Of a stretch of 64,000 nucleotides of DNA, positions 1 through 64,000 are shown piece after piece. The notes under the pieces were generated by a model. That model was given only the letters and a program-made list of their open reading frames with translations. It did no database searches and was not told the origin of the DNA. Positions within the stretch are counted from its first letter, which is position 1; each line of letters starts with the position of its first letter. The position numbers were made by a program, and so were the translations under genes. Origin of the DNA: Puia sp. (GTDB lineage Bacteria > Bacteroidota > Bacteroidia > Chitinophagales > Chitinophagaceae); NCBI GenBank assembly GCA_031292515.1, contig JARLGZ010000076.1, positions 124,001-188,000 on the forward strand, read 5' to 3'.

Positions 1-1221
1 AAAGGCCACCTTTACCCCCAGGAATTTGTTGATGAAATCTACGTATTCTTTCATCCTGGCAGGCAAGTTATTATAATTTTTTAAAGAAGTGATATCCGAT
101 TTCCAGCCTTCGAAGGATTCCAGGACGGGAACGATCGGCAGGCGGCTCATCTGGAAGGGGACTTCCGTGGTTTTCTGACCGTTCACTTCGTAGGCGGTGC
201 AGACTTTCAGCTCTTTGAATGCGTCCAGCACGTCGGCCTTTGTCATGACAATCTTTGTGACGCCGTTGATCATACAGGCGAATTTCAGGGCGACGAGGTC
301 GATCCAGCCGCAGCGACGGGGTCTGCCGGTCGTGGCGCCGAATTCGCTGCCTGTCTTCCGCAGTTCTTCCCCGGTTTCATCTTCCAGTTCAGTCGGGAAG
401 GGACCGCTGCCAACCCGCGTGCAATAAGCCTTGCTGACACCGATGACGTCGCGGATCAGCTGGGGGGCGACACCCAGCCCGGAACAAACGCCCGCGGATA
501 TGGTATTGGAGGACGTCACAAAGGGGAAGGTCCCGAAATCCACGTCCAGCATGCTACCCTGGGCTCCTTCCGCGAGCACTTTTTTCCCCTGGCTGATTCT
601 TTCGTTGATAAAGTATTCCCCGTTGACGATCTTGAAGGATCGCATAAACTCCAGGGCTTCGAAGAATTCTTCCTCCCACTCGGAAATGTCTTCATGGAAG
701 TTCAGCCCGTCCAGCAATTTCTGGTGTTTGAGGCGCAGTTTTATATACTGTGTAGTAAAGCTTTTGTCCAGCAAGTCCCCCACTCTCAGCCCATTCCGTC
801 CCGTCTTGTCCATATAGGCGGGGCCGATGCCTTTCAGGGTGGAACCGATCTTCTCGTGTCCTTTGGAAGTCTCGGAGGCTTTGTCCAGCGCCCGGTGCGT
901 CGGCAGGATCAGGTGCGCCCGCTGGGAGATATACAGGTTTTTGCGATAGTCCACGCCGAAGGCGGCCACCGAATTGCATTCTCTTTTCAGGGTCACGGGA
1001 TCCAGCACCACTCCATTCCCGATCAGGTTGGTCGTCTTTTCGTGAAAGATCCCCGAGGGGATCTGGTGCAATACAATCTTCTTATCATTTACGTAGAGCG
1101 TATGACCGGCGTTGGGTCCACCCTGGAAGCGGGCGATCAGGTCATAGCGGGGCGCAAAAAAATCCACGATCTTTCCTTTGCCTTCGTCGCCCCACTGGAG
1201 GCCTAAAATTACATCAACCAT
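1..1221 (-). CDS. purA: Adenylosuccinate synthetase, C-terminus cut by window edge
   Basis: The reverse strand reads from an ATG at 1221 through the left edge without a stop, giving 407 residues of a family that is usually about 420-430 long, so only the last residues are missing. It catalyses the GTP-dependent joining of IMP and aspartate, the first committed step from IMP to AMP, in the cytoplasm. The N-terminus MVDVILGLQWGDEGKGK is the PurA P-loop-like motif holding the catalytic Asp, followed by FQGGPNAGHT (the IMP/GTP loop with the catalytic His). Further in are GIGPAY and the TTGRPRRCGW signature near the C-terminal third. The start is supported by AAGGA five bases upstream. Transcribed in the same direction as the upstream rel gene with a 139-bp gap holding its own -7 element. 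Identification is secure. Confidence 0.97.
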   Translation of the reverse strand, partial: MVDVILGLQWGDEGKGKIVDFFAPRYDLIARFQGGPNAGHTLYVNDKKIVLHQIPSGIFHEKTTNLIGNGVVLDPVTLKRECNSVAAFGVDYRKNLYISQRAHLILPTHRALDKASETSKGHEKIGSTLKGIGPAYMDKTGRNGLRVGDLLDKSFTTQYIKLRLKHQKLLDGLNFHEDISEWEEEFFEALEFMRSFKIVNGEYFINERISQGKKVLAEGAQGSMLDVDFGTFPFVTSSNTISAGVCSGLGVAPQLIRDVIGVSKAYCTRVGSGPFPTELEDETGEELRKTGSEFGATTGRPRRCGWIDLVALKFACMINGVTKIVMTKADVLDAFKELKVCTAYEVNGQKTTEVPFQMSRLPIVPVLESFEGWKSDITSLKNYNNLPARMKEYVDFINKFLGVKVAF

Positions 1222-1254
1222 TATTCCTTATGATTTTTTATTCCTTATGATTTC
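1221..1254 (-). repeat. 17-bp tandem duplication of the purA ribosome-binding region
   Basis: Two adjacent 17-bp units (1221-1237 and 1238-1254) differ only at the last base. On the coding strand each unit carries the TAAGGAATAA core, so the purA Shine-Dalgarno-like AAGGA is present twice, 17 bases apart, with the inner copy correctly spaced from the ATG. Seen directly; any effect on translation is inference. Confidence 0.85.
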
Positions 1255-1324
1255 TGCGATTTGCAAGTGTCCTTATTGCCGGGTAAAAAAATCGCCCGGG
1301 CCGGTCCTGTTTGTCAAAACGGGG

Positions 1325-1332
1325 CAAAAATA
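1325..1332 (-). promoter_or_regulatory. Putative -7 element for purA
   Basis: The reverse strand reads TATTTTTG, an exact match to the Bacteroidota TAnnTTTG -7 element, about 100 bases before the purA start. No convincing TTG -33 element is seen at the normal distance, so this is a moderate call. Confidence 0.45.
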
Positions 1333-1360
1333 GGTGAAGAAAAAGAAATGCCGGATATTT

Positions 1361-3589
1361 TTATGCATTTTCGGTATCGTAGCGGGTTACGGAGTGGATA
1401 CCACTCAGTTGTTTCAGCCTTCCCACCAGCTCTTCCAGTTCCTCTTTGTCATGGACATAAATCCTGATATTGCCTTCGAATAACCCTTCTTTGGCTTCGA
1501 TCGTGATGGCGTTGATATTGAGCCGCAATTCCCCGGAGATGAGATTGGTGATCTTGTTCACCACGCCGACATCGTCCATGCCCACGATACGGATCCCGGT
1601 CAGGAAAGAGATCTCCTTGTTTTTGGCCCATTTGGTCTTTACGACCCGGTGGCCGTAGTTGGCCATGAGCTTGGCGGCATTGGGGCAATTGGTACGGTGG
1701 ATGGTGAGACCCTTGCCTACCGATACGAAACCGAATACGTCGTCTCCCGGGATGGGTTTGCAGCAATTGGCCAGGGTGTAGACGATCCGGTCGCTGCTTT
1801 CGCCGAAGATAATGAGCTCGGCATCCTTACGGGGCAGGGCCGTATCGGTTTTTATTTCGGCGACGGGCTTGGGCGGGCGGGGTGGTTCGAGCCTGTCTCC
1901 CAGAAGGTTAAATTCCTTCAGCTCTTTCAGGTCGATATTTTTCACGGAGACCTGGTAGAAGAGGTCGAGGGACGAATTGTACTTGTAGAAAGCGGTCAGG
2001 ACGTCGATATTGTGCTGATTATAAGCCGCTCCGAAATTTTCCAGCTTACGCTGGACGATATATTTTCCTTCATCCGCGATCTTTCTTTTCTCTTCCTTCA
2101 GCGCGTCTTTGATCTTGCTCTTCGCCTTGGCGGTGACGACGATGCCCAGCCAGTCTTCGTTGGGTCGCTGTTTACTGCTGGTGATGATCTCGACCTGGTC
2201 CCCGCTGCGCAGTTTATGGCTGAGCGGAACCAGCTTGTGATTGACTTTTGCCCCGATGCACTGGACCCCGATCGCGCTGTGGATGGCGAAGGCGAAGTCG
2301 AGGGCCGTGGAGCCCACCGGCAGCATTTTCACATCCCCCTTGGGGGTATATACATAGATCTCTTCGGCGAGAAAACTGGTCTTGAAATCCTGCAGGAAAT
2401 CGATGGAGTCGTTATCCTGGGTGTTGAGTACTTCCCGGATCTGCTGGAACCATTTATCAAAACGGCTCTCGTCGGCAGCCCCTTCCTTGTATTTCCAGTG
2501 GGCCGCCAGCCCTTTTTCGGCGATCTCGTTCATCCGTTTGGAACGGATCTGCACTTCCACCCATTTCCCCTGGGGGCCCATCACCGTCGTATGCAGGGCC
2601 TCGTACCCATTGGATTTCGGGTTGCTCAACCAGTCGCGCAAACGTTCCGGGGAAGGGAGGTATTCGTCGGTGATCATCGAGTAGACTTTCCAGCACTCCT
2701 CTTTTTCCTTTTCGGGCGCCGAATTGAGGATCACCCGGATGGCGAACAGGTCGTATACCTCTTCGAAGGCGACCCCCTTTTTTCGCATCTTGTTCCAGAT
2801 GGAATGGATGCTTTTCGGGCGGCCATAGATCTCGAAGTCGAATTGCCCCTTTTCGAGTTTGTCTTTCAGGGGTTTTATGAATTCGTTAATATAACGCGAC
2901 CTCTCCCGTTTTGTCTCCGAGAGCTTTCTGGCGATCTCCCGGTATTCTTCGGGTTCCAGGTATTTCATGGCGAGGTCTTCCAGCTCGGTCTTGATATTGT
3001 ACAAGCCCATGCGATGCGCGAGGGGTGCGTATACGTAGACCGTCTCGGAACTGATCTTCAGCTGTTTTTCCCTTTTCATGCTGTCCAGGGTGCGCATATT
3101 GTGGAGCCGGTCCGCCAGTTTGATGAGGATCACGCGGGGGTCGTCGGTCAGGGTCAGCAATATCTTTTTGAAATTTTCCGCCTGCTGGGAGGCGTTGACG
3201 TCGATGACGTTGGAGATCTTCGTGAGCCCGTCCACGATGCGGGCGATCTCACTGCTGAATTCGCGCTCCACATCTTCGAGGGTGATATCGGTGTCTTCCA
3301 CGGTATCATGCAGCAAGGCGCAGATGGTGGAACGGACGCCGAGGCCGATCTCTTCGGAACAGATCCTGGCTACGGCCAGCGGGTGAAGGATATAGGGTTC
3401 CCCGCTCTTTCGCCGCATCGTCTTGTGCGCTTCCGCGGCCATTTCAAAAGCAACGCGCAACAACTCCTTGTCGCCGGGTTTCAGTTTGGGCTTTAGCGAG
3501 CGCAAGAGGGCCCTGTACTCGCGGAGGATTAGTTTCTTTTCCTGGTCTTCTGTAAGATTATACTTCGGTATCGCGGCTACTGTCTCCAT
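1361..3589 (-). CDS. rel: Bifunctional (p)ppGpp synthetase/hydrolase (Rel/SpoT family)
   Basis: A 742-residue long RSH protein that makes and degrades the stringent-response alarmone (p)ppGpp. Visible in order: the HD hydrolase domain with His69 and the HDTVED motif at His94-Asp95, and DRLHNMRT near 160; the synthetase domain starting about 250 with GRPKSIHSIW and SNGYEALHT near 327; a TGS domain about 409-470; a CCKPIPGDD zinc-finger-like segment; and a C-terminal ACT domain from about 660. The intact HD motif argues for active hydrolase. The position that is RxKD in bifunctional Rel and ExDD in RelA reads RLRD (316-319), which I recall as common in Bacteroidota. Normal length. Lies upstream of purA on the same strand, a sensible pairing since the enzyme acts on purine nucleotides, but co-transcription is not shown. 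Confidence 0.96.
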   Translation of the reverse strand: METVAAIPKYNLTEDQEKKLILREYRALLRSLKPKLKPGDKELLRVAFEMAAEAHKTMRRKSGEPYILHPLAVARICSEEIGLGVRSTICALLHDTVEDTDITLEDVEREFSSEIARIVDGLTKISNVIDVNASQQAENFKKILLTLTDDPRVILIKLADRLHNMRTLDSMKREKQLKISSETVYVYAPLAHRMGLYNIKTELEDLAMKYLEPEEYREIARKLSETKRERSRYINEFIKPLKDKLEKGQFDFEIYGRPKSIHSIWNKMRKKGVAFEEVYDLFAIRVILNSAPEKEKEECWKVYSMITDEYLPSPERLRDWLSNPKSNGYEALHTTVMGPQGKWVEVQIRSKRMNEIAEKGLAAHWKYKEGAADESRFDKWFQQIREVLNTQDNDSIDFLQDFKTSFLAEEIYVYTPKGDVKMLPVGSTALDFAFAIHSAIGVQCIGAKVNHKLVPLSHKLRSGDQVEIITSSKQRPNEDWLGIVVTAKAKSKIKDALKEEKRKIADEGKYIVQRKLENFGAAYNQHNIDVLTAFYKYNSSLDLFYQVSVKNIDLKELKEFNLLGDRLEPPRPPKPVAEIKTDTALPRKDAELIIFGESSDRIVYTLANCCKPIPGDDVFGFVSVGKGLTIHRTNCPNAAKLMANYGHRVVKTKWAKNKEISFLTGIRIVGMDDVGVVNKITNLISGELRLNINAITIEAKEGLFEGNIRIYVHDKEELEELVGRLKQLSGIHSVTRYDTENA

Positions 3590-3620
3590 ACCTTACGAAT
3601 TTACAAAATAGATGGCATAG

Positions 3621-3644
3621 TTGGCACGAAAACACCTACTTTTG
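3621..3644 (+). promoter_or_regulatory. Putative promoter of tRNA-Leu
   Basis: TACTTTTG at 3637-3644 matches the Bacteroidota -7 element TAnnTTTG exactly and would start transcription about 30 bases before the tRNA. A TTG at 3621-3623 could be the -33 element, but the 13-base spacing is shorter than the usual 17-23. Confidence 0.5.
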
Positions 3645-3680
3645 CAGGCCCCGGCGATGGCCGTCGGGCCGATGAGAGAA

Positions 3681-3762
3681 GCGGGCGTGGCGAAATTGGC
3701 AGACGCACCAGACTTAGGATCTGGCGCCGCAAGGCATGTAGGTTCGACCCCTATCGCCCGCA
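3681..3762 (+). tRNA. tRNA-Leu, anticodon UAG
   Basis: The 82-nt gene folds as a class II cloverleaf. The acceptor arms GCGGGCG (3681-3687) and CGCCCGC (3755-3761) pair perfectly, with discriminator A at 3762. The anticodon stem CCAGA/TCTGG encloses loop CTTAGGA with anticodon TAG at 3715-3717. A long variable arm and the GGTTCGACCC T-arm follow. It reads CUN leucine codons. CCA is not encoded; the next bases are CTCC. It stands alone between divergent rel and convergent msrA. Confidence 0.96.
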
Positions 3763-3802
3763 CTCCGGGATTGTCCGAAATCCCAAAATCGTTTACATCC
3801 GG

Positions 3803-3838
3803 AAAAGGCGGCCGAGAAAGGCGGCCTTTCTTTTTTTT
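3803..3838 (+). terminator. Rho-independent terminator after tRNA-Leu
   Basis: A GC-rich stem can form in two registers (GGCCG 3810-3814 with CGGCC 3822-3826, or AAAGGC 3804-3809 with GCCTTT 3824-3829) and is followed at once by a T-run at 3831-3838. It lies 40 bp after the tRNA and before the convergent msrA 3' end. Confidence 0.75.
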
Positions 3839-3887
3839 GGCAAGGTACTCCGTTGAAAACGGAGCAGACAATAGCCATCCGTGCGGA

Positions 3888-4379
3888 TCAGGGCAGCTTC
3901 CAATCGGGGCGGATATAGTGGCAGGTGTAACCTTCGGGTAATTTCTGCAGATAATCCTGGTGATATTCTTCGGCCACCCAAAACGCCGAGGCGGGAACCA
4001 CCTGGGTGACGATGGGCGCGGGCCAGATATCTGCGGCTGTCAATTCCGCGATGAGTTTTTCCGCTGTCTCTTTCTGTGTTTCGTCCAGGTAGAAGATCGC
4101 CGACCGGTAGGAGGTGCCGATGTCGTTGCCCTGCCTGTTGCGGGTCGTCGGGTCATGGATCTGGAAGAAAAACTCCAGTAATCTACGATAGGATAGCCGC
4201 GAGGGGTCGAAGGCGATCTCGATGGCTTCGGCGTGTGTGCCATGATTACGATAAGTGGCATTGGGCACGTCGCCGCCCGTATAACCGACCGTCGTATCGA
4301 TGACGCCGGGAAGGGCCCGGATCAACTCTTCCACCCCCCAAAAACAACCTCCTGCAAGAATGGCTTTTTCAGTAGTCAT
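3888..4379 (-). CDS. msrA: Peptide-methionine (S)-S-oxide reductase MsrA
   Basis: A 163-residue cytoplasmic repair enzyme that reduces the S-epimer of methionine sulfoxide in proteins and free methionine. The catalytic motif GGCFWGVEE lies at the very N-terminus with nucleophilic Cys12. The substrate-binding segment [12 protein letters not shown] and [18 protein letters not shown], typical of MsrA, follow, as does EEYHQDYL near the C-terminus. It is a short MsrA form with no signal peptide and no fused MsrB domain, so it probably depends on thioredoxin. Monocistronic, convergent with the tRNA. Confidence 0.95.
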
Positions 4380-4527
4380 ATGGTTAGTTTTCCTATTTTG
4401 AGTGAATATCGCAATTAGCCGATTGCCGATCCCAGGTGAATGTCAACCGGTTTACACGCGAATGTCAACCAAAATCACCAATCGGGAAAATCGTTCCGCG
4501 GAAACCCGGGCCTTGTCTTTAATTTTT

Positions 4528-4535
4528 TACATTTG
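4528..4535 (+). promoter_or_regulatory. Putative -7 element for the GH127 gene
   Basis: TACATTTG matches TAnnTTTG exactly. It ends 38 bases before the ATG at 4574, a suitable distance for a short leader. No -33 TTG at standard spacing was found (the nearest is 12 bases upstream). Confidence 0.5.
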
Positions 4536-4573
4536 TAAGCATCTTTACGGTCGGAATATAAATTTTTTATAAA

Positions 4574-6583
4574 ATGGTCAATCGCCTGTTGCTGGTCTTC
4601 TCCATCCCGCTAGCATTTTCTACCATCCCGCTAGCGTTTTCTTCGATCCCGCCGGGTTTGTCTTCGGTCCCGCCGGCATTTTCAACGAATGGTCCCACAG
4701 CCGGCGCGGCCATCAGGGTCCCCGGACCGATCTGCATTCCCGGCATTCCCGGATCTGTCGGGGGCGCCGGCACGATCAACGTTCTCGAACCCATCATCCC
4801 CAATAAAGTCGCAGACCGCTATGTCCCGGCGCGGAATGAGGCGATCGAGGGCGTGTTGGGATACCGCCTGAACGTGAACCTGGAAAAGAGGCTTTTGCGG
4901 ATCGATTCGGCGATCCTGCTTTCCGGTTTCGAAAAGAGGCCCGGTTCCCAGACCTGGATCGGCGAGCATGTCGGCAAATTCCTGTTCTCTGCTTCGCAAA
5001 CCTACCGGTATAACCAGGATCCGCGTATCAAACAATTGATGGACGCCATGGTCAGGACTTATCTCTCCTGCCAGCTTCCGGACGGTTACCTGGGCACCTA
5101 CCTGCTCAAGGACCGCTGGACGGAATGGGATGTCTGGGCGCATAAATATGCCATTATCGGGCTGCTGAACTATTATTCCGTCACCGGTTATACGCCTGCT
5201 CTCGACGGAGCGAAGAAAGCCGCCGATCTTATCTGCGCGACTTTCGGGGACGAGCCGGGTAAGCGGGATCTCATGCCTGCCGGCTTCCACGAAGGCTTAG
5301 CCCCCGGCAGTATCCTTGAGCCGATGGTGGACCTCTACCGGTATACCGGCGATCCGAAATACCTGCATTTCTGCGAATATATCCTGCGCGCATTTGAGCA
5401 GCCCGACGGCCCTAAGATCATCAGCACGATCGAAAAATACGGGAACGTGACCAAGGTGGGAGATGCCAAGGCCTATGAGATGATCTCCTGTTTCCTGGGC
5501 ATCCTGAAATACTACCGGCTGACGGGTGACACCCGGTACCTGAAAGCCCTGGAAACGGCCTGGGAAGACATCCGTTCGAAGCGCATGTATATCACCGGTA
5601 CGGCGAGCGATCACGAGATCTTCCGGGGCGACCATGTGCTGCGGGCCGAAAACAAAGACGATATGGGGGAAGGCTGCGTGACGGTGACCTGGATCCAGTT
5701 CAACCTGCAGTTGCTGCAGATCACAGGAGACCGGAAATATTCCGAAGAGCTGGAGCGCTCGGTGTACAACCATCTTTTTGCCGCCGAAAACCCGCAGACG
5801 GGTTGCGTAAGCTACTACACGGCCCTGCAGGGCGCCAAGCCTTATAAATGCGACCAGGGCTACTCCTGCTGTCTTTCCAGCGTGCCACGCGGCATTTCGC
5901 TGATCCCCTCGATGGTATGGGGCAAGATCGACCATGTCTTCTCTGTGCTGCTGTATGAAGCAGGTACGGTGACCGATACGATCACTACCGCCGATCACCA
6001 GTCGATCACGCTGCACCTGGAGTCGGCTTCCGATTTTCCGGCTTCCGGCAAGCTGACATATACCGTGGTTCCTTCCGTCAGCGGCGATTTCCCGCTCAAT
6101 TTCCGGGTGCCCGAGTGGTCGGAAAATTTTACAGCCGGTGTCGGGACGGAGACCTACCACGGGGAAAAGGGCGCCCTGCTTCGGATCTCGCGAAACTGGA
6201 AGCCGGGTGACAAGATCGTCGTCAGCTTCGGGATACCGGTGAAGATCCTGCCGGGCGGACTGTCCTATCCGGGCAAGATCGCCTTCAAGAGAGGCCCGCA
6301 GGTCCTGGCTGTCGATGCGGCCCTGAATCCCGGGCTGGATTCGCTGGCGTCTTTGCGGGGTATCGTTTATACCGGATCGAAGATTTCGGAGAAAGGGTCA
6401 TGGAGTCCGGTCCTGCTTCCGGATGCCTCGGATAAGGTCCCCGCCGACTGGGGCTGGAAACAAGCCTATGCCGTCACGTGTCTGATCCATGACAAGCCCC
6501 GGGAAATCGTGCTGGTGCCCTTTGCGGAGGCGGGGCAGAAAGCCACGCCGTTGGAAGTCTGGATCCGTTCCGCCGCACGCTGA
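4574..6583 (+). CDS. GH127-family glycoside hydrolase (beta-L-arabinofuranosidase-like, DUF1680)
   Basis: A 669-residue probable secreted enzyme. The (alpha/alpha)6-barrel part begins near residue 75 after an odd, proline-rich N-terminus. The family's zinc/nucleophile set is visible: Glu366-x-Cys368 in MGEGCVTVTW, and the adjacent pair Cys432-Cys433 in GYSCCLSSVPRG, matching the Glu-x-Cys and Cys-Cys ligands of the characterised Bifidobacterium enzyme HypBA1, whose first paired Cys is the nucleophile. Glu348 in SDHEIFRG is a candidate acid/base. Substrate is probably beta-linked arabinofuranose in plant glycans, though the family has other activities. A hydrophobic start could serve as a signal peptide, but it is built from four heptapeptide repeats instead of a typical h-region. 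Followed 41 bp later by the asparaginase-like gene on the same strand. Confidence 0.85.
   Translation: MVNRLLLVFSIPLAFSTIPLAFSSIPPGLSSVPPAFSTNGPTAGAAIRVPGPICIPGIPGSVGGAGTINVLEPIIPNKVADRYVPARNEAIEGVLGYRLNVNLEKRLLRIDSAILLSGFEKRPGSQTWIGEHVGKFLFSASQTYRYNQDPRIKQLMDAMVRTYLSCQLPDGYLGTYLLKDRWTEWDVWAHKYAIIGLLNYYSVTGYTPALDGAKKAADLICATFGDEPGKRDLMPAGFHEGLAPGSILEPMVDLYRYTGDPKYLHFCEYILRAFEQPDGPKIISTIEKYGNVTKVGDAKAYEMISCFLGILKYYRLTGDTRYLKALETAWEDIRSKRMYITGTASDHEIFRGDHVLRAENKDDMGEGCVTVTWIQFNLQLLQITGDRKYSEELERSVYNHLFAAENPQTGCVSYYTALQGAKPYKCDQGYSCCLSSVPRGISLIPSMVWGKIDHVFSVLLYEAGTVTDTITTADHQSITLHLESASDFPASGKLTYTVVPSVSGDFPLNFRVPEWSENFTAGVGTETYHGEKGALLRISRNWKPGDKIVVSFGIPVKILPGGLSYPGKIAFKRGPQVLAVDAALNPGLDSLASLRGIVYTGSKISEKGSWSPVLLPDASDKVPADWGWKQAYAVTCLIHDKPREIVLVPFAEAGQKATPLEVWIRSAAR
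4603..4686 (+). repeat. Four 21-bp tandem repeats at the 5' end of the GH127 gene
   Basis: Units start at 4603, 4624, 4645 and 4666. The first two differ at two or three positions, the last two are more diverged. They encode heptads of the pattern S-I-P-L-A-F-S, forming the hydrophobic N-terminus of the protein. Seen directly. Confidence 0.85.
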
Positions 6584-6624
6584 CGCAGATCGGTAAGAAA
6601 TTTTATGTTCTTAACCCTTTTTTA

Positions 6625-7119
6625 ATGATGATCCGCATATTTATAACCGGTGGGACCTTTGACAAGGAGTACAATGAGCTGACAGGCGAACTCTTCTTTA
6701 AGGAGACCCATCTGCCTGAAATGCTGCAACGAAGCCGCAGCACGCTGGATGTGACCGTCAGGACGCTGATGATGATCGACAGCCTCAACATGACGCCCGA
6801 GGACAGAGACCTCATCGTCAGTCAATGCCGGGCCGCCGGTGAAGACAAGATCGTGATCACACATGGTACGGACACGATGACCGAGACAGCCAGGGTTCTC
6901 GCGGAAAAAGTGAACGGGAAGACGATTGTGCTGACGGGCGCCATGATCCCTTATAAATTCGGGAGTTCGGATGGGTTCTTCAACCTGGGGAGTGCGCTGG
7001 CTTTTGCCCAGGTGCTTCCCGCGGGGGTATATGTGTCTATGAACGGCCGCTATTTCGACTGGGATAATGTCAGGAAGAACAAGCGCACGGGGCAGTTCGA
7101 GGAGCTGCAGGGAGGTTGA
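6625..7119 (+). CDS. Single-domain asparaginase-like protein
   Basis: A 164-residue protein equal to only the N-terminal domain of type I/II L-asparaginases. The two catalytic motifs are present: TGGTFDK with candidate nucleophile Thr11, and THGTDTM at 79-85 with Thr82-Asp83. GAMIPYKFGSSDGFFNLGSA follows the pattern of the family's substrate loop. The C-terminal domain that completes the active site across the dimer in full-length enzymes (about 330 residues) is absent, and the open reading frame ends cleanly. Short homologues are known as a separate group, so this is not necessarily a truncation. Activity on asparagine is unproven. Cytoplasmic, with no signal peptide. Confidence 0.8.
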   Translation: MMIRIFITGGTFDKEYNELTGELFFKETHLPEMLQRSRSTLDVTVRTLMMIDSLNMTPEDRDLIVSQCRAAGEDKIVITHGTDTMTETARVLAEKVNGKTIVLTGAMIPYKFGSSDGFFNLGSALAFAQVLPAGVYVSMNGRYFDWDNVRKNKRTGQFEELQGG

Positions 7120-7145
7120 GCAGCCCGGGGAGCAGCCCTGTATCA

Positions 7146-8126
7146 TCATTCGGCTGACAGCCGATCCAATCGTCTCATCTTTGATAATCCCACAAACAGT
7201 CCCAGGCCGGCGAGAAGTACGGAGAGGCACATGATCCATTGAGCCGTATTGGGTCTGATCACCCATACCGCGCCGAAGAACTGCACGATCAGGATACAAT
7301 AAAGAAAGGTGGCGACTGCCCGACGCGGCACTTTGTGGATGACGAAGGACCCCAAAGGCGCAAAGATGGCGACAAAAGGAGCGCATACCACCCACATCTC
7401 GAAAGCCAGCGGCTGGAAGTCCCTGACCACCCCGGCGTGCAGGAAGAAGCCCAACAGCGTCTCTATGGTCATGATGATGACAGAGGACGGCACCCCGACC
7501 TTCTCGTTGATCCGATAATAGATGGTCATCAGGCAGAAGGAGAAGATATTGATACCGGTGCCGAAAATTGAAGAGATCATGCCCCCCACCAATCCGAAGA
7601 GCAGCAGGCGGACGAGGTCCCGCCCGGCAAAATCCCGGATGGCATCGAATACGATCCGTTTCGGCTTCCGGTTCTCATACCACAATACCAGTCCGAAGCT
7701 GAGCCATAAGGAAACGAAAAAGAGTTTCGCCAGCGGAGGAGAGATCAGCGGAACGATATACCAGGTCCCGAAGACCAACCCAAAGACGCCGCCCAGCGTG
7801 ACATACCGGATATAATTCCAGTCCACTTTTATCTTCAGCCCCAGGATCAGCAGAGTCGCCGATCCCATGCCGACGCTTTGAATGGCAAACGCAAAATTGC
7901 GGGCCACGGCCGGTGGTATCTTCAGCAGCAGGGTGTATACCGGGTAGGCGATGGCGGCGCTCCCTTCCGGGCTCGAGCCGGCCACGAAGGAGCCGAAGAT
8001 CATCGTGACGAGCGCGTAGAGGTGTTTGCCGTAGAGATAGAAACTATGGGTCGTAAACATGTATACGGCCCAACTGGTCAGCACAACCGACAGGAAACAC
8101 AGGTACATCCAGGGCAATCTCTTCAT
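7146..8126 (-). CDS. Sulfite exporter TauE/SafE-family membrane permease
   Basis: A 326-residue inner-membrane protein with about eight to nine hydrophobic segments. It shows the family's glycine-rich halves, including GSFVAGSSPEGSAAIAYP near the first half and LLFGLVGGMISSIFGTGINIF in the second (the conserved G-x-x-G-x-x-x-G-x-G-G pattern). TauE/SafE proteins export or import sulfite, sulfoacetate and other organic anions; the substrate here cannot be read from sequence. A DUF81-type length of 250-330 is normal. Convergent with the asparaginase gene (26-bp gap). Confidence 0.82.
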   Translation of the reverse strand: MKRLPWMYLCFLSVVLTSWAVYMFTTHSFYLYGKHLYALVTMIFGSFVAGSSPEGSAAIAYPVYTLLLKIPPAVARNFAFAIQSVGMGSATLLILGLKIKVDWNYIRYVTLGGVFGLVFGTWYIVPLISPPLAKLFFVSLWLSFGLVLWYENRKPKRIVFDAIRDFAGRDLVRLLLFGLVGGMISSIFGTGINIFSFCLMTIYYRINEKVGVPSSVIIMTIETLLGFFLHAGVVRDFQPLAFEMWVVCAPFVAIFAPLGSFVIHKVPRRAVATFLYCILIVQFFGAVWVIRPNTAQWIMCLSVLLAGLGLFVGLSKMRRLDRLSAE

Positions 8127-8175
8127 GCGTATTTTTTTGAGAAAGACAAAGGCTTATTAAAAAGAAAAATAATTA

Positions 8176-9594
8176 TTATTTAGCAAGGTCAGCCAGGGCC
8201 CAGTCATCGGTCCGGAAGGGCGCCAGGGGGAGACCTTCCCTGCCAAATACGTTTCCGATTCCCGCATTGCTGAACTGGTAGCGGACGGCCACGGGATCCT
8301 TCACCTGCGGCGACCGAACGATCCAATGACCGTTTTCCCATTTTGCATCGGCCGGATAAAATTGCTGGTCCGCACCGGCCACAAACAGCGTCTTCACATG
8401 CGGGCCTTTTACGATCAGGCCCTGCGGGGCGTTTTCGAGTTGGATCGCTATTTTATCCCCGCGGACTTCCATGCTTTTAAAAGACGGACTCCTATAGACG
8501 ATCCCATCTTTATGATAGGTCTCCGCCAGCGCCCAGCCGGCGAGGCGCAGGCCTACATCGTGTTTGTCTTTCGGGTGTATATCGGTGGTATCGCTCACGA
8601 GGTCGCTGATCACGACCATGCCGGTCCCGGGAAGGAGCTTCATCGTCAGGGCCTGTTGTTCGCGGAGCAGGCTGCCTTCGCCGGGCCTGTCATAAGTAAA
8701 AGGGGCGATCTGTACATAATAAAAAGAGAGCTCTTTATTCCAGGCTCTCCTCCACGAAGCGATCATCGTCGAAAAAAGGCGGCTATAGGTCTCCGGGGCT
8801 ATCGTATTGCTTTCGCCCTGGTACCAGATGGCCCCTTTTATATTGTAGGGGACGACCGGTGCGATCATCCCGTTGTAACACAGGCCGGGCGTATAGGGCC
8901 AGCCGTCGGTGACTTCGAGGCGTTTTGCCGATTCCGCCAACGCGGCGTCTTCGTTTACGAGTGCGGCCGGCGTCCATACTTCTGCCGGGGTGCCCCCCCA
9001 TGCGGATTCTATCAGCCCGATCGGAACATGGAGCTCCTGGTTCAGTTTGCGACCGAAAAAATAGGCGGCGGCGCTAAAAGATTTCAAGGTGTTCGAATCA
9101 CAGGCGGTCCATTCCCCGCTACAGCCCTCCTGGGGCCACGCTGCCGTCGTGCGGGGTATCCGGAAAAAATGAATGTCATTGGTGGCGCAGGCGGCCAGTT
9201 CGTCCCGGATATCCGGCAGTCTCCGGGGTCCGCTCATCTCCATATTGGATTGCCCGGAGCAGATCCAGACCTCCCCGATCATGAGGTTCTGCAGGATGAT
9301 CGTATTACGGCCTTTCAGGGTGAGGGTATAGGGCCCCCCGGCCGCGGGTGTGGGGATCGGGACCATCCATTTGGCATCGCGTGTCCCGATCGCCGAGTCC
9401 GTCCTGTTATTCCAGGAAGCAGTGATATAGATCTTTTCATTGGGTTCGCACCAGCCCCAGAGTTTGCAGTCCGATTGCTGCTGCAGGACCATATTGCTGC
9501 CGATGACGGAGGGCAAGCGGATATCCGCGAAAACGGAAAGGTGAAAAGAGAGCGTGGTGAGGATGAGAAAAAGAAACGGACAGGCTTTTTTCAT
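8176..9594 (-). CDS. Secreted sialate O-acetylesterase-like SGNH hydrolase
   Basis: A 472-residue secreted esterase. I place the start at 9594, not at the longer in-frame ATG (9669), because MKKACPFLFLILTTLSFHLSVFA is a clean signal peptide. The mature protein begins with the IRLPSVIGSNMVLQ segment typical of this family. The SGNH blocks are visible: GEVWICSGQSNMEMSGP with the nucleophilic Ser, GAIWYQGESN, and DIHPKDKHDVG holding the catalytic Asp-His. Members remove acetyl groups from sialic acids or from plant polysaccharides. With GH127, GH51 and DUF5060 enzymes in the same window a plant-glycan role is plausible (inference). Stands between a permease and a T9SS protein, all on the reverse strand. 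Confidence 0.87.
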   Translation of the reverse strand: MKKACPFLFLILTTLSFHLSVFADIRLPSVIGSNMVLQQQSDCKLWGWCEPNEKIYITASWNNRTDSAIGTRDAKWMVPIPTPAAGGPYTLTLKGRNTIILQNLMIGEVWICSGQSNMEMSGPRRLPDIRDELAACATNDIHFFRIPRTTAAWPQEGCSGEWTACDSNTLKSFSAAAYFFGRKLNQELHVPIGLIESAWGGTPAEVWTPAALVNEDAALAESAKRLEVTDGWPYTPGLCYNGMIAPVVPYNIKGAIWYQGESNTIAPETYSRLFSTMIASWRRAWNKELSFYYVQIAPFTYDRPGEGSLLREQQALTMKLLPGTGMVVISDLVSDTTDIHPKDKHDVGLRLAGWALAETYHKDGIVYRSPSFKSMEVRGDKIAIQLENAPQGLIVKGPHVKTLFVAGADQQFYPADAKWENGHWIVRSPQVKDPVAVRYQFSNAGIGNVFGREGLPLAPFRTDDWALADLAK

Positions 9595-9973
9595 TTCGGG
9601 CGATTTAAAAAAGTTTCGGATAAATGTCGTGAAAAATCCTGGTGTGGAAAGGGGTATCGCCATTTTCATGGTCCCCGGGATTGAGGGGCCGGCCGGCGGA
9701 GCTTATTCTCCGCGTGGAGGAGACGGGAAGGCCTCGTTGTCCAAGTGACTGTGAAAAACGAGGATGAGCGGGTATGGAAACGAAACGGGAGGATTGGCAA
9801 CCAGATCAGCAGGCAGGATGAGACGAAACAAAGCCAGCAAAGGGCAAGCATGTGGCCGTCATCGCCTTGTACGCGAAGAAAGATCGGCCGGGAGGGGGGC
9901 TCGCCGGAGGGCATGAGTATGCGTAAAACGCATAAGGGCGCATGTATTATTTTTCGTATATATTATTTATCGA
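9595..9973. other. Intergenic region with a small hairpin
   Basis: No supported gene. ATGCGT (9919-9924) and ACGCAT (9928-9933) form a six-base stem with a three-base loop, 40-55 bp past the end of the T9SS gene. It lacks a T-run on either strand, so a terminator is only possible. Reading frames of 79-82 codons here have no coding signature. Confidence 0.4.
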
Positions 9974-12900
9974 TCAGTGTTTGAGGATCTCACGGGTATA
10001 TCTTGTGCCCCCGGCCCTGATTTCGACCAGGTAGATGCCTGCCGGAAGATCTTTGACCGGAATGCTGACCAACGTGCCCGTGCTCACCGTGATGCTGCGG
10101 ACGATCTGGCCGCCGATGGCGATCATCCGGATGACAAAGGGCGCCGGCAGGTTTTCCGTACTGACCTGCAACAAGTCCGTCACCGGATTTGGGTAGAGGC
10201 TCAGACCGGGGGACTGGCCCGCATCGAAATCCAGGGTGCGGACATCCGAATAATGGGTATCTCCATCCGCGTCCGTTATTCTCAGGCGATAGCTGTTCAA
10301 ACCTGGGGCGGGGGTATTGTCCCTAAACGAATATTGCGCAGTCAGGCCGGCTGAGGAGTCGGCGGCCACCTCCCCGATCGGTAAGAAAGCCTGGCCCGGG
10401 CTCTGACGTTCGATCTCAAAATAGCCGCCGGTCCGGTCCTGTGAACTGCTCCACTGCAGGAGGCCGCTGCTTCCCTGTTTGGCAGCGGTAAAAGACACGA
10501 GGAGGATCGGAAGGGTATTGGAGGTGCTCCAGACCAGCGTATAGTAGCCGTTGGCGAGGTTTGCGGCCTTGACGGTAAAGCCGACATTGCTGGCGGATAA
10601 GGCGGTGGCCGTGGTCTTCACCAGGGCGGTGGTACCCGTTGCAAAGGTCCCGTCGGTTGCGTTATACAGTAAGCCATAAATATAAGTAGTGGAAGGGAGG
10701 CTGGAGAAATTATAGTCGCTGAAATTGAAGTTCAGGGTAACGACGCCGGTTGCAAGCCCTCCCGTCTTTTGCAGATACCAGGAGCGGTTCCACAGGTTCA
10801 GGCTGCCGGTTCCGCCGGTACTGATCGCCGGTGTCGCCGGATTTGTAATAATCGTGGCGGCTTGCCCGTTATGAGCGGCCATGACATATCCGGCTACGTT
10901 CAGAAAATCGGAGGCCCCGGTCCCGCTGCTGAGACCCAGTCCATCCGTGGATCCGTTGGAAGCGGCTACGGGATTCGCAAGAAAGTTATCGGTGCTGCTG
11001 GTATAGCCAATGCCAACCAGGTTCTTGTTATAGGTGGATGCGGTCGGAGGCGTGAAGACGGTATATCCCACGGCGGGGAGCAGCGAGCCCAGGCCCCATT
11101 TGGCTGCGTTATAATTTTCGAGTATGTGTCGCTGGGTCGTATTCAGGGTCGTATTATAGGCCAGTAATTCGTAGACATCATCGGTCCCGTTCATGCCTCT
11201 CGAGGTGAAGGTGGAATTGACGGAATAGTTCGCGTTGGTTGGGGCGGCAGCAGCGGACACGAGGATCTGGTTGGAATTGCTGCCGTTCAGCGTCTGCACT
11301 CCGTTCAGCCATTGCGTGGAGGTGGCGCCGGTATTGTATACCCAGTCGTTACCGTTCGGACCATCGGTATAAGAGCTGGTGGCTCCCCCGCCGCGGATGC
11401 TGAAATCCGTATTGGCGGGCGAGGCGAACAGGGTCTGGTAATGCCCGGCTCCGGGCATATTCCTCGTGGATACGATGGTCTGATAGGCGCCCGAGGGGCC
11501 TGCCAGGTATTCATTTGTCGTCTGGAACTGCAAGGCTGCATTGCCGTTCAGCTGCCCGGTCTCATAGAGGGGTTGGGCGCCGCCCATGGTCTGCACGGCA
11601 TTGTTGCTATTGCCGCTCTTATCCATCCAGGTGGCTGCAAAATCCCCGTTGGCCGCCGGCGACCCGGAAGGGTTCAGCACGGATGCGCCATCTGCGCCAT
11701 CTAACCACAGCTTCAGGTTCGTATTCCCCAATCCGCCGGGGAAATAGTGTGAGTTGATTACATTGACCGCCTGGGTGACTGTCGTCGCGCATCCCCCGCC
11801 GCCGGTCACTGTGTAAGAGACGGTGGTACTTCCATAGGCGATACCCGTGACGGCTCCGCTACCGTTTACGGTCGCTACGGAGGTCGCGCTGCTGCTCCAG
11901 ACACCGCCTGTAGTGGCATCGGTCAGGGTGGCGGTGGCGCCCGGCGTCAGGGAGGCGGTCCCTGTAATCGCCGCCACGGCAGGATTGGCATTTACGGTCA
12001 GGCTGGCGGGGCCCACGGTTGCCGGCAACCCCACGGACGGGGTCAGCACGCACTGATAAGTATACCCGCTCATACCGGCCGTAACGCCCGTTATAGAAAG
12101 GACGGCGGTGGTGGCTCCTCCGTATACGGCGCCTCCCGGATCCGTCGCCGGCACATTGGCAAACCCGGATCCTTTATTGACCTGCCATTGATACGTGAAC
12201 CCGGTGGCCGTCAGTGCCGCGTAGGAGACATTCCCTCCCGCACAAAGCGAGTTGGAACCCGGGGTGATTAATTTCGTCGTGGGAGAAGTCCATAAAATCG
12301 TATAGTAGCCGGTGGCGAGCGAAGAGGCCTTCACCGTAAAAGCGACGTTGCTGCCTGATGCGGAACTGCTGACGGCGATCACCGAATTAGTACCTGTGGC
12401 AAAGCTGCCGTCGGTCGCGTTGTATAACAGATAGTAGTTGCTGCTGCCCCCCGGGAGGGAACCGCCATTGTAACTATTGAAATTAAAATTCAAGGTGATA
12501 TTTCCGCTGCCGTTGCCCCCGACCGTTTGTACATCCCAGGACCGGTTCCACCTGTTCAACCCGGTGCCGATGCCGCTGATCGTGACATTTGTCAGGGACG
12601 TGTTCGCCTGTCCGTTGTGGGCGGCCATCGCGAAACCATAGGTATTGAGAAAGTCGGTGGCTCCCGAACCGCTGCTGAAGCCCAGTCCGTCGATGGAAGC
12701 GGCTGCATTCGCCAGGAAATTGTCCGTGCTGCTTGTATATCCGATGCCGACCAGGTTCTTATAGTAACTCGTCAAAGAAGGCGGATTAAAAACGGGGTAG
12801 GCGCTGGTGGGAAGGAGGGATTCCAATCCCCATTTCACTGCCTCGTAGTTCTCGAGTATCTCCCTTTGCGTGACCGAGAGTGTGGCGCTATAGCTCAATA

Positions 12901-13633
12901 GTTCGTAGACCGGGTCATTGGTGTTCATCGCCCTGGTATTCCCGAATACCGTAGAATTGATGGAATAAGTCGAGCCTGTGGCGGCGGCGGCCGAGGATAC
13001 AAGGATCTGGTTTGTATTGCTCCCGTTCAGGGTCTGTACGCCATTCAGCCACTGTGTGGGCGTCGTACCGGTATTATAACACCAGTCCTGCGCGTTTGGC
13101 CCATCCGTATAGCCGCTGCTGGCGCCGCCGCCGCGGATGCTGAAATCCGTATTGGCGGGCGAAGCAAACAGGGTCTGATAATGGCCCGTACCCGGCATGC
13201 TCCGGACCGATACGATGGTCTGGTAGGCGGCCGAGGGACCGGTCAGGTATTCGTTGGCGTTCTGGAAGAGGACCCCCGCATAGCCATTCAGGGAAGCGGA
13301 TTGCTGTATCGGTTGTGCGCCGGCGGTAGCTTGTACGGCATGGTTGTTATTGCTGCTCTTATCCATCCATTTGGCTATAAAATTGCCATTGCCTGCCTGG
13401 GTGCCTCCCGTATTCAATAAGGTGGTCTGATCGGCGCCGTCCAGCCAAAGCTTCAGGCTGCCGTTTCCCAGCCCGCCGGGATAATAGGATTGAGCCCGTG
13501 TTTGCAATGAAAGACCAGCGCCGAGGATAAAAAGCGCGCTGAACCGTGCCCGGGATAAGGAAAAGGCCCGCGAAGCGACAACAGCCCACTGGCGGAAAGC
13601 AGTCAATAACGAAACCTGGTAAAGAAAATTCAT
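9974..13633 (-). CDS. Giant duplicated secreted protein with type IX secretion sorting domain
   Basis: A 1219-residue protein with a signal peptide ending near TRAQS (residue 49). Two long repeats follow (about 50-450 and 625-1035), each opening with a YYPGGLGN...LKLWLDGAD block and a LamG/concanavalin-like fold region (WMDKSSNNNHAVQ, NLVGIGYTSSTDNFLAN). Between them lie Ig/BIG2-like segments (SSSATSVATVNGSGAVTG). The C-terminal part has the FEIERQSPGQAFLPIGEV domain often seen just before sorting signals, then LYPNPVTDLLQVST...GIYLVEIRAGG...REILKH, a type A T9SS sorting domain. The protein is therefore expected on the cell surface or outside the cell, probably in adhesion or glycan binding. 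No catalytic motif seen. No T9SS machinery genes lie in the window. Confidence 0.85.
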   Translation of the reverse strand: MNFLYQVSLLTAFRQWAVVASRAFSLSRARFSALFILGAGLSLQTRAQSYYPGGLGNGSLKLWLDGADQTTLLNTGGTQAGNGNFIAKWMDKSSNNNHAVQATAGAQPIQQSASLNGYAGVLFQNANEYLTGPSAAYQTIVSVRSMPGTGHYQTLFASPANTDFSIRGGGASSGYTDGPNAQDWCYNTGTTPTQWLNGVQTLNGSNTNQILVSSAAAATGSTYSINSTVFGNTRAMNTNDPVYELLSYSATLSVTQREILENYEAVKWGLESLLPTSAYPVFNPPSLTSYYKNLVGIGYTSSTDNFLANAAASIDGLGFSSGSGATDFLNTYGFAMAAHNGQANTSLTNVTISGIGTGLNRWNRSWDVQTVGGNGSGNITLNFNFNSYNGGSLPGGSSNYYLLYNATDGSFATGTNSVIAVSSSASGSNVAFTVKASSLATGYYTILWTSPTTKLITPGSNSLCAGGNVSYAALTATGFTYQWQVNKGSGFANVPATDPGGAVYGGATTAVLSITGVTAGMSGYTYQCVLTPSVGLPATVGPASLTVNANPAVAAITGTASLTPGATATLTDATTGGVWSSSATSVATVNGSGAVTGIAYGSTTVSYTVTGGGGCATTVTQAVNVINSHYFPGGLGNTNLKLWLDGADGASVLNPSGSPAANGDFAATWMDKSGNSNNAVQTMGGAQPLYETGQLNGNAALQFQTTNEYLAGPSGAYQTIVSTRNMPGAGHYQTLFASPANTDFSIRGGGATSSYTDGPNGNDWVYNTGATSTQWLNGVQTLNGSNSNQILVSAAAAPTNANYSVNSTFTSRGMNGTDDVYELLAYNTTLNTTQRHILENYNAAKWGLGSLLPAVGYTVFTPPTASTYNKNLVGIGYTSSTDNFLANPVAASNGSTDGLGLSSGTGASDFLNVAGYVMAAHNGQAATIITNPATPAISTGGTGSLNLWNRSWYLQKTGGLATGVVTLNFNFSDYNFSSLPSTTYIYGLLYNATDGTFATGTTALVKTTATALSASNVGFTVKAANLANGYYTLVWSTSNTLPILLVSFTAAKQGSSGLLQWSSSQDRTGGYFEIERQSPGQAFLPIGEVAADSSAGLTAQYSFRDNTPAPGLNSYRLRITDADGDTHYSDVRTLDFDAGQSPGLSLYPNPVTDLLQVSTENLPAPFVIRMIAIGGQIVRSITVSTGTLVSIPVKDLPAGIYLVEIRAGGTRYTREILKH
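10520..13486 (-). repeat. Two about 1.2-kb coding repeats inside the T9SS protein gene
   Basis: Copy 1 covers about 12290-13486, copy 2 about 10520-11752. They are recognisable at DNA level, for example an almost identical block at 11391-11449 and 13131-13189, about 1740 bp apart. The spacer encodes the Ig-like part. Boundaries are approximate. Confidence 0.75.
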
Positions 13634-13970
13634 GGATGGATTTTAGGATTTGGATTGCATGACAACTATCCGTCATAATCAAAATAATTGCCAATTCCAA
13701 ATAACTGAAAATCAACAGGTTAGTTCTGTGATTTTCAGGCTTCATTCCCATAATCGGAAAAGAGGTGCAAAAATGGGACGGGTTTCGAAAACAGGAAGGA
13801 GTCGCCGGGTGGGAAGAGGGCCGGACGGGGGTGCCGGATGGGAGGGTGTTCCCTGATGGAAGGTCTACCCGGCGAGGAAGGAAGGGTCTACCGGTGAGGA
13901 GGAAGAGACTACGGGCAGGCAGGGCGGTCTTTGAAGGCGAAGATTGCGGAAAGCAAGAGGGGGTGATGGG
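13634..13970. other. Intergenic region upstream of the T9SS gene
   Basis: No gene supported. The part near 13634-13760 is AT-rich and probably holds the promoter of the T9SS gene, but no exact TAnnTTTG is seen on the reverse strand. The stretch 13780-13960 is GGA-rich with a diverged direct repeat (GAAGGTCTACCCG near 13860, GAAGGGTCTACCGG near 13884). Confidence 0.4.
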
Positions 13971-14050
13971 CACCATGAGAAGCGTATGGGTACCATGAGG
14001 AGCGTGTGAGCGCTATGAGGAGTGTATGAGCGCTATGAGGAGCGTACGAT
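13971..14050. repeat. Four 20-bp tandem repeats spanning the histidine kinase stop codon
   Basis: Units begin at 13971, 13991, 14011 and 14031; the consensus is close to CGCTATGAGGAGTGTATGAG. The unit at 14031-14050 contains the kinase stop codon (14033-14035) and last codons, and the other three lie downstream, so the array looks like slippage copies of the gene's own 3' end. Confidence 0.85.
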
Positions 14051-15067
14051 GGTCACTGAGATTGTCGTGCCCTTCCCGATGCCGCTGCGGATCGTCAACT
14101 GCCCGTTTATAGAAGCGGCGCGTTCGCGCATCCTGATAAACCCGGGTTGGGTATTTTGGCGATTGGCATCGAAGCCTTTCCCGTCGTCGACGATCGTGAG
14201 GCGGATCTGTCCGTCCGTGTCTTCGATGGTGATCTTCACCTGGCCGGCCTGTGCGTGATAGAGGATATTCATCAGGGCCTCCTGGCAGATCCTGAATAAG
14301 TCGATCCGGACTTCTTCGGTCAGCCCCTGCTCGTCACAGGAACTTTCAAAGTTGCAGGGGATGCCATTCAGCAGGGAGAATTCCCTGCAGTGTCTTTCGA
14401 GGGTGGCGTTCAACCCAAGGTGCCCGATCATATTCGGGCTAATGGAAAAGGAGATCCTCCTGATCGTCTTCATGAGCAGTTTGGAGATTCCCAGGGCATG
14501 CTCCATCCTGCTTTTCGAAGAGGGCTCCCAAGCCTGTCCGTTGCTGCCGAGCCATTCGAGGTCCCTCTGCAAAACGGCAGCCAGTTGGGACAGTTCCTCG
14601 TGTAACTCGTTTGCGAGGTATTTCCGGTCCTCCTCCATGCTGCTTTTGAAATGAGCCGTCAGTCCTTTGAATTTCCTGTATTTGTTTTCGATCTCTATTT
14701 CTATTTCCTTTCTTTCCGTTATATTTTTTGCGATGGCGAATACGATCTCTCTGTCGGAGAAGTAGATGGAAGTCCATTCGAGCCAAAGGATGGCGCCGGT
14801 CTTTGTGATGTAACGGTTTTGAAAATTCACGAGGGCCTTGCCGTTCAGCAATTCCTTTCTCTTCTGCCGGGTAAGGGGTTTGTCTTCCGGATGGATAAAC
14901 GACGAGATGGGGCGGGACATGAGTTCTTCGCTGGTATATCCGAGTTTGTCCAGGACGGCCGGGTTCACTTTTCTAAAGAAGCCGTCCTTCCCGGCTATAC
15001 ATACCAGATCCGGGGTCATTTCAAAAAAAGCGGATTCCTTAAATTCCAAATCTGTTGGGTTGTCCAT
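14033..15067 (-). CDS. PAS-domain sensor histidine kinase (HisKA_3 type)
   Basis: A 344-residue soluble two-component sensor. A PAS fold covers about residues 8-118 (FFEMTPDLVCIAGKDGFF..., ending ITERKEIE, a PAC-type end). A short coiled linker leads to the HisKA_3 dimerisation helix with the phospho-acceptor His156 in LANELHEELSQ. The HATPase part shows the N-box region CQEALMNILYHA, the DDGKGFD loop, GFIRMRERA and GIGKGTTISV. No membrane segment, so it senses a cytoplasmic cue. This family usually works with NarL/LuxR-type regulators, but no response regulator is adjacent, making it an orphan here. The gene ends inside a 20-bp tandem repeat array. Confidence 0.9.
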   Translation of the reverse strand: MDNPTDLEFKESAFFEMTPDLVCIAGKDGFFRKVNPAVLDKLGYTSEELMSRPISSFIHPEDKPLTRQKRKELLNGKALVNFQNRYITKTGAILWLEWTSIYFSDREIVFAIAKNITERKEIEIEIENKYRKFKGLTAHFKSSMEEDRKYLANELHEELSQLAAVLQRDLEWLGSNGQAWEPSSKSRMEHALGISKLLMKTIRRISFSISPNMIGHLGLNATLERHCREFSLLNGIPCNFESSCDEQGLTEEVRIDLFRICQEALMNILYHAQAGQVKITIEDTDGQIRLTIVDDGKGFDANRQNTQPGFIRMRERAASINGQLTIRSGIGKGTTISVTIVRSS

Positions 15068-15102
15068 ACTTCACAACATTTATTCACGGGGTCTCTGGCT
15101 GG

Positions 15103-15110
15103 CAAAGTTA
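15103..15110 (-). promoter_or_regulatory. Putative -7 element for the histidine kinase gene
   Basis: The reverse strand reads TAACTTTG, an exact TAnnTTTG match, 36 bases before the start codon at 15067. No standard -33 TTG found. Confidence 0.5.
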
Positions 15111-15210
15111 AGGATAAGGGTCAGGGTCAGGATGTCGTTAAGGTACATATTTTGCGAAGATAATGGTCCGGGTGGCTGGTGTTCCGGAGGATAATATTTT
15201 TCAAGGTTAT

Positions 15211-15232
15211 TAAAAAAGCGCCCGGGGGCGCT
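15211..15232 (-). terminator. Rho-independent terminator of the FtsX permease gene
   Basis: On the reverse strand AGCGCC-CCCG-GGCGCT forms a tight stem-loop (15217-15232) followed by six T (15216-15211), about 40 bp after the permease stop at 15273. It also isolates this gene from the histidine kinase downstream. Confidence 0.85.
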
Positions 15233-15272
15233 CAATTATATTTTTTTATTATATGACAAAAGGCAAGAACGA

Positions 15273-17684
15273 TCATTCGCTCCGCAACGACTTTACCGGG
15301 TTGCTGATGGCTGCTTTGATCGCCTGGAAGCTGACCGTCACCAGCGCGATGAATAACACGATGATCCCGGCGGAGGCAAACATCCATGCGCTCATCGGGA
15401 TGCGGTAAGGATAGTTCTCCAACCATTTGTCTGCGGCTATCCAGGAAAGCGGGATCGCGATGAGCAAGGCGATCCCCACCAGTTTCAGGAAGTCGGCCGA
15501 CAAGGTAGCGACCACTCCGCTGACGGAAGCACCCAGCACTTTCCGGATGCCTATCTCTTTGGCCCTTTTCTCGGTTGACAAGACGGAGAGGCCGAACAGG
15601 CCGATACAGGAGATGAAGATCGTCAGCAGGGCACCGAATAAAACCATGTCCTTCCATTTTCTCTCGGCATCATAGCTTCTCGCGTTTGCCTGGTCTTTGA
15701 AGTCGTAGGAATAGGGCACTAGCGGGAATAGCTGTTTGAATGTGCTCTCAATATAGGTCAGGCTCTTCGATTCGCTATGCGGGGCGATCTTTATATAGAA
15801 CATGCCGAAGCCATTGCCGGCGCTCATCCTGAACAACTGGGGGGCGATCTTCTCCGTCAATGCCTTATAGTGATGATCTTTCACGACGCCCACGACGTTG
15901 TATTGTCCTTCGGGTTCGTAGATATGTATCCGTTGGCCGATCGGGTCTTTCCAGCCGGCTTCTTTTACAAAGGTCTCGTTCACCAGGACTCCGTTCGTGG
16001 AATCGGCGGGGAATTCCGGTGAAAAATTCCGGCCTTCCACGACAGGGATTTTCAGGAGGGGAAGATAGGACGGGTCGATGGTCTCGTAGGCGATATTGAT
16101 CTGTTTACCTGCCTCTGGTTTGCCGGTCTGCTCGTTGATCCTTACCGTTGTGCCGGAGGTGCCGGGATTTTTTGGGGCCACTCCCAGGATTGCCGGGTTC
16201 TTGAGTAACGCTTCTTTGAATGATTCCACTTCCCGGTTACTCATCCCCGGGTTTCCTACCATGACGAGGTCGCTGTCGTCATACCCCAGTTTTTGAGAAG
16301 ACAGGTAGTTTAGCTGAAGGAAAAGCGTCAGGGTCGCCACGATCAGGAAGGAGGCGAGTACAAACTGGAATATTACCAGGGATTTCTGGAGCCGGTTCCT
16401 GCCGCCTTGCATAAAGCGGCCGTAGAGTGTCTGGACCGGCTGATAGTTCGACAGGACCAGGGCGGGGTAAAAGCCCGCCAATAATCCGGTGACGGCAAAC
16501 AGAGCGATATAGCCTGCCACCAGTTTGCCATCCAGCAAATAGGAAAAGGCGAGGGCTTTGTCCGACAACCGGTTGAACAACGGCAACAGGGAGTAGGCGA
16601 TCAACAAGGCCAGTATAAAAGCCGCGAGGCAGAGCAGCAGGGATTCACCCAGGAACTGCAGGATCAGTTGATTTTTTCCACCGCCGATCACTTTCCGGAT
16701 GCCGATCTCTTTGGCCCTTTTCAAGGAGCGGGCGACCGTGAGGTTGACGAAGTTGATACAGGCGATGAGCAGGATGAAGAGGGCGATGCCGGACAATACA
16801 TAGGAGAAGATGGGATCGCTGCCATCCGAGAGGCCTTCATTGGCGCCGGCTTGCTTGCTCAGGTGGATGTCGGTAAGGGGTTGCAAGAAGTAAGACAGGC
16901 CAAAGCTCTTCAGGTTGTATTTCTCTTTGATCGATTTGATAGTTTCCCTTGCATCCGTTTCGAACACATGTTGCATTTTGGCATCGACCGTCTTTACATT
17001 CGCGTCCGGGCGGAGCACGACGAAAGTGTTCAGGAAAAACTGAAACCAGTTGTCGTTTTTATTCGCTTCTTCCGGCGCCATATTCAGCGGCAGGAGGGCC
17101 TGGAACTTGATGGAGGAATTCTGCGGGCAGTTCGCGGCCACCGCGGTGACGATATAGGGCACAAATGAATCGCCCTCTCTCAGCAACATCGTTTTACCGA
17201 CAGCCTCCGTGGTCCCGAACCGGGCTTTGGCCAGGTCTTCGGTGATGACGACGGAATGAGGTTCTTTTAGCCCGTCTTTGTTTCCACTCAGCAGCGGGAA
17301 ATTGAAGACAGAGAAGAAATTTGTATCGACCCGGCTCACGGGTAACGACTGTATATCCGTTCCTCTCCGGATTTCCACTCCTGATTCCTGGATGCGGACA
17401 AAAGCCTCTATTTCGGGGACACCGGCTTTGAAGCGAGGGCCCTGGAAATATCCGGAGTAGCCACCCTGTACTTTGTCTCCGTTCTCGCGGGTGATGTCAC
17501 GGTCGACGCGGTAAATCTGGCTGACATGGTGATGGAAGCGGTCATAGCTGACTTCGTCCCTGACGTACAGAAGGATCAGGATCGCGCAGGCCAGCCCCAG
17601 GCTGAGGCCGCCGATATTGATGAATGCATAGGTTTTGTTGCGGAGGAGGTTGCGGATGGCGGTCTTAAAATAATTTTTCAGCAT
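15273..17684 (-). CDS. FtsX-type ABC transporter permease (double MacB_PCD/FtsX)
   Basis: An 803-residue inner-membrane protein of the large Bacteroidota permease type. The N-terminus MLKNYFKTAIRNLLRNKTYAFIN with the first membrane helix (about 21-42) is the usual signature. A MacB-like periplasmic domain is followed by three helices with the KRAKEIGIRKVIGG motif, then a second periplasmic domain and a second FtsX helix set with EKRAKEIGIRKVLGAS. Both EIGIRKV(I/L)G couplings are intact. Such proteins act in MacB-like mechanotransmission or export of peptides and lipids together with a separate ATPase; none is adjacent. Substrate unknown. Divergent from a paralogue at 18434 across a 749-bp spacer. 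Confidence 0.9.
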   Translation of the reverse strand: MLKNYFKTAIRNLLRNKTYAFINIGGLSLGLACAILILLYVRDEVSYDRFHHHVSQIYRVDRDITRENGDKVQGGYSGYFQGPRFKAGVPEIEAFVRIQESGVEIRRGTDIQSLPVSRVDTNFFSVFNFPLLSGNKDGLKEPHSVVITEDLAKARFGTTEAVGKTMLLREGDSFVPYIVTAVAANCPQNSSIKFQALLPLNMAPEEANKNDNWFQFFLNTFVVLRPDANVKTVDAKMQHVFETDARETIKSIKEKYNLKSFGLSYFLQPLTDIHLSKQAGANEGLSDGSDPIFSYVLSGIALFILLIACINFVNLTVARSLKRAKEIGIRKVIGGGKNQLILQFLGESLLLCLAAFILALLIAYSLLPLFNRLSDKALAFSYLLDGKLVAGYIALFAVTGLLAGFYPALVLSNYQPVQTLYGRFMQGGRNRLQKSLVIFQFVLASFLIVATLTLFLQLNYLSSQKLGYDDSDLVMVGNPGMSNREVESFKEALLKNPAILGVAPKNPGTSGTTVRINEQTGKPEAGKQINIAYETIDPSYLPLLKIPVVEGRNFSPEFPADSTNGVLVNETFVKEAGWKDPIGQRIHIYEPEGQYNVVGVVKDHHYKALTEKIAPQLFRMSAGNGFGMFYIKIAPHSESKSLTYIESTFKQLFPLVPYSYDFKDQANARSYDAERKWKDMVLFGALLTIFISCIGLFGLSVLSTEKRAKEIGIRKVLGASVSGVVATLSADFLKLVGIALLIAIPLSWIAADKWLENYPYRIPMSAWMFASAGIIVLFIALVTVSFQAIKAAISNPVKSLRSE

Positions 17685-17709
17685 AAGCGTCTTTTCCCGG
17701 AGGGTGTTT

Positions 17710-17805
17710 GGTTTATGTTGTGGTCGATTTGTGTTCTGTTCGGTTTATGTTGTGGTCGATTTGTGTTCTGTTCGGTTTATGTCCTGGTCGGTTTGTCTTC
17801 TGGTC
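17710..17805. repeat. Three 32-bp tandem repeats upstream of the FtsX permease
   Basis: Units start at 17710, 17742 and 17774; the first two are nearly identical and the third is diverged. Each unit itself splits into two similar 16-bp halves beginning GGTTTATGTTGTGGTC and GATTTGTGTTCTGTTC. The array ends 25 bp before the permease start codon, so it lies in its leader or promoter. Confidence 0.85.
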
Positions 17806-18433
17806 CGTTTATATAGTGCTGTCTTTGGGTATCCAAGAAGATGCCGGTTTTTATTGAGCTTGTTTTCAATGAATTAGGCTGCGAATATGGGTGGGACTGT
17901 ACGGTTTTAATACAGCGGGTGTTTCGCATTCGGGCAGTGAGGTTGCAATGGGGGTAGGGATGAAGTCGTGATTGTGTGCAAGGTTGTAACGATGCGCCGG
18001 AATAGCCATGTCACTCCGTCGCTGTACCTCTCCCAAATTGGCCAGCGTGATTTTGTGACTTGCGCTTGCCGGGCTATTTTGTGCTGTGCGGGGCGGTCTG
18101 GGCCGGGCTAAGGCTCCTCCGCGACATCGCATACCGGCGCAGGCCGTGATTACGGATAGGAGAAAGAGACAAGTGGGATGGGACACTGGGATATCAGGGA
18201 TCATTTCATAGAATAAAAGGGCTCCGGGAGGGACCGGGCAAGGAAAGAACCCGATTAGACGATCTGCCGGGCTAGAAGATCTGCAATTTTCGGACAATCC
18301 GGTTGGTGAAATAACCCTGCGATAAGTGAAACACCGTATGTATCGGAAACGGACAATGCAGCAGGCGGGGCAGATCTGATATATTGATAATCAAGGATTA
18401 AGAAGCTGGTATTTTTTTTTGTCGACTTTTTAT
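17806..18433. other. Gene-poor spacer between divergent permeases
   Basis: About 630 bp without a supported gene. A 143-codon frame on the reverse strand (17866-18297) has a hydrophobic stretch but is proline/arginine rich, matches no family I know and has no good start context. The last 60 bp before 18434 are AT-rich and probably hold the promoter of the rightward permease, though no exact TAnnTTTG is visible. Confidence 0.4.
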
Positions 18434-20842
18434 ATGCTCAAAAACTATCTCCGCACCGCAATCAGGGCGATTTTCAGAAACAGGATCTATTCTCTCGTGA
18501 ATATTTTGGGATTGACGTTGGGTCTCTGCGCCTGTATGATCGTCGCGACGGTCGTCATAGACGATCTCTCTTACGACAAGCAATGGAGTCGCGGTAAGGA
18601 TCTTTACCGGATCATCACCGTCAACAAGCTGGGAGAACAGGTGTTCAATCGTTTCGGGAATGCCCTCCGTGGCCTGGGGCCGGAGCTAAAAAAGAACTTC
18701 CCGGAAGTCGAGGCCACCGCAGGCATGATTCCCGACGAGATCAGTTTGCGGTTCAAGGGGGCCGGGCCGAATGGCGTCTCCCTGTCGATGCTCAGGGCCG
18801 ACACCTCCTTCTGGGGAATGCTGGATATTCCCATACTGGCGGGAAATCCGCGACGGTTCGTGGATGGGCCCGGTAATCTCGTTATTTCGGAAAGCCTGCG
18901 GGACCGGTTCTTCAAGGGCCATACCCCGGTAGGGGAGACGTTTTACGATGTGCCGAATGGGGACGATGCCCCCCAGCCTTACGTGATCACGGGGGTCATG
19001 AAGGACCTGCCCCTTAATTCCCATCTTCACGGGGATATGATCCTCGTGAGAAAACCGCATGTGGAACCCCTGAATCATGACTATAGCGGCAGTTATGGTA
19101 CGCAATACCTGATGATGCGACCGGGTACCGATATGAAGGCTTTTGAAGCCAAGGTGAACGCCTGGTATTCGGCGTATACGAAGAAGGACGGAAGATATCA
19201 ATACGAATACCAGCCTATCAAAGACGTATATCTCCATTCGGATTTTGAAAGCGGGATGGAACGGCGGGGCAATATCCGGAATATCTATATTTTTTCGGGG
19301 GTGGCGGTGCTGCTGCTGCTGATCGCCTGTATCAATTTCGTCAATCTCAGCACGGCGAGGACTATCTCCCGGCTGAAGGAGACCGGAGTACGCAAGATCA
19401 TCGGGGCCGGCAAGAAGGATATCCTTTTGCAGTTTCTTTCGGAATCGGTGGTGTATTTCGGGGTCTCCGCGGTGTTGGCGGTGATTTTGTACCAGGCTTT
19501 CCTGCCGGTTGTCGTGCGCTTTCTTGGACATGTGCTGGTGCAGACCTTTGTCTCGCGGTTATCGCTGATCGTGGCGGGCATCTGTTCCCTTTTTGTGATC
19601 AGCCTTTCCACCGGTATCTATCCTGCCTGGATTCTCTCGGGGTTCAAGCCTGTCCTGGCGTTGCGCGGTCGTTTATCCGGCATCCGGCCGGGGCAGAATA
19701 GCTTACAGAGGGCCCTGGTGGTCGTGCAGTTTTCCATTTCCATCGTCGTGCTGCTGGCCATGATCGTGGTGCAGCAGCAGGTGCGGTTTATGGAGAAGGC
19801 GGATATCGGCTATGATAAAAAAAGTCTGCTGAGCATTGGGTTCAACGATTGGGGTAAAAAGGGACAGGATGTGAAAAATGAGCTGCTGCAGATTCCGGGG
19901 GTGAAGTTGTGCAGCATCTCTTCTTTTGTCCCTCCCAGGGCTGCCGGAACATTCTCTACGCAGATCGAGGATCCTTCTCATCCAGGTACTAAGATAACGG
20001 AATGGATTATGATCGGAGATGTGGATCTGGCGGCGACGCTGGGACTGCACCTGGTGAGCGGACGTGTTTTCGATCCGTCGCTGGCTTCTGATGTGCCTCC
20101 CGTCGATACAACGGATGGATACAAGTTCTCCAATCAAACCGCGTTGGTCACCGAAAGCACCGCGAAGATCATGGGTATCCGTTCGCTGAACGAGAAAAAG
20201 AAAGATCTCCTCGCGACGCCTGTGGGCATCGTCAAAGATTTCCATAATGAATCCCTGCGCGATCCCCTGGCACCGACCCTCATCATGGCGGAGCGTGCAC
20301 CGGAATACGGAGGTATGCTGATACGGGTCGAACCAGGGCGGGAGAACGAGGTGAGAGCCCCGATCACAAAGGTGCTGGAGCGTTTTTTCCCGGGAAGAAC
20401 GCTGGAGGTTCGAAGGGTCGGGGAACTGCTCGATAATCAATACAAAGCGGAACGGAAGCTGGAAGAATTGTTTGCCTTTTTTAGCGCGTTGACGATGGTG
20501 CTGGCTTCCCTCGGTATCTTCGGCCTGATCGTATATTCGGCCAGCCTCCGGGTAAAGGAGATCGGGCTGCGGAAGGTATTGGGCGCTTCCATCGCTTCCG
20601 TCGTGGGTCTGTTGTCGATGGATTTTATAAAACTGGTGGCAATTGCGATGCTGGTGGCTTCACCAATCGGGGGCTGGCTTATGCATCGCTGGCTGCAGGA
20701 CTTTGCCTTCCGGATTTCTCTCGGCTGGGAGCTGTTTGCCATCGCCGGGGGTGTCACCTTACTGATCGCTTTTGTCACGGTGGGGCTCCAGGCTTTGAAG
20801 GCAGCGAAGGCGAGCCCGGTCGGGAGTTTGCGGGCTGATTAG
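18434..20842 (+). CDS. FtsX-type ABC transporter permease, paralogue
   Basis: An 802-residue permease like the one at 15273. I start it at the ATG 18434 (MLKNYLRTAIRAIFRNRIY), which matches the family N-terminus, not at a TTG five codons upstream. Order: TM helix about 21-42, MacB-like periplasmic domain, a first FtsX core with SRLKETGVRKIIGAGKK, a second periplasmic domain, and a second core with RVKEIGLRKVLGAS and a final TM pair. The protein lacks its own ATPase gene nearby. The sequence is clearly diverged from its neighbour, so this is an old duplication. Transport substrate unknown; these proteins are often part of antimicrobial-peptide or lipoprotein handling (family knowledge). Confidence 0.9.
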   Translation: MLKNYLRTAIRAIFRNRIYSLVNILGLTLGLCACMIVATVVIDDLSYDKQWSRGKDLYRIITVNKLGEQVFNRFGNALRGLGPELKKNFPEVEATAGMIPDEISLRFKGAGPNGVSLSMLRADTSFWGMLDIPILAGNPRRFVDGPGNLVISESLRDRFFKGHTPVGETFYDVPNGDDAPQPYVITGVMKDLPLNSHLHGDMILVRKPHVEPLNHDYSGSYGTQYLMMRPGTDMKAFEAKVNAWYSAYTKKDGRYQYEYQPIKDVYLHSDFESGMERRGNIRNIYIFSGVAVLLLLIACINFVNLSTARTISRLKETGVRKIIGAGKKDILLQFLSESVVYFGVSAVLAVILYQAFLPVVVRFLGHVLVQTFVSRLSLIVAGICSLFVISLSTGIYPAWILSGFKPVLALRGRLSGIRPGQNSLQRALVVVQFSISIVVLLAMIVVQQQVRFMEKADIGYDKKSLLSIGFNDWGKKGQDVKNELLQIPGVKLCSISSFVPPRAAGTFSTQIEDPSHPGTKITEWIMIGDVDLAATLGLHLVSGRVFDPSLASDVPPVDTTDGYKFSNQTALVTESTAKIMGIRSLNEKKKDLLATPVGIVKDFHNESLRDPLAPTLIMAERAPEYGGMLIRVEPGRENEVRAPITKVLERFFPGRTLEVRRVGELLDNQYKAERKLEELFAFFSALTMVLASLGIFGLIVYSASLRVKEIGLRKVLGASIASVVGLLSMDFIKLVAIAMLVASPIGGWLMHRWLQDFAFRISLGWELFAIAGGVTLLIAFVTVGLQALKAAKASPVGSLRAD

Positions 20843-20890
20843 CGGCATTTACTGATTCGCAGCATTTTTTTCAAAGATTTAAATGATTGG

Positions 20891-20934
20891 TATTTTTGTT
20901 AGGAAATAATTCGTACGTTTGTTTTCGTAACAAA
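20891..20934 (+). promoter_or_regulatory. Promoter and inverted repeat upstream of the beta-lactamase-fold gene
   Basis: TATTTTTG (20891-20898) and TACGTTTG (20914-20921) both match TAnnTTTG. The second lies 28 bases before the start codon at 20950. A perfect inverted repeat TTTGTT-TTCGT-AACAAA (20918-20934) overlaps the end of that element and the expected transcription start, as an operator would. Confidence 0.5.
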
Positions 20935-20949
20935 AAACGAATATTTCAT

Positions 20950-22365
20950 ATGAAACCGTCAGCATTTTTTCTTTGCGCTTTTTTGTCAGTTGGCTCGGCT
21001 GGCTTACCGGGTATCCACCAGGTTTTTGCGCAGTCCAGGTTGACAAAACCTGAGAACAAGAACAAGGCATTGGCACAAAAGCTTGACCAGGTGATGGGTG
21101 CATCTTTTAATAAAGATGGCTTAGGGGGCGTGCTACTCGTCGCCGAACAGGGGACCGTCGTTTATGAAAAAGCCATTGGGAAGGCTAATATTGAATTGAA
21201 TACGCCTTTATCCACCTCCAATGTATTTCGGATCGGGTCGATCACCAAACAATTCACAGCGGTCGCCGTTTTGCAGTTAATGGAAAAAGGGTTGCTTCAA
21301 CCGGATGATGACATCACCAAATTTATCCCGGACTACCCTGTTCACGGAACCCATATTTCGGTGGCCAACCTGCTTTCTCACACTTCCGGTATTAAAAATT
21401 GCACCGAAATAGAGGGGTTAAGTCCGGATATCAGACGGAGAAAGAACAGTGTTACCGATCTCATCGGCCTGTTCAAGGACCAGCCTATGGAATTTGCCCC
21501 CGGGACAGCCTATCAATACAGCAATTCGAACTATGTCCTGTTGGGCTATATCATCGAGAAGCTGAGTGGTGAATCCTATGAACAGTATATCAGGAAGCAT
21601 ATTTTTGTTCCGCTCGGCATGACCCATTCTTATTATGACACCCCCGAAAAGATCATTCCGGGCAGGGTCACCGGGTATATGCAATTACGGGGGGACACCG
21701 TGGTGAATGCCGACTACCTGGACCCATCATACGCTTATGCCGCGGGGGCTTTGGTCATGACCGTCGAAGACCTTTTTAAATGGCATACGGGTTTATATCG
21801 GTACAGCATCCTGAAAAAAGAAACCCTCGCCAAAGCGTTTACGCCCTTTACGCTCAGTAACGGGCAAAAAACGAAATATGGCTTTGGGTGGGCGCTGGAT
21901 TCACTCGGCGGATCCGCTGCCATTCAGCATAGCGGCAGCATCAATGGTTTTTCCGCCTATGAGCTATATCTGCCCACAGAAGATGTTTTTGCAGTCTGTT
22001 TCAGCAACCGGATGAATATCAATACGGGCGGGCCTGCCATACTCGCCGCATCTATTGCGACGGGCACATCGAATACGCGGGAAATCGAGCTGACAAAAGA
22101 ACAGATGACCCGCTACACCGGCACGTATAAATTCAAGCTTGACCAGCCCTCGACCACCAAAATATTTATCAGGGACGGGCATTTGTTTATGCAAGATAGC
22201 CGTGCACCTTCTGCCTGGCAAATGCATTTCACAAAGCCCGCGGAATTCTATATGTATGAAGTGTTCCCCAACAACCATGTCTTCTCTTTCGACGGCTCCG
22301 GCAAAGTCACGGGTTTCGTGATCCACGCGCCGGGTTATACTTCTACTATAACAAAGGTTGAATAA
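20950..22365 (+). CDS. Secreted serine hydrolase of the beta-lactamase/class C fold
   Basis: A 471-residue protein. The start at 20950 gives the signal peptide MKPSAFFLCAFLSVGSAGLPGIHQVFAQS; a longer in-frame ATG at 20887 would destroy it. All three active-site motifs of the family are present: Ser97-I-T-Lys100, Tyr190-Ser-Asn192 and His327-Ser-Gly. A C-terminal lipocalin-like domain (about 370-471, ELTKEQMTRYTGTYKFK) is the type found in esterase and peptidase relatives (Pab87/EstB-like). These enzymes are more often D-amino-peptidases, esterases or penicillin-binding-protein relatives than true beta-lactamases, so resistance should not be assumed. Expressed alone from its own promoter. Confidence 0.88.
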   Translation: MKPSAFFLCAFLSVGSAGLPGIHQVFAQSRLTKPENKNKALAQKLDQVMGASFNKDGLGGVLLVAEQGTVVYEKAIGKANIELNTPLSTSNVFRIGSITKQFTAVAVLQLMEKGLLQPDDDITKFIPDYPVHGTHISVANLLSHTSGIKNCTEIEGLSPDIRRRKNSVTDLIGLFKDQPMEFAPGTAYQYSNSNYVLLGYIIEKLSGESYEQYIRKHIFVPLGMTHSYYDTPEKIIPGRVTGYMQLRGDTVVNADYLDPSYAYAAGALVMTVEDLFKWHTGLYRYSILKKETLAKAFTPFTLSNGQKTKYGFGWALDSLGGSAAIQHSGSINGFSAYELYLPTEDVFAVCFSNRMNINTGGPAILAASIATGTSNTREIELTKEQMTRYTGTYKFKLDQPSTTKIFIRDGHLFMQDSRAPSAWQMHFTKPAEFYMYEVFPNNHVFSFDGSGKVTGFVIHAPGYTSTITKVE

Positions 22366-22452
22366 TGCCGCCGGCGAATGAAGATTCCGCCGGTAAGCCA
22401 GACCATTTTGGAATTTACAGAAGTGCAAGTGTTTAAAATATTAGTCAGAAAT

Positions 22453-22467
22453 ACTAAATAATTTAGT
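22453..22467. promoter_or_regulatory. Palindrome upstream of a small gene
   Basis: ACTAAA-TAA-TTTAGT is a perfect six-base inverted repeat 34 bp before the start at 22501. It is AT-rich, has no T-run beyond TTTT, and could be an operator or the end of the preceding transcript. Confidence 0.35.
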
Positions 22468-22500
22468 TTTTAAATTGCTATTTTCCCTACCTTTATCCTC

Positions 22501-22749
22501 ATGCAGTATGGCATTACTGAAAATAGTGGCCTTGTCCCGGCGTCTTTCGTCACCTTGCTGGATGAGGATCCGATCCGGATCACTTCGCAGGATCTGCGGG
22601 AATTCATCATCGAGTTTCCCGATCGTTCGGTCCATTATCTCTACCGGGGGCTCGACGAGGAGAAAAGGCCTGCCTGGTATTTTCAGACGGCGGACAATGC
22701 GGACCTGGCGGATGCCATCGGCAAAATCATAGAGAGACATTTTACATGA
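22501..22749 (+). CDS. Small protein of unknown function (82 aa)
   Basis: I do not recognise a family. The 82-residue frame has balanced composition, an alternating strand-like middle (IRITSQDLREFIIEFPDRSVHYLYRG) and an amphipathic C-terminal helix (DADLADAIGKIIERHF), and no signal peptide or membrane segment. It looks like a compact alpha/beta cytoplasmic protein. It stands alone, 135 bp after the hydrolase and 246 bp before the GH51 gene. Coding is supported by composition and codon use only. Confidence 0.55.
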   Translation: MQYGITENSGLVPASFVTLLDEDPIRITSQDLREFIIEFPDRSVHYLYRGLDEEKRPAWYFQTADNADLADAIGKIIERHFT

Positions 22750-22995
22750 GCGCGGCGACGGAAAGAGGGGCAGTAATCCGTGGAGGAGAGAACGGCTGCT
22801 CCCCGGAAGGATGAGTTCGCTCCGGAAAAATGGATTGCCTATCTTAGGTTATAAAAAAGACAGGATATGGGCATGCTTCTCAATAAGCTCAATAAGCTTA
22901 CAAGCAACAGGTTTACGGACGACCGCAAGAAGGCGTCTGAAAACAAACATGAGCGCAAAAGCAGGAATAAGGATCCATATACGATCGGACATCGC

Positions 22996-25257
22996 ATGAA
23001 AAGGTTCCGGAACGCCTTGATAGTGATTGTATTTCTTCCCGGCTCTTTGCATGTGGCTGTTCCGTTTGCTCCCGTCGTGAAGGACGCTATACCCCCTGTG
23101 AAGAACACTGTACCCCTTGTGAAGGGCGCTGTGCCCCTTGTGAATGGCAAGGATTCCGGGGCGGCTGACAGTCAGATGGCAGATAGTCACCGCGGGGGCG
23201 CTGTTTTTCAAGCTGATACCGTCGCTCCCGCCGCCCTCGCCGGCATATCGGTCGATGCTACGCGTATCCTGAATAAAATTAGCCCTTTGCTATACGGATC
23301 CTGTATAGAGGATGTAAACCACGAGATTTACGGGGGTCTGTACGGTCAGCGCCTGTTTGGGGAGAGTTTCGAAGAACCGCCCCGCAGACCCGGGCAAACG
23401 GACCGGTCCGGAGCCGGCAGTCTAAGTGATTCCACGGCGTCTGACAAGGATCATAGCGGTGAATTATATGGAGTAAGCGGGATGTGGGATGGTATCAGAG
23501 ATGGCGCCGCGGGTTCGTCGTTGGCGCTGGACAGCAGTGATGCGTATACGGGCAGACAGTCGCAGGTGATCCTGCATGCCGGGGCGCCGGGAAGGATCGG
23601 TGTAGCCAACAGGGGTTTGAACCGTTGGGGTATCGCCGTCCGCAAAGGACAGTCATTCGAGGGTCGGCTCTACCTGCGCTGGCAAGAATTGCAAAGTCCG
23701 AGCGAAACGGAAAGCCGGAAAAGGCTACCCGGTTTGAAAGGGCCGAAGGGTTTGAAAGGGCCGAAGGGTTTGAAAGAACCGAAAGATTTGATAGAGCCGC
23801 AAGGGGTCGTGACCGTGGCTTTGCAGAGCTCCGACGGAAGCCGGACCTATGCGATGCAACGTCTCCCCACCCCCAGCCCCAACTGGAAAAAATACTCCTT
23901 TCGTTTGACTGCAGCTGGCACGGACGCCCATTCCCGTTTTGTCGTCATTGCCGAAGCTCCGGGGAAACTCTGGATGGACCAGGTCGCTCTCTTTCCCACC
24001 GGACCGGATCGGTTCAAAGGTCTGTTGATCCGCAACGATATTGCCGTCAAGATGCAACAGGAAGGCTTGCGTTTCGTCCGCTATGGCGGCAGCATGGTGA
24101 ACGCCCCTGGCTATCGCTGGAAAAAGATGATCGGCGACCGCGACCGGCGTCCTCCATATAATGGCACCTGGTACCCCTATTCCAGCAATGGCTTTGGCAT
24201 CGAAGACTTCCTGCAGTTCTGCGAAGCTGCCGGCTTCGAGGCCGCCTTTGCCATCAACATAGAAGAAACCGACCAGGATGCCGCCGACCTCATTGAATAC
24301 CTGAAGGGAAGTCAGGCCACGACATGGGGTAAAAAACGAACTGATAACGGTCATCCACAGCCGTATAAGATACAGACTATCGAGATCGGGAACGAAGAGG
24401 TGATCGACAGCGACGATACCCGGGGGTATGACCATTATATCGAGCGGTTTAACGGTATCTATCGAGCCATCCACGCGAAGTATCCCGGCATCAGGCTGGT
24501 CAATGCGGCCTGGTGGCGTTCTCAATCGGCCAATATGGAGCACGTCTTCAAAGCCCTGGACGGGAAGGCAGCCTATTGGGATCTGCATGTCGACGCCGAC
24601 AGCGCGCTCTCCGGTCTGACCGTCGATCAACGGCTGGCGAAAATGCAGCGATTGTTCCTGCAATGGAATCCCCATACTACGATGAAATGCACCATCTTCG
24701 AAGAGAATGGGGGTCTCCACAACCTGCAGCGGGCGCTGGGCCATGCGACCATCCTCAATGCTGCCCGCAGGCACGGCGATTTCCTGCTGACCTCTTGTGC
24801 CGCCAACGGGTTGCAGGCCCTGGGACAAAACGACAACGGCTGGGATCAGGGGCAGGTATTTTTTACACCCGACCAGGTCTGGGGGATGCCGCCCTTCTAC
24901 GCCCAACAGATGGCGGCCGGAAACCACCAGCCGCTGCGGGTATTGGATAGCGTTACAGGACCGCTCGACGTGACCGCTACCCGGAGTGAGGATGGGAAGA
25001 CGCTGGTGCTGCATGTCGTAAACGTCGAAAGCAGGCCTGTAAAGACGTCTTTGTCACTTACGGGATTTCCGGGTTGCCTGCCTCAGGCCGGCGCCTGGAG
25101 GCTGGCCGGGGATCTGCCCGCGGAAAACACACCCGAAGAGCCGCAGAGGGTGTGTGCAAGGAAATCCGTCGTCGTGCTCCCCCGGAAACCCGCCGGCGGT
25201 ATTTATGGGTATACCTTCCCTGCCCATTCTTATACGATCCTACGGTTTCGGCGATGA
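22996..25257 (+). CDS. Secreted alpha-L-arabinofuranosidase, GH51 family
   Basis: A 753-residue enzyme removing alpha-linked arabinofuranose from arabinan or arabinoxylan. The start at 22996 gives a positively charged N-region and hydrophobic core (MKRFRNALIVIVFLPGSLHV); an upstream in-frame ATG (22867) adds 43 charged residues and is less likely. The catalytic part opens with LLYGSCIEDVNHEIYGGLYGQRLFGESFEE, typical for GH51. The acid/base is Glu467 in IEIGNEEV and the nucleophile is Glu569 or Glu570 in IFEENGG. A carbohydrate-binding-like beta domain is inserted about residues 150-320 and contains a repetitive LKGPKG insert. A second repeat array lies just after the signal peptide. The family is clear; the repeats are unusual. 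Confidence 0.88.
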   Translation: MKRFRNALIVIVFLPGSLHVAVPFAPVVKDAIPPVKNTVPLVKGAVPLVNGKDSGAADSQMADSHRGGAVFQADTVAPAALAGISVDATRILNKISPLLYGSCIEDVNHEIYGGLYGQRLFGESFEEPPRRPGQTDRSGAGSLSDSTASDKDHSGELYGVSGMWDGIRDGAAGSSLALDSSDAYTGRQSQVILHAGAPGRIGVANRGLNRWGIAVRKGQSFEGRLYLRWQELQSPSETESRKRLPGLKGPKGLKGPKGLKEPKDLIEPQGVVTVALQSSDGSRTYAMQRLPTPSPNWKKYSFRLTAAGTDAHSRFVVIAEAPGKLWMDQVALFPTGPDRFKGLLIRNDIAVKMQQEGLRFVRYGGSMVNAPGYRWKKMIGDRDRRPPYNGTWYPYSSNGFGIEDFLQFCEAAGFEAAFAINIEETDQDAADLIEYLKGSQATTWGKKRTDNGHPQPYKIQTIEIGNEEVIDSDDTRGYDHYIERFNGIYRAIHAKYPGIRLVNAAWWRSQSANMEHVFKALDGKAAYWDLHVDADSALSGLTVDQRLAKMQRLFLQWNPHTTMKCTIFEENGGLHNLQRALGHATILNAARRHGDFLLTSCAANGLQALGQNDNGWDQGQVFFTPDQVWGMPPFYAQQMAAGNHQPLRVLDSVTGPLDVTATRSEDGKTLVLHVVNVESRPVKTSLSLTGFPGCLPQAGAWRLAGDLPAENTPEEPQRVCARKSVVVLPRKPAGGIYGYTFPAHSYTILRFRR
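23071..23148 (+). repeat. 21-bp tandem repeats after the GH51 signal peptide
   Basis: Nearly four units start at 23071, 23092, 23113 and 23134 with the pattern CCCCTTGTGAAGGGCGCTGTG and encode heptads of the type PLVKGAV. They form the start of the mature protein, before the catalytic region. Confidence 0.85.
23731..23802 (+). repeat. 18-bp tandem repeats inside the GH51 gene
   Basis: Four units start at 23731, 23749, 23767 and 23785. The first two are identical (GGTTTGAAAGGGCCGAAG), the last two progressively diverged. They encode GLKGPK hexads placed in the inserted beta domain between RLPGLK and EPQGVVTVALQ. Confidence 0.88.
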
Positions 25258-25395
25258 GTTAGGACGCCGATGTCGCGGCAGGGCGCCCTGCCGCAGGAGG
25301 AAGCCTCGCCGTTTTCCGGCATGGAACTGGATTTGATTGAGAGAGGCTATTTGCCACCTAAAGGGCAAGTGAGTAAATCTCAGTAAACCAGAGAC

Positions 25396-25590
25396 ATGGA
25401 AAAACGAATCCTGGGTATAATAATATCCATATTGGGCATAGCCGGCCTCATTCTGGCAGCCGTCACCTTCATGAGCGGCGGAGAAAGTTCCAGGCATATA
25501 AAAAGTATTTTTGTATATGCGATACTGGGCATCATTTTCTTTGTAGCCGGCATAGGGCTGGTGAAAAATACCAATGATAAGGCTACCTAG
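25396..25590 (+). CDS. Small two-helix membrane protein of unknown function
   Basis: A 64-residue protein with two membrane helices: about 5-26 (LGIIISILGIAGLILAAVTFM) and about 38-56 (FVYAILGIIFFVAGIGLV), joined by a short polar loop. Similar small proteins are common in Bacteroidota, with no known function. Located between GH51 and a convergent acetyltransferase gene. Likely real because the composition is strongly membrane-like and the reading frame is clean. Confidence 0.65.
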   Translation: MEKRILGIIISILGIAGLILAAVTFMSGGESSRHIKSIFVYAILGIIFFVAGIGLVKNTNDKAT

Positions 25591-25607
25591 CGGGCCGGAT
25601 CGCCTGG

Positions 25608-26171
25608 CTATTTTCTGACGAGCTCAAACCAGGCGGTAGGCTGGCCGGGATCCCGCCAGGTGGGTTCACCGTCATAGGGGAAGTTGCCGGTGTATGCGAA
25701 CCCGATCTTCTCCAGGATCCTGCAGGAACCGAGATTGTCGATATCCGTCATAGCGAAGATCTTTTTCGGATCCATGTCCATGACCTGTATCCCGAAATTC
25801 AGGGCGGCGCGTGCGGCTTCTATCCCATATCCCCGGCCCCAATATTTTCGGCGAAGGCGGTAGCCAAAATCGTAGTAGCCGGTATGCCCGTTGATCGTCT
25901 CCTTCATCAGCCTGAAACCGACCCAGCCGACGAATCCGGTGGCGAGACGGTCTTCTATCGCCCATCGTCCTACCCCGGTATCCGCATACTGCTGCCGGAT
26001 GAACCCGATGAGATCCCTGCTCTCGCCGATCGTCGTTACGAGTTTTTTCCCCAGGAAGCGCTTGACTTCCGGGTCGGAATCCATGTCGAACATGCCTTCG
26101 GCGTCGGCGAGTTGTATCTCACGGATCAGCGTACGGGGCGTTTCGATGCCTATGTTCCTACTCATATCCAT
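25608..26171 (-). CDS. GNAT-family N-acetyltransferase (RimJ/RimL-like)
   Basis: A 187-residue cytoplasmic acetyltransferase. The N-terminal ETPRTLIREIQLADAEGMFDMDSDPEVKRFLG is typical of RimJ/RimL/Acetyltransf_3 members, followed by GFVGWVGFRL, the acetyl-CoA loop RRKYWGRGYGIEAARAAL (R/Q-x-x-G-x-G/A motif) and a C-terminal NLGSCRILEKIGFAYTG segment. It should transfer an acetyl group from acetyl-CoA to a protein N-terminus or a small amine; the acceptor is not predictable. ATG codons at 26171 and 26165 are equally possible starts. Confidence 0.88.
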   Translation of the reverse strand: MDMSRNIGIETPRTLIREIQLADAEGMFDMDSDPEVKRFLGKKLVTTIGESRDLIGFIRQQYADTGVGRWAIEDRLATGFVGWVGFRLMKETINGHTGYYDFGYRLRRKYWGRGYGIEAARAALNFGIQVMDMDPKKIFAMTDIDNLGSCRILEKIGFAYTGNFPYDGEPTWRDPGQPTAWFELVRK

Positions 26172-26273
26172 AGCTGTAAAAATATCGAATCCGGGGATGA
26201 ATCGTCAAAGAGGGCGGGGCTGTTGGAAGAGTTTATCAAAAAATAACTTACTTTGTCGGTATATAAACGCACG

Positions 26274-27218
26274 ATGAAAGACAAGATCCTGCCGTTTCTG
26301 CTGTTGCCATTGCCCCTGGTGCTTATTTTTGGATTTCCCCTGCATGCGCAGCGTGCGATCGATGTCAGCTATGTTCAGGATGCCCAGGGCAGCTATGTCT
26401 TCTCCTGCACCAACCATGCTTTTTGCAATTATGTGCTGACGGTCGAATTCACGACCCTCGAAAATGCGAAGTCGGATCATCTTCTCCCTTACCAGGCCCA
26501 GGTAAAACCGGGTGTTACAAAATTGTTCAAGCTCTCAAAACAGCAGGCGGGCGGCGATGTCCGGTTCAAATATTCGGTCGATTTTTTCAAGGGGTGCATC
26601 AACCCGTCTGTCGATACCGGTATCACCTACCTGCTGCCGATCTCGCCGGGAAAGGAAGCGCAGGCCTATGAGCTCCGGAATCTGCCGAGACCCCAGAGCG
26701 GTGAGCCGCCGACAAAGACCTTTTATACCATCCGTTTGAAGATGCATCCCGGGGATACCCTTTTTGCTGCCAGACGCGGCACCGTCGTCGCGGTGGACGT
26801 CAGCAGTGATGTCAATGACCTGGGAGGGACCAGTTCGGGAGACGAAGATTATGTCGAGATCGTTCACAGGGATTGTTCCTTCGGTCACTATGGAACGTTA
26901 AAAAAGGACGGCGCTTTTGTGAAGCCGGGGCAGGTCGTGGAAGCCGGTCAGCCCATCGGTATCATTGGCGGAGACCGGTATGGCCGCGGGTCGGAAGCAC
27001 GAATCGGCGTCTACTACAACGAATCGCCCGACGACGCTCCCGCCGGCAATGGAAAAGTCGCGGAGATCGGTCGCATCTATGTGCCGCTGAAGTTCTGGAC
27101 AAAGAAGAACGGGAGCGGAATGCTGAGACATGGGGCCAGCTATACCAGCGAATTCCCCGCCGCCCTCCTCACACAGGAGACGGGCAAACCAAGGTCTTCC
27201 GGCAAGCGGAGGAAGTAG
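26274..27218 (+). CDS. Secreted M23/LytM-fold protein lacking zinc ligands
   Basis: A 314-residue protein starting at ATG 26274 (a TTG seven codons upstream is less likely), with signal peptide MKDKILPFLLLPLPLVLIFGFPLHAQ. Residues 27-140 form an unknown beta-rich domain. Residues about 148-250 follow the M23 lysostaphin/LytM fold: GDTLFAARRGTVVAVD, DYVEIVHRD, KPGQVVEAGQPIGIIGG. The zinc ligands are missing: the HxxxD site reads Tyr151-T-I-R-Leu155, the Y-x-H site reads YGTL, and the final HxH reads RIG (about 243-245). By family knowledge this cannot be an active metallopeptidase, so a structural, regulatory or binding role, like other degenerate LytM factors, is inferred. Confidence 0.8.
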   Translation: MKDKILPFLLLPLPLVLIFGFPLHAQRAIDVSYVQDAQGSYVFSCTNHAFCNYVLTVEFTTLENAKSDHLLPYQAQVKPGVTKLFKLSKQQAGGDVRFKYSVDFFKGCINPSVDTGITYLLPISPGKEAQAYELRNLPRPQSGEPPTKTFYTIRLKMHPGDTLFAARRGTVVAVDVSSDVNDLGGTSSGDEDYVEIVHRDCSFGHYGTLKKDGAFVKPGQVVEAGQPIGIIGGDRYGRGSEARIGVYYNESPDDAPAGNGKVAEIGRIYVPLKFWTKKNGSGMLRHGASYTSEFPAALLTQETGKPRSSGKRRK

Positions 27219-27245
27219 TTAGTAGTGAGTAGTCACTGTTCACCG

Positions 27246-28661
27246 CTAAAATACGAGCAAACCCGTCTGCATGTCGATCCGGGTGGCCCTGGTCTTGTAG
27301 GACGAGCCGCCGTCGGTAACGATGATTTCAGGGAGGATGAATATATTGCCGTAAGACACCGGACCGCCGGAAAAAGATCCGAAGTCGATGTTGGGCGGGT
27401 TATGATGGGCCGCGGACGAGCCTCCGCCTCCCCCACGCCCGGAGCCTCCCCTTCCGGACGAGCCCCCGCCTCCGCGAGAAGAGGATCCACCAGAGGGTGC
27501 GTTGCGGCTAAGACAGACTACCACCACTACCAGTGCCACGACCGCGGCCACGCCCACGATGGTCATTACCGTCGAGCCCCGCCTGGCGGTACGTGCCTTT
27601 GCGGCTTTTTCATTCGTGGCCGGAATATTGTAGAGGAAGCCGTCCCTGGTCAGCGGATAAAAACCTGCCCGTGACTTCGAATTCACGTAGATGATATTCC
27701 CGTCGCAATATCCCCAGATATTACTTGAATCCAATTTGACAGACCGGCCGCTATCCGTGACCGGCTTAGACAAGGTCACTTCCTGGTATTCCGGCATCTC
27801 TTCCTGTTCTTGTAAGCCGGCCGAATCGGGCATTTTTTTTGGATGTTCTTCCACCGATACGAGGATGCCCGGTTGCGGTGAATTATCGACAAACTGGCGA
27901 AAATCAAGGTAGACGCCTCTCTTCAAATCCTTGTCCCGCAGGATCGCGTAACCGCGCCCGTTCCATCCGTATTTTTCGACGAACGATTCTTCTGTCAGCT
28001 TTCCCACTACCGGTTGTCCCGCGGATGTGACCTGATTTTTGGAGAGGTCGCCGGCTTGCAGCAGGATCTTCCTGATGGCCTGTTTGATCCCCGACCGGTA
28101 CCCCTTTGAACGATGGTATTCGAAGACCAGCAGCGTATCGATGCTGCCGATCGGGGTCAGGTCCCTGCCGTGTTTTTCCGCCAGCTCCGCCTTCAACCTG
28201 ATGAGCTGGTAACGTTTGGTAATCAGTCTCTGACCTGCCTTCCCATAACAACCGCTGGTCGAAAAATCGTTTACCATTACGAGCAGGCTATCCCGGTCAT
28301 CGCTAAAATTACTGCCATAGCCGTCCTTTACATACTGATTTACGGTACTGAAGCCGTTCTCCAGGTTTAACCTGAGCCTTTCGCCTCCTAAAAAGAAATT
28401 GGCTATGGACCCGGTATCGAGGCGGTCATCGATGAATCTTGTCCCGCTGAATGGAATGCTGCCAGGCAAGGGTTTCTCTTTTTTATCCCAGACGATCCTG
28501 ATATACTTTGTCATGAAATGTCCGGATGAGGACGGATACGTGCCGGAGGTCCTGGCGTCGGTGAGTTTTTGCGTACCGGGGATCTGTTGCGTACTGAGGG
28601 TCTGTTGTGCGGACAGAAATTGCGAGACCAGGATGAGCAGCCCTATCAATATTTTTCTCAT
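27246..28661 (-). CDS. Secreted protein of unknown function with glycine-rich tail
   Basis: A 471-residue protein whose family I do not recognise. MRKILIGLLILVSQFLSAQ is a signal peptide. Next come hexapeptide-like repeats (QTLSTQ, QIPGTQ), then an alpha/beta region to about residue 355 with a conserved-looking RFIDDRLDTGSIANFFLGGERLRLNLENG and KSRAGFYPLTRDG. Residues 364-384 are a strong membrane helix (VMTIVGVAAVVALVVVVVC), followed by a Gly/Ser/Arg-rich stretch (about 391-416) and a short C-terminal tail. This suggests a periplasmic domain anchored by a late helix. Convergent with the M23-like gene (27-bp gap). Confidence 0.65.
   Translation of the reverse strand: MRKILIGLLILVSQFLSAQQTLSTQQIPGTQKLTDARTSGTYPSSSGHFMTKYIRIVWDKKEKPLPGSIPFSGTRFIDDRLDTGSIANFFLGGERLRLNLENGFSTVNQYVKDGYGSNFSDDRDSLLVMVNDFSTSGCYGKAGQRLITKRYQLIRLKAELAEKHGRDLTPIGSIDTLLVFEYHRSKGYRSGIKQAIRKILLQAGDLSKNQVTSAGQPVVGKLTEESFVEKYGWNGRGYAILRDKDLKRGVYLDFRQFVDNSPQPGILVSVEEHPKKMPDSAGLQEQEEMPEYQEVTLSKPVTDSGRSVKLDSSNIWGYCDGNIIYVNSKSRAGFYPLTRDGFLYNIPATNEKAAKARTARRGSTVMTIVGVAAVVALVVVVVCLSRNAPSGGSSSRGGGGSSGRGGSGRGGGGGSSAAHHNPPNIDFGSFSGGPVSYGNIFILPEIIVTDGGSSYKTRATRIDMQTGLLVF
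28569..28604 (-). repeat. 18-bp tandem repeat at the start of a mature secreted protein
   Basis: Units 28569-28586 and 28587-28604 (TTGCGTACCGGGGATCTG and a copy with three changes), with a partial third copy after. They encode the hexads just after the signal peptide of the unknown secreted protein. Confidence 0.75.
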
Positions 28662-28718
28662 AGTCCTGATTTGTACATAAACGTAGTCAATCGGGTAAGA
28701 AAAAGCAATTGACGACCG

Positions 28719-29102
28719 TCAAAAATATGTTAATACCGATGGGAGAATGGCTTTCAGCTGATGAACGTGTCTTTGTATATGAACGCTGATAAATTTTATC
28801 CATTCATATCTTGTCAGGCATCCAAACACGGGCAATTCGATATCCGTGCAGGTGAGTGTTAGATCCGTATTCATTACGCGGTCCTCCAGGTTTTGCGCTG
28901 CTTTTTTCAAGACCTGTGTGGCTTCGCCCCTGCTCCGCGTAGGATTGCCGGGGTCGACGAAGCCCGGCGACTTCATCCGGATGGAGAAATTCAGGAACAA
29001 TGTGGTGAGTGCAAAACCGACCAATCCGGGGGGCATTGCGACGGACAGCGGGGCGACCGGCCGTGGCACGGTTTTATACCCTGAAGAAGGCATTCCCAGC
29101 AT
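28719..29102 (-). pseudogene. DinB/DUF1569-like protein, N-terminus missing
   Basis: The 127-codon frame matches the C-terminal two thirds of DinB-superfamily proteins: KSPGFVDPGNPTRSRGEATQVLKKAAQNLEDRV, LPVFGCLTRYEWIKFISVHIQRHVHQL, the last being the usual helix with the metal-type His residues. Full-length members are about 150-170 residues and start with a helix carrying W-x-x-x-x-M and a first His, neither of which is found upstream. The frame is closed by a TGA just before the ATG, and the 175 bp up to the moeA end show no matching peptide in any frame. I infer a 5'-truncated remnant, but a short intact gene cannot be excluded. Confidence 0.5.
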
Positions 29103-29277
29103 TTTAGAGACAAGTATTCAATGTATGGCAGGAAACAAGTATGGCGGAAAGGGCGGACACGACACGAAGGGTGGATGCGGCCCGGAGGACCGGTACGGGG
29201 TTGCAGGAGGACGAGAAAGTGTTCCTGGATTTTTTGAAGCGGAAGAGCCGGTAAGACCCAATCAGGCTGAGGATCGT

Positions 29278-30465
29278 TCAGGAGACGGGCAGCAAATGAA
29301 TCTCCACCTCTTCGCCCGCCGCGCAGTGGGTCACGCCTTCATCGATCTGGACGAGACAGTTGGCCTTCGCAAAAGAGCCCATCCGGAAAGACTCCTGACC
29401 CTCCAGAATGGTGGCCGTATAGCCGTCGTAGAAGCCTTTTAAAAAGTGAGTGAGACCGGCGGGCTTCTTAAGCGGCGTCTGCAAGGGGACCCTCCGGACG
29501 GTGAGCTGATCCATTCTTCGGGTCATGGCGCACAGGGCCGGAACAATATATTCATAAAAAGATGTCAGCCCCGAAGCGGGGTTACCGGGTAGTCCGAAGA
29601 CATAACGATCGTCTTTTTTCCCGAAGTAGAGAGGTTTGGCGGGCCTTTGCCTGACCTTATGAAAGAGCTGCTGCACGCCGCAGTTTCTGCTGGCCTGCCA
29701 TACAAAATCAAAATCTCCGACGCTGATGCCCCCGGTCAGAAAAACGAGGTCGCTGTCTGTTAAAGCGTGTCCCAGTATTTCGGTTAGCCTGTCCAGGGAG
29801 TCGGCAGCCTTTATGACTCTCACGGAGCCGATGCGCCATTGCGCCAGGGCAGCGGTGAGGGCATGGGAATTGGCTTCATAGACCTGTCCGTATTGAAGAG
29901 GTTGGCCGATCTCCTGCAACTCATCGCCGGTAACGATGATCGTTATGGAAGGGTTGGGATAGACACGGGCATGGGCGATGCCGATGCCTGTCAAAAACCC
30001 CATTGCAGCGGGCGTGAGGCGGCTGTCTTTTGCGAGTGCCAGGGCGCCCGCCCGGATCTCGGCGCCCGCGGGGCGCACGTTGGCGCCTGCCACGAGGCGA
30101 TCGTCTTCGATGACCAGGCAGCCATTTTCGACCCGCACTTTCTCCTGCATCACGACGGTATCGGCGCCCGTAGGAACAGGGGCTCCCGTAAAAATGCGTA
30201 CGGTCTGTTCCGGCAGGAGCACCGTGTCCTTTTTGTGGCCTGCCGGGACCCTACCCGATACGGCCAGCCTTCCCCCCGATTTCCAGGATTCATAAGAGAG
30301 CGCATAGCCGTCCATAGATGACTGGGGGAAAGCCGGGATGTCGATTCCGGCATAGAGGTCTTCTGCCAGCACGAGACCCGCTGCCGCAGCGAGCGGAATC
30401 TTTACCGGAGAGAGGGCGGAGACGTTGTCCCGGATGATTTCCCGGGCTTCCTGAACGGAGATCAT
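29278..30465 (-). CDS. moeA: Molybdopterin molybdenumtransferase MoeA
   Basis: A 395-residue cytoplasmic enzyme that inserts molybdate into adenylylated molybdopterin, the last general step of molybdenum cofactor synthesis. I start at ATG 30465 (a TTG three codons upstream is the alternative). Visible features: IPLAAAAGLVLAEDLYAGIDIPAFPQSSMDGYAL, RIFTGAPVPTGADTVVMQE, the MoaB/Mog-like domain with TGDEL and LTGGISVGDFDF (about 250-260), and KPLYFGKKDDRYVFGLPGNPASG. Standard length. It is the last gene of the operon xdhC - ModE-like - moeA, 32-41 bp after the regulator, which fits supply of cofactor to a xanthine-dehydrogenase-family enzyme. Confidence 0.96.
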   Translation of the reverse strand: MISVQEAREIIRDNVSALSPVKIPLAAAAGLVLAEDLYAGIDIPAFPQSSMDGYALSYESWKSGGRLAVSGRVPAGHKKDTVLLPEQTVRIFTGAPVPTGADTVVMQEKVRVENGCLVIEDDRLVAGANVRPAGAEIRAGALALAKDSRLTPAAMGFLTGIGIAHARVYPNPSITIIVTGDELQEIGQPLQYGQVYEANSHALTAALAQWRIGSVRVIKAADSLDRLTEILGHALTDSDLVFLTGGISVGDFDFVWQASRNCGVQQLFHKVRQRPAKPLYFGKKDDRYVFGLPGNPASGLTSFYEYIVPALCAMTRRMDQLTVRRVPLQTPLKKPAGLTHFLKGFYDGYTATILEGQESFRMGSFAKANCLVQIDEGVTHCAAGEEVEIHLLPVS

Positions 30466-30506
30466 AGACTGCAAAGATAGTGGAAGCAGGTTGCCTGCCG
30501 TGAAAC

Positions 30507-30986
30507 CTATTCGGCGTTGAGGATTTTTGTCTCGTTTTCCAGGAAGGCGGTAAAGCGTTCCCGCAGGCGCTTGTGGTAGCCGATCAATTCGCGGGCTTCA
30601 TCCGTGACGACGGATCCCCCTCCTTTCTGGCCGCCGGCCTGAACGATGACAAGCGGCCTTTTTGACTGCGTGTTGAGCTGGGTGATCATCTCCCAGGCTT
30701 TCTTATAGGACATACGCATCTGTTTCGCGGCCTGGCTGATGGAACCCGATTGTTCAATCCGCTCCAATAGTTCGACGCGCCCGGGTCCAAAGAAGCGTTC
30801 TCCCCCGAACTCCATCCAAAGGCTTCCCTTTACCGAATAGGCGCCCTGGTCTTTTAACAAATGCCGGATGGATCCGACCGTCGTTGCTTTTGTTTTTGAC
30901 GGCGCCGGGGCCTTTGACGTCGATTCCATGTTAACGTCTGTTGCCGGGTCTGTTTTTGACGCCGGTCGGGTGTTTGCTTTTGCCAT
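30507..30986 (-). CDS. ModE-type winged-helix regulator without molybdate-binding domain
   Basis: A 159-residue protein. The start at 30986 is chosen because the longer frame runs back into the xdhC coding region in another frame. Residues 1-45 are a Lys/Thr/Ala/Ser-rich tail. Residues about 50-159 are the ModE N-terminal winged helix: GSLWMEFGGERFFGPGRVELLERIEQSGSISQAAKQMRMSYKKAWEMI and GGSVVTDEARELIGYHKRLRERF. E. coli ModE (262 residues) adds a C-terminal Mop molybdate-sensing pair, absent here. It may still bind DNA but must sense molybdate some other way, or not at all. Its place between xdhC and moeA supports control of molybdenum enzymes. Confidence 0.85.
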   Translation of the reverse strand: MAKANTRPASKTDPATDVNMESTSKAPAPSKTKATTVGSIRHLLKDQGAYSVKGSLWMEFGGERFFGPGRVELLERIEQSGSISQAAKQMRMSYKKAWEMITQLNTQSKRPLVIVQAGGQKGGGSVVTDEARELIGYHKRLRERFTAFLENETKILNAE

Positions 30987-31164
30987 CGATTTTCGGGTTA
31001 TCTGTTTCGGGGATCCACCTGCTATCCCGTTATATTGAAGGTAACAATCTGATCGAAGATAACAGGATGATTTTGCCGGGCACCGGTCTCTCATGGGTTC
31101 AGGCGGGATCAGGCGGATCAGGTGGGGTGGGGTCAGGCGGGGCCTGTTTGCTGTCGAGGCCGGC

Positions 31165-32352
31165 TTATTGTTCGGGGTTCTCTTCCTGCCCGAGGCTGAT
31201 TTTCTGAATGGCTGTCGCGGCCCGGGCATGTATCGTCTCGGTGTTGTTGCGCAGAGGCTGGCCCGTCCGTCCGGCCAGCACGGCTTTGATTTCGGCGAGG
31301 ATCGACAGGGCAATCTCTTCGGGTGTTTCCGCACCGATGTCCAATCCCGAAGGCCCATAGAGAGCCGATCGTTCGAAACCGGTGACGACCAGGCCCTGTT
31401 CTTTCAATTCGCCCAGCATCCGGTCCAGTTTCTTTTTTGGCCCCAGCGAACCTATGTAGGCCAATCTCCTGCCCAGCAATGCGCGCAGCATGGCGAGATC
31501 ATAGTTGTAGTTATGCGTCATCAGGACAAAAACGGTCTGTTCGTCTATGACGAGACCTTCCAGTGCTTTTTCGGGTTTTGACACCCTTACCTGGCATCCG
31601 GGTGCAAACCGTTCCGTTTTTGCGTGGGTGGCGCGGCCGTCGATCACGGTCGTCTGCCAGCCCAGCATTTGCGCCATGCCGACCAGCGGCACCACGTCGT
31701 TGCCTGCGCCTATGATGACCAGGGATACGGGAGGGGGGATATATTCGATGAAGGCGGTCAGGTTTCGATGCGCGGAAACATAGTTTTTGAAATGCGAGGA
31801 TTGTCCGGCGAATGCCAGCCGTACATCTTCCAGCAATATTTCCCGGATGCCGGGGTCTCCGGCCAGGCTTCCTTTTGTCAGCAAGCTGGCATCCTCCTTC
31901 CATAACAGGCAGGTGCCGGGTTGTTCGCCCCGGGTATCTTGCAGGGAAAACAGGGTGACCAGGACGACTTTTTGTCTCGTGTCCGCAAAGGCCTTCAGCA
32001 ATTCGATGGGATTTGCCGGATCAGCGGGATTGATGGGCTCGATCAGCACCTGGATGATCCCGTTGCAACCCAAGCCTACGCCAAACCTGGCATCGTCATC
32101 GTCCATGGTATCGTAGGTCACCAGCCGCGATTTTTGCTGGCTGAGGACCCAGAGCGCCTTTCTGAGAGCGTCTCCTTCGAGGCAACCGCCGCTGATAGCC
32201 CCCGTCAGCCGGCCGGTGTCATCGACCAGCATTCTCGCCCCGGGTCGCCGGTAAGAAGAGCCGTCGACATGCACAACCGTCGCCAGTGCCGTCTTCCTGC
32301 CGGCTTTCACGGCTTCGTCAAAAGCCCGGATCAGTTCGTGCATCTCTTTCAT
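31165..32352 (-). CDS. xdhC: XdhC/CoxI-family molybdenum-enzyme maturation factor
   Basis: A 395-residue cytoplasmic protein of the family that binds molybdenum cofactor, helps its sulfuration and inserts it into xanthine-dehydrogenase-type enzymes. The N-terminal XdhC_CoxI domain shows ALATVVHVDGSSYRRPGARMLV and ISGGCLEGDAL with its conserved Cys. The C-terminal Rossmann-like domain shows VSLVIIGAGNDVVPLVGMAQMLGWQTTVID and HNYNYDLAMLRALLGRRLAYIGSLGPKKK. Start at ATG 32352 (another ATG at 32343); the TTG-started longer frame runs into the tandem repeat array. First gene of the operon with the ModE-like gene and moeA. A likely client is the molybdopterin subunit at 50501-52690 (inference). Confidence 0.92.
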   Translation of the reverse strand: MKEMHELIRAFDEAVKAGRKTALATVVHVDGSSYRRPGARMLVDDTGRLTGAISGGCLEGDALRKALWVLSQQKSRLVTYDTMDDDDARFGVGLGCNGIIQVLIEPINPADPANPIELLKAFADTRQKVVLVTLFSLQDTRGEQPGTCLLWKEDASLLTKGSLAGDPGIREILLEDVRLAFAGQSSHFKNYVSAHRNLTAFIEYIPPPVSLVIIGAGNDVVPLVGMAQMLGWQTTVIDGRATHAKTERFAPGCQVRVSKPEKALEGLVIDEQTVFVLMTHNYNYDLAMLRALLGRRLAYIGSLGPKKKLDRMLGELKEQGLVVTGFERSALYGPSGLDIGAETPEEIALSILAEIKAVLAGRTGQPLRNNTETIHARAATAIQKISLGQEENPEQ

Positions 32353-32432
32353 ACGATAGCATTTTTCCGCAATAGCATTTGTCTGCAATAGTATTAGCCT
32401 GTGATAGTATTTGTCTACGATTGAATTTGTCC
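32353..32432 (-). repeat. Five 16-bp tandem repeats abutting the xdhC start codon
   Basis: Units begin at 32353, 32369, 32385, 32401 and 32417, each resembling GCAATAGTATTTGTCT, with 3-6 differences between copies. The first unit touches the xdhC ATG (32350-32352), so the array occupies the whole leader and probably the promoter of the molybdenum operon. Period is exact, with no gaps. Confidence 0.9.
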
Positions 32433-32541
32433 CTATAAATGTAAGGCTTTCCTATCGAGGTCATGATCCGATTGACCATTTAACGGGTTTCATTGATGAA
32501 ATGCATAAATGATGCCGGCCGGGCAGGGCTGATCGCGTCAG

Positions 32542-33528
32542 TCAGCCCATGCTTTCCGTAAGCGCTTTCATCTTTGCCAGGGCTGTCTTAGCGACCACTA
32601 AGGCGTCCTGGCGGTAGTAGGCGGGGTTGAAGACTTCTTCGGAGAGGATCAGGGAACGATCGGGCGTTCTGAGAATGGAAAGAATCCTTTTTATGGGTGC
32701 TATTCCGTCCCCCGGGTGGACCCTGTCTGCGTCGGTAATTGCAGCAGATGTAAATTTTTCGGTGTAGTCGTTCATATGAAGGATTCCGACGGCGGTCTTT
32801 CCCATCAGGGGAAGGGTCTCCACGCTGGATCCACCTTTGTAGATATGAAAAATATCGAGCAGCACCCGGGCGGAAGCGTGTCCGCTCTCCATGGCCGCAT
32901 AGAGGACGTCGCTGACCCTGCTTAGATTGTTCGAAAAGCCCCACATCTCGAGTTGCGGCACCACGCCCGACTGATCTCCCAGTTCAAGGATGCCGCGGTA
33001 ACGTTCCGCAACCACCCGCAGGTCCAGTTTTCCGGTATGGGTAGCCCCGGTGGGGGGCGCGGCAATCCGTTTGCAGCCGATCCGGGCCAGCATGTCCATT
33101 TCCCGCTGCAATTGTGCAAGCCCTTTTTTCCGTGCCGCTTCGTCATCCGGGATCCATTCGGCAAATCCGATGGCATTTTCAACGGTGATGCCCAGGTCCT
33201 GCAAATGTTGGCTGGCCTGGCTCGGCGTGCCTCCGCCGTCGATAAAATGCTGCAGGGAATCGATCCAGATCTCGACCGACCGGAACCCTGCGCGGGAAGC
33301 CGTCTCCAGTTCCTTTATGAACCCGAGGTTGTGGCCGCGGAGTGTGGCCATATTGAGACAGAACGTAAAATCGGCAGGGGATGCAGGGCCGGGGACCGAA
33401 GGCGTCGGAATGACGCGGGTCGTTGAGGTCTGTTGGTGGACGGGTGTCGTGGACCGGCTTTTAAGGGGCAACAGATAGGCACCGGCTGAAGCAGAAAGCA
33501 ACTTCAATAATTTTCTTCTATGGAACAT
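32542..33528 (-). CDS. Tat-exported sugar phosphate isomerase/epimerase (xylose isomerase-like TIM barrel)
   Basis: A 328-residue protein with an N-terminal twin-arginine signal (HRRKLLKLLSASAGAYLLP), then a TIM-barrel of the AP_endonuc_2 family. Seen are the first-strand motif FTFCLNMATLRG, GFRSVEIWID, the metal-site strands VVPQLEMWGFSNN (Glu), VLLDIFHIYKGG (Asp-x-x-His), GILHMNDYTEKF (His) and LILSEEVFNP (Glu). Those acidic and His residues match the divalent-metal site of sugar isomerases such as IolE and tagatose epimerases. Tat export of such enzymes is common in Bacteroidota and acts on periplasmic sugars. Substrate not predictable. Confidence 0.87.
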   Translation of the reverse strand: MFHRRKLLKLLSASAGAYLLPLKSRSTTPVHQQTSTTRVIPTPSVPGPASPADFTFCLNMATLRGHNLGFIKELETASRAGFRSVEIWIDSLQHFIDGGGTPSQASQHLQDLGITVENAIGFAEWIPDDEAARKKGLAQLQREMDMLARIGCKRIAAPPTGATHTGKLDLRVVAERYRGILELGDQSGVVPQLEMWGFSNNLSRVSDVLYAAMESGHASARVLLDIFHIYKGGSSVETLPLMGKTAVGILHMNDYTEKFTSAAITDADRVHPGDGIAPIKRILSILRTPDRSLILSEEVFNPAYYRQDALVVAKTALAKMKALTESMG

Positions 33529-33548
33529 ATCTGCTTATCTGTGATGAC

Positions 33549-33716
33549 TTATCTGTGATGACGTCTGAAACGTTCCCTGACGATGGGTTTAGCAGGATCG
33601 CCATTCTTTCCGGCAGTCCTCATCCCGGTCGCATCGCCCGCCGTATGATGTATTACCGGTTGTGATTTTGCTATGCTGACGCAGAAGAGCAGCAGTACAA
33701 TCGCTATCCATCGCAT
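33549..33716 (-). CDS. Small secreted peptide of unknown function
   Basis: A 55-residue frame from ATG 33716, too short to judge by family. MRWIAIVLLLFCVSIAKSQ is a convincing signal peptide; the remaining 36 residues are Arg/His/Gly-rich and end RERFRRHHR. A longer frame begins at 33776 but adds no sensible sequence. It sits 20 bp upstream of the Tat isomerase gene on the same strand and may be co-transcribed. Real coding is likely but not certain. Confidence 0.5.
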   Translation of the reverse strand: MRWIAIVLLLFCVSIAKSQPVIHHTAGDATGMRTAGKNGDPAKPIVRERFRRHHR

Positions 33717-33776
33717 AAATGTCTTATTTATTTGATTCGATTTTAAAAATACAAAATTGTCCCGCATCCCCCTCAT

Positions 33777-34027
33777 TTATTTAGCTCTTTTTGTCATTTT
33801 TTTCTCCCGGTTTTTCTATTCGTTTCCACTTAGCAGGCCTTGCTCACCTGCTCATTTTCTGCCATTGGGTCATTTTCCCATTTTCCCCACTTGCCCATTT
33901 TCGGCCGTTGAGTCATTTCCGCTGATTTGTCCATTTTCGCTGATTTGCGTATTTCGCCCTATCCGGTTCACCCGCCCGCCAACCTTCCCCGCCGTTCGGT
34001 TTATGCGGGAGTTCGGCTGCTCCCCGC
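33777..34027. repeat. Low-complexity intergenic stretch with short direct repeats
   Basis: T/C-rich spacer with repeated cores CCATTTTC (several copies between 33850 and 33950) and a diverged 19-bp direct repeat starting CCGCTGATTTGTCC and CGCTGATTTGCG (about 33918-33956). No gene or promoter element identified. Confidence 0.45.
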
Positions 34028-35221
34028 TTATCGTTGACCGGTTTTTCCGGGGTGCGCCCTGCCTATGCCAAACTGGTCGCCGGCCCGGACGGGGTTCCGG
34101 CCGGCAAACTGTACTTCGACCATCTTCTCGCTCTGGACATGGGTTCCGGTCTCATCCAGCAGGGCTGCTATGATTTTCTTCGTATTCACATCGATGATAT
34201 CTCCTGTCGAAGGCATAGCATATCTTCCGTCGATGCTGAAGGTGATCCATCCGGGCTGGTCGCTGAGCTTTATAGAGCCGGTCTGCCGGGGTTCGGGCTG
34301 ACCGATGTCGAAGACGTGGATCGACTCGTTGAAGGCATCGGCGAGCCAAATCTCGTGTTCATCAGGAGTAAGGCCGATCCCGTGGCTGGGGCATCCATGT
34401 CTTTTTACGGGGCCCGTATGAAATCCCCGCACTTCGACATGTGCCGTTCTTTTTCCCGTCCGCAGATCCCCGATCTCGAATCCAAGCAGGCTGTCTGTGT
34501 TGACAAAGCAACGGGTCTGCCCGGCGTTGATCGTGAAAGGGCGGATATGATTGAAGAAAGGTCCCACCTGTGACGAGACCTCGTGGTTGCCGGTATTCAC
34601 AACCGTGAGATAGTTGGACCGGAGGCCTTCCAGGTAGACTTTTCTCCCATCCGGTCCATAGATCGTATTGTGAGATCCGGAATGCGTGACGACGCGATGA
34701 AGAACATCGCCCGTCCGGGCATCGACCACTTTCCAGTCGTCGCCTTCAAAACTCGGCAAATAGATCGTTCTGCCATCCGGTGATATCGACAGGCGATCGC
34801 ATCCCTTCTCATAGGATTTTCCCCAGACCTGTTTCTCCGTGACCAGGTCTATGCATTGTACGGTCTGTATGGTGCTGATATAAATGCAATGTGTAAAGAG
34901 GCTGACGGCAACACCCTTCACGTTAGCGGGTTGACCCCTGTCATCCAACCCCGCGGTCGAAATCCTTTTTACGAATTTGAAATGATCGTCCATATCAAAG
35001 ACCAGCAGGCCATGACCTCCATATTCGAGATAATTGCGAACGCCCGGCACGGCGACATAGAGGTAGCGGTGAACAGGCAGCTGCGCGGAATCCGGTGAAG
35101 CCCTCCAGGCCGATACCCGGGTTGAAGAGCCGGCGGGGTCTGCCGCGCCCCCGGGGGCAAAGCGGAGACCACTGAACCCGAGGACCCACAAGAGCAGGAG
35201 TTTGAGAGACTGGGTGTACAT
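34028..35221 (-). CDS. Secreted YncE/YVTN-type beta-propeller protein
   Basis: A 397-residue exported protein: MYTQSLKLLLLWVLGFSGLRFA is a signal peptide. The rest is made of about seven 40-residue blades with YVTN-like cores: HRYLYVAVPGVRNYLEYGGHGLLVFD, GCDRLSISPDGRTIYLPS, NTIYGPDGRKVYLEGLRSNYLTVVNTG, HGIGLTPDEHEIWLADAFNESIHVFD, WITFSIDGRYAMPSTGDIIDV. No heme, copper or quinone motif is visible. Such propellers often bind proteins or other ligands in the periplasm; function unknown. Reads away from the DUF5060 glycosidase gene, sharing a 119-bp divergent region. Confidence 0.75.
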   Translation of the reverse strand: MYTQSLKLLLLWVLGFSGLRFAPGGAADPAGSSTRVSAWRASPDSAQLPVHRYLYVAVPGVRNYLEYGGHGLLVFDMDDHFKFVKRISTAGLDDRGQPANVKGVAVSLFTHCIYISTIQTVQCIDLVTEKQVWGKSYEKGCDRLSISPDGRTIYLPSFEGDDWKVVDARTGDVLHRVVTHSGSHNTIYGPDGRKVYLEGLRSNYLTVVNTGNHEVSSQVGPFFNHIRPFTINAGQTRCFVNTDSLLGFEIGDLRTGKRTAHVEVRGFHTGPVKRHGCPSHGIGLTPDEHEIWLADAFNESIHVFDIGQPEPRQTGSIKLSDQPGWITFSIDGRYAMPSTGDIIDVNTKKIIAALLDETGTHVQSEKMVEVQFAGRNPVRAGDQFGIGRAHPGKTGQR

Positions 35222-35340
35222 CGTAGTGATAAGGTAAGAAAAAATCCTGATATCTTTTTATCCATCTCTCGTCAATCCCGGTGCATATGGAAACCGGATG
35301 CGCAAAACTTCTAACTTTAAAATCATTAAATGACTGCAAA

Positions 35341-37125
35341 ATGGTTACCACAAGATTCCTTCTGCTCTGCGCGGTATCTTCGCTATCCCTTACCGTCCAC
35401 AGCGCGATTGCAAAAAACCCGGCTCCCGAAGTTCTGTTGATTCGCGCGCTCGCGGACACGGTCGGCGTCTATGACAAATTCGAGGTCGGCCTCAATCTGA
35501 AGGCTCAATTTGTCAACCCCTTCAATCCAGACGAAATCGACCTCACCGCCATTTTTACGGCGCCTTCGGGCAGACAGTGGAAGATCCATGGGTACTATGA
35601 CAATTCGCGCTTCACCCTCTGGAAGATCCGCTTCTCCCCGGATGAGCGTGGAAAGTGGAGTTACACGATGCAAATCACCGATAAGAATGGCAAGACGAGC
35701 GTTCCCCTCAGGTCTTTTACCGTCATTCCCTCTTCGTTCAGCGGCCCTTTGCATATCGCCTCCAACAAACGCTACCTGGAACACGCCGACGGCAAGTCTT
35801 TTTATGGGGTGGGCTTCTGGTATAACGACGGCTATTCCGGTTTTGGCGGCGGCCAGGTGAAACCGGAGGTGCTGGATGAACTGAAAGACCTCGGTGTCAA
35901 TTTTATCGCTTCCTTTATCATCCCGCTCGAAACGATCGGCACCGGGTTGGGAAGATATGACCAGGGGATCAGCGGCAGATTGGACTCGGTGTTGAAATTA
36001 TGCGAAGACCGGGAACTGGTATTGAGCCTGAATATCTGGTTCCACGCTTTCCTGTCCGATACGACCTGGCCTCCCGGCCGGTGGTTTACCAATCCCTACA
36101 ATTCGATCACCGCGGCAAAGGATTTCTATCACAGTACCGAGGCCTGGGGCTACCAGGAAAAGCTCTATCGTTATATGATCGCCCGCTGGGGATACAGCCG
36201 TGCGCTTGGGGATTGGATGGTCATGGATGAGGTGAACGGCACGGACGGTTGGGCTGGCGGCGATAGTGTCGGCGCGGGCGTCTGGGCCCAAAAAGTACAG
36301 GGTTATTTTGCAGCGAATGACCCTTACCGGCATATGACGTTTGGAACCCGGAGCGGGGGTATCCAGGAATGGTGGCCCGATTCCTACCGGCTCTTTGACA
36401 TGGCCGCCCGGGAGATCTATGAGGCGCAAGGACACTCGATGGACCGCCGCGGCACGGTGGAGGGGGAGACGATCCATCCGCTTACCCGCAGCTATGCCAA
36501 CTATTCCATCCAGGTAGACAAGTTATGGCAGGGCTTCGAGAAACCGGCGATCATCGCCGAGTCGGGCTGGGACCATGTCTTCTATGATCCGTCCATGCCG
36601 GGCTACCTCTCGCTCTATCACGATGCGATGTGGGTGTGTCTTTGTTCTGGAACCGCCATGACGCCTTTCTGGTGGGCGTATAACAAACGTATGAATGAGA
36701 ACATGATCTCTTCCCAGCTCACCGCCATCCGTAATTTCACCGACCAGATCCCGTTTGCCAGGCTGTCCCACCCGGGGAAGGCGAATGTCTCTGTCTCCAA
36801 AGGAGATGCCTATGCGATCAAAAGCGACGAGATGATCTTCGGATGGGTAGCCAATCCGCAGACGGATGTCGCGGGGAAGACGGTGAAAATAAGTGGCGTC
36901 AACGCGGGAAGATACCGGCTTAGGATCTACCATACCTGGAAGGGACAGTTCCTCGACACGACGGAACTCAGCGCGTCCAATGGTTCGCTGTCTTTTACCA
37001 TTCCGATCCTGCATATGGATTCACATGCCAATTATATCGGGCCGGATATCGCCTTTATCGCAGAGCCCTTGTCGGCGGGAACGGCGATGCTACTGTCACC
37101 CAAGGGAACGGGGTCTTTGCAATGA
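35341..37125 (+). CDS. Secreted glycoside hydrolase with DUF5060 domain and TIM barrel
   Basis: A 594-residue enzyme. The start at 35341 gives signal peptide MVTTRFLLLCAVSSLSLTVHSAIA. A DUF5060 beta-sandwich covers about 30-125 (VGVYDKFEVGLNLKAQFVNPFNPDEIDLTAIFTAPSG...WSYTM). A GH5/clan-A-like barrel follows: FYGVGFWYNDGYS, LVLSLNIWFHAF, the candidate acid/base Glu297 in WMVMDEVNGTDG and candidate nucleophile Glu407 in AIIAESGWDHV. A C-terminal beta domain (about 480-590) ends the protein. Relatives act on beta-linked plant or marine glycans, but the substrate cannot be read from sequence. Monocistronic; the 3' end is followed by a short CGGGAAAAA repeat. Confidence 0.85.
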   Translation: MVTTRFLLLCAVSSLSLTVHSAIAKNPAPEVLLIRALADTVGVYDKFEVGLNLKAQFVNPFNPDEIDLTAIFTAPSGRQWKIHGYYDNSRFTLWKIRFSPDERGKWSYTMQITDKNGKTSVPLRSFTVIPSSFSGPLHIASNKRYLEHADGKSFYGVGFWYNDGYSGFGGGQVKPEVLDELKDLGVNFIASFIIPLETIGTGLGRYDQGISGRLDSVLKLCEDRELVLSLNIWFHAFLSDTTWPPGRWFTNPYNSITAAKDFYHSTEAWGYQEKLYRYMIARWGYSRALGDWMVMDEVNGTDGWAGGDSVGAGVWAQKVQGYFAANDPYRHMTFGTRSGGIQEWWPDSYRLFDMAAREIYEAQGHSMDRRGTVEGETIHPLTRSYANYSIQVDKLWQGFEKPAIIAESGWDHVFYDPSMPGYLSLYHDAMWVCLCSGTAMTPFWWAYNKRMNENMISSQLTAIRNFTDQIPFARLSHPGKANVSVSKGDAYAIKSDEMIFGWVANPQTDVAGKTVKISGVNAGRYRLRIYHTWKGQFLDTTELSASNGSLSFTIPILHMDSHANYIGPDIAFIAEPLSAGTAMLLSPKGTGSLQ

Positions 37126-37262
37126 CACCGGGAAAAAACGGGAAAAACGGGCTGGGCCGGGAAAAATGAGCGGGAGATGATGACCCTCATTTCAAAAAAA
37201 GAAACAGGCAGACAAAGCCAGGCAGAACCGCACCCTGTATGGCAGCGGGAACAATTTGTGAT

Positions 37263-37955
37263 CTATTTGCCTTTGTCCGGAATGCGCAACGGCGCCTCTC
37301 TCCTACCCCTTACAAGACTATAAATGATGGCAGCCGGCAATATCAGCTGGGCGGCGATCACCCCCCAAAGGGTCCAGCCGATGAGATCAACGGTCCAATG
37401 ATATTGATGAAGAGCGCTCCTCCCGGCATAGTCCAGATAGCGTTGGAGTCTGGGCGGCTCGTAATAGAGGGTCGTGAAAAAGAGGATACAAATGCCGGAG
37501 AATGTGATCCAGAAATGAATTCGTCCGAGGCTGTCATTCAGGGGGAGGTGAAAGATCCCCGGCAACAAGCAGTAGAGGCCCGTCAACAGCCCCAGGACAA
37601 TCGCAAAAAGGATCGGGAGATTGAAATGGGCAAGGATGATATACGTGTCGTGAAAATTCAGATCCAGCCCTGACTGCCCGGATAAATCCTGCAATAGCCC
37701 GGCAAAGAGGCAGATAAAGGTCCCCGCGGCGAATAACAGGGCCGGGGCAACCCGGAAACCGGCCTTTCCGCGTTTTCTGAATAAAGCCGGGCTCTTGATA
37801 AAGAAAGGTATCGCGCACAATAAAAGCAGCGACAACAACGAGTAACCCGGCAATGGACCGAGATCCCGGTCAAAGAGATTATGAACGCAGTTCAGAAGGA
37901 AAAGGATGGAAGCGGCGCTCAAGGCGAACAAGAGGATGACAGACAATTTCTTCAT
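37263..37955 (-). CDS. Membrane protein resembling the C-terminal part of cytochrome oxidase subunit I
   Basis: A 230-residue protein with about six to seven membrane helices. Start at 37955 (MKKLSVILLFALSAASILFLL) is preferred over 38003. Residues about 105-185 read as helices X-XI of heme-copper oxidase subunit I: NFHDTYIILAHFNLPILF corresponds to the HDTY...VAHFHYVL segment, and LGRIHFWITFSGICILFF to the next helix. The first of the two heme His residues is kept (AHF) and the second, the heme a ligand, is Asn. The copper-ligand helices are absent. It cannot be an oxidase by itself; a structural or assembly role is possible. Truncated COX1-like proteins exist in Bacteroidota, so this may be an intact family. 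Confidence 0.7.
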   Translation of the reverse strand: MKKLSVILLFALSAASILFLLNCVHNLFDRDLGPLPGYSLLSLLLLCAIPFFIKSPALFRKRGKAGFRVAPALLFAAGTFICLFAGLLQDLSGQSGLDLNFHDTYIILAHFNLPILFAIVLGLLTGLYCLLPGIFHLPLNDSLGRIHFWITFSGICILFFTTLYYEPPRLQRYLDYAGRSALHQYHWTVDLIGWTLWGVIAAQLILPAAIIYSLVRGRREAPLRIPDKGK

Positions 37956-38061
37956 AAAGGGTGAAACTTCTCCGGAAAAGCGGACACTTCTCCTGAAAAG
38001 CAAACTTCTCCTATTGGGAGAACGGTTTTCCGGGAAAATAATTATCCCCTTCCCGCATCTT

Positions 38062-38115
38062 TCTCAGACCTCTTGTTTTTCTCAGGCCTTTTGACCTTCT
38101 CAGACCTCTTTCCGC
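38062..38115. repeat. Three 18-bp tandem repeats across the ybbP stop codon
   Basis: Units start at 38062, 38080 and 38098, sharing TCTCAGACCTCTT or a close variant at exact 18-bp spacing. The unit at 38098 contains the permease stop codon (38100-38102) and last codons; the other two lie downstream. Confidence 0.85.
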
Positions 38116-40667
38116 AGGATTTCGAGCGGGGGCCGGTTGAGTACGCTCCGGCTGTTCAGCAAGCCGATCGTGATCGTCAGCAGGCAGATGCTTGCGAACA
38201 GGAGTGCGATGGGCGCCGCGTGCGGAGAAAAAGAGCTTTCGAAACTATATCGTGCCAGGAACCAGCTGGTCGCCAGGGATAGGAGGATCCCTGTGCCCGC
38301 CGCCAGGGCACCCAGGAAAAAATATTCGAGGGTGGCGATGATGAGGATCTGCCGGCGTCGGGCCCCGAGGGTGCGCAGCAGGACCGTCTCCTGGATGCGT
38401 TGAAATTTGCTGATGAGGACCGAAGCGATGAGCACGATCAGTCCCGTGAGCATGCTAAAGCCCGCCATAAAACGGATTACGAAGCCGATCTTGTCCAGCA
38501 CTTCGTCCAGTATGCTCAATACCAGGCCCAGGTCGATCACGGAGACACCCGAAAACTGCTGTACCACCGCCTTTTGAAAACGGGCGGAGACTTCGACGGA
38601 GGGAACCCGGGCAATGAGTATATGGAACTGCGGCGCCTGTTCCAGCACACCGCCGGGGAACACGATATGGAAATTGGTTTCCAGCCTCCGGGAGTTTACC
38701 GTCCGGATGCTTCCTATCACCGTCGTCAGGGGGAGGCCCTGTACGTTAAAAAGCAGGGTATCTCCGAGGCCGGCATGGATCATGGCCCTTGCATATTCCT
38801 CTTCCAGGGAAACATAGATGATGTCCTGCGGCGACCGGACAGGAGTGCCCAATTTCCCGGACAGGATCTTCTCGGTGCCGGTCAGGGTATCGCGATAGGT
38901 GGCTCTCGCTTCTTCATCGAAGACCCAGCGGCGGTCATGATGGTCTACGCTATCTTCACGGGCCCGGTCCGGAAGGCGTCTCCTGATCTGCGTCAATCGC
39001 ATACTCACGAGCGGCGCGTCCTGCAGGATGGTCACGCCGTTGTGGATGGCCAGGCCGACGACTCCTTTCAGTTCGCTGTTCTGGACGTCGAACAGGACCA
39101 TATTCCCCTGGTTTTTGCCGGACGATATCGCAATACGGTCGACGAGCATCTGTTGCACGAAATAAAGGGTGCCGATGAAAGTCGTCCCCAGACCGATCGT
39201 AACGATAAGGATCAGGGTTTGGTTGTTAGGCCGGTACAGGTTGGCAAACCCCTGTCTCCAGAGATAGTTCCAGGAAGCGGGGAAAAAATGTCGTACCGAC
39301 CACATGAGCAGCCGGGCCACTCCCGCCAGCAGGAGAAATGCGGCGAACAGGCTGCCGCAAAAGATAAATGCCTTTGTCCATGCATGCATCTGCCAAAAAG
39401 AGAAGATGGCCACAAAGAGAAAGATGGTGGTGTAGACCACCCCTTTCAAAGGGTCCCGGTTTCTTCGGGGCGGCTCGAAAGAGCGACGCAGGGTGTATAA
39501 GGGGGAGATGGACCGGATGGATAGCAAGGGCAGCAGGGCAAACAAAATGGAGATCGTCAGCCCGGTTATCATTCCCTGGCCGATGGAGCGGGGTGAGAGG
39601 TGGGTGGCGGCTTCCAGCGGCAGGAGGTCCCTGAACACGACGGGCAGTATCCGTTGGATCACCAGACCCAGCGAGACACCCGCGACAGAACCCAACAGCC
39701 CGATGCAGGCTATCTGTATGAGATAGATCAAAAAAGCCTGGCGGACCTTAACGCCCAGGCAACGCAGGACGGCGATCCCGTCTATCTTCTCGCGGATATA
39801 AATATGGACGGCGCTTCCCACGCCGATGCATCCCATCAGCAGGGCGATGAAGCTGATCAGGGTCAGGAATTCGGTAAAATCTCCGAAGGCGCGGCTCATA
39901 CGTGTCTTTCGCGATTCGATGGTCTCATAACGCAGGTGGGCCTTCCCGAGCCGCGAAGTCAGGGAATCCATGAATCTGCCGATATCTGTCGGCGAGGGGT
40001 ACTGGTAATAGTATTGGTATTGGATCCTGCTCCCTCTTTGCTGAAGACCCGCCTGTGAAAGGTACCGGAGGGGGATATAGACCGGGGGAGCTACTGTCAT
40101 GGACAGTTCGGTGCTTCCGGGAGCTTTGTTCAAAATGCCGGCGATGGCGAAATTCAGGGAGCCGATCCGGATGGAATCGCCGACCTGTGCGCCGTACTGA
40201 AGGAGCAGGCCCTTGTCGACCAATGCCTGTCGTTCGTTTCTGAACGAGTGGCCGGCTTCCGTGGGGGTCGTTTCGAGCGAGCCATAGAAGGGATATTCAC
40301 CGTCGAGGGCGCGCACCTGGACCAGGCGGCTTTCCCCGCTCCTGACAAAATAGATCATCGATGCAAAATTGTCTTCCCGGGCATGGCGGTTAGGAACGGT
40401 ATCGGGTATGGCCAGTTCCGCGGGTGTCAGGGGCCGGTTGGACCGGATGACCAGGTCGGCGCCCACCAGCACCTTCGCCTGGTCATCGATGCCGTTGCGA
40501 AGGTCTTCACCAAACGACAAGGTAGCTACCAGGGCGGCGATCCCAAGAATAATAGAGGAGACGAAAAGTAGGAGGCGGCCGCGGTTCCTGCGACTATCGC
40601 GCCAGGCCATGAGGAAGAGCCAACGGATGCCGGGCGAACTATTTTCAAGCGGTTTGTCTTTTTTCAT
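38100..40667 (-). CDS. ybbP: ABC transporter permease, YbbP-type FtsX family
   Basis: An 855-residue inner-membrane permease. An N-terminal helix (WRDSRRNRGRLLLFVSSIILGIAALVATLS) is followed by a MacB-like periplasmic region, three FtsX helices with IDGIAVLRCLGVKVRQA, a middle four-helix block (about 420-525), a second periplasmic region and a C-terminal FtsX core with RIQETVLLRTLGARRRQ. Ten-helix YbbP proteins of this size pair with the ATPase YbbA. The TAA of the ATPase gene is immediately followed by this gene's ATG, so the two are translated together. The divergent tesA-like esterase gene repeats the E. coli tesA-ybbA-ybbP arrangement. Substrate unproven; export or extraction of lipids or hydrophobic products is suspected. 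Confidence 0.9.
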   Translation of the reverse strand: MKKDKPLENSSPGIRWLFLMAWRDSRRNRGRLLLFVSSIILGIAALVATLSFGEDLRNGIDDQAKVLVGADLVIRSNRPLTPAELAIPDTVPNRHAREDNFASMIYFVRSGESRLVQVRALDGEYPFYGSLETTPTEAGHSFRNERQALVDKGLLLQYGAQVGDSIRIGSLNFAIAGILNKAPGSTELSMTVAPPVYIPLRYLSQAGLQQRGSRIQYQYYYQYPSPTDIGRFMDSLTSRLGKAHLRYETIESRKTRMSRAFGDFTEFLTLISFIALLMGCIGVGSAVHIYIREKIDGIAVLRCLGVKVRQAFLIYLIQIACIGLLGSVAGVSLGLVIQRILPVVFRDLLPLEAATHLSPRSIGQGMITGLTISILFALLPLLSIRSISPLYTLRRSFEPPRRNRDPLKGVVYTTIFLFVAIFSFWQMHAWTKAFIFCGSLFAAFLLLAGVARLLMWSVRHFFPASWNYLWRQGFANLYRPNNQTLILIVTIGLGTTFIGTLYFVQQMLVDRIAISSGKNQGNMVLFDVQNSELKGVVGLAIHNGVTILQDAPLVSMRLTQIRRRLPDRAREDSVDHHDRRWVFDEEARATYRDTLTGTEKILSGKLGTPVRSPQDIIYVSLEEEYARAMIHAGLGDTLLFNVQGLPLTTVIGSIRTVNSRRLETNFHIVFPGGVLEQAPQFHILIARVPSVEVSARFQKAVVQQFSGVSVIDLGLVLSILDEVLDKIGFVIRFMAGFSMLTGLIVLIASVLISKFQRIQETVLLRTLGARRRQILIIATLEYFFLGALAAGTGILLSLATSWFLARYSFESSFSPHAAPIALLFASICLLTITIGLLNSRSVLNRPPLEILRKEV

Positions 40668-41339
40668 TTATTTTTTTTCATCGGATATGATGTGTCCCCC
40701 CGTGAGCCGGATGATACGCTGGGTGCTACCGGCCAGTTCCGCGTTGTGTGTTACGATGACCAGCGTAGTCCCTGCTTCGCGGTTCAGATCGAATAGCAGT
40801 TTTATCACGTTTTCGCTGGTTTCGGCGTCGAGATTCCCGGTCGGCTCATCCGCAAACAAGATGCGGGGGCTATTGGAGAAGGCCCTGGCGAGGGAGACTC
40901 TTTGCTGCTCCCCGCCTGAGAGCTGAGCGGGGTAATGGTGAATCCGGTCTGCCAGACCCACCTTGTCCAACAGGTCTTTGGAACGGGCCCGGATATTTTT
41001 CTCCCCCCGCAGTTCGAGCGGCACCATGACATTCTCGAGGGCGGTCAGGGTCGGGAGCAACTGGAAGTTCTGAAAGATAAAGCCCACATACCGGTTACGC
41101 ATATCTGCCCTCTCGTCTTCGCTAAGCCGGTCGAGGGGGATCTCGTTCAAGGCGACGGTTCCTGTGGTAGACCGGTCGAGGCCGGCGCTGAGACCCAGGA
41201 GTGTCGTCTTCCCGCTGCCCGATGGTCCGACGATGGCTACGATGGCCCCTGCTTCGATGATAAAATTGATATTTTGCAATACGTATAAGGCGCGGCCGCC
41301 GGACTGATAGGTCTTGCTGACATTTTGAACAGATAGCAT
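40668..41339 (-). CDS. ybbA: ABC transporter ATP-binding protein, YbbA/LolD-type
   Basis: A 223-residue ATPase. I start at ATG 41339 (MLSVQNVSKTYQSGG) rather than the TTG three codons upstream. Walker A GPSGSGKTTLLG, Q-loop GFIFQNFQLLPTLTALENV, signature LSGGEQQRVSLARA, Walker B ILFADEPTGNLD and the H-loop VTHN are all intact, with the LolD/MacB-type TYQSGG and PTLTALENVMVPLEL patterns. It powers the neighbouring FtsX permease. A TAnnTTTG element at 41353-41346 would place transcription start almost at the ATG, implying a leaderless mRNA if used. Confidence 0.94.
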   Translation of the reverse strand: MLSVQNVSKTYQSGGRALYVLQNINFIIEAGAIVAIVGPSGSGKTTLLGLSAGLDRSTTGTVALNEIPLDRLSEDERADMRNRYVGFIFQNFQLLPTLTALENVMVPLELRGEKNIRARSKDLLDKVGLADRIHHYPAQLSGGEQQRVSLARAFSNSPRILFADEPTGNLDAETSENVIKLLFDLNREAGTTLVIVTHNAELAGSTQRIIRLTGGHIISDEKK

Positions 41340-41345
41340 CGTCTC

Positions 41346-41387
41346 CAAAAGTATAGTTATGAGTATAAATTACAACTATATTTATAC
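41346..41387. promoter_or_regulatory. Divergent promoter/operator region between ybbA and tesA
   Basis: Reverse-strand TACTTTTG (41353-41346) matches TAnnTTTG. GTATAAAT (41363-41370) and ATTTATAC (41380-41387) form a perfect 8-base inverted repeat with a 9-base spacer, flanked by AGTT and AACT. Its midpoint between two divergent, functionally linked genes fits a shared regulator site (inference). Confidence 0.45.
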
Positions 41388-41420
41388 AACTGTTGCAAGT
41401 ATTCGGTAAATGGTAAAAGG

Positions 41421-42284
41421 ATGGGTATGTCGGTATTTTATAAACAGGATGGAGTGCCCGGGGTAGTTGGGTCGTTCCCGGCGGTCATGCCATTGTTGCT
41501 GACCTTACTGCTAACCCTGTCTTTTATAACGGCCTGCCATTCGGGCGGTAATCAGCGAGCCCTGGGCGGATCCCCGGAGCCAACGGGATCGGGCGGGTCG
41601 ACGAAGCCAGGGAGTTCAGCGGAGGCAGCGGGCGGGGGGAACTCCAAAAATGCCATAGATTCAGCGGCTACCACGGGTGGCGTGCGCGCCGGGAGTAAGG
41701 GAGGACCGGAAGGATCGGGCAAAAAAACCATTGTTTTTTTTGGGAACAGCATTACGGCAGGTTATGGCGTGGATGCCGAAGAGGCTTTCCCATCGCTGAT
41801 CCGGCAGCGGATCGACTCGCTCCATTTACCGTATGAGGTCGTCAATGCGGGTTCGAGCGGCGAGACGTCTTCGGGCGGAAGGAGCAGGATCGGCTGGATC
41901 CTTCGTAGACGGGTAGACGTCTTTGTCCTGGAATTAGGTGGCAATGACGGGCTGCGCGGTATCCCGGTGACGGCGACGGCTGCCAACCTGCAGGCGATCC
42001 TGGATTCCGTAAAAGCCAGCTATCCGGCGGCCCGGCTGGTATTGGCGGGGATGCAGATACCTCCCAGCATGGGCGGTCAGTACAGTACCGACTTTAAGGC
42101 GGTCTTTCCACGGCTGGCGGAGAAAAATAAGGCGGCGCTGATTCCTTTTATCCTGGAGGGTGTGGGCGGCGTTCCGGCTTTAAACCAGGGAGATGGGATC
42201 CATCCTACCGCGCGAGGTCACCGGATCGTCGCGGAGAATGTCTGGAGGGTCATCGCTCCGCTTTTAACCCCGAAGGCACGGTAA
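41421..42284 (+). CDS. tesA: TesA-like SGNH esterase/lysophospholipase, lipoprotein
   Basis: A 287-residue SGNH hydrolase. A hydrophobic segment ends in the lipobox FITAC (Cys39), so the mature protein is probably lipid-anchored in the periplasm; ATG codons at 41427 and 41487 are alternative starts. Residues 40-100 are a Gly/Ser/Pro linker. The catalytic domain resembles E. coli TesA: block I FFGNSITAGYG with Ser110 (GNS instead of GDS), GSSGETSSGGRSR, block III LGGND with Asn175, and the Asp258-x-x-His261 pair in GDGIHPTARGH. E. coli TesA is a thioesterase, lysophospholipase and arylesterase. The divergent ybbA-ybbP neighbours strengthen this assignment. Confidence 0.9.
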   Translation: MGMSVFYKQDGVPGVVGSFPAVMPLLLTLLLTLSFITACHSGGNQRALGGSPEPTGSGGSTKPGSSAEAAGGGNSKNAIDSAATTGGVRAGSKGGPEGSGKKTIVFFGNSITAGYGVDAEEAFPSLIRQRIDSLHLPYEVVNAGSSGETSSGGRSRIGWILRRRVDVFVLELGGNDGLRGIPVTATAANLQAILDSVKASYPAARLVLAGMQIPPSMGGQYSTDFKAVFPRLAEKNKAALIPFILEGVGGVPALNQGDGIHPTARGHRIVAENVWRVIAPLLTPKAR

Positions 42285-42304
42285 CACCCGAAGGCGCGGT
42301 AGCG
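42269..42304. repeat. 18-bp tandem duplication across the tesA stop codon
   Basis: Units CCCGAAGGCACGGTAACA (42269-42286) and CCCGAAGGCGCGGTAGCG (42287-42304). The first contains the stop codon TAA (42282-42284); the second reproduces it as TAG, again in the same relative place. Confidence 0.8.
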
Positions 42305-42398
42305 TTTTAAAAGCCACGCCGTTGACAAAAGCCAGACCATTCGCGACACCGGAGCCGTTGGCGAAACCCGGGGCCTTTTGGCGATTCCGATATCCCGA

Positions 42399-42926
42399 TT
42401 ACCGGGCTACCAGTCCGATCGCCTGTTGCCAGTATTGCAGAGGCGTGCGGAACTCGTATTGTTTCTTCCCCTGTTGATAGGGACGGTCCATCATCTGCTC
42501 TTCCATCCAATCCAGGGGAATTGCCGCAAAGTCTTCGGATTTCATACAATTATATTCCAGGTCGAAAACCATCTGGTTCATGAATGAGAGCATCGACCGG
42601 CTGTTCGTCTTCGATATGACATAGCCTTCGGCCTGCAGCAGTTCATTTTTTATAAAGGCATTGGGGAAGTTGAATCTCTTTAAAAGCGCTTCCAGTCTTT
42701 CGAGGAAGTTGTCCCAGGTGCCTTGTATCGTTTTGCCTTTGCAGACTATGCACATCAGGGACGGTTCGTGGACATACATGACCATCATTTTACCGGCGAA
42801 ACCACTTGGGAGCAGCCGGGCATACCAGCCATGCAGGTATTGGCTCTGATTCGGCTCGGTGATATACAAGGCTGCTTCCACCCTTGAGGTATTTAATAGT
42901 TTCCGCACCGAATGGATGATGAGCAT
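42399..42926 (-). CDS. DUF6933-family protein
   Basis: A 175-residue cytoplasmic protein. MLIIHSVRKLLNTSRVE, LHGWYARLLPSGFAGKMMVMYVHEPSLMCIV and LERLEALLKRFNFP, ending with a SRSMLSFMNQMVFDLEYNC segment, match what I recall of the DUF6933 domain. No function is known for the family and no catalytic motif is apparent. Convergent with tesA, upstream of a divergent SGNH hydrolase. No signal peptide or membrane segment. Confidence 0.7.
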   Translation of the reverse strand: MLIIHSVRKLLNTSRVEAALYITEPNQSQYLHGWYARLLPSGFAGKMMVMYVHEPSLMCIVCKGKTIQGTWDNFLERLEALLKRFNFPNAFIKNELLQAEGYVISKTNSRSMLSFMNQMVFDLEYNCMKSEDFAAIPLDWMEEQMMDRPYQQGKKQYEFRTPLQYWQQAIGLVAR

Positions 42927-43015
42927 GTCCTAAAGATACGCGCAGAATCAGGTCCGGCAAAATCATTTTATCTTCTTAGATTGAGCCGGATATCTTTATT
43001 TTTTTATATGCATTC

Positions 43016-43846
43016 ATGATTATGAATACGCCTCTGATCGCGTCCCGTTGGCCTTTTCGATTCACGATGAGCCGGGCCCTCCGGCTTCCCGCAGGCCTTT
43101 TTTTTTGGCTTCCTGCGATCGCCTGTTTGATGCCTGGCTTTGCCGCATGCGGAACTGCAAAACATCTACCCGTCGTGCAATATGACAAGAAGGACAGATC
43201 CGGGGTCAATGAGCAGGAATACCTGTCCGGCATCCGGAATGAGCTGAAAAAAGAGTGGCCGGCAAACAGGACGATCAATCTTGTCTTTCATGGTCACAGC
43301 GTGCCGTCCGGCTATGCCAGGACGCCTATGGTGAATACGTTTGATTCCTATCCCTACCTGTTTTTACAAGCGCTGAAAGCCGAATATCCCTATGCGGTCG
43401 TAAATATCATCGTGACCGCGAAGGGGGGTGAAAATTCGGAGAGCGGCGCGGCGCGTTTTGAACAGGATGTTCTTATCCACCGGCCGGACGTGGTTTTTAT
43501 CGACTATGCCCTGAATGATTTCGGGCCCGGGCTGGAGCGTTCACGCAAGGCATGGAGTACGATGATCGAAATGGCAAAAAAGCGGCATATCCCGGTCATC
43601 CTGCTTACGCCTTCCCCGGATCTGCGGGTCGATTTCTCCAATCCCGGTAATGACCTGCAACGGCATACCGACCAGATCAAAGCCCTGGCGAAGGAATACC
43701 ATACCGGGCTTGTCAACAGTTTCGGAATATTCAAGTCTTTATACAGCAAGGGTGATTCGCTGAAAGATTATATGTCCCAGGTAAACCATCCCAACAAAGC
43801 GGGCAATCAGCTGATTGCGGATGAGATCATGAAATGGTTCCGGTGA
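43016..43846 (+). CDS. SGNH/GDSL hydrolase, probable lipoprotein
   Basis: A 276-residue secreted esterase-fold protein, unrelated in detail to the tesA-like one. A hydrophobic stretch ends in FAAC (Cys45), a possible lipobox. ATG at 43022 or 43067 are alternative starts, the latter giving a more usual signal length. Block I is VFHGHSVPSGYA with Ser95 (His in place of the usual Asp of GDS), block III IDYALNDFGPG, and block V NHPNKAGNQ with the catalytic His; the Asp partner is probably in DYMSQVNHP. The HGHSV variant recurs in Bacteroidota. Substrate unknown, possibly an acetylated or feruloylated glycan. Confidence 0.82.
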   Translation: MIMNTPLIASRWPFRFTMSRALRLPAGLFFWLPAIACLMPGFAACGTAKHLPVVQYDKKDRSGVNEQEYLSGIRNELKKEWPANRTINLVFHGHSVPSGYARTPMVNTFDSYPYLFLQALKAEYPYAVVNIIVTAKGGENSESGAARFEQDVLIHRPDVVFIDYALNDFGPGLERSRKAWSTMIEMAKKRHIPVILLTPSPDLRVDFSNPGNDLQRHTDQIKALAKEYHTGLVNSFGIFKSLYSKGDSLKDYMSQVNHPNKAGNQLIADEIMKWFR

Positions 43847-43877
43847 AATGGCAACCCCCGGGAAGTTCTCTGTTCTT

Positions 43878-46319
43878 TTAACTCCCGCCTTTTCCGGCCT
43901 TATCATCGTTGTTGATGCCCTTCTGATTTTTCCTGATCTCACTGTTGAGCCTTCCGAATTTTATATTGAACCTCACCACAAACGAACGATAGGGGTAGAG
44001 GTTGTAGGAAGACTGGTGAAAATCAGGCGTGGCGCTATGCGCTGACAGATTCCAATACTTGTCGTAGGGGTTGTAGGAAACGAGGGACAGGCTGGCCCTA
44101 TTCTTTGAAAAAGATCTTGTCAGCACATAAGACGACCAAAACATCCCGCGGGCTTTTCCCTGAAGGTATACGTCTCCCGTATAGATCCCGCCATCGGTGC
44201 TCACCCGGTAGTTGTCATTGATCTTATAAGCGCCGTTAAAAAAGATGCCGCCCGTATATCCCTGGTTCCGGTAGAAATCGCTGCTGTAATACCCGCTCAG
44301 CCAGACATGTGTTACCTGCCCGTTTATGCTCGCCGACAGATCCTTTATGATGGTAAAATTTGTGTTGATATTCAACCCGAGCCGGCTGTTGGTGCCCAGG
44401 TTCCTGTAGGTCGTCAGCGTCACGGTATCATGGGTGTTATTAGCGGTATTATCTATCTCCAGGCTGGTGACGTTTTGAATCGAGCTTTTTGAAAACGCAT
44501 AGTCCAGCCCGATATTTATGGCGCTTTTTGCAAAGTTGCTGTAATTTAATTCCAGGCTATGATTCAATTCCGGTTGAAGGCCCGGGTTCCCGGTGGTGAT
44601 GAACTTTGGGTTGGTCCTGTCCACGAAAGGGTTTAGCTGATAGATGCCCGGGCGACCGATCCGGTCTGTATATCCTAAGCCCAGGCTGCTCGTTTTGAAA
44701 CTCCTTTGTAACAATAAGGAAGGAATGAGATTGTCATATTGCTGATCGACGGAGCTTCCCACGGATTCAAAATCTGCGTTGATGGCGGTGTGTTCGAGCC
44801 GGATACCGCCTTTGACAGTCCATTTGCTCCATTTTGCCTGGTAAGAATTATACAGGCTGTAAATATACTGGTGATAGTTAAAGTCATTGGTTTGAGCGGG
44901 GTTCAAAACATATTGTTTTGTCGTATCATCATACGCGGAGGTTTGAAAATTGCTGTAGTTGTTCCTGACGATCGTTTTGCCCCCTGCTTCGACCGTCACT
45001 GTCTTAAACGGGCGTATGTAGTCAACCTGGATGGTACTCTCTCTATTGCCGGCGGTATTGGTCTGCCGGTAATCCGGCTGGTTGTAGTTCAGGGTATCCG
45101 AGAAGCTATTCTGGTTAAAAAGGCTATTGGGTGAGTAGTTGTATTTATAGGAAAGCGTCAGTAGCCGGTTTTTGTCTTTTTTAAAGCCCAACTGATAGTT
45201 GACCGTAGCATCCATGCCTTTGTAATGACTATTGCCGGTATTGGCGAGTTGGTATTGCTGTGTGATACCGCCGGCCTCGTTCTGCGTGACCGTGAGTTCG
45301 CCGCTATTTTGAATATTGATCCCGTCGGCTATGTTGAAAGAAGCGGTGATGAGGTTCAGGCTATCGAACTCATAGCTAAGCTCCATATTGCCGTAGTCAT
45401 CATGACCGCTGAACGTGTTGCCGCCCGCCTGGGACAGGGTCGATTGATCGGCCAGGAAAGTCTGCGAAAAACCGAAGGGATCCGTTTGCGGGATATGCCG
45501 GCTATAGCCACCAAAAGCCGACATGCCGAATTTCGCCTGTTTAAGGGTACCGTTCAGGTTGACGACCGGACCTCCGATCGAGTTGTAGAGGGTATTCATG
45601 CCTATGGTATAGCCCTGATCGGTCCTTTTTTTTGTAATGATATTTATGATGCCGGCCAGTCCTTCCGCGTCGTACCTGGCGGGCGGGGTGGTGATGACTT
45701 CTATCTTCTCAATATTTGCCGCCGGCATAGATCGTAATATGTCGGACGGATTCTTTGCAATCAATGCGGATTCCCTGCCGTTTATCAGGATCTTATAATT
45801 GCCGCTCCCTTTCAGACTGATATTATCGGCAGCGTCCAGGGACAACAACGGCACTTTCCGCATGATGTCCAATACGCTGAGTGCGGCGCTTTCCGGGTCG
45901 GCGCCGACGTCATAGCTGATCCCGTCTATTCCTCTTTTTATAACGGGTCTTACCGAAGTCACCACCACTTCTTTCAGTTGTTTGCCGGTGGCGAAGAGGC
46001 TAATTTTCCCGAGGTCTGTTTCTCCCTTGCCGGTTGTCAGCGGAAGGGTCTTGCTGGCATAGCCGACACACGCGCATACAAGCTGGTATTCTTTTGCCGC
46101 TATGCCTGAGAACTGAAAACGGCCATCTTCTTTCGACAGCGTGCTTTTGATGGGGAGACCGGTTATGCCATCCTGTAACACCAGGGTGGCATAAGCCACC
46201 GGTTTATTTGCAGCCGAATCGATGAGGGAGCCTTTTATGGCCGATAGGGTATCGGTATTCTGGGCTTTTGCCGGGGTACAACAATAGAGGAAGAGCAGGA
46301 AAAGCAGTACGTTTTTCAT
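43878..46319 (-). CDS. TonB-type outer-membrane receptor (OMP_b-brl_3)
   Basis: An 813-residue outer-membrane protein. Signal peptide MKNVLLFLLFLYCCTPAKAQ is followed by a CarboxypepD_reg-like domain (about 25-105, IKGSLIDSAANKPVAYATLVLQD), a plug domain (about 115-215: VVVTSVRPVIKRGIDGISYDV, SLKGSGNYKILINGRES, VITTPPARYDAEGLAGIINIITKK) and a long beta-barrel of the OMP_b-brl_3 type, with a terminal strand ending FVVRFNIKFGRLN. It is not a SusC homologue and no SusD is nearby. This subfamily is less studied; ligands include peptides or metals. The start lies just downstream of a perfect inverted repeat. Confidence 0.88.
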   Translation of the reverse strand: MKNVLLFLLFLYCCTPAKAQNTDTLSAIKGSLIDSAANKPVAYATLVLQDGITGLPIKSTLSKEDGRFQFSGIAAKEYQLVCACVGYASKTLPLTTGKGETDLGKISLFATGKQLKEVVVTSVRPVIKRGIDGISYDVGADPESAALSVLDIMRKVPLLSLDAADNISLKGSGNYKILINGRESALIAKNPSDILRSMPAANIEKIEVITTPPARYDAEGLAGIINIITKKRTDQGYTIGMNTLYNSIGGPVVNLNGTLKQAKFGMSAFGGYSRHIPQTDPFGFSQTFLADQSTLSQAGGNTFSGHDDYGNMELSYEFDSLNLITASFNIADGINIQNSGELTVTQNEAGGITQQYQLANTGNSHYKGMDATVNYQLGFKKDKNRLLTLSYKYNYSPNSLFNQNSFSDTLNYNQPDYRQTNTAGNRESTIQVDYIRPFKTVTVEAGGKTIVRNNYSNFQTSAYDDTTKQYVLNPAQTNDFNYHQYIYSLYNSYQAKWSKWTVKGGIRLEHTAINADFESVGSSVDQQYDNLIPSLLLQRSFKTSSLGLGYTDRIGRPGIYQLNPFVDRTNPKFITTGNPGLQPELNHSLELNYSNFAKSAINIGLDYAFSKSSIQNVTSLEIDNTANNTHDTVTLTTYRNLGTNSRLGLNINTNFTIIKDLSASINGQVTHVWLSGYYSSDFYRNQGYTGGIFFNGAYKINDNYRVSTDGGIYTGDVYLQGKARGMFWSSYVLTRSFSKNRASLSLVSYNPYDKYWNLSAHSATPDFHQSSYNLYPYRSFVVRFNIKFGRLNSEIRKNQKGINNDDKAGKGGS

Positions 46320-46326
46320 CGGATGG

Positions 46327-46343
46327 TTTAGGGTTGCCCTAAA
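46327..46343 (-). promoter_or_regulatory. Perfect inverted repeat in the TonB-receptor leader
   Basis: TTTAGGG-TTG-CCCTAAA is a 7-base perfect inverted repeat, seven bases upstream of the receptor ATG (46319). In mRNA it would be a hairpin with a three-base loop (CAA) at the ribosome-binding position; in DNA it could be an operator. Confidence 0.5.
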
Positions 46344-46502
46344 GTAAGACCCCTATCCGGAACGGCAGCATCCGAAACCATAAAAAAAACACAAAACGGG
46401 CGCGGTATCGGAGGAGGCAGCCCGCCGCTCGTCCGTAAGGCGGAAAGGCGTAATTTGGTATCCGGTTGGCCGCACCGCGACCGCAGTTAAAAATTTACTA
46501 AT

Positions 46503-47003
46503 ATGGACTCGTCCGGATTAAAGAACTTACAGGCGCCCCTCAAGGAAAAATATAAGGAACGGCCGGAGACCGCCCTCGTCACTTTAAAAGCGGAGGGGAA
46601 TATCGGAGAAGGCATCTCGTGTAAAGTAGAAACGGGCAAGGCTCTCGTCGAGGCGGGTCTCCATCCGGCCACAGGGGGCGATGGCCTGCTGGCCTGTTCG
46701 GGAGATATGCTGCTGGAGGCCCTGGTAGCCTGTGCCGGTGTTACGCTGACGGCGGTAGCCACTGCCATCGGTGTCGTCATCAGGGGAGGGACTATCGCAG
46801 CCGAGGGGGATCTCGATTTCCGGGGAACCCTGGGTGTTTCGAAAGAAGTACCGGTGGGTTTCCAAAAGATCCGGCTCCGTTTCCGGTTCGATTCGGATGC
46901 GACGGAGGAGCAGCTGGCAAGCCTGGCGAAGCTGACGGAGCGTTACTGTGTAGTCTACCAGACGATTGCCGGGGGCACTCCCATCGAGACCCGATATGAA
47001 TAG
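46503..47003 (+). CDS. OsmC/Ohr-family protein
   Basis: A 166-residue cytoplasmic protein. The OsmC fold is recognised by GDGLLACSGDMLLEALVACAGVTLTAVA with the peroxidatic Cys77, and TERYCVVYQTI with the second Cys149, as in thiol-dependent hydroperoxide reductases. The N-terminal 30 residues are an extension. A role in organic peroxide detoxification is expected, but many OsmC relatives are uncharacterised. Followed by the large cytochrome-type lipoprotein gene on the same strand (100-bp gap). Confidence 0.85.
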   Translation: MDSSGLKNLQAPLKEKYKERPETALVTLKAEGNIGEGISCKVETGKALVEAGLHPATGGDGLLACSGDMLLEALVACAGVTLTAVATAIGVVIRGGTIAAEGDLDFRGTLGVSKEVPVGFQKIRLRFRFDSDATEEQLASLAKLTERYCVVYQTIAGGTPIETRYE

Positions 47004-47103
47004 ACTGTTTACCGTTTATCAACCATCGGTACCTGTCCTTATTCTGTCTTGGGGAAATCGCCTTGAAATCCCTATTTTTAAGCCCATTTTTAACGACCCC
47101 AAC

Positions 47104-49794
47104 ATGCAAAAAGCAATGACTCGTCCTTTCCGTGCCTTTTTTAACTCCGCAGTCTGCGGCCTCCTGTTAGCCGGATGCGGCCTCTTCTTCACCGGTTGCC
47201 ACAATTCACAATCAGCCTGTGAGCCGGGAGAAAAAAGCAAGGCCCTCGTTTCCTTCGATTCCGTACTCAACAGTCTTCATTGGCCAAAGGATATCCGGGC
47301 GAATGCGTTTTCGGGGCCTGCGCTTACCCCGAGTCCCGCCTGTCTGGCCGTGGCGCCTACGGGCGAGGTCTTTGTGGGAGTGGATATGATCGGCTCGCTG
47401 GGCAAGGAGCCCGGCAAGGGGATGATCATGAGGCTGGTGGATTGCAATCACGACGGGATCGTCGATAGTCATACGGTGTTTGCAAAGGTCGACAATCCCC
47501 GCGGGATCTTTTCGGTAGGGAACCGGCTCTTCGTGCTGCATACGGCTTTTGCAAAAGACAGCGCCACCGGGATGGACCTGGTGATGTTTGAAGACAAGGA
47601 TCATGATGGCATCGCCGATGGACCGCCCAAGACGCTGATCCGTCACATGAGCAATCCCAATTATCTGAAAAGCCGGGGCACCGATCATGCGACCAACGGG
47701 ATCCGGATGGGTATCGACGGGTGGATCTATATTGCCGTGGGGGATTTTGGTTTCCACGAGGCCGTCGGCAGCGATGATTCGACTCTGACGATGCTGGGTG
47801 GCGGGATCGTCAGGGTGCGGCCTGACGGAACGGAGATGGAGGTCTATACGCATGGCCTGCGCAATATCTATGATGTCGCGATCGATCCCTATATGAATAT
47901 TTTTACGCGGGACAATACCAATGACGGTGGCGGCTGGAATATCCGGTTCCATCACCAGATCCAGACCAGCGAATTCGGGTATCCTGTCCTGTTCCAGCAT
48001 TTCACCGATGAGATCATCCCGGCCCTGGCGGATCTGGGTGGCGGCTCGGGCACGGGCACGCTATTCATGGACGACAGCACCTGGCCGGCCGCCTACAACC
48101 ACGTGCCGATGACGGCCGATTGGGGCCGGAGCGAGCTCTATATCCACCGGCTCACTCCGGATTCCGGGAGTTTCACCCAGCAGCAGGAGGATTTCCTGGC
48201 ACTGCCGCAGATCACCGATCTCGATGTCGACGGATCCGGTTGTCTCTACCTGTCGGCCTGGGATGGCGCTGGTTATTCCGGTGATTCCAGCAAGGGTTTT
48301 GTCGTCCGTGCCGTGCCTGCCAACTGGGTCTACAAGCCCTTTCCCGATCTGGCTGCCGCCTCGCTGCCGGAACTCGAGTCTTTGCTGAAGTCCGCCAACG
48401 GCGTGGCCCGGTTGCACGCCCAGCAGGCGCTGCTCCAGCGGCCGACTACGGATGCGACGCAAGCCGGATGGGATGTCGCCGCCGACAAGAGCCTGCCTTT
48501 GTATGCCCGTGTAGCGGGTCTGTATACCTATGCGCAGGCGGCGGGGGAAAGCGGCATCAAAAATCTCGTACAGCTGGTTTCGGAAGAGCCGATGCGGGAG
48601 TTCGCCTTACGGGCGCTGGCGGACCGCAAACCTTTTTTGAAGACGGTTCCGATCGAACCCTTTTTGGATGGGCTGAAGGATACTTCGCGACGGGTGGAGA
48701 TAGCTTCGATTATCGGCCTGGGGCGCCTGGGACGCCCGGAGGCGGCGACCGCCTTGTTGCAGATACCGGTGCCTGCCTCGTTTGTCGCCCCTGCCAACGG
48801 AAAAGAGGGGCCCCATGCCACCCCGAACTCCGCCATCATCCCTCCTCATCTTGCGGTGCGGGCGCTGGTGAGCCTCAATGCCGTCGATGCCTGCGTGGCG
48901 GCTATCGGTACGCCTCATTCGACACTGGCGCTTTGGGCGCTTCGTTATATGCACGATCCCCGTGCCGTAAACGGTTTGCTGGCCGCCTACCGGACTTCCA
49001 CCGACAAAGTATTGAAAGGCCAGATCCTTTCCACGCTGGCGCGGCTTTATCATGAGGAAGCTCCCTATGATGGCACCTGGTGGTGGAGCACCCGGCCGGA
49101 CTCACACGGACCGTACTACCAGCCTATCGACTGGGCTTCGTCCGATACAATCAAGGCTTTCCTGATGGAGGAATTTAAAAAGTCGAATGCAGCGGGCAAG
49201 AAAGCATTTGCCGATCTCAATGGCCGGCTCCGGCTGGGTATCCATCCTTTCGGCGGCGATGAAGAACCGGTGGTCATCGACAAGGAGACCAAGATCGACC
49301 TGGAAAAGATCCGGAATAAAAAGGGTCAGATCGGGAGTTCGTCCATCGAAGACATCATGCTGGCGATGGCCGCTCTCAAGGGGAACCCGGACAGCGGAAA
49401 GGTCATTTTTGTCCGGCAGGGATGTGTGGCCTGTCATAGCATAAAAAAAGGCGAGCTGCTAAAGGGACCTTATATGGGTCAGATCGGTTCGATCATGAGC
49501 CGCAAGCAGATCGCCGAGTCGATCCTGCAGCCCAGTGCGTCGATTGCGCAGGGTTTCGCGACCAACCAGGTCACGACCAAGGACGGGAAGACGCTGATGG
49601 GTTTTGTCACCGAAGAGTCGTCGGAGAAGATCGTCCTGCGGGATATCACCGGGGCCGTGCATACGATCCCGATGAAAGATATCCAGAAGCGTGAGGAATT
49701 GAAGACCTCGATGATGCCGACGGGAATGGCCAGTGCATTGTCGTATGAAGAGTTTGCTTCACTGATCACGTATTTGTCACAGCGGAAGGAGTAG
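47104..49794 (+). CDS. Lipoprotein with sugar-dehydrogenase-like propeller, HEAT repeats and c-type heme
   Basis: An 896-residue periplasmic or outer-surface lipoprotein. The start at 47104 gives a signal with lipobox LLAGC (Cys25); FFTGC (Cys32) is a second option. Residues about 60-440 form a six-bladed propeller of the glucose/sorbosone dehydrogenase-type (FVGVDMIGSLGKEPGKGMIMRLVD, RNIYDVAIDPYMNIFTRDNTNDGGGWN). Residues about 450-680 contain HEAT-like helical pairs. A C-terminal cytochrome c domain has the heme motif CVACH (Cys774, Cys777, His778) and a likely Met ligand in MMPTGM. This is the PVC-type heme-binding architecture, where a dehydrogenase passes electrons to its own heme. The exact substrate is unknown. 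Confidence 0.85.
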   Translation: MQKAMTRPFRAFFNSAVCGLLLAGCGLFFTGCHNSQSACEPGEKSKALVSFDSVLNSLHWPKDIRANAFSGPALTPSPACLAVAPTGEVFVGVDMIGSLGKEPGKGMIMRLVDCNHDGIVDSHTVFAKVDNPRGIFSVGNRLFVLHTAFAKDSATGMDLVMFEDKDHDGIADGPPKTLIRHMSNPNYLKSRGTDHATNGIRMGIDGWIYIAVGDFGFHEAVGSDDSTLTMLGGGIVRVRPDGTEMEVYTHGLRNIYDVAIDPYMNIFTRDNTNDGGGWNIRFHHQIQTSEFGYPVLFQHFTDEIIPALADLGGGSGTGTLFMDDSTWPAAYNHVPMTADWGRSELYIHRLTPDSGSFTQQQEDFLALPQITDLDVDGSGCLYLSAWDGAGYSGDSSKGFVVRAVPANWVYKPFPDLAAASLPELESLLKSANGVARLHAQQALLQRPTTDATQAGWDVAADKSLPLYARVAGLYTYAQAAGESGIKNLVQLVSEEPMREFALRALADRKPFLKTVPIEPFLDGLKDTSRRVEIASIIGLGRLGRPEAATALLQIPVPASFVAPANGKEGPHATPNSAIIPPHLAVRALVSLNAVDACVAAIGTPHSTLALWALRYMHDPRAVNGLLAAYRTSTDKVLKGQILSTLARLYHEEAPYDGTWWWSTRPDSHGPYYQPIDWASSDTIKAFLMEEFKKSNAAGKKAFADLNGRLRLGIHPFGGDEEPVVIDKETKIDLEKIRNKKGQIGSSSIEDIMLAMAALKGNPDSGKVIFVRQGCVACHSIKKGELLKGPYMGQIGSIMSRKQIAESILQPSASIAQGFATNQVTTKDGKTLMGFVTEESSEKIVLRDITGAVHTIPMKDIQKREELKTSMMPTGMASALSYEEFASLITYLSQRKE

Positions 49795-49799
49795 GGATG

Positions 49800-50352
49800 T
49801 GAAAGGAAGAAGCAGTATGCGATATGACAAGGAATTGGATCGGGGTCAATTTGAGGGTAGCGATATGGCCTGTCACTTTGAGATGTCTTTTATGCGCCTC
49901 CCGGGCGACCGCGATCATGTCTTCCCGGGTAGCATGGGTATACATTTTGAAAGAGGTGCAGCCCCTGTCGGCCCAGAAATTGACCATGGCCGTGACATCC
50001 ATGTCGGGTCCGATCAACATCCCGGCTTGTATCATCCTGTTGATCGCCAGGTCGGTCTGCGGCTCGATGCTTCCTCCTGTCCTGATCGTCGTGGCGCCCC
50101 CGGCCAGGTACATGCGTGGAAATGAGTAGGGCATTTCCGCCACGTTAAAAAAATCGCCCATTTCCATCGTGTAATACAAATGTTCGTGCAGCATCACCAT
50201 GCCCGGGATCACTGTCTTGCCGGTGCAGATTTTCACGACGGCCCCTTCGGGTATTTTAATACCGCCTTTGTCACCCACGCCGGCGATGAGGCGATCGTGC
50301 AGGAGACCGAGAATATGACTCCGAAAACGAGCTTGGTGAAGAAGTATTTCAT
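49800..50352 (-). pseudogene. Amidohydrolase pseudogene with internal deletions
   Basis: Reading backwards from 50352, MKYFFTKLVFGVIFSVSC is a signal peptide, but it lies in another frame from the next recognisable part. That part, LIAGVGDKGGIKIPEGAVVKICTGKTVIPGMVMLHEHLYYTM, is the start of a metal-dependent amidohydrolase with its HEH metal site, so a deletion with frame change joins them. FFNVAEMPYSFPRMYLAGGATTIRTGG and IGPDMDVTA then run straight into MVNFWADRGCTSFKMYTHATREDMI, where intact relatives have a linking stretch of roughly 20-30 residues (my recollection). After LKVTGHIA the homology ends; the C-terminal half with the remaining metal ligands is gone. Confidence 0.8.
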
Positions 50353-50399
50353 CAGATAATATACTGAATAATCGGGGCGGCGGCATGGGAATTGACGGA

Positions 50400-50407
50400 T
50401 AAATTTG
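50400..50407 (+). promoter_or_regulatory. Putative -7 element for the molybdopterin oxidoreductase gene
   Basis: TAAATTTG matches TAnnTTTG exactly and would give a leader of about 85-90 bases ending at the start codon 50501. No -33 TTG at usual spacing. Confidence 0.45.
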
Positions 50408-50460
50408 GTATAGCTGTAATTTTCTGATGGCTGCCGGCGACCAATAATGTGTCCGAACCT

Positions 50461-50500
50461 CTTTTTGAAGTCTTTTGTAATCTTTTTGAAGCTTTTGAAT
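50461..50500 (+). repeat. 21-bp tandem duplication abutting the oxidoreductase start codon
   Basis: CTTTTTGAAG at 50461 recurs at 50482, each followed by a T/G/A-rich block; the second copy is two bases shorter and ends exactly at the ATG (50501). Confidence 0.7.
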
Positions 50501-52690
50501 ATGCACAGCTCCCGAAGAACCTTCCTAAAAACAGCCGGATGTCTTACGATCGGGTTTTCTCTGGGTGTTCGCGTGGCTTCCCGGGCCTCTCCCTTATTCC
50601 CCGGGCTTCAGGAACTGCCGCAGGATCTGCAGCGCAATCCCGCCATCAATGCATGGCTGGAAGTCCTGGCCGATGGGCGGGTGCGGGTGCTGACGGGCAA
50701 GATGGAGCTGGGGCAGGGTATTCGCACGGCGGTGGCCCAACTGGCGGCGGAGGAACTGGATATGGACCTATCCCGGGTAGACGTGCTGCTGGCCGAGACC
50801 GGCCGCACACCCGACGAAGGATATACCACCGGCAGCAACTCCATTGAAAGCAGCGGATTGTCGGTCCGGTACGCGGCGGCGGCGGCAAAGCAGCAGCTGT
50901 TGGAGCTGGCCGCAAAGAAGATGAACGTCCCCGTCGCTGAACTGACGATATCGAACGGGATGGTCGTGCCGGAAAAAGGGGGCCGCGGGTTGTCTTTTTC
51001 CGAACTATTGGATGGCAGACAGTTGACCGGCGAGGTGCGTGAGCCGGTGGTTTTGAAAGCAAGGGATCTTCACCGGGTGGTTGGCCGGGCGGTTCCGCGG
51101 GACGAGGTCGCCGGGATGGTATGCGGAAAGCCTCTCTATGTGCATGACCTGGATTTCCCGGGCATGGTGCATGCGCGTGTGCTTCGTCCACCGTCTTATG
51201 GAGGCCGCCTGCTCTCCTTCGACGAACAGGCCGTCCGGAAAGAAGTGCCGGGTTTCCTGAAAACAGTGGTGGACGGGAGCTTCCTCGCGGTGATCGCCAC
51301 CAGCGAATACCATGCGATCAAAGCGCAGCAGTTGTTGCGGGAAAATGCGAAATGGGCGGACGGCCCCTCATTTCCCAAGGTCGGCAGGGGACAGTTGCCT
51401 GGCTACCTCATGAGCCTGCCGGTGCAAACCGAACGGGTCGGTGAAAAGGGAAGCATGAAGACGCCGGTTGCAGGGTCCACGCTGCAGGCCCGCTATTCCA
51501 AACCTTATATCATGCATGGCTCCATCGGGCCTTCCTGTGCGGTCGCCTTGTATGATAAAGATGAACTGCATGTATGGACGCATAGCCAGGGCGTATACCC
51601 GTTGCGGGAGACGTTGTCGAACCTGCTGCAGCAGCCCGTAGAAAAAATTCATGTCAAGGGCGTACCGGGCGCTGGTTGTTACGGGCACAATGGCGCCGAT
51701 GATGCAGCTGCAGACGCCGTGCTGCTGGCCGTGGCGTATCCCGGAAAACACGTGCGTGTGGAGTGGTCGCGGGAGGATGAGCATGCGTGGGAACCCTATG
51801 GCAGCGCGATGGTCATGGAGCTGGAAGCCTGGCTGGATGGTTCCGGAAGGATCAGCCACTGGCAATATACGTTGTGGTCGGATACGCATGGCACGCGTCC
51901 CGGTGGCAATGCGGACAACCTGCTGCCGGCGCGCTATCTTGCAAAGCCTTTCACCGGGGAGCCTTCCGGCTATAGCGGCGGAGCGACCCGGAATGCGGAA
52001 CCTTATTATACGATTCCCAACCAGCAGGTGGACGTTCATTTTTTTCGCGGACCCTTGCGGGTTTCGTCCTTGCGCGGTTTGGGCGCCTATGGCAACCTCT
52101 TCGCCATCGAATCTTTTATGGACGAGCTGGCCGAAAAGGCCGGCAAGGACCCCTATACCTTCCGGCTGCTGCACCTGGATGATGAGCGGGCGAAAGACGT
52201 GGTGCGCAAGCTGCGAGAGATCACACAGGATGGGCCCCAGGGAGAGAAGATGGCGACCGGGATGGCTTTTTCAAGATACAAGAATGGCGGCGCCTATTGC
52301 GCCGTCGCCGCACGTGTGTCTGTCGATGAGGAAACCGGTGTCGTCCGGGTGCTGAAGATGTGGGCCGTTGTCGATGCGGGAGAGGTCATCAACCCCGATG
52401 GCATCAGCAACCAGATCGAAGGGGGCATGGTACAATCAGCCAGCTGGACGCTGCTGGAACAGGTGCGGTTCGATGAGAAGCAGGTTACGAGCCGCCATTG
52501 GGGCGCCTATCCCATCTTTCGTTTTGGCCAGGATCCCGAGGTGGAAGTCGTCGTGCTGGAGCGCCCAACGGATGGCCCATTGGGGGCCGGGGAAGCGGCG
52601 CAGGGTCCGGCTGCGGCGGCTATCGTCAACGCGGTTTACCGTGCCTGCGGAAAAAGGGTAAGGGATCTGCCGGTGATGCCGCTGAAATGA
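50501..52690 (+). CDS. Tat-exported molybdopterin-binding oxidoreductase subunit (IorB/xanthine dehydrogenase family)
   Basis: A 729-residue protein. The start at 50501 gives a twin-arginine signal (SSRRTFLKTAGCLTIGF). The Ald_Xan_dh_C2 organisation is seen: VRVLTGKMELGQGIRTAVAQLAAEEL, GMVCGKPLYVHDLDFPGMVHARVLRPP, GVPGAGCYGHNGADDAAADA for cofactor binding, SLRGLGAYGNLFAIESFMDELA, and the catalytic glutamate in LGAGEAAQGP near the C-terminus. The best fit is the beta subunit of isoquinoline 1-oxidoreductase-like enzymes. The [2Fe-2S] alpha subunit gene that normally sits beside it is not in the window. Cofactor insertion would need the XdhC and MoeA encoded 20 kb away. Substrate unknown, probably an N-heterocycle or aldehyde. 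Confidence 0.88.
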   Translation: MHSSRRTFLKTAGCLTIGFSLGVRVASRASPLFPGLQELPQDLQRNPAINAWLEVLADGRVRVLTGKMELGQGIRTAVAQLAAEELDMDLSRVDVLLAETGRTPDEGYTTGSNSIESSGLSVRYAAAAAKQQLLELAAKKMNVPVAELTISNGMVVPEKGGRGLSFSELLDGRQLTGEVREPVVLKARDLHRVVGRAVPRDEVAGMVCGKPLYVHDLDFPGMVHARVLRPPSYGGRLLSFDEQAVRKEVPGFLKTVVDGSFLAVIATSEYHAIKAQQLLRENAKWADGPSFPKVGRGQLPGYLMSLPVQTERVGEKGSMKTPVAGSTLQARYSKPYIMHGSIGPSCAVALYDKDELHVWTHSQGVYPLRETLSNLLQQPVEKIHVKGVPGAGCYGHNGADDAAADAVLLAVAYPGKHVRVEWSREDEHAWEPYGSAMVMELEAWLDGSGRISHWQYTLWSDTHGTRPGGNADNLLPARYLAKPFTGEPSGYSGGATRNAEPYYTIPNQQVDVHFFRGPLRVSSLRGLGAYGNLFAIESFMDELAEKAGKDPYTFRLLHLDDERAKDVVRKLREITQDGPQGEKMATGMAFSRYKNGGAYCAVAARVSVDEETGVVRVLKMWAVVDAGEVINPDGISNQIEGGMVQSASWTLLEQVRFDEKQVTSRHWGAYPIFRFGQDPEVEVVVLERPTDGPLGAGEAAQGPAAAAIVNAVYRACGKRVRDLPVMPLK

Positions 52691-52800
52691 GATTTGAATG
52701 TCTGCTCAAAGAAGTCCTCCATAGTCTGTACCTGCCTAGGTGAATAGGTATGTATGACAAGTGACGAAGCAGGCGCCCTATCCGCTATAAAAATAAATTA

Positions 52801-52808
52801 TAAATTTG
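52801..52808 (+). promoter_or_regulatory. Putative -7 element for ppnP
   Basis: TAAATTTG is an exact TAnnTTTG match, 34 bases before the ppnP start codon. The 110 bp between it and the preceding gene hold nothing else recognised. Confidence 0.5.
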
Positions 52809-52842
52809 CAACCCATACTATTTTTAACCGTATAAAACAACC

Positions 52843-53154
52843 ATGAGTCAATCAAAAACTTCGGGCCCCGGCGGCCCTGTATCCCACAACGTCTATTTTG
52901 GCGGGGCTGTTCAAAGTTTGGGACTTGAAACCGAAAACGGCAGAGCGACGCTCGGGGTCATGAAAAAGGGGGCTTATGCTTTTACGCCGTCGGAACCAGA
53001 GAAAATCATTGTCATTTCGGGCACGGCAAGCTTGAGCGTGGATGCTCAGAACTGGCGGAAATATGCGCCCCAGGAGGTCATTTTGCTGAAAGCGGGGGTG
53101 AAATTCGATATCGAGTGCGACACGGATTTTGCGTATATCTGTTATTACGGTTAG
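52843..53154 (+). CDS. ppnP: Pyrimidine/purine nucleoside phosphorylase PpnP (DUF1255)
   Basis: A 103-residue small cupin-fold protein. VSHNVYFGGAVQSLGLETENGRATLGVMKKGAYAFTPSEPEKIIVISGTASL follows E. coli PpnP (YaiE), which splits several nucleosides with phosphate to free base and ribose 1-phosphate. Length is normal for the family. The end DTDFAYICYYG fits its terminal strand. Cytoplasmic, with its own -7 element. The lipase-maturation-factor gene follows 126 bp later on the same strand without obvious functional link. Confidence 0.88.
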   Translation: MSQSKTSGPGGPVSHNVYFGGAVQSLGLETENGRATLGVMKKGAYAFTPSEPEKIIVISGTASLSVDAQNWRKYAPQEVILLKAGVKFDIECDTDFAYICYYG

Positions 53155-53280
53155 AGGGGGTAAGCGATGGGGAGGCCGGTGAACCCGGCAGAGAAATCTT
53201 TCGGAAACATCCTGCAGACCGTAAAAAAGATCCTGCAAATCGTTACATTACGGATACAGTTTGCACCGGAGGTCTACCAC

Positions 53281-54921
53281 ATGGATCTGTCTGTCATAAA
53301 AAACCGCATTGGGATGCGGGGTCCCCGTCCCACGTACTGGCTCACCCGCTTTCTCCTGCTTCGTCTGCTGGGAGCGGTGTATGCGGTGGCCTTTCTTGCG
53401 GCTATCAACCAGGCGCTTCCCCTGATCGGTTCGAATGGTCTTCTTCCTGTTGGCGACTTTCTTCGGCGGGTCGGGGATGCGCTCGGACCCGCGGCTGGTT
53501 TTTTGCGTCTGCCTTCGATCTTTTGGTTTGGCCATTCCGATGGGGCGCTCCTGGCAGCAGCCTGGACTGGTTTCCTGCTGTCCTGCATCGTAGCGGCCGG
53601 CTTCGCGAATGCGTTGGTGATGGCTGTATTGTGGTGTCTGTATATGTCGTTTGCGAACGTCGGGCAGGAGTGGTATGGCTATGGGTGGGAGATCCAGCTG
53701 TTGGAAACCGGTTTCCTCGCGATCTTTCTCTGTCCCCTGCTCGACCTGCGTCCATTCCCAAAGTATGCGCCGCCGATGCCGGTCATCTGGCTGTTCCGCT
53801 GGCTGATCTTCCGCGTGATGTTTGGCGCCGGCCTGATCAAGCTCCGCGGCGATGATGTCTGGCACAATGGGACGGCGCTCTATTATCATTTCGAAACCCA
53901 GCCGCTGCCTGGCCCGCTGAGCAGGTGGTTTCATTTTCTGCCCCGAGCGGTCCTGCAGGGCGGTGTCTGGTTCAATTGGCTGGCGGAGCTTGTAGCGCCG
54001 TTGTTTGTTTACTGGCCTCGTCGCGCGCGTCAGCTCTCGGGTTTCGTGATCATCGGTCTACAGGTCGTTCTGCTTCTCAGCGGCAACTTGTCATTTCTCA
54101 ACTGGCTGACGATCGTCCCGGCGTTGGCCTGTTTCGACGACGGCTTCTGGTCGAAGCTGCTTCCCCGGGGTTGGGTGCGCCGGGCGGAAGCGGCCAATGC
54201 CCGTGCCGAGCCTTCGCGGGCGATGACGGTCACCGCGCGGGTTGTCGCTTTTGTCATCGGGTTTCTCAGTATTCAGCCCATACTAAACATGCTGTCGTCC
54301 CGGCAGATCATGAATACCTCGTTCGATCCGCTGAATCTTGTAAATACCTATGGAGCTTTCGGATCGGTGGGCAGGGAGCGGTTTAACGTGGTTTTTGAGG
54401 GCACGATGGGTACTGCCGGGCAAGATCGGGAGGGAATCGGAAAGAGCAAGGACCAGCAGAAGAGGGATCAGGAAAGGGACCCGGAAAAGGGCCAGGCTGC
54501 GGGCCTGGATTCGGTGGCCTTCCCCGGTGAGCACGCAAAGTGGAAGGAGTATCTCTATAAGGGGCTTCCGGTAGATCCCGACAAACGGCCGCCACAGGTT
54601 GCACCCTACCATCTACGCCTCGATTGGCAGATGTGGTTCGCCGCCATGTCGACACCCGCTGAATATCCCTGGACGTTTACTTTGATTTCGAAGCTGCTGC
54701 ACAATGATCCCGGGGCCGTCGGTCTGTTCGCCGGCAATCCCTTCCCGGACCGGCCGCCGCGTTATGTCCGCGCGGTCCTGTATCGTTACCGCTTTGCCCG
54801 ACCGGGGAATCCAGGGGGGCACTGGTGGATCCGCGAGCGGCTCGGTCTCTGGATTCCTGCGATGTCCGCGGATGATCCGAGGCTGGTGGGGATGTTGAAA
54901 ACTGCAAAAGCGGGCCGATAA
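53281..54921 (+). CDS. Lipase maturation factor-family membrane protein
   Basis: A 546-residue polytopic membrane protein. ATG 53281 is preceded by GGAGG nine bases upstream, one of the few clear Shine-Dalgarno sites here, so it beats the in-frame ATG at 53167. The family core is unmistakable: YGYGWEIQLLETGFLAIFLCPLLDL, RWLIFRVMFGAGLIKLRGDDVWHNGTALYYHFETQPLPGPLSRWFH, and RLDWQMWFAA near the end. The vertebrate homologue LMF1 helps fold secreted lipases in the endoplasmic reticulum; the bacterial role is unknown. Between VVFEGTMG and WKEYLYKG lies an extra charged stretch of about 35 residues (Asp/Glu/Lys/Arg/Gln) that other members, as I recall them, lack. Confidence 0.87.
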   Translation: MDLSVIKNRIGMRGPRPTYWLTRFLLLRLLGAVYAVAFLAAINQALPLIGSNGLLPVGDFLRRVGDALGPAAGFLRLPSIFWFGHSDGALLAAAWTGFLLSCIVAAGFANALVMAVLWCLYMSFANVGQEWYGYGWEIQLLETGFLAIFLCPLLDLRPFPKYAPPMPVIWLFRWLIFRVMFGAGLIKLRGDDVWHNGTALYYHFETQPLPGPLSRWFHFLPRAVLQGGVWFNWLAELVAPLFVYWPRRARQLSGFVIIGLQVVLLLSGNLSFLNWLTIVPALACFDDGFWSKLLPRGWVRRAEAANARAEPSRAMTVTARVVAFVIGFLSIQPILNMLSSRQIMNTSFDPLNLVNTYGAFGSVGRERFNVVFEGTMGTAGQDREGIGKSKDQQKRDQERDPEKGQAAGLDSVAFPGEHAKWKEYLYKGLPVDPDKRPPQVAPYHLRLDWQMWFAAMSTPAEYPWTFTLISKLLHNDPGAVGLFAGNPFPDRPPRYVRAVLYRYRFARPGNPGGHWWIRERLGLWIPAMSADDPRLVGMLKTAKAGR

Positions 54922-54976
54922 AAGACAAGGTTTCGTCCTCATTTAATATCTTGCCGGGCTAAATCATAGCAGGCAA

Positions 54977-55500
54977 ATGAAGACCGGAGAGGGAAGCCCG
55001 TACGTTTTGAGAACCAGGCAGCATTTTGAGATCCTTATGGCCTGCGGGGCGTAGCGGCGCTGGCGGTCGTGACCTTCCATTTTATGGAGATCGTCTTTTC
55101 GGACTATAGTAAAAACTTTATCGGGCATGGGTTTTTAGCGGTCGACTTCTTTTTCTGCCTGTCAGGGTTTGTAATCGCCTATGCCTATGATGGCCGTATT
55201 GAAAAGATGGGGCTTGTGGCGTTTTTCAGGGCCAGGTTGGGCGCCGGGGCCAGGCTGACGCCGGGGCTCAAAAGACTTTGTGTGTTCTCGGGGAAGATAT
55301 CTTATCCTCTGTATTTGACACACTATGCCGTGCTCTGGATGTTTGGCAATTATTATGGCACCCACAAACCGGGAACGGGTTAGTTGTTCCTTATAATACC
55401 GGGGGCTATCGTTCTGTTGCTGGCCTTCGCCTATTTTGTGATGAAGGTCTATGATATACCGGTCAGGAGATTTTTGGGCAGGAGGAAGGGCAATCGCTGA
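54977..55500 (+). pseudogene. Acyltransferase-3 (OafA/YrhL-like) pseudogene
   Basis: The start at 54977 reads into HFEIL, then a one-base loss near 55036 shifts frame; restoring it gives DGLRGVAALAVVTFHF, the family's catalytic His-region. The next frame continues MEIVFSDYSKNFIGHGFLAVDFFFCLSGFVIAYAY. After about 75 residues the sequence jumps straight to LKRLCVFSGKISYPLYLTHYAVLWMF, normally about 250 residues further, so most of the membrane part is deleted. An in-frame TAG at 55381-55383 then precedes LFLIIPGAIVLLLAFAYFVMKVYDIPVRRFLG and a TGA at 55500. Three independent lesions make function impossible. Confidence 0.9.
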
Positions 55501-56160
55501 CTATTGACCCTGACTCAGTGGGCGTATCTGCAAATTCTTCCAATCCCCGGCGGATCCATTGCCTACCCAATACCCTATTTGCCGCCCGGTCGACTGAACC
55601 AGCGGGGCAACGGTCAGGCATGGGGTTTCGTTTCCATCGACAAAGACGGCTATTTTTTGAGCGGTCACCACGATCTTCGCGTGAAACCAGGCATTGGGAT
55701 CGGGGGCCGCTGAAATGGGCTGTTCATATTTGCCGGGATAGCCGGCCCTTAATTTCGGCCAGTCGTATTTCGGGCCGGCGATGTATTGTACTGCATGCGT
55801 CTTTCTTACCGCATCGGCTGACCGAAAATTGAAAGGGCGGAAATAGACGGCCTCATAAGTCGTATCATTCGATCCATGAAAAGCAAAACCTACAAAGCTT
55901 TGTTGAAAGGCATCCTTCCCTTTTATGTCGAATTCGATAGCACCCTCTTTGAATTCCCGGCCTTTGATCCAGGCGATCCCGACTCCATCCGCTTCGTTTA
56001 AATGGATAGTTCCTGTTCCCTCCTCGCTGGAAAGGGTTCGATTCACGACGTTATAAGTATCCTGCGGCGTCTTCTCCTGACCAAGGGCTGTTTGCTGACC
56101 AATGGTTAACGAATAGGTCACCAGGGAGATGGCAAGGGAGGTGAAGGTCTTTATGGGCAT
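55501..56160 (-). CDS. Secreted concanavalin/DUF1080-like protein
   Basis: A 219-residue exported protein with signal peptide MPIKTFTSLAISLVTYSLTIGQQTALGQ. The mature part is a single beta-jellyroll: GAIEFDIKGKDAFQQSFVGFAFHGSNDTTYEAVYFRPFNF, HAVQYIAGPKYDWPKLRAGYPGKYEQPI, WFHAKIVVTAQKIAVFVDGNETPCLTV, and IGYWVGNGSAGDWKNLQI. It resembles family-16-like/DUF1080 carbohydrate-binding or disaccharide-hydrolase modules, but no catalytic residues can be assigned. Its stop codon directly abuts the stop of the acyltransferase pseudogene (convergent). Confidence 0.7.
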   Translation of the reverse strand: MPIKTFTSLAISLVTYSLTIGQQTALGQEKTPQDTYNVVNRTLSSEEGTGTIHLNEADGVGIAWIKGREFKEGAIEFDIKGKDAFQQSFVGFAFHGSNDTTYEAVYFRPFNFRSADAVRKTHAVQYIAGPKYDWPKLRAGYPGKYEQPISAAPDPNAWFHAKIVVTAQKIAVFVDGNETPCLTVAPLVQSTGRQIGYWVGNGSAGDWKNLQIRPLSQGQ

Positions 56161-56272
56161 AGTTTATACGGCGATATAAATTTGTGCAACGGTATAAAAC
56201 TATTGCTTCTCTTGTTCATCGCATAAATAATTCGACGAATTCGTCCAGGGCTTCGACTAAATCAACCTTTTT

Positions 56273-57043
56273 CTACAACCGGGGCAGGGTGAGGCCCCCG
56301 TCTATCATGATGACCTGGCCGGTCGAATAGGGGAAATTTCGGAGGGCCAGTGCGCTTACCGCCTTTCCCACATCATCCGGGTATCCCCAGCGTTTCTGCA
56401 GGCAGAGGCCTCCTTCTATGAGTTTGTCATATTTTTCCTTTACGCCGGCCGTCATGTCCGTGTTGATGATGCCGGGACGAAGCTCATAAACCGGGATATC
56501 ATATTCACCCAGGCGGACGGCGAGAAGTTGGGTCACCATGCTGAGACCTGCTTTGGAGATACAGTATTCCCCGCGGTTTATGGAAGCGACGGTGGCGGAG
56601 ATGGAAGAGATATTGATGATACACCCGGCAAAATTACCGTCGTCATTTTTCTGTCCGATCATCCAATTGGCGGCCTGCTGAGCGAGAAAAAAGGCGCCTT
56701 TCAGGTTGACGGACAATACCTGGTCAAAACTGTCCTCGCTCATGGTGAGGATGTCCCGTCTTTCTTTTGGCGCGACACCCGCATTGTTTACCAATACGTG
56801 CAGTCTGCCGAAATACTCCCCCACCTGCTGCAGCATTTTGGTCCTATCCGCCGCAGAGCCGGTATCCCCCTGACAGTAGAATACATCGGCTCCTGTTGCG
56901 CGAAGCTCCTCTATTGTATCGGTTACTGCCCCCGCCGGGCGCACCCCATTGACGGCTATGTCAAACCCATCCGCCGCCAGGTGTCTGGCGATGCTATACC
57001 CGATGCCACGGGTGCCTCCGGTAATAAATGCGACTTTTTTCAT
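56273..57043 (-). CDS. Short-chain dehydrogenase/reductase
   Basis: A 256-residue NAD(P)-dependent oxidoreductase. The cofactor motif TGGTRGIG is at 8-15 and NNAG at 86-89; the catalytic set is Ser146/147, Tyr160 and Lys164 (YCISK). DGGLTLPRL ends the protein. Normal length. Last gene of a five-gene operon with Gfo/Idh/MocA oxidoreductase, isomerase, GH88-like enzyme and MFS transporter, so a sugar or sugar-acid ketone/alcohol is the likely substrate rather than a fatty-acid intermediate. Arg12 after TGGT hints at NADP preference (inference). Confidence 0.9.
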   Translation of the reverse strand: MKKVAFITGGTRGIGYSIARHLAADGFDIAVNGVRPAGAVTDTIEELRATGADVFYCQGDTGSAADRTKMLQQVGEYFGRLHVLVNNAGVAPKERRDILTMSEDSFDQVLSVNLKGAFFLAQQAANWMIGQKNDDGNFAGCIINISSISATVASINRGEYCISKAGLSMVTQLLAVRLGEYDIPVYELRPGIINTDMTAGVKEKYDKLIEGGLCLQKRWGYPDDVGKAVSALALRNFPYSTGQVIMIDGGLTLPRL

Positions 57044-57071
57044 GTTCTTTGTTTTTAATTCACGGTCTTTT

Positions 57072-57109
57072 TTTCCGATTCATCTCTTTCTTTCCGATTC
57101 ATCTCTTTC
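57072..57109. repeat. Perfect 19-bp tandem duplication upstream of the SDR gene
   Basis: TTTCCGATTCATCTCTTTC occurs at 57072-57090 and 57091-57109 with no mismatch, in the 110-bp gap between the Gfo/Idh/MocA and SDR genes, ending 28 bp before the SDR start. Confidence 0.9.
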
Positions 57110-57153
57110 TTCGCACCTGGTGTCCGACGCGCTATTTCCTACCTGTTCTGCCC

Positions 57154-58299
57154 TTACAATTCCGGGATATCCAGCCAACAGCGTTTGCTCCAGCTCTCCA
57201 GCCCTTTCTCCGCGAGTTGCACTCCTTTTGCGCCCTCACGAAGGTCCCAGGGGAACGGTCCGCCTTTTACAACGTGTCGCAGGAATAACTCCCATTGTAC
57301 TTTGAAGGCATTCTCATAGACTTCCTGTTCGGGCACTTTTGCCCATCCTTCGAAGAAATTGATGGGTTGGGCGATATCGGGGTTCCAAACCGGTTTGGGG
57401 GTATTGCCATAGTGCTGAATATAACATTCCCGCAGACCTGCTACCGCCGACCCTTTCGTACCGTCGACCTGTAAGGTGAGCAAGTCGTCGCGTCTGACCC
57501 TAACGGTCCATGCGGAGTTGAACTGGGCGATGATGCCTCCTTCCAGCTCAAACGTGGCATAGGCGGCATCGTCGGCCGTGGAGGCATAGGTCTTTCCCTG
57601 TTCGTCGATACGGCGCGGAATATGCGTGGCGCCGAGACAGGAGACGGCTTTCACCTTTCCAAAGACATTGTCGAGGAGATACCGCCAGTGACACAGCATG
57701 TCTGAGATAATCCCGCCATCCTCTTCCTTCCGGTAGTTCCAGGAAGGGCGTTGCGCGGGGATCGAATCGCCTTCGAATACCCAATAACCAAATTCGCCGC
57801 GTACCGACAGGATGGTGCCAAAGAACCCCTGTTGGATAAGCCTCTTCAGCTTTATGACACCCGGAAGCCATAGTTTGTCCTGGACGACGCCGTGTTTTAC
57901 CCCGGCTTCCTGGCAAAGACGATAGAGTTCCATTGCAGTGGCAGTGTCTACCGATATCGGTTTCTCGCAATAAATATGTTTCCCCGCGCGTACGGCCTGC
58001 CTGATGGCATCGGCCCTTCTGCCTGTCACCTGTGCGTCGAAATAAATCTTATTATCCGCATCGGCCAGCGCCTCTCCGAGATCGGTTGTCATTTTTTGAA
58101 CTCCCGACAACGCGCATAGTTTCTCCAGCTTGTCTCTGTCCCTGCCGACCAGCACCGGGTCGGGGATGATGGTCTCGCCCGGGCCTATTTTCACTCCTTC
58201 CTGTTTGATGATTTCGGCTATGGACCGAAGCAGGTGCTGGTTGGTACCCATCCGCCCGGTTACGCCATTCATGATAATTCCGATGGTATGCTTTCTCAT
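57154..58299 (-). CDS. Gfo/Idh/MocA-family oxidoreductase
   Basis: A 381-residue NAD(P)-dependent sugar or cyclitol dehydrogenase. The start IGIIMNGVTGRMGTNQHLLRS carries a G-x-x-G-x-M/x-G dinucleotide fold variant. The catalytic-region motif HIYCEKPIS (Glu112-Lys113-Pro114) is intact, and GGIISDMLCHWRYLLDNVFG supplies the usual Asp and His near the active site. Members oxidise a ring hydroxyl to a ketone or the reverse. The NGVTGRMGTNQHL type is one I associate with sugar-catabolic clusters of unknown pathway. Located 16 bp after the isomerase gene in the same operon. Confidence 0.9.
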   Translation of the reverse strand: MRKHTIGIIMNGVTGRMGTNQHLLRSIAEIIKQEGVKIGPGETIIPDPVLVGRDRDKLEKLCALSGVQKMTTDLGEALADADNKIYFDAQVTGRRADAIRQAVRAGKHIYCEKPISVDTATAMELYRLCQEAGVKHGVVQDKLWLPGVIKLKRLIQQGFFGTILSVRGEFGYWVFEGDSIPAQRPSWNYRKEEDGGIISDMLCHWRYLLDNVFGKVKAVSCLGATHIPRRIDEQGKTYASTADDAAYATFELEGGIIAQFNSAWTVRVRRDDLLTLQVDGTKGSAVAGLRECYIQHYGNTPKPVWNPDIAQPINFFEGWAKVPEQEVYENAFKVQWELFLRHVVKGGPFPWDLREGAKGVQLAEKGLESWSKRCWLDIPEL

Positions 58300-58315
58300 T
58301 ATGCAGATATTTTGT

Positions 58316-59224
58316 TCAGGTATTCTCTTTATAGGCTTTTATGATTTTCTTTAAATATTGAGACTGGTCCTGTTGCCAATAGGTACCTGAGAATATTTCC
58401 ACTTCATAAAACCCGTCGAAGCCGGCGGCTTCCACCCAGGATCGGATCTTCTTTACCGGGATACAGCCTTCGCCCATGATCCCGCGATCGAGGAGCAGGT
58501 CGGCGGTTGGCGTCTTCCAGTCGCAGACATGAAAGGCATAGAGGTGGCCGTTCTCCCCGCAGCGTTTGATCTCCCTTTCCAGGTCGGGGTCCCACCAAAG
58601 GTGATAAACGTCCACGGCGACGCCTACCGTCTTTGAGTCCAACGACGAGGCCAGGTCGTTAGCCTGTTGCAACGTATTGATGGCAGAGCGTGCGTCGGCA
58701 TACATAGGATGAAGGGGTTCGATAGCCAGCCGGATTCCGGCGGCGGCGGCATCGGGGATGATCGCTTCGATACCCTCCCGGATCTGTTTTCTTGATTCTT
58801 CGAGTGATTGTCCGGGGTCGGAGCCGCAAACGAGTACGATGAGGGGGGCGCCGAGTTCGGCGGCTTCTTCGATGGCTTTCCGGTTGTCGTCGATAGCGGC
58901 CTTCCTCTTCCTGCCGTCTTTGCCGGGAAAAAAGCCGCCCCGGCAAACTGAGACAATGGCCAGGTCTCCATCCCGCAGGAGCCGGCCGGTCTGACGAATA
59001 TCTCTTCCTTCCAACGCATCCCGCCAGACGGTTATTCCCTTCACCCCGGCAGCGGAAAAATTTGCCGCGGCTTCTTCGATAGGCCAGGGCTTCGTTGTGA
59101 CGGTATGAATGCACAGCCGCGAAAGATCCGTCAGTTCTCCGGCGTTTACAGACTGTTCACTGTGTTCACCGCTTGTAAACCGTTCATTGCCTATAGACTG
59201 TTCACCGCTCAGGGAGTGGCTCAT
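58316..59224 (-). CDS. Sugar phosphate isomerase/epimerase (TIM barrel)
   Basis: A 302-residue cytoplasmic TIM barrel of the AP_endonuc_2 family. ATG 59224 overlaps the TGA of the preceding GH88-like gene (ATGA), showing translational coupling; an upstream ATG at 59233 is therefore less likely. The metal-site strands show LAIEPLHPMYAD (Glu), VGVAVDVYHLWWDP (Asp-x-x-His), LYAFHVCDWK (His) and GFYEVEIFSG (Glu). The first 30 residues are a repetitive Ser/Gly/Glu tail not usual in the family. It probably isomerises a sugar or keto-sugar produced by the adjacent dehydrogenases. Confidence 0.9.
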   Translation of the reverse strand: MSHSLSGEQSIGNERFTSGEHSEQSVNAGELTDLSRLCIHTVTTKPWPIEEAAANFSAAGVKGITVWRDALEGRDIRQTGRLLRDGDLAIVSVCRGGFFPGKDGRKRKAAIDDNRKAIEEAAELGAPLIVLVCGSDPGQSLEESRKQIREGIEAIIPDAAAAGIRLAIEPLHPMYADARSAINTLQQANDLASSLDSKTVGVAVDVYHLWWDPDLEREIKRCGENGHLYAFHVCDWKTPTADLLLDRGIMGEGCIPVKKIRSWVEAAGFDGFYEVEIFSGTYWQQDQSQYLKKIIKAYKENT

Positions 59225-60714
59225 AGCGTGCAATTGAAGAATGTATAATAGTTGTCCTCATCAATGACCCGTTGCATATAGAGGGCTGCTTCGCGTATAT
59301 GATAGTCTCCCCACATACTCGATTCCCCGTTCGGAATCCGGCTTCCCGGGGGGATATGATCCCAGCCGTTCGGGCGATGGTAGATGGAGTGCAGAATCAA
59401 CCCTTCGTGTTTGTCGCCGGTACTCAAATAAGGCTCCTCCAGCAAGGTATTCAGTACGCAGAGGCCCGCCTGCCAGTATCGGTCGCCGTTGCGCGCAGCG
59501 TCCGCTTTCCCTGTTAGAGCGCTCTTTCCGGACGGACCGTTCTCCGCTGTTGGATCTGCCTTCCCGGTTGAGTGTCCTTTTCCGCCTGATTCCCCTTTTT
59601 CGTCTGCCGCTGCCCTATCCTTGAGATATTTCCCCAGCCGCAACAGGCCCTGTGATGCGATGGCGGCCGCGGAACTGTCGACGGGTTCAAATGAATTGAA
59701 GGGATCGGCTGCTCTGTCCAGGTAATCGCCCATGCGGGAGAGATTGGGCGCGCCCGTGTCCCAATGGGGAATCCCATCGGTACAGGCGTTTTCTATATAA
59801 AAATCGCAGGTAGCCGTCGCCGCTCTGAGCAAGGTGGAAAGGAGGGTCTCCTTTCCGCCATAGGGTTGGAGGGTCTGCTCATCCAGGCTGTCTATCCATT
59901 CCAGTTGCTCGGCGAATCCGCACATGGCCCATGCCAGCCCTCTTGTCCAGGTAGTAAAACCGGAGAAACCCTGCTGCGAATTGGGGCATCGGAAATTGCC
60001 GTCTTTGGTATTGAAGATACTTTCGTGTGCCGTACGTCCCCAACGATCATAGATATCGCGTCCTTCTCCGTAGAAAACGGAGTATGCGGCCGTAGCCCGA
60101 AGGTGTTGTATCGCCCGCTCCAGCAAATTTATTTTACGGTCTCCCTCTCCCTGGAAGACATGGCCGAGGCAATGGCTGATGACCAGGGCGCGGCAGGAAC
60201 GGATCGTATCTACAAACAAAGAGTGCGGCCCATTGAAAGAATAAATAAAGCCTCCGTCTTTTATAGTCGTCCAGCGGGCCGCCTGTACGGCGCCTGAAAT
60301 CTTGAGTGCGAGCTCATAAAAGTCCTTCTCCCATTCGTTAAAGGGGATTTTATTCTCTTTCATCAAACGCAGCAGGTTGCCATAGGTGCTCACGTTGTTA
60401 AACCCATGATCATGTACGCCGGTATGGCTCACATGCGGCGCCATCAGCTTCAGGGTGTTGGTCCTTCCCGATTCCAGGAAGGACTTTTCCCCGGTGGCAT
60501 CATATTGGAGGATAGCCGAGCCAAATTGAAAGCCCTGTGTCCATTCCGTCCATCCTCTTGTCGAATACCTGCCTTCAATTGTAAATACCGGGGATCCTTT
60601 CGCATTGTCGTAATTTCTTTCCAGCAGGCGAATCTTCTTACCGGACAGATCCCAGAATCTTTTCAATCCGGAGGCGAGATCCGCCGGCCTGAGCGTATGG
60701 TCTATGCTGATCAT
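59221..60714 (-). CDS. GH88/GH105-like unsaturated glucuronyl hydrolase-type protein
   Basis: A 497-residue (alpha/alpha)6-barrel protein. Family features: YSTRGWTEWTQGFQFGSAILQYDATGE, HDHGFNNVSTYGNLLRL (where GH88 has the catalytic Asp in N-H-D), GFTTWTRGLAWAMCGFAEQ, GIPHWDTGAPN, DSSAAAIASQGLLRLG and ESSMWGDYHIREAALYMQRV. GH88 and GH105 enzymes hydrate the unsaturated uronic acid left by lyases. No signal peptide, so it acts on imported oligosaccharide. Between LGKYLKD and RYWQAGL an insert of about 40 residues rich in Gly/Lys/Thr/Ala/Ser interrupts a helix pair. Second gene of the operon. Confidence 0.85.
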   Translation of the reverse strand: MISIDHTLRPADLASGLKRFWDLSGKKIRLLERNYDNAKGSPVFTIEGRYSTRGWTEWTQGFQFGSAILQYDATGEKSFLESGRTNTLKLMAPHVSHTGVHDHGFNNVSTYGNLLRLMKENKIPFNEWEKDFYELALKISGAVQAARWTTIKDGGFIYSFNGPHSLFVDTIRSCRALVISHCLGHVFQGEGDRKINLLERAIQHLRATAAYSVFYGEGRDIYDRWGRTAHESIFNTKDGNFRCPNSQQGFSGFTTWTRGLAWAMCGFAEQLEWIDSLDEQTLQPYGGKETLLSTLLRAATATCDFYIENACTDGIPHWDTGAPNLSRMGDYLDRAADPFNSFEPVDSSAAAIASQGLLRLGKYLKDRAAADEKGESGGKGHSTGKADPTAENGPSGKSALTGKADAARNGDRYWQAGLCVLNTLLEEPYLSTGDKHEGLILHSIYHRPNGWDHIPPGSRIPNGESSMWGDYHIREAALYMQRVIDEDNYYTFFNCTL

Positions 60715-60769
60715 CAGTTATAAAAAATGTAATGATTATATGATAATTGTAAAAACGATAAACGATTCT

Positions 60770-62002
60770 TCATGATGGTTCTCTCTGCGTGACCATTCTC
60801 CCCGGCATCATCGCTATGGCTATGATACCGATGACGGCCAGCAGGATCGCCGTTGCAAATCCGTTGGCATAGGTTCCGCCGCAATCGCGAAGCCAGCCGA
60901 CCAGCATCGGCGACAATGCTTCGGCGATCCCATCCGCGGTTAAGACGAGGCCCATGATACGCCCCATCACCTTTACGCCAAACAATTCGGCGGCCATCAG
61001 GGGGATGATCATGTAGTCACCGCCCAGTCCGATGCCGAATACAAAGGCAAACAAATATATGACCCCCGGTAAAGCAGCAAAGTAGAGCAAGGGTATGGAT
61101 CCGGCAACCAATGCGTAGATGAGGATCATTATATATTTCCTGGGGAACTTATCAGACAGCCAGCCCATCAGCAACCGTCCGCCAATACTCGACAAAAGAA
61201 TCAGGGAAATGATATTCGCCGCCTCCGATTGGGAGTATTTCAGGTCGAGGCTAAAGAATAATTTCAGGTTCTGGCTCGTCCCGCTCACCGCGCCGATGGA
61301 GCACATGCTGCCGATCACCAACCCGTAAAAGGCCCGGCTTTTCAGCATCGTGTTTAAAGAAATCTCCGGTCTGTCGCTACGGGCCCCGTCTATCAGGGAA
61401 GCGGGGTGGTCCTTTGCCGGAGGTCCCGGGTTCTCCTGTACGACCCAGGCCATCGGAAAGGCAATCCCGACCATGCCGATTCCCAGGATCATCAAGGCCT
61501 CGTGCCAGCCCAAATGCAGGTTTAGCCATTTTGCTATTTGCGGCACCAGCATGCCTCCCACGCCTATCCCAAGATAGGCGATGCCCATCGCCTTCCCCCG
61601 CGACTTATTAAACCAGCGCGCGGTCAGGACCTGGTTTGGCAGCGGGCCTCCACACATATAGCCCAATGCGTTAAAGATATAAAACAGGTAAAACTGCCAG
61701 AGTGCGGTCACCCGGCTCAGGCCGATCAGTGCGATGCCGCCCATCAGGATCCCCGCAAGCATAAGCCGCCGCGGGCCATAATGGTCGATCAGCCAGCCGG
61801 CAAAAAAACCAAACAGGCCTACGACGATCTTTGCAAAGGCATTGCCCGATGTGATCGTAGCTCGTGACCAGCCAAATTCCTTAAACCAGAAATCATAGAA
61901 GAAAGGGAGACCGTAAAACATGATACCGACCAGCGAGAAGAGGCTGAGAAAGCCTGTCGCAATCACTTTTATTTGACCGGAGCTTATCTTATGGGTCGCC
62001 AT
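60770..62002 (-). CDS. Major facilitator superfamily transporter
   Basis: A 410-residue inner-membrane carrier with 12 hydrophobic segments. The loop after helix 2 has GWLIDHYGPRRLMLAG, and the equivalent second-half loop GWLSDKFPRKYIM; both are MFS signature A. GLGGDYMIIPLMAAELFG and GRIMGLVLTADGIAEALSPMLVGWL resemble the OFA/monocarboxylate-type group, whose members carry organic acids such as oxalate, formate or sugar acids. It is the first gene of the operon and the likely importer of its substrate, consistent with a sugar acid (inference). Confidence 0.9.
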   Translation of the reverse strand: MATHKISSGQIKVIATGFLSLFSLVGIMFYGLPFFYDFWFKEFGWSRATITSGNAFAKIVVGLFGFFAGWLIDHYGPRRLMLAGILMGGIALIGLSRVTALWQFYLFYIFNALGYMCGGPLPNQVLTARWFNKSRGKAMGIAYLGIGVGGMLVPQIAKWLNLHLGWHEALMILGIGMVGIAFPMAWVVQENPGPPAKDHPASLIDGARSDRPEISLNTMLKSRAFYGLVIGSMCSIGAVSGTSQNLKLFFSLDLKYSQSEAANIISLILLSSIGGRLLMGWLSDKFPRKYIMILIYALVAGSIPLLYFAALPGVIYLFAFVFGIGLGGDYMIIPLMAAELFGVKVMGRIMGLVLTADGIAEALSPMLVGWLRDCGGTYANGFATAILLAVIGIIAIAMMPGRMVTQREPS

Positions 62003-62110
62003 TCGTCAGATGGTTAGAACTATGAATATAAGGATTCATGGGATATTGAATAATTATATTTAATTTGTCTGTGTCAAACTGCTTCTCTCACACGATTTAA
62101 TGCCAAAAAA

Positions 62111-63478
62111 ATGACTATCGATTCTGTAAACCCTTTCAATGGGGAACTCATCAAATCTTACCAGACGCATACGGACAAACAGGTGAACGAAATGATCGAC
62201 CGGACGCATCATGCCTGGCAGCGCTGGAAAGCCACCAGCTTTGCTGAACGGGGGGCCTATATGAACAAGGTAGCGGAGATACTCAGGCGCCGGAAAAACG
62301 AACTCGCGGAACTGATGGCCCTGGAGATGGGCAAGAACCTCAAAGGAGGTATTATGGAGATCGAAAAATGCGCCGTCTCCTGCGAGTATTTCGCGAACCA
62401 CGCCGAAGCCGCTTTACAGGAAGAGTTTATAAAAACGGATGCTGCCAGGAGTTATGTCAACTTCCAGCCCATCGGCGTCATCCTCGCCATCATGCCCTGG
62501 AACTTCCCGTTCTGGCAGGTGTTTCGGTTTTTGGGCCCCGCGCTGATGGTCGGCAACTGTGCCGTGTTGAAACATGCTTCGAATGTTTTCGGATGCGCCA
62601 TCGAAATAGAAAATATCATCAGGGGGGCGGGGTTTCCGGAGCATGTTTTCCAAACCTTGCTGATCGGCAGCGCCGGCGTGGATGCGGTGATAGAGCATCC
62701 GTTTATCCAGGCCGTGACCCTCACCGGTAGTGTGGCCGCGGGCAGGAAGGTGGCGCAGAAAGCCGGGTCGCTGATCAAGAAGTCGGTGTTGGAACTGGGA
62801 GGAAGCGATCCGTATATCGTACTCGAAGATGCCGACCTGGAATTGGCGGCCGAGACCTGTACGAACAGCCGGCTGATCAATAGCGGCCAGAGTTGCATCT
62901 CCGCCAAGCGGCTGATCGTAGTCGAAGCCGTGGAGAAGGAGTTCGTGGACCTGCTGACCAGGAAAATGGCTTCCAAGGTCCTGGGCGACCCCCTCGATCC
63001 GGGGACGGATCTGGGTCCGCAGGCGCGTATCGATCTGCGTGACGAGCTGCATAATCAGGTACAGGAAAGCATCAAAAAAGGCGCGAAATGTATTTTGGGC
63101 GGCACGGTTCCAAAAGGCAACAATGCCCTTTACCCCGCCACCATCCTCACCGGTGTAAAAAAAGGAATGCCGGCTTACGACGAGGAGTTGTTCGGCCCCG
63201 CTGCGGCAGTTATTGTCGTCAAAGACGAGGAAGAAGCCATCGCCATTGCAAACGATTCGGAATTTGGATTGGGGGCCGCGATCTTTACAAAGGATACGGC
63301 CCGCGGGGAAAGAATCGCAGCCACCCGTCTCGAGGCCGGCGCCTGTTTTGTAAATTCTTCCGTGAAGTCCGATGCGAGTCTGCCTTTTGGCGGAATCAAG
63401 CAATCAGGCTATGGCCGCGAGCTGGGTGTCTATGGCTTTAAGGAGCTTGTAAATATCAAGACTGTTTATGTGAAATAG
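62111..63478 (+). CDS. gabD: Succinate-semialdehyde dehydrogenase (NAD(P)-dependent)
   Basis: A 455-residue aldehyde dehydrogenase. The start SVNPFNGELIKSYQTHTDKQVNEMI is typical for the GabD/Sad group. The cofactor-linked IMPWNFPFWQVFRF, the general base Glu228 in VLELGGSDPY, the nucleophile Cys262 in NSGQSCISAKR and the ending SDASLPFGGIKQSGYGRELG are intact. Expected reaction is succinate semialdehyde to succinate, feeding the citric acid cycle. Divergent from the MFS operon with a 108-bp shared region; it might use a related aldehyde such as the ketoglutarate semialdehyde formed from uronate degradation, which its neighbours suggest but do not prove. Confidence 0.9.
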   Translation: MTIDSVNPFNGELIKSYQTHTDKQVNEMIDRTHHAWQRWKATSFAERGAYMNKVAEILRRRKNELAELMALEMGKNLKGGIMEIEKCAVSCEYFANHAEAALQEEFIKTDAARSYVNFQPIGVILAIMPWNFPFWQVFRFLGPALMVGNCAVLKHASNVFGCAIEIENIIRGAGFPEHVFQTLLIGSAGVDAVIEHPFIQAVTLTGSVAAGRKVAQKAGSLIKKSVLELGGSDPYIVLEDADLELAAETCTNSRLINSGQSCISAKRLIVVEAVEKEFVDLLTRKMASKVLGDPLDPGTDLGPQARIDLRDELHNQVQESIKKGAKCILGGTVPKGNNALYPATILTGVKKGMPAYDEELFGPAAAVIVVKDEEEAIAIANDSEFGLGAAIFTKDTARGERIAATRLEAGACFVNSSVKSDASLPFGGIKQSGYGRELGVYGFKELVNIKTVYVK

Positions 63479-63531
63479 AGGGGTTTTCCGGGAGCGAAGG
63501 CTGAGGGCTAAAGAAACCGCGTAAAGATCCG

Positions 63532-63942
63532 TTAGCTTTTGTAATAGTTCAGCATCCAGTTGATGCCAAACTGATCCTGTACGGACCCGAACAGGGCGTT
63601 CCAGAAGGTGTCGGTCACGGGGGCGAGGACTTTGCCGCCTTTGCCGAGCTTTTCGAACAGGGTGTGGATCTCTGTCTCACTGGAGCAGCTGATCGCCAGT
63701 TGGATATTGTTGCCATGGGTCTGTCCTTCGGGGCCGCTCATATCGGATCCCATAACCAGGAGCTGGCCTTTTAAGGTCAGTCCCGAATGGAAGATCTGGC
63801 CTTTCCCGGCGGGCCAGAACTGTTCCATCGGAGATCCGTCCAATTCCTGCAGATCCAGGTCGCCGCCAAAGCATTCCTTGTAAAAAGTCATGGCTTCGCG
63901 GCATTTGCCGTTAAAACCGATGTACGGGTTGATCGAATTCAT
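63532..63942 (-). CDS. VOC-family (PhnB/glyoxalase-like) protein
   Basis: A 136-residue vicinal-oxygen-chelate fold protein of the PhnB-like type. NPYIGFNGKCREAMTFYKECFGGDL, QIFHSGLTLKGQLLVMGSDM and FWNALFGSVQDQFGINWMLNY follow the family's paired beta-alpha-beta-beta-beta modules. Normal length. Such proteins bind a small ligand or metal; no function is predictable. Convergent with gabD, 53-bp gap. No signal peptide. Confidence 0.88.
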   Translation of the reverse strand: MNSINPYIGFNGKCREAMTFYKECFGGDLDLQELDGSPMEQFWPAGKGQIFHSGLTLKGQLLVMGSDMSGPEGQTHGNNIQLAISCSSETEIHTLFEKLGKGGKVLAPVTDTFWNALFGSVQDQFGINWMLNYYKS

Positions 63943-64000
63943 GATCGTGTTTTTTGGTTTATGATGTTAAAAGTAAGGCTATTCGCAGAAGAAAGAGGGG

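What the first reader, a model, noticed from the sequence alone, without database searches (positions are those of the whole stretch)
1221..57109. Short tandem duplications recur at gene boundaries across the window
At least eleven unrelated short tandem arrays (units 16, 17, 18, 19, 20, 21 and 32 bp) sit at gene edges: touching start codons (purA 1221, xdhC 32353, oxidoreductase 50461), in leaders (17710, 57072), in the first or mature N-terminal codons of secreted proteins (4603, 23071, 28569), and across stop codons (13971, 38062, 42269). They share no sequence, so they are not a dispersed element; the position is what they share. This suggests a genome with frequent slippage-type duplications, tolerated or selected at gene edges, possibly as a source of expression variation.
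Basis: partly seen in the sequence, partly recalled or inferred. Interest (0 to 1): 0.72.

Follow-up and report, generated by a model that had tools for sequence, protein, structure and literature searches.

The report
Short tandem duplications between genes
This soil bacterium's genome carries several times more short (roughly 9-22 letter) stutter-like DNA duplications than most relatives examined; they pile up between genes mainly because duplications inside genes are weeded out, not because they look like switches at gene edges.

Summary
In 864 kb of the same 7.34-Mb Chitinophagaceae draft (Puia/Flavitalea-like) there are 144 non-heptamer arrays, 16.7 per 100 kb, against 0.8-3.7 in the four best-sampled congeners and 0.7 in E. 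coli K-12; one congener, G015, is equally dense, mostly with 7-bp-based arrays. Arrays touching non-coding DNA are 13 times denser per base than arrays inside genes. Inside genes 41 of 49 units are multiples of three, elsewhere 33 of 95. So gene-edge position is largely purifying selection against indels. With that controlled, arrays are not enriched near starts (40 vs 41.8 expected) but are near stops (58 vs 37.5). Where tested they are lineage-specific gains (9 of 9 purA leaders and 4 of 4 enzyme orthologues lack them). Direct, not inverted, repeats are in excess. MutS1, MutS2, PolA, RecJ and Ku genes are present. What raised the duplication load is unknown; nothing found supports an expression switch.

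The parts
1221..1253 (.). 17-bp perfect duplication directly before the purA start codon (purA on minus strand, 1-1221)
   Evidence: TRF; PF00709; absent in 9 of 9 relatives examined
4598..4676 (.). 21-bp array in the N-terminal (hydrophobic, signal-like) codons of the GH127-like protein 4574-6583
13858..13916 (.). 21/22-bp array in the gap before gene 14033-15067(-) stop
13966..14046 (.). 20-bp x4.1 array across the stop codon of the PAS/HATPase protein 14033-15067(-)
17705..17812 (.). 32-bp x3.4 array (nested 16-bp period) in a divergent gap between two ADOP-like permease genes
   Evidence: only two short marginal matches elsewhere in own genome
20835..20867 (.).
23077..23144 (.). 21-bp x3.2 in-frame array in an N-terminal linker absent from four orthologues
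23731..23805 (.).
28569..28607 (.). 18-bp array about 18-31 codons into gene 27246-28661(-)
32356..32395 (.). 16-bp array at the start region of xdhC-like gene 31165-32352(-); start codon uncertain (alternative TTG at 32388)
33534..33562 (.). 14-bp perfect duplication, non-coding by the gene calls (just upstream of the longest-ORF start of 32542-33528(-))
33914..33948 (.). 18-bp duplication, gap region (overlaps only a weak 34-aa call)
37963..38012 (.). 20-bp array upstream of gene 37263-37955(-)
38059..38110 (.). 18-bp x2.9 array across the stop codon of the YbbP-like permease 38100-40667(-)
39392..39427 (.). 17-bp imperfect array deep inside gene 38100-40667(-); not a multiple of three
42265..42301 (.). 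18-bp array across the stop codon of the GDSL lipase-like gene ending 42284
47155..47199 (.). 21-bp duplication in the first codons of the CxxCH haem-binding-domain protein
49785..49834 (.).
50460..50496 (.). weak array (period 10, score 46) in the first codons of the molybdopterin-binding oxidoreductase 50447-52690
55229..55267 (.). 17-bp array inside a small called ORF 55084-55383
57066..57111 (.). 19-bp x2.4 array between the Gfo/Idh/MocA-like gene (57154-58299-) and the SDR-like gene (56273-57043-)
   Evidence: no such array in three relatives

Best explanation
The arrays are independent, lineage-specific small tandem duplications, most with units of about 9-22 bp, that have accumulated unusually in this Chitinophagaceae lineage. 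They arise along the DNA and are then filtered: in genes almost only in-frame copies in tolerant places (signal peptides, linkers) survive, whereas gaps between genes, above all just behind stop codons, keep them. Shown: the excess, the reading-frame filter, the lack of a start-codon preference, the lineage specificity at the loci tested, the excess of direct and not inverted repeats. Inferred: that the duplication rate is raised (rather than retention alone), and the route of birth: short misalignment loops or staggered-break fill-in too long for mismatch repair to correct, with later slippage adding third and further copies.
For: Density 16.7 per 100 kb (bootstrap 13.3-20.4; 144 arrays in 864 kb after dropping 11 heptamer arrays) against G009 3.7, G002 1.5, G007 0.8 and G014 3.0; binomial P 3e-9, 5e-10, 3e-7, 2e-4. 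Coding 6.5 per 100 kb, touching non-coding 85.5 per 100 kb of non-coding DNA; unit a multiple of three in 41 of 49 coding arrays (P 5e-13 against one third) but 33 of 95 others. Exact non-coding duplications of 11-80 bp: 26 in 111 kb against 0 in 53 kb of five congeners. That call shows no excess at unit 5 (104 vs 126 expected), 1.6-fold at 6, 6.8-fold at 7 (heptamers included), and large excess from 9 to about 20. Close direct repeats in gaps 14.8 per 10 kb against 4.4 in six congeners, inverted repeats 4.4 against 8.5. Median gap 113.5 bp against 55-85 in five of six congeners (G024: 202). Unit absent from 9 of 9 purA leaders and 4 of 4 orthologues. No clustering (35 of 144 with a neighbour within 500 bp against 33.4 expected).
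Against: Gene calls are home-made and starts uncertain; the divergent-gap deficit weakens to P 0.037 with most-upstream starts. The stop-side excess is not explained by simple tolerance of non-coding DNA. Sampling was not random (long contigs, a contiguous 340 kb of C137) and covers about 12 percent of the genome. The contrast is smaller against 80 family loci around spoT/relA: 101 arrays in 1.50 Mb, 6.7 per 100 kb, heptamers not removed, P. dinghuensis 5 in 22 kb there. Some congeners are higher: G016 10.0 (2 in 20 kb), G021 7.5, G024 6.7, and G015 18.7, where 9 of 11 arrays have period 14 or 21. No rate was measured; longer retention or weaker selection could give the same load. TRF at score 50 hardly sees units under 13 bp.
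Confidence: 0.7

Rival explanations
1. One reading: arrays at gene edges are selected as tuners or switches of expression, changing copy number by slippage in leaders and at starts.
For: Some sit in leaders (1221, 17705, 57066); 12 of 48 complete-gene coding arrays lie in the first 150 bp against 7.0 expected.
Against: No start-side excess once class is fixed; lowest density in divergent gaps; stop side favoured; most copies diverged (20 of 144 at 100 percent); not shared by the relatives examined.
Confidence: 0.06
2. Birth by staggered nicks or breaks 9-20 nt apart, filled in and rejoined by end joining (Ku), giving homology-free duplications.
For: 22 of 37 exact duplications have 0-1 bp of junction homology (15 have none); units drop sharply above about 20 bp; Ku present. 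In mouse and human cells fill-in of staggered breaks with Ku-dependent joining gives small tandem duplications (PMC8355091, passages).
Against: 13 of 37 show 3 bp or more against 7 percent expected, which points to misalignment for part; Ku is in 23 of 33 congeners including low-density G002, G007, G009, G014, so it is not the variable. Heptamer arrays look like slippage.
Confidence: 0.3
3. Polymerase slippage or template misalignment at short homologies, with loops too long for MutS.
For: Excess of 3+ bp junction homology; no excess at 5-bp units and rising excess from 6-7 bp; MutS1 present, and mismatch repair loses efficiency with loop length (PMC4060949, passages); multi-copy arrays and a 7-mer family.
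Against: Most exact duplications lack useful homology; no missing MutS2, PolA or RecJ gene.
Confidence: 0.45
4. Not a raised rate but longer retention: weak purging of non-coding DNA lets ordinary duplications persist.
For: Gaps longer than in five of six congeners; many arrays are diverged, hence old.
Against: Exact, presumably young, duplications are in excess too (26 against 0); inverted repeats are not.
Confidence: 0.3
5. Assembly or sequencing artefact.
For: Draft of 285 contigs.
Against: Reading-frame filter 41 of 49, diverged copies, in-frame insertions in linkers.
Confidence: 0.02

Closest known systems
Close direct repeats / 10-mers repeated within 50 nt in prokaryotic intergenic DNA (PMC4060949, passages read)
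   Same: Over-represented in gaps and weakly under-represented in genes in most prokaryotes; this is the general kind to which these arrays belong.
   Different: Here units are mostly immediate tandems of about 9-22 bp and the load is several-fold that of most congeners sampled.
Long simple sequence repeats of 5-11 nt, heptamers above all (Mrazek, as described in PMC4679880, passages read)
   Same: Sporadic, genome-specific enrichment; multiples of three inside genes. The ACTSACY family of this genome fits it.
   Different: The window arrays have longer units, share no sequence and mostly 2-3 copies.
TAACTGA intergenic heptamers of Beggiatoaceae, Cyanobacteria and some Bacteroidetes (PMC4679880, passages read)
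   Same: Intergenic, heptameric, in a few genomes only.
   Different: One fixed sequence mostly just before start codons; window arrays are unrelated to each other and not start-enriched.
Small tandem duplications from fill-in of staggered breaks in mammalian cells (PMC8355091, passages read); similar short insertions in rice and human lineages (recalled, not read)
   Same: Homology-poor short tandem duplications.
   Different: Eukaryotic factors (CST, Pol alpha-primase); bacterial equivalent not shown.
Phase-variable VNTRs
   Same: Tandem copies near genes.
   Different: No start or promoter bias, copies diverged, no copy-number variation shown.

Membership tests
Close direct repeats / short tandem duplications | Two or more adjacent direct copies beyond composition expectation | tested here: met
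   80 arrays against 2 in a dinucleotide shuffle; exact duplications far over a Markov-3 model
Close direct repeats / short tandem duplications | Intergenic excess and frame filter in genes | tested here: met
   85.5 against 6.5 per 100 kb; 41 of 49 in-frame inside genes
Dispersed element (REP, MITE and the like) | Shared sequence between sites | tested here: not met
   apart from one heptamer cluster (7 arrays) and one pair, 71 of 80 arrays shared no 11-mer with another array; no window array clustered
Phase-variable expression repeats | Enrichment at starts or promoters beyond non-coding location | tested here: not met
   near starts 40 against 41.8, 38 against 39.0
Phase-variable expression repeats | Copy-number variation within a population | not testable with these tools
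   No reads or sister strains
Slippage-born duplications | Junction microhomology above chance | tested here: inconclusive
   13 of 37 with 3+ bp (7 percent expected), yet 22 of 37 with 0-1 bp
Ku-dependent fill-in duplications | Ku present where load is high and absent where low | tested here: not met
   Ku in G000 and also in low-density G002, G007, G009, G014
Mismatch-repair-deficient mutator | MutS1 missing | tested here: not met
   MutS1 open frame present. MutL not searched

The most novel reading that the evidence does not exclude
This lineage has a heritable excess of a specific mutation class, largely homology-free tandem duplications of about 9-22 bp, strong enough that its intergenic DNA and protein linkers have been growing by micro-duplication, perhaps focused behind stop codons by transcription termination or its collisions with replication.
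Probability: 0.3. Interest if true: 0.62.

Novelty: new variant of a known kind. Interest (0 to 1): 0.42.

Why it matters
If the rate is truly raised, a culturable family with high- and low-load congeners would allow a direct search for what sets the rate of small tandem duplications in bacteria, a mutation class that mismatch repair misses and that can lengthen gaps and protein linkers. The stop-side excess would tie that class to transcription ends. If only retention differs, it is still a clean example of selection placing repeats at gene edges without any function there, a caution against reading position as regulation.

Tried and rejected
Dispersed element: rejected for the window arrays. 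Loss of a known repair gene: MutS1, MutS2, PolA, RecJ and Ku are all found; PolA of own and G009 is longer between domains than in three congeners aligned, but G009 has a low load, so this was dropped. MutL, RecG, SbcCD, LigD, RadA and other repair genes were not searched. Clustering into hot spots: none. Homologues for the window's non-coding arrays are rarely alignable: the purA leader (9 relatives aligned, picked from the first nine of 24 purA hits) and the 57-kb gap (3 relatives) were usable. Rfam gave only the tRNA.

Literature: searches (0 papers) found no description of such a load in Chitinophagaceae or of bacterial Ku fill-in duplications; the library lacks most subscription papers, so this is weak evidence of absence. 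Passages only were read of PMC4060949, PMC4679880 and PMC8355091; other papers were seen as listings. Rice and human-lineage tandem insertions and the general phase-variation picture are recalled.

Rows dropped before counts: arrays flagged as ACTSACY-type heptamers by a loose pattern (11 in own, 0 in the other genomes); arrays with period under 10 or over 100; overlapping TRF rows merged to the best; gene calls scoring 8 or less. L167 (1.4 kb) was left out. could assign 92 of the 95 arrays touching non-coding DNA to a gap and 48 of 49 coding arrays to a complete gene over 300 bp.
Full report
What the window is. It is G000:C205:124001-188000 of a 7.34-Mb draft in 285 contigs. Its RelA/SpoT protein is 94 percent identical to that of Flavitalea sp. 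BT771 and 91 percent to Puia dinghuensis, so it is a Chitinophagaceae of that lineage.

The observation. Shuffled sequence gives almost none. Names were checked: PurA, GH127-like enzyme, PAS/HATPase protein, XdhC, GDSL lipase-like, molybdopterin-binding oxidoreductase, SDR and Gfo/Idh/MocA enzymes; ADOP-like and YbbP-like permeases and a CxxCH haem-binding-domain protein. The start codons of the xdhC-like gene and of the oxidoreductase are uncertain.

Is the genome unusual? I sampled 864 kb (window) and called genes with a simple hexamer model of my own. 144 arrays remained after 11 heptamer arrays were set aside: 16.7 per 100 kb, bootstrap 13.3-20.4. The four best-sampled congeners give 3.7 (11 in 300 kb), 1.5 (3 in 200 kb), 0.8 (1 in 120 kb) and 3.0 (3 in 100 kb), binomial P from 5e-10 to 2e-4. 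Other congeners, with 11-90 kb each, run from 0 to 10.0, except G015 at 18.7, where 9 of 11 arrays have period 14 or 21 and look heptamer-based. Same-family G033 and same-order G036, G041 and G051 give 5.0, 5.0, 5.0 and 0; E. coli K-12 gives 1 in 150 kb. Against this, 80 loci round spoT/relA from the wider family average 6.7 per 100 kb (101 arrays, 1.50 Mb, heptamers included), with 5 in 22 kb in P. dinghuensis. So the excess is about 2.5-fold over that family locus and 4.5- to 20-fold over the four well-sampled congeners. The window itself is denser (31) than the first 400-kb sample (15).

Unit size. 131 of 144 periods are 11-27 bp, though TRF at this score hardly sees shorter two-copy units. 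Exact duplications in non-coding DNA against a Markov-3 model show no excess at 5 bp (104 vs 126), some at 6 (51 vs 32), strong at 7 (56 vs 8, heptamers included), and from 9 to 19 bp 34 observed where under one was expected, then a single one at 32 up to the limit of 80. Five congeners gave none of 11 bp or more in 53 kb of non-coding DNA; this genome gave 26 in 111 kb.

Why gene edges? Arrays wholly in genes: 49 in 753 kb; arrays touching non-coding DNA: 95 for 111 kb. Inside genes 41 of 49 units are multiples of three; outside, 33 of 95, one third as chance gives. That is purifying selection on reading frame. It also argues strongly against an assembly artefact. Under uniform placement 28 arrays should lie within 50 bp of a gene end and 78 do; with class held fixed 67.5 are expected (P 0.02), and the difference is all at stops: 58 against 37.5 +- 5.1, while starts give 40 against 41.8. 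With most-upstream starts: stops 51 against 35.7 +- 4.6 (P 0.003), starts 38 against 39.0. Co-directional gaps hold 10.7 arrays per 10 kb, convergent 8.1, divergent 4.4 (P 0.009; P 0.037 with most-upstream starts). Arrays crossing a gene boundary are fewer than random placement gives (24 against 36.1 +- 4.4, P 0.003). Inside genes there is a modest lean to the first 150 bp (12 of 48 against 7.0), where signal peptides and linkers lie.

Are they gains? The 17-bp unit before purA is single or absent in 9 of 9 relatives aligned; one of them (L006) has a different 19-bp array of its own behind the relA stop. The promoter-like TATTTTTGCC stretch is recognisable in these leaders by eye (reading it as a promoter is recalled knowledge of Bacteroidota), and the duplication lies downstream of it. 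The 19-bp array at 57 kb has no counterpart in three relatives, one of which has an unrelated 48-bp array. The 18-bp array at 23731 lies in a 36-residue insertion missing from four orthologues, and the 21-bp array at 23077 in an N-terminal linker missing from the same four.

More than tandem arrays. 10-mers repeated within 50 nt are 14.8 per 10 kb of gaps against 4.4 in six congeners (6.3 against 3.0 after masking the arrays), while inverted repeats are rarer, 4.4 against 8.5. Median gap length is 113.5 bp against 60, 72, 71, 55 and 85 in G009, G002, G007, G022 and G029; G024 is longer at 202. This fits gaps growing by direct duplication, an inference.

Mechanism. Of 37 exact two-copy duplications, 15 have no junction homology and 22 have 0-1 bp, but 13 have 3 bp or more where 7 percent is expected. 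So neither pure slippage nor pure fill-in fits; I favour birth by either route, with growth of arrays by slippage. MutS1, MutS2, PolA, RecJ and Ku genes are present and Ku does not track the load. Mismatch repair is inefficient on long loops (PMC4060949, passages), which suits the lower size bound. What raised the load here, and why stops attract arrays, remain open.

Verdict. A real and quantitatively unusual property of this genome, of a known general kind; the positional claim is mostly explained by selection; the regulatory reading is not supported.

Noticed in passing
G000 genome-wide (e.g. L088:5969-6028, L092:3390-3422, L099:13028-13078); none found in the window: Dispersed heptamer family ACT[C/G]AC[T/C]: the three-unit pattern has 325 matches in this genome against 18 for the reversed control; 30 of 32 congeners have none, G019 has 1 and G027 has 5.
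   Followed up: partly
L251-L253 (G015): A congener rich in several different heptamer-type arrays (GCGTTYA-, AATATTC-like), suggesting genome-specific heptamer families in this lineage.
   Followed up: partly
G002, G007, G024, G032: 24, 27, 14 and 14 MutS domain V matches against 5 in own genome; many are open frames of about 440-460 aa, some lying side by side. A lineage-specific expansion of MutS-like ATPases, function unknown.
   Followed up: no
L152:8583-8696 (G016): 48-bp x2.8 array following the orthologue of gene 57154-58299 that repeats the last codons and stop region of that gene.
   Followed up: no
L006, gap behind relA: Its own 19-bp x2.7 array behind the relA stop codon: an independent duplication in the same gap as the window's purA-leader array.
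   Followed up: partly
L102:6311-6482: 19-bp unit x9.1 intergenic array, the longest in the first 464-kb sample.
   Followed up: no
L262 / L263: PolA of this genome and of G009 carries a longer Ala/Gly/Pro-rich stretch between domains than in G002, G007 and G014.
   Followed up: no
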